A DNA stretch of 14,854 nt from Gemmatimonadota bacterium (GTDB lineage Bacteria; Gemmatimonadota; Gemmatimonadetes; Gemmatimonadales; Gemmatimonadaceae): contig QHUV01000134.1 in NCBI GenBank assembly GCA_003222065.1, positions 1-14,854 on the forward strand, written 5' to 3'. Each line of letters opens with the position of its first letter. The first letter of the stretch is position 1. The notes beneath the pieces were generated by a model that saw only the letters and a list, made by a program, of their open reading frames with translations, was not told the origin of the DNA and searched no databases. The translations under genes and the position numbers were made by a program. Below are positions 1-14,854 of the stretch, one piece after another.

Positions 1-2169
1 CTCGACGGACTCGCCGCATACACGCGCAACGAGGCGACACTCTCGTATCCGGATAACCCGGAGCGACTCCGTCTCGTCCACGCGAGTGACGACTTCTTTC
101 CTCTGCTCGGCATCGCGCCGCTCATCGGACGACGCTTTGCGTCTGACGAATACGCCGTACGTCCCGCGAAAGTGGTGGTGTTGAGCTACGCATTCTGGCA
201 ACGTCGCTTCGGCGGTGATCGATCGGTCCTTGGCCGCGTGATCCCAATCGACGGCGTTCAACGAACTGTCGTCGGGGTCATGCCGCCGCGTTTCGCCTAT
301 CCCGAGGCGCGCACCGATCTCTGGATGCCGCTTCCACATTTCAATCCTGACAGCATCAACGATCGGGACAATCACTACTTGTTCATGGTGGCCCGACTCA
401 AGCCTAACGTGAAGCTCGAGTCGGCATTTGCCGAAGCGAATGGCATGGCGAAGCGCTTCATGCGCACGTTTCCGAATCTCTACAATCCGCGTGAGCCGCT
501 CACGCCGAAACTGAAGCCCGTCACCGACGAGCTCGTCGGCAATACGCGCCCGTATTTGCTCGCTCTCCTCGGCGCCGTCGGGTTTGTCTTGCTCATCGCT
601 TGCGCGAACGTCGCCAACCTTCTGCTCGTGCGCAGCGAAGGCCGCCACAAGGAAATGGCGGTCCGTAGCGCGCTTGGGGCGTCGCGCTTTCGGCTGCTCG
701 TGCAATTGCTCACGGAAAGCCTTCTGCTCGCGACAATCGGCGGATCGCTCGCTCTGCTCCTCGCATGGACCGGCGACCGTACCCTCGTTGCTCTAGCACC
801 TGGGTCGATCCCGCGACTCGACGAGATCCGCGTCGACTGGCGCGTCATCGCGTTCACGGCCGTCGTGACGCTGGCGACGGGAATCATTGTCGGTCTCGTC
901 CCCGGCCTACGCGGGTCTCGCGACAATTCCGCCGATGCGCTGAAGGACGCGGGAAGAACGACCGGCAGCCAGGGCGCGGCGCGCGGCGCCAGACGAGCAC
1001 TCGTCGTCACCGAGCTGGCGCTGGCGGTGATCACGTTATCCGGCACGGGCATGCTCGTGCGCAGTCTGTGGAACTTGCAACGCGCGGAGCTTGGCTTCGA
1101 TCCCCGGCATGTGCTCACCGGCGGCGTTGCGCTCTCGGCGCGTGAATACGACGACGCGCGCGCGGCCGTGTTCTATGAAGAGCTTCTCGTCCGATTGCGC
1201 GCGGTGCCTGGCGTCGTCAGCGCGGGGGCTTCCGGCTGGTTGCCGGTCGTCGACGCCGGTGGCCTCTGGGGCGTTCTTCCGGAGGGTCGCCCGTTCGTGC
1301 CGGGTCGGTCACCACAGGCGGTGCCACAGCAGATCACGCCGGGTTACGTGCGAGCGATGGGCCTTACGCTCGTAACCGGTCGCGATTTCACGTCGGCCGA
1401 TCGAACCGAGACGGCGCCGGTGGTGATCGTGAGCAAGCGCCTCGCCGATCTGTTTTGGCCTAACGAGAGCGCCATCGGCCGCCGCATGAAGCTCGGCAAC
1501 CCAACCATGCCCTGGATGACCGTCATCGGGGTCGTGAGTGACATTCGTTCGCGCGGCTTCGGCGACACTCCCGAGCCAACCATGTACTTCGCATACGCGC
1601 AAAGCGGCAAGACGGGCTATTTCCAGCCGCGGGCCATGTCGCTCGTTGTGCGGACGAGCAGCGATCCCGCCACACTCGCGACCGTGATGCGGGACGCCGT
1701 GCACGCGCTCGACCGCACCGTCCCCGTCTCGGACGTGCGCACGATGGAGCAGATCGTCGGCATCTCTATCGCCGACCGGCGCTTCAGCACCGCTCTCCTC
1801 GCCGGCTTTGCCGTGCTTGCGCTCGCCCTCGCGGGTATCGGCACCTACGGCGTGATTTCGTATGGCGTCACGCAGCGCAGCTTCGAGATCGGCGTCCGCA
1901 TCGCCCTCGGCGCCGGCGATCGATCGGTGCTCGCGCTCGTGATGTCCGAGGGCCTCCGCATGAGCGTTCTCGGGCTTGGGCTTGGCCTCGTGGCGTCGAT
2001 TGCACTGGGTCGTGCCCTGCGCGCGCTGCTTGTTGGCGTCTCGGCGATCGATCTGCCGACGCTTTTGATGGCATCGCTGGCGCTGGTGAGTGTGGCACTC
2101 CTCGCGTGCATCATCCCGGCTCGCCGCGCCACAACGGTGAGTCCGATAACGGTGATGCGTGGCCCTTGA
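1..2169 (+). CDS. ADOP-family ABC permease (MacB_PCD/FtsX), C-terminal 722 residues, cut by window edge
   Basis: The frame is open from the first base, so the gene starts outside the window. The first about 170 residues are a MacB-type periplasmic core ending in a VVG-V-MP-F segment. A FtsX domain follows: a membrane segment around PYLLALLGAVGFVLLIACAN, then the cytoplasmic 'RHKEMAVRSALGASR' loop and two more helices. After a linker (VVTELALAVITL helix) come a second periplasmic core with FWPNES-IGRR and a C-terminal FtsX domain with the 'RSFEIGVRIALGA' loop, ending in 'PITVMRGP'. This duplicated MacB_PCD-FtsX layout is that of the acidobacterial duplicated orphan permeases, usually about 800-900 residues. 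They lack their own ATPase and their substrates are mostly unknown; export or lipoprotein release is inferred from MacB/LolCDE kinship. No ATPase gene is visible here. The stop lies 45 bp before the next gene on the same strand. Two GCCTAACG octamers (402, 1458) fall inside it. Confidence 0.93.
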   Translation, partial: LDGLAAYTRNEATLSYPDNPERLRLVHASDDFFPLLGIAPLIGRRFASDEYAVRPAKVVVLSYAFWQRRFGGDRSVLGRVIPIDGVQRTVVGVMPPRFAYPEARTDLWMPLPHFNPDSINDRDNHYLFMVARLKPNVKLESAFAEANGMAKRFMRTFPNLYNPREPLTPKLKPVTDELVGNTRPYLLALLGAVGFVLLIACANVANLLLVRSEGRHKEMAVRSALGASRFRLLVQLLTESLLLATIGGSLALLLAWTGDRTLVALAPGSIPRLDEIRVDWRVIAFTAVVTLATGIIVGLVPGLRGSRDNSADALKDAGRTTGSQGAARGARRALVVTELALAVITLSGTGMLVRSLWNLQRAELGFDPRHVLTGGVALSAREYDDARAAVFYEELLVRLRAVPGVVSAGASGWLPVVDAGGLWGVLPEGRPFVPGRSPQAVPQQITPGYVRAMGLTLVTGRDFTSADRTETAPVVIVSKRLADLFWPNESAIGRRMKLGNPTMPWMTVIGVVSDIRSRGFGDTPEPTMYFAYAQSGKTGYFQPRAMSLVVRTSSDPATLATVMRDAVHALDRTVPVSDVRTMEQIVGISIADRRFSTALLAGFAVLALALAGIGTYGVISYGVTQRSFEIGVRIALGAGDRSVLALVMSEGLRMSVLGLGLGLVASIALGRALRALLVGVSAIDLPTLLMASLALVSVALLACIIPARRATTVSPITVMRGP

Positions 2170-2214
2170 CGGGCGTGGATCTTTCCCGGGTCCCCATCAT
2201 CCGTCAGTCATCGC

Positions 2215-3291
2215 GTGCAACTAGGCATTTACACTTTCGCGGAGACGACGAAGGATCCGCGCACCGGACACACCGTGACTGCCGCGCAACGGCTGCGCGA
2301 CTTGATCGAGGAGATCGAGCTCGCCGACCAGCTGGGGCTCGACGTCTTCGGCGTTGGTGAGCATCATCGACCGGACTTCGCCGTCTCAGCGCCGGCCGTG
2401 GTGCTGGGCGCGGCGGCGGCCCGCACGAAGCAGATTCGCCTGACGAGCGCGGTGACCGTACTCAGCTCGGACGATCCCGTTCGCGTCTTTCAAGACTTTG
2501 CAACGCTGGACCTCATCTCCAACGGCCGCGCCGAGATCATGGCTGGTCGCGGCTCGTTCATCGAGTCCTTTCCGCTTTTCGGGCACGACCTCGACGAGTA
2601 CGACGAGCTGTTCATCGAAAAGCTCGAGCTTCTGCTGGCATTGCGGGCGCACGAGCGCGTCACGTGGTCGGGCAAGCACCGGCCGCCCCTCGAGAACCTT
2701 GGCGTGTACCCACGTCCCGTCCAGGCCGAGATCCCGATTTGGGTCGCCGTCGGCGGGACGCCGCAGTCCGTCGTCCGCGCCGCGACGCTCGGCTTGCCGA
2801 TGGCCCTCGCGATCATCGGCGGAGCGCCTCAGCGATTCGCGCCGTTGATCAAGCTCTATCGCGAGAGCGCGCGTCGTGCCGGCCGCGATCCGGCGGCCCT
2901 CCCGGTCGGCATCAACTCACACGTTTGGATCGCCGACGACTCGCGGCGCGCCGCTGACGAATTCTATCCGTCCTATGCCGACGTCATGACGCGCATCGGC
3001 CGCGAGCGCGGCTGGCCGCCGACGACGCGGGCGCAGTTCGAGGCGCTGCGCTCGCCGCGCGGCTCGCTCTTGGTCGGGAGCCCGCAGGAGGTGATCGACA
3101 AGATGCTCTACGAGTACGAGCTGTTCGGCAACGACCGGTTCCTGGCGCAGCTCACCGTCGGATCGATGCCTCACGACCGCGTCATGCACGCGATCGAGCT
3201 GCTCGGCACGGTGGTCGCTCCAGCCGTTAGGCAAGCGACGGCGGAGCACGCTACTCCCGCCTCCGAGTCAACCGAACCACAGAAGCTCTGA
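2215..3291 (+). CDS. LLM-class (luciferase-like) flavin-dependent oxidoreductase
   Basis: This 358-residue protein has the features of a bacterial-luciferase-like TIM barrel that uses reduced flavin: the N-terminal strand MQLGIYTF, the 'VGEHHRPDF' segment (47-55), '[15 protein letters not shown]' (77-90) and '[13 protein letters not shown]' (103-115). The length fits the family, and it looks closest to the 2I7G-like subgroup of probable LLM oxidoreductases. The substrate cannot be read from the sequence; family members oxidise small organic compounds. The start is GTG at 2215. It matches the conserved first beta strand, but no clear Shine-Dalgarno precedes it. It follows the permease by 45 bp and could be cotranscribed. 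The last 20 residues are a polar, disordered tail. One CGTTAGGC octamer lies near the end (3225) and brings in a rare AGG arginine codon. No flavin reductase is nearby. Confidence 0.9.
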
Positions 3292-3300
3292 CGCCTTCGC

Positions 3301-3376
3301 GTCATCCCCAGGGAGCCAGCGACGAGGGATCTGCTTGTCGACAGGTGCAGATCGCTCGCTGCGCTCGAAATGCCAA
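3301..3376. repeat. Degenerate REP-like palindrome between convergent genes
   Basis: The left half reads GTCATCCC...GCGACGAGGGATCTGC. The right half, read on the minus strand, is GCATTTCGAGCGCAGCGAGCGATCTGC. Both match the arm of the perfect hairpin at 10139-10211 (consensus close to GTCATCCCGAGC-AAGCGAGGGATCTGC), but with several substitutions and an insertion in the left arm. It fills the gap between two genes transcribed toward each other, so it could act as a bidirectional terminator. The family assignment rests on the comparison of these two copies only. Confidence 0.7.
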
Positions 3377-3384
3377 CGGGGCCG

Positions 3385-5052
3385 TCACCGCTGCACACGC
3401 CAGGTAGCCGCCGGACCCGCGACGCCCGTGCGACTGATCGCCGTTACCGCAATCCAGGCCATGCGCAGCGTGTCGGTGGGAGTGAGTGCCAGAGGCCCAT
3501 CGGTTGCCGGCAGCAGCCGCGCGCGCCACCGCTCATCGGTGCCTAACGTCTGAACGAGCCACCAGCGAACCGCCACCGCGTCGCCGGGCGAGGCGACGAC
3601 GATGGCTCGCGTTAGGCTCGACGGATGCGCCACGTCGTCGATCGCACTGCCTTGCTGCACACTGCCTTCCGACGGGGGCGCGAGGAGGGGCATCGCTGGG
3701 GCGGCGGCGCCGAGCCACGTACTCGCAGGCGGCAAGGCGGGCTGTGCGTACTCGGCGACGCGAAGGGCATCACCGAAGGTGGCGCTGTCGCCATTCAGAT
3801 GCTCCCCGAACGTCCGTAGCCTGAAGTGCACGTGGCCTAACGATTCCGACGTTCCCTGTCGCGCCGAGCGCAGCGCCTCGACCTCGCGCGCGATCTCCTC
3901 CGGCGCCCAGGGATCGTCGCGCGAGCCGACGCGCATCGTGAACAGTCCCGGCCACACATGCCGGGCCAACACGTTCTCGCTCCGCCACCACGCATCTAGC
4001 CGCGTGAACCGCTGCTCGTAGTTATCCAGCGGCCAATAAAGCTGCGGCGCCAGATAGTCCACCCAGCCCTCGCGCAGCCAGCGCCGCGCGTCCGCGAATG
4101 TCTCCGCATACGCATCCAGGCCAGTGATGCCTTGCGGGTGCCCAGGCCGCCAGATGCCGAACGGGCTGATGCCGACGAGTACCCAACGCTTCCTCGACTT
4201 GACCTCGCGGTACAGCGTGCGCACGAAGTCGTCGACGTTGGCGCGGCGCCAGGCGCCACGATCTGTCCAACCGCGCGCGACGCCATACCGCCGCCACGAG
4301 GCATTGTCGGGAAACGGCAGCGTCACGCGTCTCGTTATGCGCAGGCGCCGCTTGCCGTGCTTTACGGTACGCGTGATCGTCCCTTCCTCGAGATATGGAT
4401 AGAAGTAGTCATCGAGATGGACGCCGTCGACGTCGTAGCGATCGACGACATCCATGATGCAGTCGAGCACGGCGCGGCGCGCCTCGGGAATCCCGGGATC
4501 GATCCACGTCGATTTTCCGTATTGACGAATCCATTTCGGATGGGTGCGCGTCACGTGTCCGGCGACCGGGCGCCCAAGGTCGTCCGGCGGCATGGCCCGG
4601 AAGGGATTGAACCACACATGCAGCTGCAGTCCGCGCGCATGCGCCTCGGCGACGGCCAGCGCCAACGGATCATACCCCGCATACTCGCCTAACGAAACAG
4701 GGTCTCGGCCGACGAGATAGCGTGACCAGGGCGCGTCGCGACTCGGATAGAGCGCGTCGCCCGCGGTCCGCACGTGGAGCAGCACGGCATTGAGACCGTC
4801 CGCCTTGGCACGGTCGAGGACCTCGCTCAGTTCCGCCTTCTGCTCCTCGACGCTCAACCCTGGCCGCGATGGCCAGTCGCCTCCCTCCGTCGGCGATATC
4901 CAGGCCGCTCGAAACTCACGGGCGAGCCGCGGAGGGACTGGTTGTGCACCGGCGTGCCGGGCGACGAGACCGCCAGCCAGCACAACGCAAGCAATAAATG
5001 CATACCGCCGAGCGTCGCTCCAGCGCCGGGCGACGCGATCATTTAACGACAT
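3385..5052 (-). CDS. Exported GHL10 (DUF187) glycosyl hydrolase-like protein, DigH/YngK type
   Basis: About 555 residues. The N-terminus is basic, then hydrophobic (YAFIACVVLAGGLVARHAGA), ending at a likely AGA-Q signal peptidase site, so the protein is probably periplasmic. The GHL10 barrel runs from FRAAWISPTEGGDWPS to about residue 400. It contains the family's DPVSLGEYAGYDPLALAVAEAH stretch, LHVWFNPFRA, the 'VDGVHLDDYFYPY' motif with its paired aspartates, and the late DYLAPQLYWP strand. A roughly 100-residue Fn3-like C-terminal domain follows. Known relatives are Bacillus YngK and E. coli DigH (YddW), which as I recall cleaves denuded peptidoglycan glycan strands, so a wall-remodelling role is inferred. 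ATG 5052 is preferred; an in-frame GTG lies three codons upstream (5061), and neither has a clear ribosome site. It carries four octamers, three of which place a rare TTA leucine codon. Confidence 0.9.
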   Translation of the reverse strand: MSLNDRVARRWSDARRYAFIACVVLAGGLVARHAGAQPVPPRLAREFRAAWISPTEGGDWPSRPGLSVEEQKAELSEVLDRAKADGLNAVLLHVRTAGDALYPSRDAPWSRYLVGRDPVSLGEYAGYDPLALAVAEAHARGLQLHVWFNPFRAMPPDDLGRPVAGHVTRTHPKWIRQYGKSTWIDPGIPEARRAVLDCIMDVVDRYDVDGVHLDDYFYPYLEEGTITRTVKHGKRRLRITRRVTLPFPDNASWRRYGVARGWTDRGAWRRANVDDFVRTLYREVKSRKRWVLVGISPFGIWRPGHPQGITGLDAYAETFADARRWLREGWVDYLAPQLYWPLDNYEQRFTRLDAWWRSENVLARHVWPGLFTMRVGSRDDPWAPEEIAREVEALRSARQGTSESLGHVHFRLRTFGEHLNGDSATFGDALRVAEYAQPALPPASTWLGAAAPAMPLLAPPSEGSVQQGSAIDDVAHPSSLTRAIVVASPGDAVAVRWWLVQTLGTDERWRARLLPATDGPLALTPTDTLRMAWIAVTAISRTGVAGPAATWRVQR

Positions 5053-5074
5053 CGATTTCACTGCTATCCAGCAA

Positions 5075-5089
5075 AGAGTTAGTAACTCT
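5075..5089. promoter_or_regulatory. Small perfect dyad upstream of the GHL10 gene
   Basis: AGAGTTA-G-TAACTCT is a perfect 7-bp inverted repeat around one base. It lies 23 bp upstream of the preferred ATG of the glycosidase gene, in an AT-richer stretch of the 91-base gap. Position and symmetry fit a repressor-type operator, but there is only one copy and no regulator gene nearby. It could be chance. Confidence 0.25.
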
Positions 5090-5152
5090 AAGGCAAGCCG
5101 CGCACCATGCGCCTTCCGGAGTGTAGCTCGCCGCGCAAAATTGGTCTATTGG

Positions 5153-5700
5153 TTAGACGCGCAGACTCTCCGCGAGTATTCGATCGAACACCTCGACGAG
5201 CCTATCCGCGTTGTCCTCGCTGAAGGCCATCGGCGGACGAATCTTGACCACATTGTGGTACGGACCATCGGTGCCGACGAGAATGCCTTCCTCACGCATA
5301 CGGTTCACGACATACGATGCCTCGCTGTCTGCGGGCTCCAGTGATTCTCGATCGCGCACGAGTTCGACGCCGAGGAACAAACCAGAGCCGCGCACGTCGC
5401 CGACGAGCCGATGCCGAGCGACGAACGGTCGCAGTCCATCAAGCAGGGCCTGCCCGACGCGTAACGCCCGCGGCTGGAGTTGCTCGTCCCTCACGACGTC
5501 GAGCACGGCAAGCCCGATTGCGCACGAAACCTGATTGCCGCCGAACGTCGAGAAGTACTCCATGCCATTGGCGAACGCCTCGGCGATTTCGCGCTTCGCG
5601 ACGACCGCGCCGAGGGGATGTCCGTTGCCTAACGGCTTACCCATGACAACCATGTCGGGGACGACACCCTGCGCGTCGAATGCTACTTCGCGCCCGCGCC
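5153..5700 (-). pseudogene. C-terminal fragment of AGXT2L-type class III PLP phospho-lyase (broken gene, 3' part)
   Basis: From the [10 protein letters not shown] motif to the TAA at 5153 this matches the C-terminal half of ethanolamine-phosphate/5-phosphohydroxylysine phospho-lyases (ETNPPL/PHYKPL). Visible landmarks are the PLP-binding lysine in [56 protein letters not shown] and the closing VFDRIL. The homologous frame extends upstream of the apparent ATG (5653) as [12 protein letters not shown], then runs into sequence belonging to the other fragment in another frame. The middle of the enzyme, including the conserved ADEVQ aspartate that holds the PLP ring nitrogen, is missing between the two parts. 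This piece alone cannot be an active aminotransferase-fold enzyme. An assembly error is the main alternative. An octamer (5627) sits beside the lysine motif and creates a TTA codon. Confidence 0.85.
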
Positions 5701-8043
5701 GGGATCGCCGCGCTTGAACCGGCCCCGATAGTCGTCGGCAAGCGGCGCGACATGCACCCAGTCCGGTGCGCCCGTACCGCCGGGACCAGCGTGCTTGTAC
5801 GGGCTGACGTCGATGAGTGAAGTCGTATTGCCATGATACGCCGCCTCGAGCACGACGGTGTCGCGTCGCCGCGTGAAGGTACGCGCGAGGCGTAGTGCGA
5901 GCTCGTTCGCCTCACTCGCCGAATTCACGAGGAAGACGACTCCATCGCTGAGCGACGCGGGCAGGGTCGCCGTCAATCGCTCTGCATACTCGTTCGCAAT
6001 GTCGCTTGCATAGCGAGTGTTCGTGTTCAACACCGCCATCTGTGCCTGTCCGGCGCCGACAACGCGTGGATGGCAGTGTCCAACATGCGGCACGTTGTTA
6101 TAAGCGTCGAGATAGCGGCGGCCGACATCGTCGTAGAGATACTGCATCCACCCCCGCTCGACCTTGACCGGAGACTCGTACGACAAGCTCACGTTCGCGC
6201 CAAATCGTCGCCGGCGCTCGGCGATCGTCGTTAGGCGATCGGGCAGTGGCAGCGGGAATCGCGCCGCCGGGACACGGACGAGCAGATTCGGATCCGGACA
6301 CATGCTCCGCCAGACCGTACGTTGGCTGGCGGGCGCCACTCCTGGAAAGTCCGGACCGAGGCCGAGCAAGTCGGTGATGATCTGGAGGTGCAGATGCGGC
6401 GTCCAGTTCCCGTTCTCGCTAGGTGCGCCGAGCGCGGCGAACCGCTCGCCACGGGCAATGCGCTGGCCAAGGGCAATTCCATCGAGCGACGCCCGGCTCA
6501 GATGGCCGTAAAGCGTGAAGAATTGCTCACCACTGTCAGCCCGATGGCACAACAAGATGACGGGCCCGTAGTCCTGCGCTGTGGCGTTGTCGGCGAACGC
6601 GTGAACGACACCCTCCAGTGGCGCGTGCACCGACGTACCCGCCTCGGCAAAGAGATCGAGACCGATATGGATCGTCCGGCGCTCATTGTCAGGCGTCGCA
6701 CCGCCAAAGAATGGTGCGCTGTAGAGTAGCCGTGGCTCGTCGTACCGCCCGATCGCCACCCCCGCCAGCCTCTCGCGCATGAGACTCTCGATGCGCGGCG
6801 TCAGCTCTGGCTCGGCGTTTTCGTCTGGATCTCCGCTCACCAGCGGACTCGCGACGCCGAGGTCGAGCACGACACACGGCTCGGTACGAAGGTCGACCTC
6901 GAGCACGGACGCGAACGTCTCGACATTTGCCCGGAGCCAATCGGTGACACGCTTGGCTTTAGGGCTGGGCTCGCGCCCCGCCGCATCTCGCCCGACGGCG
7001 ACCGCAAACTCGTAATGCACGTCGGTCAACCGCGGCAAGGTTCGGCGGATCGCGGCTTGACTCACGCCGAGGTAGTCATTGTCCGGCCGCGCGCGCTGCT
7101 GGTCGATGGCGATGCTCGCGCTGAGCGCCAGCCGTAGGCACACGAGAGCCCAGACGACCTCGAGCTCCACGTCGTCATAGCTGAATTCCCGCGCCGCCCC
7201 GCGAACGAGAGCCGCAAAAATGGCCAGCGGATCCGCGGCGTCCAGCATCGCGTATCCAGCGGCGATGGCGAGATCGGCGATGCGCCAGCCGCGCAACATG
7301 TCCCCGAAATCAACGATGCCGGTCACCCGCGCGACGCTCGTTAGGCGCCGACGATCCCCATCCTGAGACGCGACGAGGATGTTGTGGTCGTTGAGATCGT
7401 TGTGAATGACCGACCGCGCGAGCGCGGGCTCGCGCGGCACGACACGTTCTCGCACCAGCGCGAGCGTCCTGTCGATTGCCGCGCCGAACGCATCGTCGGT
7501 GATTGCCGACCGCGATCCGGCCACCCGTTCCGCGGCGTGCGTTAGGTCCCAATGGAACACTCGCTCGAGCAGCGGATGCTCCAGGTTTTGCAGAGCCGCG
7601 GTGAGGCGCCCGATCTCGCGGCCGAGCTCCTCGAGCAGCGCGAGCGAACGATGCGGGACGTCCGCGAGCTGGACGCCGGGCAGGTAACTGACTGCCCATG
7701 CCAGGTGCCGCGCGCCCGCGCAATCCGCGATCTCCGTCAGCGCGCCGCCGCGAGTGGTACGGATGAGCCGCGGCACCGCCACATGACGCTGCGCGAGAGC
7801 TGCCAGAACGTGATGCTGTGCCTCCAACAACCCACGCTCCTCGAGCGCATTGGCGATCTTGAGGACGATCGCATCGCCGTTGTCCGCCTCGATGAGAAAG
7901 TTTTGATCGCGTTCGCTCGTGAGCTGCCGGGCCTGCCCGCGCCGGCCGTAATGCTCCCACGCGATCCGCGCCGCGTCAGCAGCGTTAAATGATGGTGTGT
8001 GCTCGAGCATCGATTCCATTGCGCCGGGCTGGTACAGCTTCAT
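5683..8043 (-). pseudogene. APH-type kinase + M23 LytM domain + N-terminal half of PLP phospho-lyase (broken gene, 5' part)
   Basis: 786 codons if started at ATG 8043; ATG 8019 or 8010 (MLEHTPSF) are alternatives. Longer starts would read into the 240-bp repeat and are unlikely. Residues about 15-330 are an aminoglycoside-phosphotransferase/hydroxylysine-kinase-like fold with catalytic loop HNDLNDHN (214-221) and DFG (245-247). Residues about 425-580 are an M23 domain with both zinc motifs, H459-xxx-D463 and H550-x-H552. From about 600 it matches AGXT2L lyases: [34 protein letters not shown] and AYHGNT. It then stops after GDPGAGAK. The 3' half continues in another frame (5153-5700) with about 70 residues gone. 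In animals the related kinase and lyase act in sequence on 5-hydroxylysine; that this protein used such a substrate is inference. No signal peptide is visible despite the M23 domain. The kinase and M23 parts may still be made. Confidence 0.85.
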
Positions 8044-8279
8044 CACGGATTCCCCGGATTCAAGAACGGATTTCGCGGGTTTGCTCCTCTTCACTACGCC
8101 GCCGCCCTCCACGAGCCCCGACGATGCTCTTGGTGACGGCACGCCAGTCGGAGTCCGACGCGAGGATCCTCCCGAGGTGGTTCACAAAGATCATATCGTC
8201 CGGGCTCGTGGGGCGCGGAATCGTAAGCGCTCACGGAGCAGATTCGTGGAATCCGTTCCATCCGGGAAACCCGTGATGA
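8040..8279. repeat. 240-bp near-palindromic interspersed repeat, copy 1
   Basis: It begins TCATCACGGATTCCCCGG and ends CCGGGAAACCCGTGATGA, which are reverse complements with few mismatches. Complementarity continues inward (ACGAGCCCCGACGAT near 8111 against ATCGTCCGGGCTCGT near 8190) to a centre at 8147-8159 (GTCGGA-G-TCCGAC). The whole element could fold into one long imperfect hairpin. It matches the reverse complement of 10661-10892 along its full length. There is no convincing reading frame inside. It sits exactly at the 5' end of the kinase-lyase gene and overlaps its first possible start codon. It could be a non-autonomous mobile element or a structured RNA; the sequence alone does not decide. 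Confidence 0.8.
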
Positions 8280-8287
8280 AGCCGTTC

Positions 8288-8386
8288 TCACCCTTTCGTC
8301 AGCGTCCGTCCGCGCGCTGTTGTCCGAGCGGAATTCTTCCGTACCGAGCGCGCGGCGAAGCTCAGGTCCTTCAGAAAGTTGTCCAT
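8288..8386 (-). pseudogene. 5' remnant of an ADOP permease gene
   Basis: From ATG 8386 the minus strand encodes MDNFLKDLSFAARSVRKN, closely resembling the conserved start of ADOP permeases (the M-D-x-hydrophobic-LxDLxxAxRxLRK pattern just before the first membrane helix). After about 18 residues the similarity ends and the frame stops at 8288, a few bases before the 240-bp repeat. The hydrophobic helix and the rest of the gene are absent. It overlaps the end of the truncated DinB frame. The identification rests on one short motif, but that motif is characteristic and two full-size relatives flank the window. Confidence 0.6.
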
Positions 8387-8706
8387 GCCGGGTCTAACAA
8401 CCGGTAAGTCGGAAAAGCGGCGATGCTCTCGTCCCAGGCCTTGGCCGACGGCGGCTCCGCTCCGTCTGGCCAATAAGCTTTCGGCCACGCCTTCTCCTCG
8501 TAGTGCGGCGCCCGACAAAACTCGAGAATATCGGCCTGGGTGAGGCGAATGTGCTCAACGAGCTGCCAGGCCGAATACGGTAAACCGGGGGGAACCCGCC
8601 CCCGAAGGGCCGGCGCGAGTCCCTTGACCGCGGAATCGAACCCCGCGTGGCCGTCCTCCCAGTCCAATATGCGGGCGATCTGTTCGCGGAGCTTGTCGTG
8701 AGGCAT
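8371..8706 (-). pseudogene. DinB-family protein, C-terminally truncated
   Basis: ATG 8706 gives 111 residues; the longer frame upstream runs through a simple inverted repeat and is not protein-like. The N-terminal about 97 residues (LREQIARILDWEDGHAGF, PYSAWQLVEHIRLTQADILEF, AKAWDESIAAF) look like the first helices of the DinB/YfiT-like four-helix metal-binding fold, including the first ligand histidine (H52 in LVEHIRL). Family members are usually about 150-170 residues, with an HxxxHxxQ motif in the last helix. Here the sequence changes after IAAF into 13 unrelated residues and stops at 8371, so two of the three metal ligands are lost. The tail is the upstream region of the ADOP remnant, which suggests a deletion junction near 8413. 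It is probably nonfunctional. Confidence 0.7.
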
Positions 8707-8720
8707 GGAGCGTGCGGGCG

Positions 8721-8818
8721 GGATTGGGGGTCGGTCTCGGTGTCGGTGTCGGTGGTCAGTGATCGGTTGCCGGTTAGAGTCTAACCGATCAACAACCACC
8801 GATCAGCGACCCCCAACC
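8721..8818. repeat. Simple GT-rich inverted repeat upstream of the DinB fragment
   Basis: TTGGGGGTCG (8724-8733) pairs with CGACCCCCAA (8807-8816). At the centre CGGTTAGA-G-TCTAACCG (8771-8787) is a perfect 17-base dyad, and GATCGGT/ACCGATC blocks lie between. It fills most of the 171-base divergent gap between the DinB fragment and the FecR-like gene. It may hold promoters for both, but I see no convincing -35/-10 pair. The central GGTTAG is not the GCCTAACG octamer. Confidence 0.6.
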
Positions 8819-8867
8819 TAGCCGACTCGGCCCAAACGAGGCATACTGGATTGTCCCATTCGTAATC

Positions 8868-8872
8868 GGAGG
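8868..8872 (+). promoter_or_regulatory. Shine-Dalgarno site of the FecR-like gene
   Basis: GGAGG lies 5 bases upstream of the ATG at 8878. It is one of only two clear ribosome sites in the window and fixes this start. Confidence 0.8.
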
Positions 8873-8877
8873 TTGTC

Positions 8878-10134
8878 ATGCCCGCTACGTCTCCGCCGAT
8901 GGGGTCCGACCTGCCACCCGCCCCCGGCGTGCCGTTGGCTGACGCACGCTCGCTCGAGGAGTACTTCCGCGCTCGCTTCTCAGACCTGACTACCGAGGCG
9001 AAGTCGCATCTGGACGACGCGTCGACGGCCGCGCCGAAAGTCGTGGAAGGTGCATTCCGTCACGCATGGGAGGAGCGCCAGCACATTCAGACTCCCGAGC
9101 AGCTCGACGCCTTCCTCCACGACGAGGTTCGCCATGGAGCGGCGCGCGAGAAGAGTCGACGCGCGAGCCTCCATCATTACAGCGGCACCGCGCCGAAGGC
9201 GGCGCACGCGTCGACGACGGCAGATGTGGATCAGTCCTGGACACATCTGTCGCGATCCCTGCATCTCGTGCCAGACGATGTCAGCTCGTCGGCGTCGCAA
9301 GAGAGCGCGGCGCTGTTGCGACATGATGCCGCGGGTCACGTCGCCGAGCTGGCGAAGAAGCGTTCGTGGAAGGTGCCGATCGCCATCGGCGTCGCTGCGG
9401 CTCTCGTCGTCGCCGGCGGTATCTGGTACGTCGATCGCCTCGGCGACGAGGGCGCCATCACTGGCGCGCTCGCGGCACCCGACGCCCGAACGCATGTCGC
9501 CGCCACGGCGCAGCTGGCGATCGTCACCCTCGACGACGGCACGAAGGTCATGCTCACGCCGGAATCGAGGCTCATCGTCCCGAAACAGTTCGGTGACTTG
9601 ATGCGCGCGGTGAAGCTCGAGGGCGAAGCGACGTTCACGGTCACGCCCGGACAACGCAAGCCCTTCGAGGTCCGGGCCGCCGACACCAAGACGGTGGTGA
9701 CCGGCACCGTCCTCACCGTCCGCGCCTTCCCGAGTGAGAGCGCGGTGGTCGTCGCCGTCCAACAGGGAGGCGCCAGCGTGCAGGTGGGTGATAGTCTCCG
9801 CGCCGTCGCCGCGGGTCACGCCGTCCTGGTGTCGAAGAAGACGATGCGTGAGCCGACCGCGGTCGAGCTGCAGGAAGCGACGAGCTGGAATGATAAAACG
9901 CTCACCATCGCCAACCGACCGCTACGCGACGTTCTGCCTCAGTTGAAGCGCTGGTACGGCCTCGACATAAAGGTCATCGACACACCGCTGCTCGCTCGGA
10001 TGGTCACCATGCAGGCTTCACTCGACTCGCCTAACGAAGCCATCACCGGCGTCTCGCAGAGCGCGAACGTGAAGTTCGGCTATGAGGGAAAGACGATGGT
10101 CTTCACGGACGCGAAAGGAGCGAAGAAGAAATAG
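8878..10134 (+). CDS. FecR-domain membrane protein with sigma-region-2-like N-terminus
   Basis: 418 residues with a strong GGAGG ribosome site. Residues about 26-96 follow the layout of ECF sigma region 2: LEEYFRARFSDL, KVVEGAFRHAWEER (compare the usual VVQE-F-R-W pattern) and LDAFLHDEVRHGAAREKSRR (compare the A-LY-V-R-N-A-RR pattern). No region 4 follows. A polar linker leads to one membrane helix (WKVPIAIGVAAALVVAGGIWYV, 164-185). Outside lie a FecR beta domain (about 205-320, with LDDGTKVMLTPESRL, EGEATFTV, PFEVRAADTKTVVTGT) and a C-terminal STN/DUF4974-like domain (ANRPLRDVLPQLKRWYGLDIKV). FecR proteins normally pass a periplasmic signal to a separate sigma factor. Here the inner part itself looks sigma-derived, and no sigma or TonB receptor gene adjoins. 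The FecR part is secure; the sigma relationship is inferred from pattern only. One octamer lies at 10029. Confidence 0.88.
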   Translation: MPATSPPMGSDLPPAPGVPLADARSLEEYFRARFSDLTTEAKSHLDDASTAAPKVVEGAFRHAWEERQHIQTPEQLDAFLHDEVRHGAAREKSRRASLHHYSGTAPKAAHASTTADVDQSWTHLSRSLHLVPDDVSSSASQESAALLRHDAAGHVAELAKKRSWKVPIAIGVAAALVVAGGIWYVDRLGDEGAITGALAAPDARTHVAATAQLAIVTLDDGTKVMLTPESRLIVPKQFGDLMRAVKLEGEATFTVTPGQRKPFEVRAADTKTVVTGTVLTVRAFPSESAVVVAVQQGGASVQVGDSLRAVAAGHAVLVSKKTMREPTAVELQEATSWNDKTLTIANRPLRDVLPQLKRWYGLDIKVIDTPLLARMVTMQASLDSPNEAITGVSQSANVKFGYEGKTMVFTDAKGAKKK

Positions 10135-10138
10135 CTCC

Positions 10139-10211
10139 GTCATCCCGAGCAAAGCGAGGGATCTGCTTTTAGTCAAATCAAAAGCAGATCCCTCGCTTTG
10201 CTCGGGATGAC
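10139..10211. terminator. Perfect 32-bp hairpin between convergent genes (REP-like, likely bidirectional terminator)
   Basis: Bases 10139-10170 (beginning GTCATCCCGAGC and ending CTGCTTTT) are exactly complementary to 10180-10211, with a 9-base loop AGTCAAATC. The hairpin starts 5 bases after the FecR-like stop and ends 11 bases before the stop of the opposing gene. The inner T-run and A-run would give U-rich RNA only in the stem, not after it, so this is not a textbook intrinsic terminator. Its arm recurs in degenerate form at 3301-3376, again in a convergent gap. As I recall, similar GTCATCCCGAGC-type palindromes are scattered through many soil-bacterial genomes. Confidence 0.85.
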
Positions 10212-10221
10212 AAGAGTTGGT

Positions 10222-10560
10222 TCAACGCGCCAGCACTCGCTCCAACCTGCCGCTCCGCGCGAAAAGGAACGTCAGATTCCCGATGCTGACGGTGGTGTCG
10301 GTCGCGAGGATGCGCGCCTTCGGATTGTCGCGGCGAAGGACCTTTAGTACGCCCGAACGCATCGCCGGAGGCTGTTGGTCCTGCAGGACGCGCGCGACGA
10401 TCTCCAGGTTCTGCTCCGCCGTGTCGTGGCTCTCCCCGGCATAGCTCACCTTCTTATCGGGCCGCACGATCAGCAGGATGCCGATCACGACGACCGAGAC
10501 GCCGAGGAGAATGAAGAAGCTCCGGCGCCAGATTCTGCGACTGCGTCCGATGTCCGTCAT
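10222..10560 (-). CDS. Small single-pass membrane protein, unknown function
   Basis: 112 residues from an ATG. The short N-terminus is arginine-rich (RSRRIWRR) and is followed by one strong hydrophobic helix (SFFILLGVSVVVIGILLIV, 14-32), so the protein is probably anchored with its C-terminus outside. The soluble part (AGESHDTAEQNLEIVARVLQDQQPPAMRSGVLKVLRRDNPKARI...) has no motif I recognise; the end, IGNLTFLFARSGRLERVLAR, looks like beta strands. Composition and codon use fit a real gene, and it ends 11 bases from the shared hairpin. It is convergent with the FecR-like gene, so it is not in its operon. Upstream, 10561-10660 holds nothing clear. Confidence 0.7.
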   Translation of the reverse strand: MTDIGRSRRIWRRSFFILLGVSVVVIGILLIVRPDKKVSYAGESHDTAEQNLEIVARVLQDQQPPAMRSGVLKVLRRDNPKARILATDTTVSIGNLTFLFARSGRLERVLAR

Positions 10561-10660
10561 GATCCAATCGGGAAGCCTAGTTCAAGGTAAAAGGATCGTC
10601 CGTGACACATCGCACATTGTCGGTCCGACCCTATTCCTCTAGCGAGCTCAGGCAAAAGCG

Positions 10661-10892
10661 TCATCACGGATCCCCCGGATTATCACCGATTCCACGGATC
10701 TGCTCCGTGAACTCCCATGACTCCATGCCCAACAACCGGACGATTGATCTTTGTGAACGACTCGGGATGGTCCCCGTGCCGGAGCCCGACTGTGCCGTAC
10801 CAAAGAGCATCGTCCGGGCTCGTTGAGGGCGGAGGTGTAGCGGAAGAGGAGCAATCAGTGAAATCTGTTTGAATCCGGGAAATCCGTGATGA
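10661..10892. repeat. 240-bp near-palindromic interspersed repeat, copy 2 (inverted)
   Basis: It has the same termini as the element at 8040-8279 (TCATCACGGATCCCCCGG ... CCGGGAAATCCGTGATGA) and the same internal landmarks in reverse order: TGATCTTTGTGAACGACTCGGGA, GAGCATCGTCCGGGCTCGTT and AGAGGAGCAATCAGTGAAATCTG. Read on the minus strand it aligns with copy 1 from end to end with scattered substitutions and small indels. The centre is near 10784, off-centre on the opposite side from copy 1, which confirms the inverted orientation. It occupies most of the 399-base gap between two minus-strand genes; the remaining 67 bases to 10959 show nothing clear. Confidence 0.8.
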
Positions 10893-10959
10893 GTCGTTGT
10901 GGTTTAAAGTCCGCGTCGTCCGCGCTCACGCTCAGCCAGCCACGGCGCGCCGAACCCTC

Positions 10960-11637
10960 TCAACTAGCGCGGATGTACTTACACCCCGCATCCTGCGCGT
11001 GTAACGCCGCGAAGACCCCGGACGGCTGGAGGATCACTCCCGGCACCAGGAAGGCGATCGCCCGCTTGCGCGCATCGCTCTCGGTCGCGTTTTCCTTCTT
11101 CTGAATTGCTTCGACGACGTCCTGTAGCGCGAGGTTGCAGGCGAGCACGATCCCGCCGCGGGCGATGAAGCGGTCGAGCGCGACATCGTCGAACATCGCC
11201 GGCACTTCGTTCCGCGACGACGCGAGCAGCGCCGGGTTGCGATCGGTGCCCTGCTGGGTGACCGGGTGGAGCACCTTCTTCTCCTTCCCGATCGCGTAGC
11301 TGTCCCAGTACGCTTGCTGCATGGCGAGCTGGATCCCCGTATGCCGCAGCACCAACACGGCCGACAGCTCGTTAGGCTTTGCGCCGAGGACTTCCTGGTA
11401 CTGCTTGCCCCAGATCGAGGCCCGCCATACCCCGTAGCCGCTGTCGATCTCGGGAACGTCGAAGATCGCGCGATACCTTCCCGTTAGGCGGTTGACCCAG
11501 CTCAAATCCCATTCTTCGGCACTCGGGGCGCGCGCCCGATCGAAAACACGGATCGAGGCATCGACCGGCAGCGGCAACCCGGCGACGAGCGCGCCGGCCG
11601 CAACCCTGCCGACAAAATCACGGCGATCGATAGGCAT
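10960..11637 (-). CDS. Tat-exported DsrE-superfamily-like protein
   Basis: 225 residues. The N-terminus MPIDRRDFVGRVAAGALVAGLP is a twin-arginine signal (RRDF plus a mildly hydrophobic stretch), so the protein is probably exported folded. The mature part has alternating strands and helices: RYRAIFDVPEIDSGYGV, NELSAVLVLRHTGIQLAM, FIARGGIVLACNLALQDVV, and the closing GVILQPSGVFAALHAQDAGCKYIRAS. The pattern resembles DsrE-like families, whose last strand often follows a G-x-x-x-PSG-x-x-A-x-x-x-AQ-x-G-C arrangement. Cysteines are present at ACNLAL and AGCKY. Known DsrE proteins handle sulfur transfer, but the role of exported members is not settled, so no reaction is assigned. The ATG at 11637 abuts a G-rich inverted repeat and has no ribosome site. 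Two octamers lie inside (11370, 11482). Confidence 0.75.
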   Translation of the reverse strand: MPIDRRDFVGRVAAGALVAGLPLPVDASIRVFDRARAPSAEEWDLSWVNRLTGRYRAIFDVPEIDSGYGVWRASIWGKQYQEVLGAKPNELSAVLVLRHTGIQLAMQQAYWDSYAIGKEKKVLHPVTQQGTDRNPALLASSRNEVPAMFDDVALDRFIARGGIVLACNLALQDVVEAIQKKENATESDARKRAIAFLVPGVILQPSGVFAALHAQDAGCKYIRAS

Positions 11638-11722
11638 TGGTGGGTGGTGGTGGGTGGGTGGCGATGGTTGAATGGAGCGAGTTTACCATCTACGATCACC
11701 AACCACTAGCCGGCACCCACCG
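11638..11722. repeat. G-rich inverted repeat with possible two-tier G-quadruplex
   Basis: Bases 11639-11661 contain seven runs of two or three G separated by single T. The right side (CACCAACCACTAGCCGGCACCCACC, 11697-11721) is roughly complementary to the left. It fills the gap between the mutarotase stop and the DsrE-like start, reaching the start codon itself. The G-rich strand is the template strand for the DsrE-like gene. Any effect on expression is inference. Confidence 0.55.
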
Positions 11723-11727
11723 GCCAA

Positions 11728-12543
11728 TTACAACGCCGTGAGCGTCTGTTGCCCAGTCCAGCGCTCTCCCGGCTCCAATCGCACCGGTGCGCCGATCACC
11801 GCGGCTTCGACGCAGAGCATACGCAGCCAACCGCCCGGTTCGAGGTCGCTCAGCGCCGCCCCGCGGTCGGGGCCCGGATTCCAAACCACGACGTCCGTGA
11901 ATCCAGACATGGAGACACGAGTCCGCCGGACGTCGTCACGCACCTCGAGCGGCTCGTCGACGCCGAGATAGATCCGGTCCAGCTCCCCGGTTACGCGAAG
12001 CTCGGCGTCAGCTTGCCGCGCCGGCGCGCCGCCGGCCGTGCTGTCCCGGAACGTTCCGTCCTGAAGTCCGAGTATGACCGTGCCGCGCACGTCGTCGACA
12101 AGGAGGTAGGTGTGAAGTGCCGTCGTGAATCGAAACGGCATCTTGTCTTCATTGACGACGGAGAGCGCGACCGCCAACGACATCCCTTGGACGGTGACGA
12201 CCAGATTCGCCGCGAAGTCGTGATCCCAGATGGTGCGCGTGCGCGGTGTCGCCGTTAGGCGGAACTGTGCCTCGCCCTTCCCTGTGCGCGCTCGACCGGC
12301 ACGCACGCTCGCCCACTCGACGACGCGCGCGAAGCCATGCTTCGGCAGTGGTCCCATGGCACCGAACTGCGGGAAGATCACCGGAACACCGCCGCGGATG
12401 GCGGCATCCGCCGCGAACGCCGATCGCTCACTGAGAAAGAGTCGCTCGTCGCCACCGACGGTCTTCCACGACGTGACTTGCGCGCCGTGAGTGAAGGCCG
12501 CCGCCCGCGCACCATCGGTCGCCGCGATTTCTACTCTCTCCAT
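11728..12543 (-). CDS. D-hexose-6-phosphate mutarotase / aldose 1-epimerase-like protein (YeaD type)
   Basis: 271 residues, the usual length for the YeaD-like group, which interconverts alpha and beta anomers of hexose 6-phosphates in the cytoplasm. Landmarks are IRGGVPVIFPQFG (49-61), the substrate-binding KHGFARVVEW with H69, ALHTYL with the catalytic-type H144, VVWNPGP (219-225) and CVEAAVI with the likely catalytic E246. There is no signal peptide. Start ATG 12543 has a GAGGA site six bases upstream, so it is secure. It begins 24 bp after the stop of the ADOP permease on the same strand and may be cotranscribed with it. The sugar cannot be named from sequence. One octamer lies at 12253. 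Confidence 0.92.
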   Translation of the reverse strand: MERVEIAATDGARAAAFTHGAQVTSWKTVGGDERLFLSERSAFAADAAIRGGVPVIFPQFGAMGPLPKHGFARVVEWASVRAGRARTGKGEAQFRLTATPRTRTIWDHDFAANLVVTVQGMSLAVALSVVNEDKMPFRFTTALHTYLLVDDVRGTVILGLQDGTFRDSTAGGAPARQADAELRVTGELDRIYLGVDEPLEVRDDVRRTRVSMSGFTDVVVWNPGPDRGAALSDLEPGGWLRMLCVEAAVIGAPVRLEPGERWTGQQTLTAL

Positions 12544-12549
12544 TCACGA

Positions 12550-12554
12550 TCCTC
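12550..12554 (-). promoter_or_regulatory. Shine-Dalgarno site of the mutarotase gene
   Basis: On the minus strand GAGGA precedes the ATG at 12543 by six bases, inside the 24-base gap after the permease stop. This supports translation from a joint transcript. Confidence 0.7.
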
Positions 12555-12567
12555 GCCGTACGGGACA

Positions 12568-14854
12568 TCAATCGGCACGTAGCGCGGCGATGGGATCGAC
12601 GCCAACCGCACGGAACGCGGGCAGAAGACATGCCGCAAGCGCAACCGTGCCGAGCAGCAAAACGACACTGAATAGAGTCACGAGATCGGCGGCGCCGACA
12701 CCGAAGAGCAAGCTTTGAAGAAATCTGCCAAGAGAAAGAGCACCCAGCAGGCCCAAAAGCAGCCCGGCTCCCGCGAGTCGCGCTCCCTGAAGAAGGATCA
12801 TACCGAGGATTGCGCTCGGCGTTGCGCCGAGCGCCGTGCGCACGCCGATCTCCCGAGTGCGTTCCGTGACCGCGCCGGCAAGGACGCCGTAGATGCCGGC
12901 GACGGCGAGTACCAGCGCTACGGCGGCAAAGGCCACGAAGAGAAGCATCGCTAGGCGGCGTTGCGCCGTCGACGTGGCGACGACCTGTTCCATCGTCGCG
13001 AGAGCGGTGACGGGTTGAGTGGCGTCGACCCCCTGCACGACGCGGCGAACCGCCCGTGCCAGCGCTGCCGGGTCGCCGCGCGTACGGACCACGAGGGCGA
13101 CGCTGTTATCGGCGAATTGCCATTGCCGCTCGGGAATGTAGATCTGGCTCGGCTCCGACGCGTCCAGTGCCCGATGATGAATGTTGGCGACGACGCCGAC
13201 CACAACGCGCCACGGCCCGTTCGGGTCGCCCATGCGAATCCGCTTCCCGAGCGGGTTCTCGCCTGGCCAGATGCGCGACGCCAAGCCGCTGCTAACCATC
13301 GCGACGAACGGTGCGTGGTCGCTGTTGTCGGCGCTCGTGAAGCCGCGACCGCGGCGGATGGGAATGCCCATCGTGCCAATGAAGTCTGGAGAGACGACGT
13401 AGCGGTCGGCATACGGCGCGAGCTCCGGATTCGCGAGCAGTTTGTCCTGGGCATTGATACCATACATGTCGAGGTTGCCGCCTAACGGGAGCTGGTTCGC
13501 CGTGCCGACGCGCTCGACGCCCGGCAGCGCGCCGAGGGCGCCGCGGATGCGATCGTGATTGGCGTAGACGGCAAGGCTGTCGGTGTACTTCGGTCCAGTC
13601 GCCTGCGTCTGCAACGTCAACACGTGGCTGGGCTCGAACCCCGGATCCACGGCGAGAAGGCGCAACAGGCTGCGCGCGAGCAACCCGGCGCCGACGAGGA
13701 GCATCAACGCCAGGGCCACCTCGCTGACGACCAGTCCAGCGCGCGCAAAATGACGCGTCCCGCCCGTTAGGCGCTTGCCAGCGCGCAGAGCACCCGATAC
13801 ACCGACCTTCCCCTCACGCAGCGCCGGTACGAGACCGAGTGCGGTACCGAGGAGCAGCGTTATGGCGGCGCCGACCAGGAGCGCGACGCGATCGAGACGG
13901 ATCGCGGCGAGCCGCGGCATCGACTGAGGAAGTTGACCGGTCAACATGCCTAACGTCAGCTTGGCGACGGCGAGCCCCACCAGGCCGCCGATGACGGCCA
14001 GCAGCAGCCCTTCGGCCAGGAGCTGCGCGGTGAGCCGGCCGCGGCCCGCGCCAAGAGCGGCACGAATGGCGAACTCCTCTTCGCGGCGCATCGCGCGAGC
14101 GAGCTGTAGGTTCGCGACGTTGGCGGCGGCAATGAGCAGGACGAGCACTGACGCGCCGAAGACCGCCCAGAGCACCGGCTTGCTGCCGCGCATCGTCGCC
14201 TCGCCTAACGTCGTGACAATCGCCCCCGCCGCCGGATACTCCCGCGGGTATGCACGTACGAGGCGCGCCGACACTTCACTCAGCTCGGCGGCGGCGCGTT
14301 CTGGCGTCACGCGCGGCCGCAGCCGCGCGAACATGCGCAGGTGCCGGCACGTGCGACAGGCGTACGGAAGCGACGAATCATAGCCGAGCACGCGCCAGAT
14401 CTGCGCCTGCGGCGATGCCACGCTCTCGAACGACGCCGGGAGCACACCAGCCACCGTGAAGGGGTTGCCGTTGATCGAGATCTTCTTACCGACAATCGAC
14501 GAATCGGCGCCGTAACGCCGCGCCCACAACCCATGGCTCAGAATCACGACCTGATTGGTCCCCGGCGTGTCCTCGGCGGCGCCGAAATCCCTGCCTAACG
14601 CCGGACGCACGCCCAGCACCGAGAAGAAGCTCGCCGACACGCGCTGGCCCGAGACGCGCTCCGGTGCGCCGCCAACGCCGTCCAGGGTCACCTGCCAATC
14701 GCCGACCGCCGCCGCGCGCTCGAGCGTACGGCTGTCGCGAGCGAGATCGGCGAACGTCATGAACCCGACGTTGCTCGCTGAGCCGTCCGCATCGCGCTCG
14801 CCGACGATTACCAATCGGTCGGGTGACGGATACGGCAGCGGTTGGAATAGCACC
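12568..14854 (-). CDS. ADOP-family ABC permease (MacB_PCD/FtsX), 5' end beyond window
   Basis: The frame is open to the right edge. The apparent first codon is internal, because the sequence starts at the LFQPLPYPSPDRLV block that follows the first helix in this family. In order: MacB periplasmic core (GQRVSASFFSVLGVRPALGRDF, GKKISINGNPFTVAGVLP), a PYACRTCRHLRMFARL segment, FtsX domain 1 with loop EEEFAIRAALGAGRGRL, a linker with VVSEVALALMLLVGAGLLARSLL, a second core with RIWPGENPLGKRIRMGDP, and FtsX domain 2 with loop REIGVRTALGATPSAIL, ending DPIAALRAD. About 762 residues are visible of a probable 800-900. No ATPase is fused or adjacent. It differs clearly from the left-edge permease in sequence (for example PGEN against PNES), so the two are not a recent duplication. 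Five octamers lie inside, four placing TTA codons. Confidence 0.93.
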   Translation of the reverse strand, partial: VLFQPLPYPSPDRLVIVGERDADGSASNVGFMTFADLARDSRTLERAAAVGDWQVTLDGVGGAPERVSGQRVSASFFSVLGVRPALGRDFGAAEDTPGTNQVVILSHGLWARRYGADSSIVGKKISINGNPFTVAGVLPASFESVASPQAQIWRVLGYDSSLPYACRTCRHLRMFARLRPRVTPERAAAELSEVSARLVRAYPREYPAAGAIVTTLGEATMRGSKPVLWAVFGASVLVLLIAAANVANLQLARAMRREEEFAIRAALGAGRGRLTAQLLAEGLLLAVIGGLVGLAVAKLTLGMLTGQLPQSMPRLAAIRLDRVALLVGAAITLLLGTALGLVPALREGKVGVSGALRAGKRLTGGTRHFARAGLVVSEVALALMLLVGAGLLARSLLRLLAVDPGFEPSHVLTLQTQATGPKYTDSLAVYANHDRIRGALGALPGVERVGTANQLPLGGNLDMYGINAQDKLLANPELAPYADRYVVSPDFIGTMGIPIRRGRGFTSADNSDHAPFVAMVSSGLASRIWPGENPLGKRIRMGDPNGPWRVVVGVVANIHHRALDASEPSQIYIPERQWQFADNSVALVVRTRGDPAALARAVRRVVQGVDATQPVTALATMEQVVATSTAQRRLAMLLFVAFAAVALVLAVAGIYGVLAGAVTERTREIGVRTALGATPSAILGMILLQGARLAGAGLLLGLLGALSLGRFLQSLLFGVGAADLVTLFSVVLLLGTVALAACLLPAFRAVGVDPIAALRAD

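Follow-up and report, generated by a model that had tools for sequence, protein, structure and literature searches.

An octamer present in hundreds to thousands of copies, largely at silent sites within genes, in some bacteria of one order

The window, which is the whole 14,854-nt stretch of DNA analysed here, belongs to a genome of the family Gemmatimonadaceae (G000) and encodes mutually unrelated proteins. A domain scan of ten of its ORFs named an ABC-type permease, a luciferase-like monooxygenase, a GHL10 hydrolase-like protein, an APH-M23-aminotransferase fusion spread over two ORFs, a FecR protein and an aldose epimerase, and a second permease (12568-14853), outside the scanned set, was named by eye. 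Distributed through these genes between positions 402 and 14600 are 19 exact copies of the octamer GCCTAACG (core GCCTAAC), 11 on the plus strand and 8 on the minus strand. They are listed with the encoded residues and, for most of them, their state in the congeneric genomes G001 and G002.

402..409, plus strand: octamer in a MacB/FtsX-type permease gene, K-PN-V; exact match
1458..1465, plus strand: octamer in the same MacB/FtsX-type permease gene as 402..409, W-PN-E; exact match
3225..3232, minus strand: octamer in the luciferase-like monooxygenase gene, A-VR-Q; conserved in G001, not in G002
3541..3548, plus strand: octamer in the GHL10 gene, T-LG-T; conserved in G002, not in G001
3610..3617, minus strand: octamer in the GHL10 gene, S-LT-R; not conserved in G002
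3835..3842, plus strand: octamer in the GHL10 gene, S-LG-H; conserved in G001 and G002
4687..4694, plus strand: octamer in the GHL10 gene, S-LG-E; conserved in G001 and G002
5627..5634, plus strand: octamer in the ORF of the aminotransferase C-part, P-LG-N; conserved in G001 and G002
6229..6236, minus strand: octamer in the APH-M23-aminotransferase gene, R-LT-T; conserved in G001, not in G002
7339..7346, minus strand: octamer in the APH-M23-aminotransferase gene, R-LT-S; one mismatch in G002
10029..10036, plus strand: octamer in the FecR gene, S-PN-E; one mismatch in G002, two in G001
11370..11377, minus strand: octamer in an ORF without Pfam hit, K-PN-E; conserved in G001 and G002
11482..11489, minus strand: octamer in the same ORF without Pfam hit as 11370..11377, R-LT-G; one mismatch in G001, not conserved in G002
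12253..12260, minus strand: octamer in the aldose epimerase gene, R-LT-A; conserved in G001 and G002
13480..13487, plus strand: octamer in the second permease-like gene, P-LG-G; conserved in G002, not in G001
13765..13772, minus strand: octamer in the second permease-like gene, R-LT-G; conserved in G002
13948..13955, plus strand: octamer in the second permease-like gene, T-LG-M; conserved in G001, not in G002
14203..14210, plus strand: octamer in the second permease-like gene, T-LG-E; conserved in G001, ACCTAACG in G002
14593..14600, plus strand: octamer in the second permease-like gene, A-LG-R; conserved in G001, CCCTAACG in G002

All 19 copies lie in ORFs, in the frames P-N (4), L-T (6), L-G (8) and V-R (1), and the two frames in which the word creates a stop codon hold none. 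Our recount is identical to that of the original prediction in number and orientation; its frame tally also matches, its seventh L-T copy being a near copy, and the domain scan agrees with its placing of the copies in unrelated genes. Its claim of a single near copy did not hold: with one mismatch permitted the window has 31 matches against 11.3 expected, hence 12 near copies, which is about the chance number. Chance is ruled out for the exact copies, since 200 dinucleotide shuffles of the window yield a mean of 0.24 and at most 2. The window carries 1.28 copies per kb, compared with 0.55 per kb genome-wide.

The G000 genome (3.73 Mb, 82% complete) contains 2065 copies of GCCTAACG (986 and 1079 on the two strands), a count well above expectation, and 114 + 112 copies of the control word obtained by reading it backwards. 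A 157.7-kb sample of this genome, window included, has 118 copies versus 2.0 expected under a trinucleotide model, and GCCTAACG there has the highest observed/expected ratio among the 8-mers seen at least 10 times. The excess of thirty times chance announced from the window is thus real but its figure was too low, the trinucleotide model giving 60-fold in G000, 126-fold in G018 and 43-fold in G022. A sixth-order Markov model finds no excess in the G000 sample (118 seen, 116 expected) because the 7-mers inside the octamer are inflated by the octamer itself; the trinucleotide model was therefore taken as expectation. The samples amount to 8.7-480 kb per genome. Locus L031, which overlaps L032, was retained in the Markov and trinucleotide, flanking-base and density counts and removed from the inverted-pair, codon-context, frame, spacing, strand, gene-end, dipeptide, genome-size and log-odds analyses; L050 was omitted only from the frame (five-group) and spacing analyses.

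The force behind this excess acts on DNA. Among the contexts of G000 in which the protein sequence permits the octamer, it occupies 22 of 33 for P-N, 25 of 75 for L-T, 40 of 157 for L-G and 21 of 106 for V-R, where codon use predicts 1.19, 0.71, 1.07 and 0.22, respectively. The octamer thus stands 18-94 times above the prediction in four frames, so codon use is no explanation. In the window's genus, each of the four frames has log-odds of 3.95-4.85 when codon use is counted outside the octamer; the values are 3.1-6.5 in Gemmatirosa (G018) and 2.2-5.0 in weaker genomes. Five unenriched genomes make no use of the permitted contexts apart from a single L-T case. The two stop-creating frames are empty in all five genome groups, as they had been reported to be in the window. 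In the Gemmatirosa coding sample, 98 of the 134 TTA codons belong to the octamer. The view that selection or copying works on DNA rather than on one protein motif is upheld by an excess that persists in four frames after codon modelling.

Hundreds to thousands of copies, mostly at silent positions within genes, are found in some bacteria of the window's order. At least 150 copies are present in 26 of 395 genomes of the phylum, all from this order and from scattered genera (17/140 in the family Gemmatimonadaceae, 9/88 in two other families), and outside the order none of 167 phylum genomes reaches 150, the highest count being 67. The richest is Gemmatirosa kalamazoonensis, with 4469 copies in 7.5 Mb; G018 was identified as this species by a 20-kb stretch that matches plasmid NZ_CP007129.1 at 100%. 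G029 (3749 copies) was not among the 395 drawn genomes, whose groups were counted from the survey table. G017 has 26 copies in 5.9 Mb and G023 has 17; 64 loci titled as other groups yield 4 copies in 1063 kb, 15 further loci (Gemmatimonadota titles, one Blastocatellia) yield 1 and L183, of G002, yields 14. On a gyrB tree of 38 genomes, built from this single gene without G002 and with 10 weakly supported forks, the strong genomes are scattered (G018; G032; G000 with G001; G029; G022), likewise the weaker enriched ones (G027, G030, G013, G007; G035), and G032 is the sister of G017 (support 100/99). The trait is mostly stable inside genera (4 of 4 genomes in g29, 6 of 6 in g47), g40 being inconsistent with 168, 11 and 22 copies. 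G245 (3 copies), considered as another within-genus exception, was not used, since its best match to the supposed congener is 1e-25 and no long syntenic stretch joins them. Enriched genera have larger genomes in a comparison that ignores kinship. G022 and G029, from different branches, share one site in gyrB that may be parallel or old.

The word is not palindromic, its reverse complement being CGTTAGGC, and little is conserved past one flanking base on each side of the core. The base that follows the core defines local dialects: after GCCTAAC, G is found in 118 of 127 cases in G000, in 307 of 352 in G018 (with A in 29; sample with the redundant L031) and in only 52 of 86 in G022. The near-matches ACCTAACG, GCATAACG, GCCTAACA and GCCCAACG are enriched in some genomes, the first two in G000 and the last in G018 and G022, and many other neighbours are not. 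Copies are dispersed within and between genes, about equally on both strands, with a near-random spacing that is mildly even in the window's genus. Densities per kb are 0.81 in coding and 0.43 in noncoding DNA of G000 and 0.50 and 1.69 in G018 (redundant L031 included), values that are rough because genes were delimited with a simple caller based on ORFs and GC bias; other caller settings give 72 copies in 62 kb of noncoding G018 DNA. Inverted core pairs within 150 bp number 3 among 127 sites in G000 and 10 among 333 in G018.

Alignment of orthologues, proposed along with the original prediction, reveals that octamers are retained far above control windows inside the genus. G001, 74% identical to G000 in aligned parts, keeps 10 of 14 octamers against 12.3% of other 8-base windows, G000 and G002 have 8 of 17 in common against 13.1% of controls, and G001 and G002 5 of 11 against 13.3%, in three non-independent comparisons of 11-15 kb each. 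Own genome, relatives, codon-corrected excess and conservation hence agree with the claim of a genome-wide, DNA-level signal of this lineage. Between G032 and Gemmatirosa, in a syntenic region of 80% identity, none of nine aligned core sites (4 in G032 and 5 in G018) is shared, with 31.5% of the other 7-base windows identical (0.685 to the ninth power is 0.03). The syntenic stretch of G017 is devoid of core sites; where G032 has its four aligned sites, G017 has GCCGAGC, which is two changes from the core. Most simply, Gemmatirosa and G032 would have acquired their sites independently, with rapid turnover in both genomes as a possible alternative. Enrichment probably arose more than once, given that these two genomes share none of the nine aligned core sites and that G017 has so few copies.

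Our best reading, tentative and plausible rather than probable, is that GCCTAACG may be an uptake-sequence-like self-DNA word. A DNA-binding factor, most likely on the natural-transformation uptake machinery, would prefer DNA with the octamer, and repeated uptake and recombination of DNA from kin would accumulate it wherever protein sequence permits. The reader would then be an uptake receptor, the force an uptake bias rather than other selection, and the cells competent. Excerpts of the literature give 943 to 3236 copies for the Neisseriaceae 10-mer, 438 uptake sequences against 3 expected in one genome, 5648 against 5 for HIP1 and 1008 against 151 for E. coli Chi; the octamer's excess is nearer to that of uptake sequences and HIP1 than to that of Chi. 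The works drawn on are PMC3974934, PMC4390886, PMC2346458, PMC3630211 and PMC1939737. The copy number and density of G000 and Gemmatirosa match those of uptake words, which counts for the uptake reading. The octamer also displays published uptake-sequence traits, being a non-palindrome present on both strands, mostly unpaired, without strand bias in noncoding DNA and spaced nearly at random. The codon-corrected excess, the retention of octamers between congeners, the dialects and the larger genomes of enriched genera also fit this reading. Of 48 chosen genomes 45 have ComEC, among them 8 of the 9 strongest; the misses are G365, G188 and G190, one of them 75% complete and the other two split into more than 800 contigs. 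Against the uptake reading, genomes of this set without the octamer have ComEC just as often, and GspH/FimT pilins, present in 34 of the 48, do not separate enriched genomes from the others. Neither is thus supported as a discriminating gene, and profiles of the two over these genomes revealed no gene that follows the octamer. No open-licence paper joining competence and these bacteria was found.

Four further observations count against the uptake reading. An uptake word is expected to be inherited, yet Gemmatirosa and G032 seem, from nine sites, to have acquired the core independently. Conjugative elements of Neisseriaceae are reportedly poor in the uptake word, unlike a mobile 15-kb element of Gemmatirosa that carries the octamer at host density. 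Inverted pairs are few in G000 and G018, whereas they are frequent between Neisseria genes. The bias towards gene ends described for Pasteurellaceae uptake sequences has no significant counterpart here (quintile p 0.10, 0.14 and 0.31 in three strong sets).

The octamer could be read instead by an intracellular recombination, repair or nucleoid-organising protein, selection keeping a copy about every 1-2 kb, an explanation that we consider unlikely. It would fit the conservation between congeners and the gaps in the window's genus, whose coefficient of variation is 0.80 (short contigs lower this value) and of which 5.4% are below 150 bp compared to 12.7% under random placing. It would also fit the similar densities in samples of the Gemmatirosa chromosome (167 copies in 300 kb) and megaplasmids (96 in 140 kb without L050). 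Unused near-sites are somewhat nearer to another octamer than used ones, with medians of 536 vs 602, 633 vs 713 and 601 vs 922 bp (p 0.05, 0.47 and 0.04, respectively). However, use of up to two thirds of the P-N contexts, as in G000, goes beyond the need of a spacing rule, and the published excess of Chi is far smaller. Noncoding copies in the sampled Gemmatirosa chromosome, whose origin was not mapped, also lack strand preference (24 plus, 26 minus). With this count a role as replication-strand marker is unsupported; a split of all chromosome copies into 35+/58- and 54+/45- was picked after the data had been seen. The original prediction had listed uptake, recombination, methylation or nucleoid organisation for the signal. 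Its genome-wide, DNA-level character stands, nucleoid or replication roles receive little support from strand counts and near-random spacing, methylation is not supported (see below) and uptake or recombination may be its role.

Integron attC core sites have the consensus RYYYAAC / GTTRRRY, and the octamer core GCCTAAC also occurs in integron cassette sites of the order. An integron integrase scoring over the family cut-off is encoded by 34 of 60 genomes. Beside the integrases of the unenriched G021 (L116) and G051 (L120) lie nine GCCTAAC copies, six followed by G and three by A; L120 has two attC-like pairs that start with GCCTAACG and end with TTGTTAGGC, and the L116 copies appear to be cassette sites. 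In the unenriched G036, copies are mostly on one strand, every few hundred bases. Post hoc arithmetic gives a chance of about 4 in 16,384 that an arbitrary octamer contains GCCTAAC or its complement, and the coincidence is a lead. The octamer might be tied to integrons, with integrase or cassette traffic making or exploiting dispersed core sites, which we consider rather improbable. Enrichment is confined to an integron-rich order (integrases were searched inside the order only), but it has no clear association with the integrase, which exceeds the cut-off in 9 of the 12 enriched genomes of the family and in 16 of its 24 others, and integrase presence is unsupported as its cause. Furthermore, the copies are dispersed in ordinary genes in both orientations and without array order. 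We know of no integrase activity that makes point changes. Cassette arrays are rejected as the source of most copies, these being dispersed with few inverted pairs. Paired inverted cores with inner complementary boxes are not a general feature of the copies in G000 and G018. The attC pairing test is passed by one G018 pair (L037) and by the window pair 3541/3610, inside a gene. Three inverted pairs of L050, 37-57 kb from an integrase gene and cassette-like by eye, fail it; these outcomes make the test crude. It is conceivable, with low probability, that the self-DNA word arose several times from the cassette core through an uptake or capture system favouring core DNA. Cells would take in cassettes and DNA of their kin, and the core would spread by mostly silent change. 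The specificity would be fixed by a shared integron pool, which would account for the convergence of separate lineages on a single word. Recombination or integron-linked roles may also account for the signal.

A functionless mutation or repair bias that pushes near-matches to GCCTAACG is doubtful. The strong and weakly neighbour-dependent use of permitted sites would be consistent with it, as would the presence of the octamer in mobile DNA. Against it, one-mismatch neighbours are not generally depleted (GCCGAACG is seen 152 times for 160 expected in G018), G017 differs by two changes at each of the four aligned G032 sites, noncoding density is below coding density in the rough gene calls of G000, and methylation that could feed Vsr-like repair is not reported at the site.

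A methylation site inside the octamer could drive its accumulation as proposed for HIP1, an octamer of like density whose enrichment generally goes with matching methylases. None of the motifs RGATCY, ATGCAC and CCAGN7TCA of the published Gemmatirosa methylome, which reports only N6-methyladenine, lies in GCCTAACG. None of the nine strongest genomes, of which five are less than 90% complete, matches the C5 methylase profile PF00145, whereas the same search finds it in 17 of 48 (six weaker enriched and 11 unenriched). These two results make a HIP1-like origin very unlikely, so that the model of a core methylase driving the spread is not transferable to Gemmatirosa, and the methylation role put forward in the original prediction is rejected. 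An artefact of codon pairs or of a protein motif, to which one might ascribe copies found in the window exclusively in genes and slightly raised P-N dipeptides (1.29-1.48 in three strong sets, 1.17 in unenriched genomes), has practically no credit, being refuted by the codon-corrected excess in four frames, on both strands, and by noncoding copies.

Highly repeated self-DNA words are, to our knowledge, known from few lineages, namely two families of Proteobacteria (uptake sequences) and cyanobacteria (HIP1), and how such words start is unsettled. No description of GCCTAACG was found in open-licence literature; as far as found, the octamer is new, and so are its patchy occurrence within one order, its probable origin on more than one occasion and the core common to integron cassette sites. 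Even sister genera can differ between abundance and near-absence of the word (G032 and G017), and Gemmatirosa carries the most copies. This richest carrier is cultured and has a finished genome and a methylome, therefore the origin, reader and function of the word are directly testable. These findings bear on DNA exchange, perhaps the exchange of integron cassettes, in a common soil group.

Compared with known systems, GCCTAACG resembles the DUS of Neisseriaceae and the USS of Pasteurellaceae in copy number, strength, asymmetry of the word, occurrence on both strands, presence in genes and intergenic DNA, dialects in relatives and absence from some relatives. It differs as a distinct word from another phylum, with few inverted pairs and a core that has probably arisen more than once and is common to integron cassette sites. 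HIP1 (GCGATCGC) is likewise an octamer found about once per kb and patchily among relatives, but it is palindromic, and GCCTAACG has no matching methylation or C5 methylase (methylases checked outside Gemmatirosa were C5 only). E. coli Chi (GCTGGTGG) is also an asymmetric octamer; the excess of GCCTAACG is far stronger and its noncoding copies have no detected strand bias. The core GCCTAAC is that of the attC-like pairs beside an integrase of the order (L120), but the octamers are mostly single, dispersed and without folded site or cassette, and their abundance does not follow the integrase. The octamer thus resembles uptake sequences in most of the genomic traits tested and differs from HIP1 and Chi in several.

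Two kinds of repeats and one interrupted gene were observed in the window outside the octamer itself:

5153-8142, minus strand: APH-M23-aminotransferase gene, split into two ORFs
8040-8329 and 10658-10925, in inverted orientation: two copies of a dispersed repeat, roughly 240-290 bp in length
10139-10211: 73-bp stretch with 90% identity to its own reverse complement

Coverage of the Aminotran_3 profile is shared by the two ORFs of the split gene, positions 10-139 being found in one and 254-403 in the next. The matching parts are separated by 230 bases in congener G001 and by 214 in congener G002, against 17 or none in the window. An internal deletion, a pseudogene or an assembly gap could each account for this arrangement.

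The inverted pair has matches on more than 10 further contigs of the same genome. The 73-bp stretch has further copies on contigs C555, C565, C517 and C716, and together they form a small palindromic repeat family.

Within Gemmatimonadaceae the median of genus means for genome size is 4.87 Mb in the octamer-enriched genera versus 3.87 Mb in the others (9 and 20 genera, respectively; p 0.004, kinship not corrected for). Genome G245 was assigned to the genus of the strongly enriched G022, yet has 3 octamer copies; a search for a long syntenic stretch between the two found none, and G245 is perhaps wrongly placed in that genus or a mixed bin. Genome G005 (locus L079 or L080) has a distinct group of 8-mers, such as CCATTGAA, with about 31 occurrences in 40 kb versus 0.2 expected; a repeat array, of the CRISPR type or another, is the probable source.

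Integron integrases scoring above the family cut-off are found in 34 of 60 genomes of Gemmatimonadales. In Gemmatirosa kalamazoonensis, octamer positions recur at 14,997 bp in the 21-kb "high-copy element" contig (locus L031, contig C1; locus L032 is the start of C2). The contig apparently consists of a 15-kb element repeated in tandem, about 1.4 times over. This element, present also in the chromosome, carries a tyrosine integrase and DUF5906.
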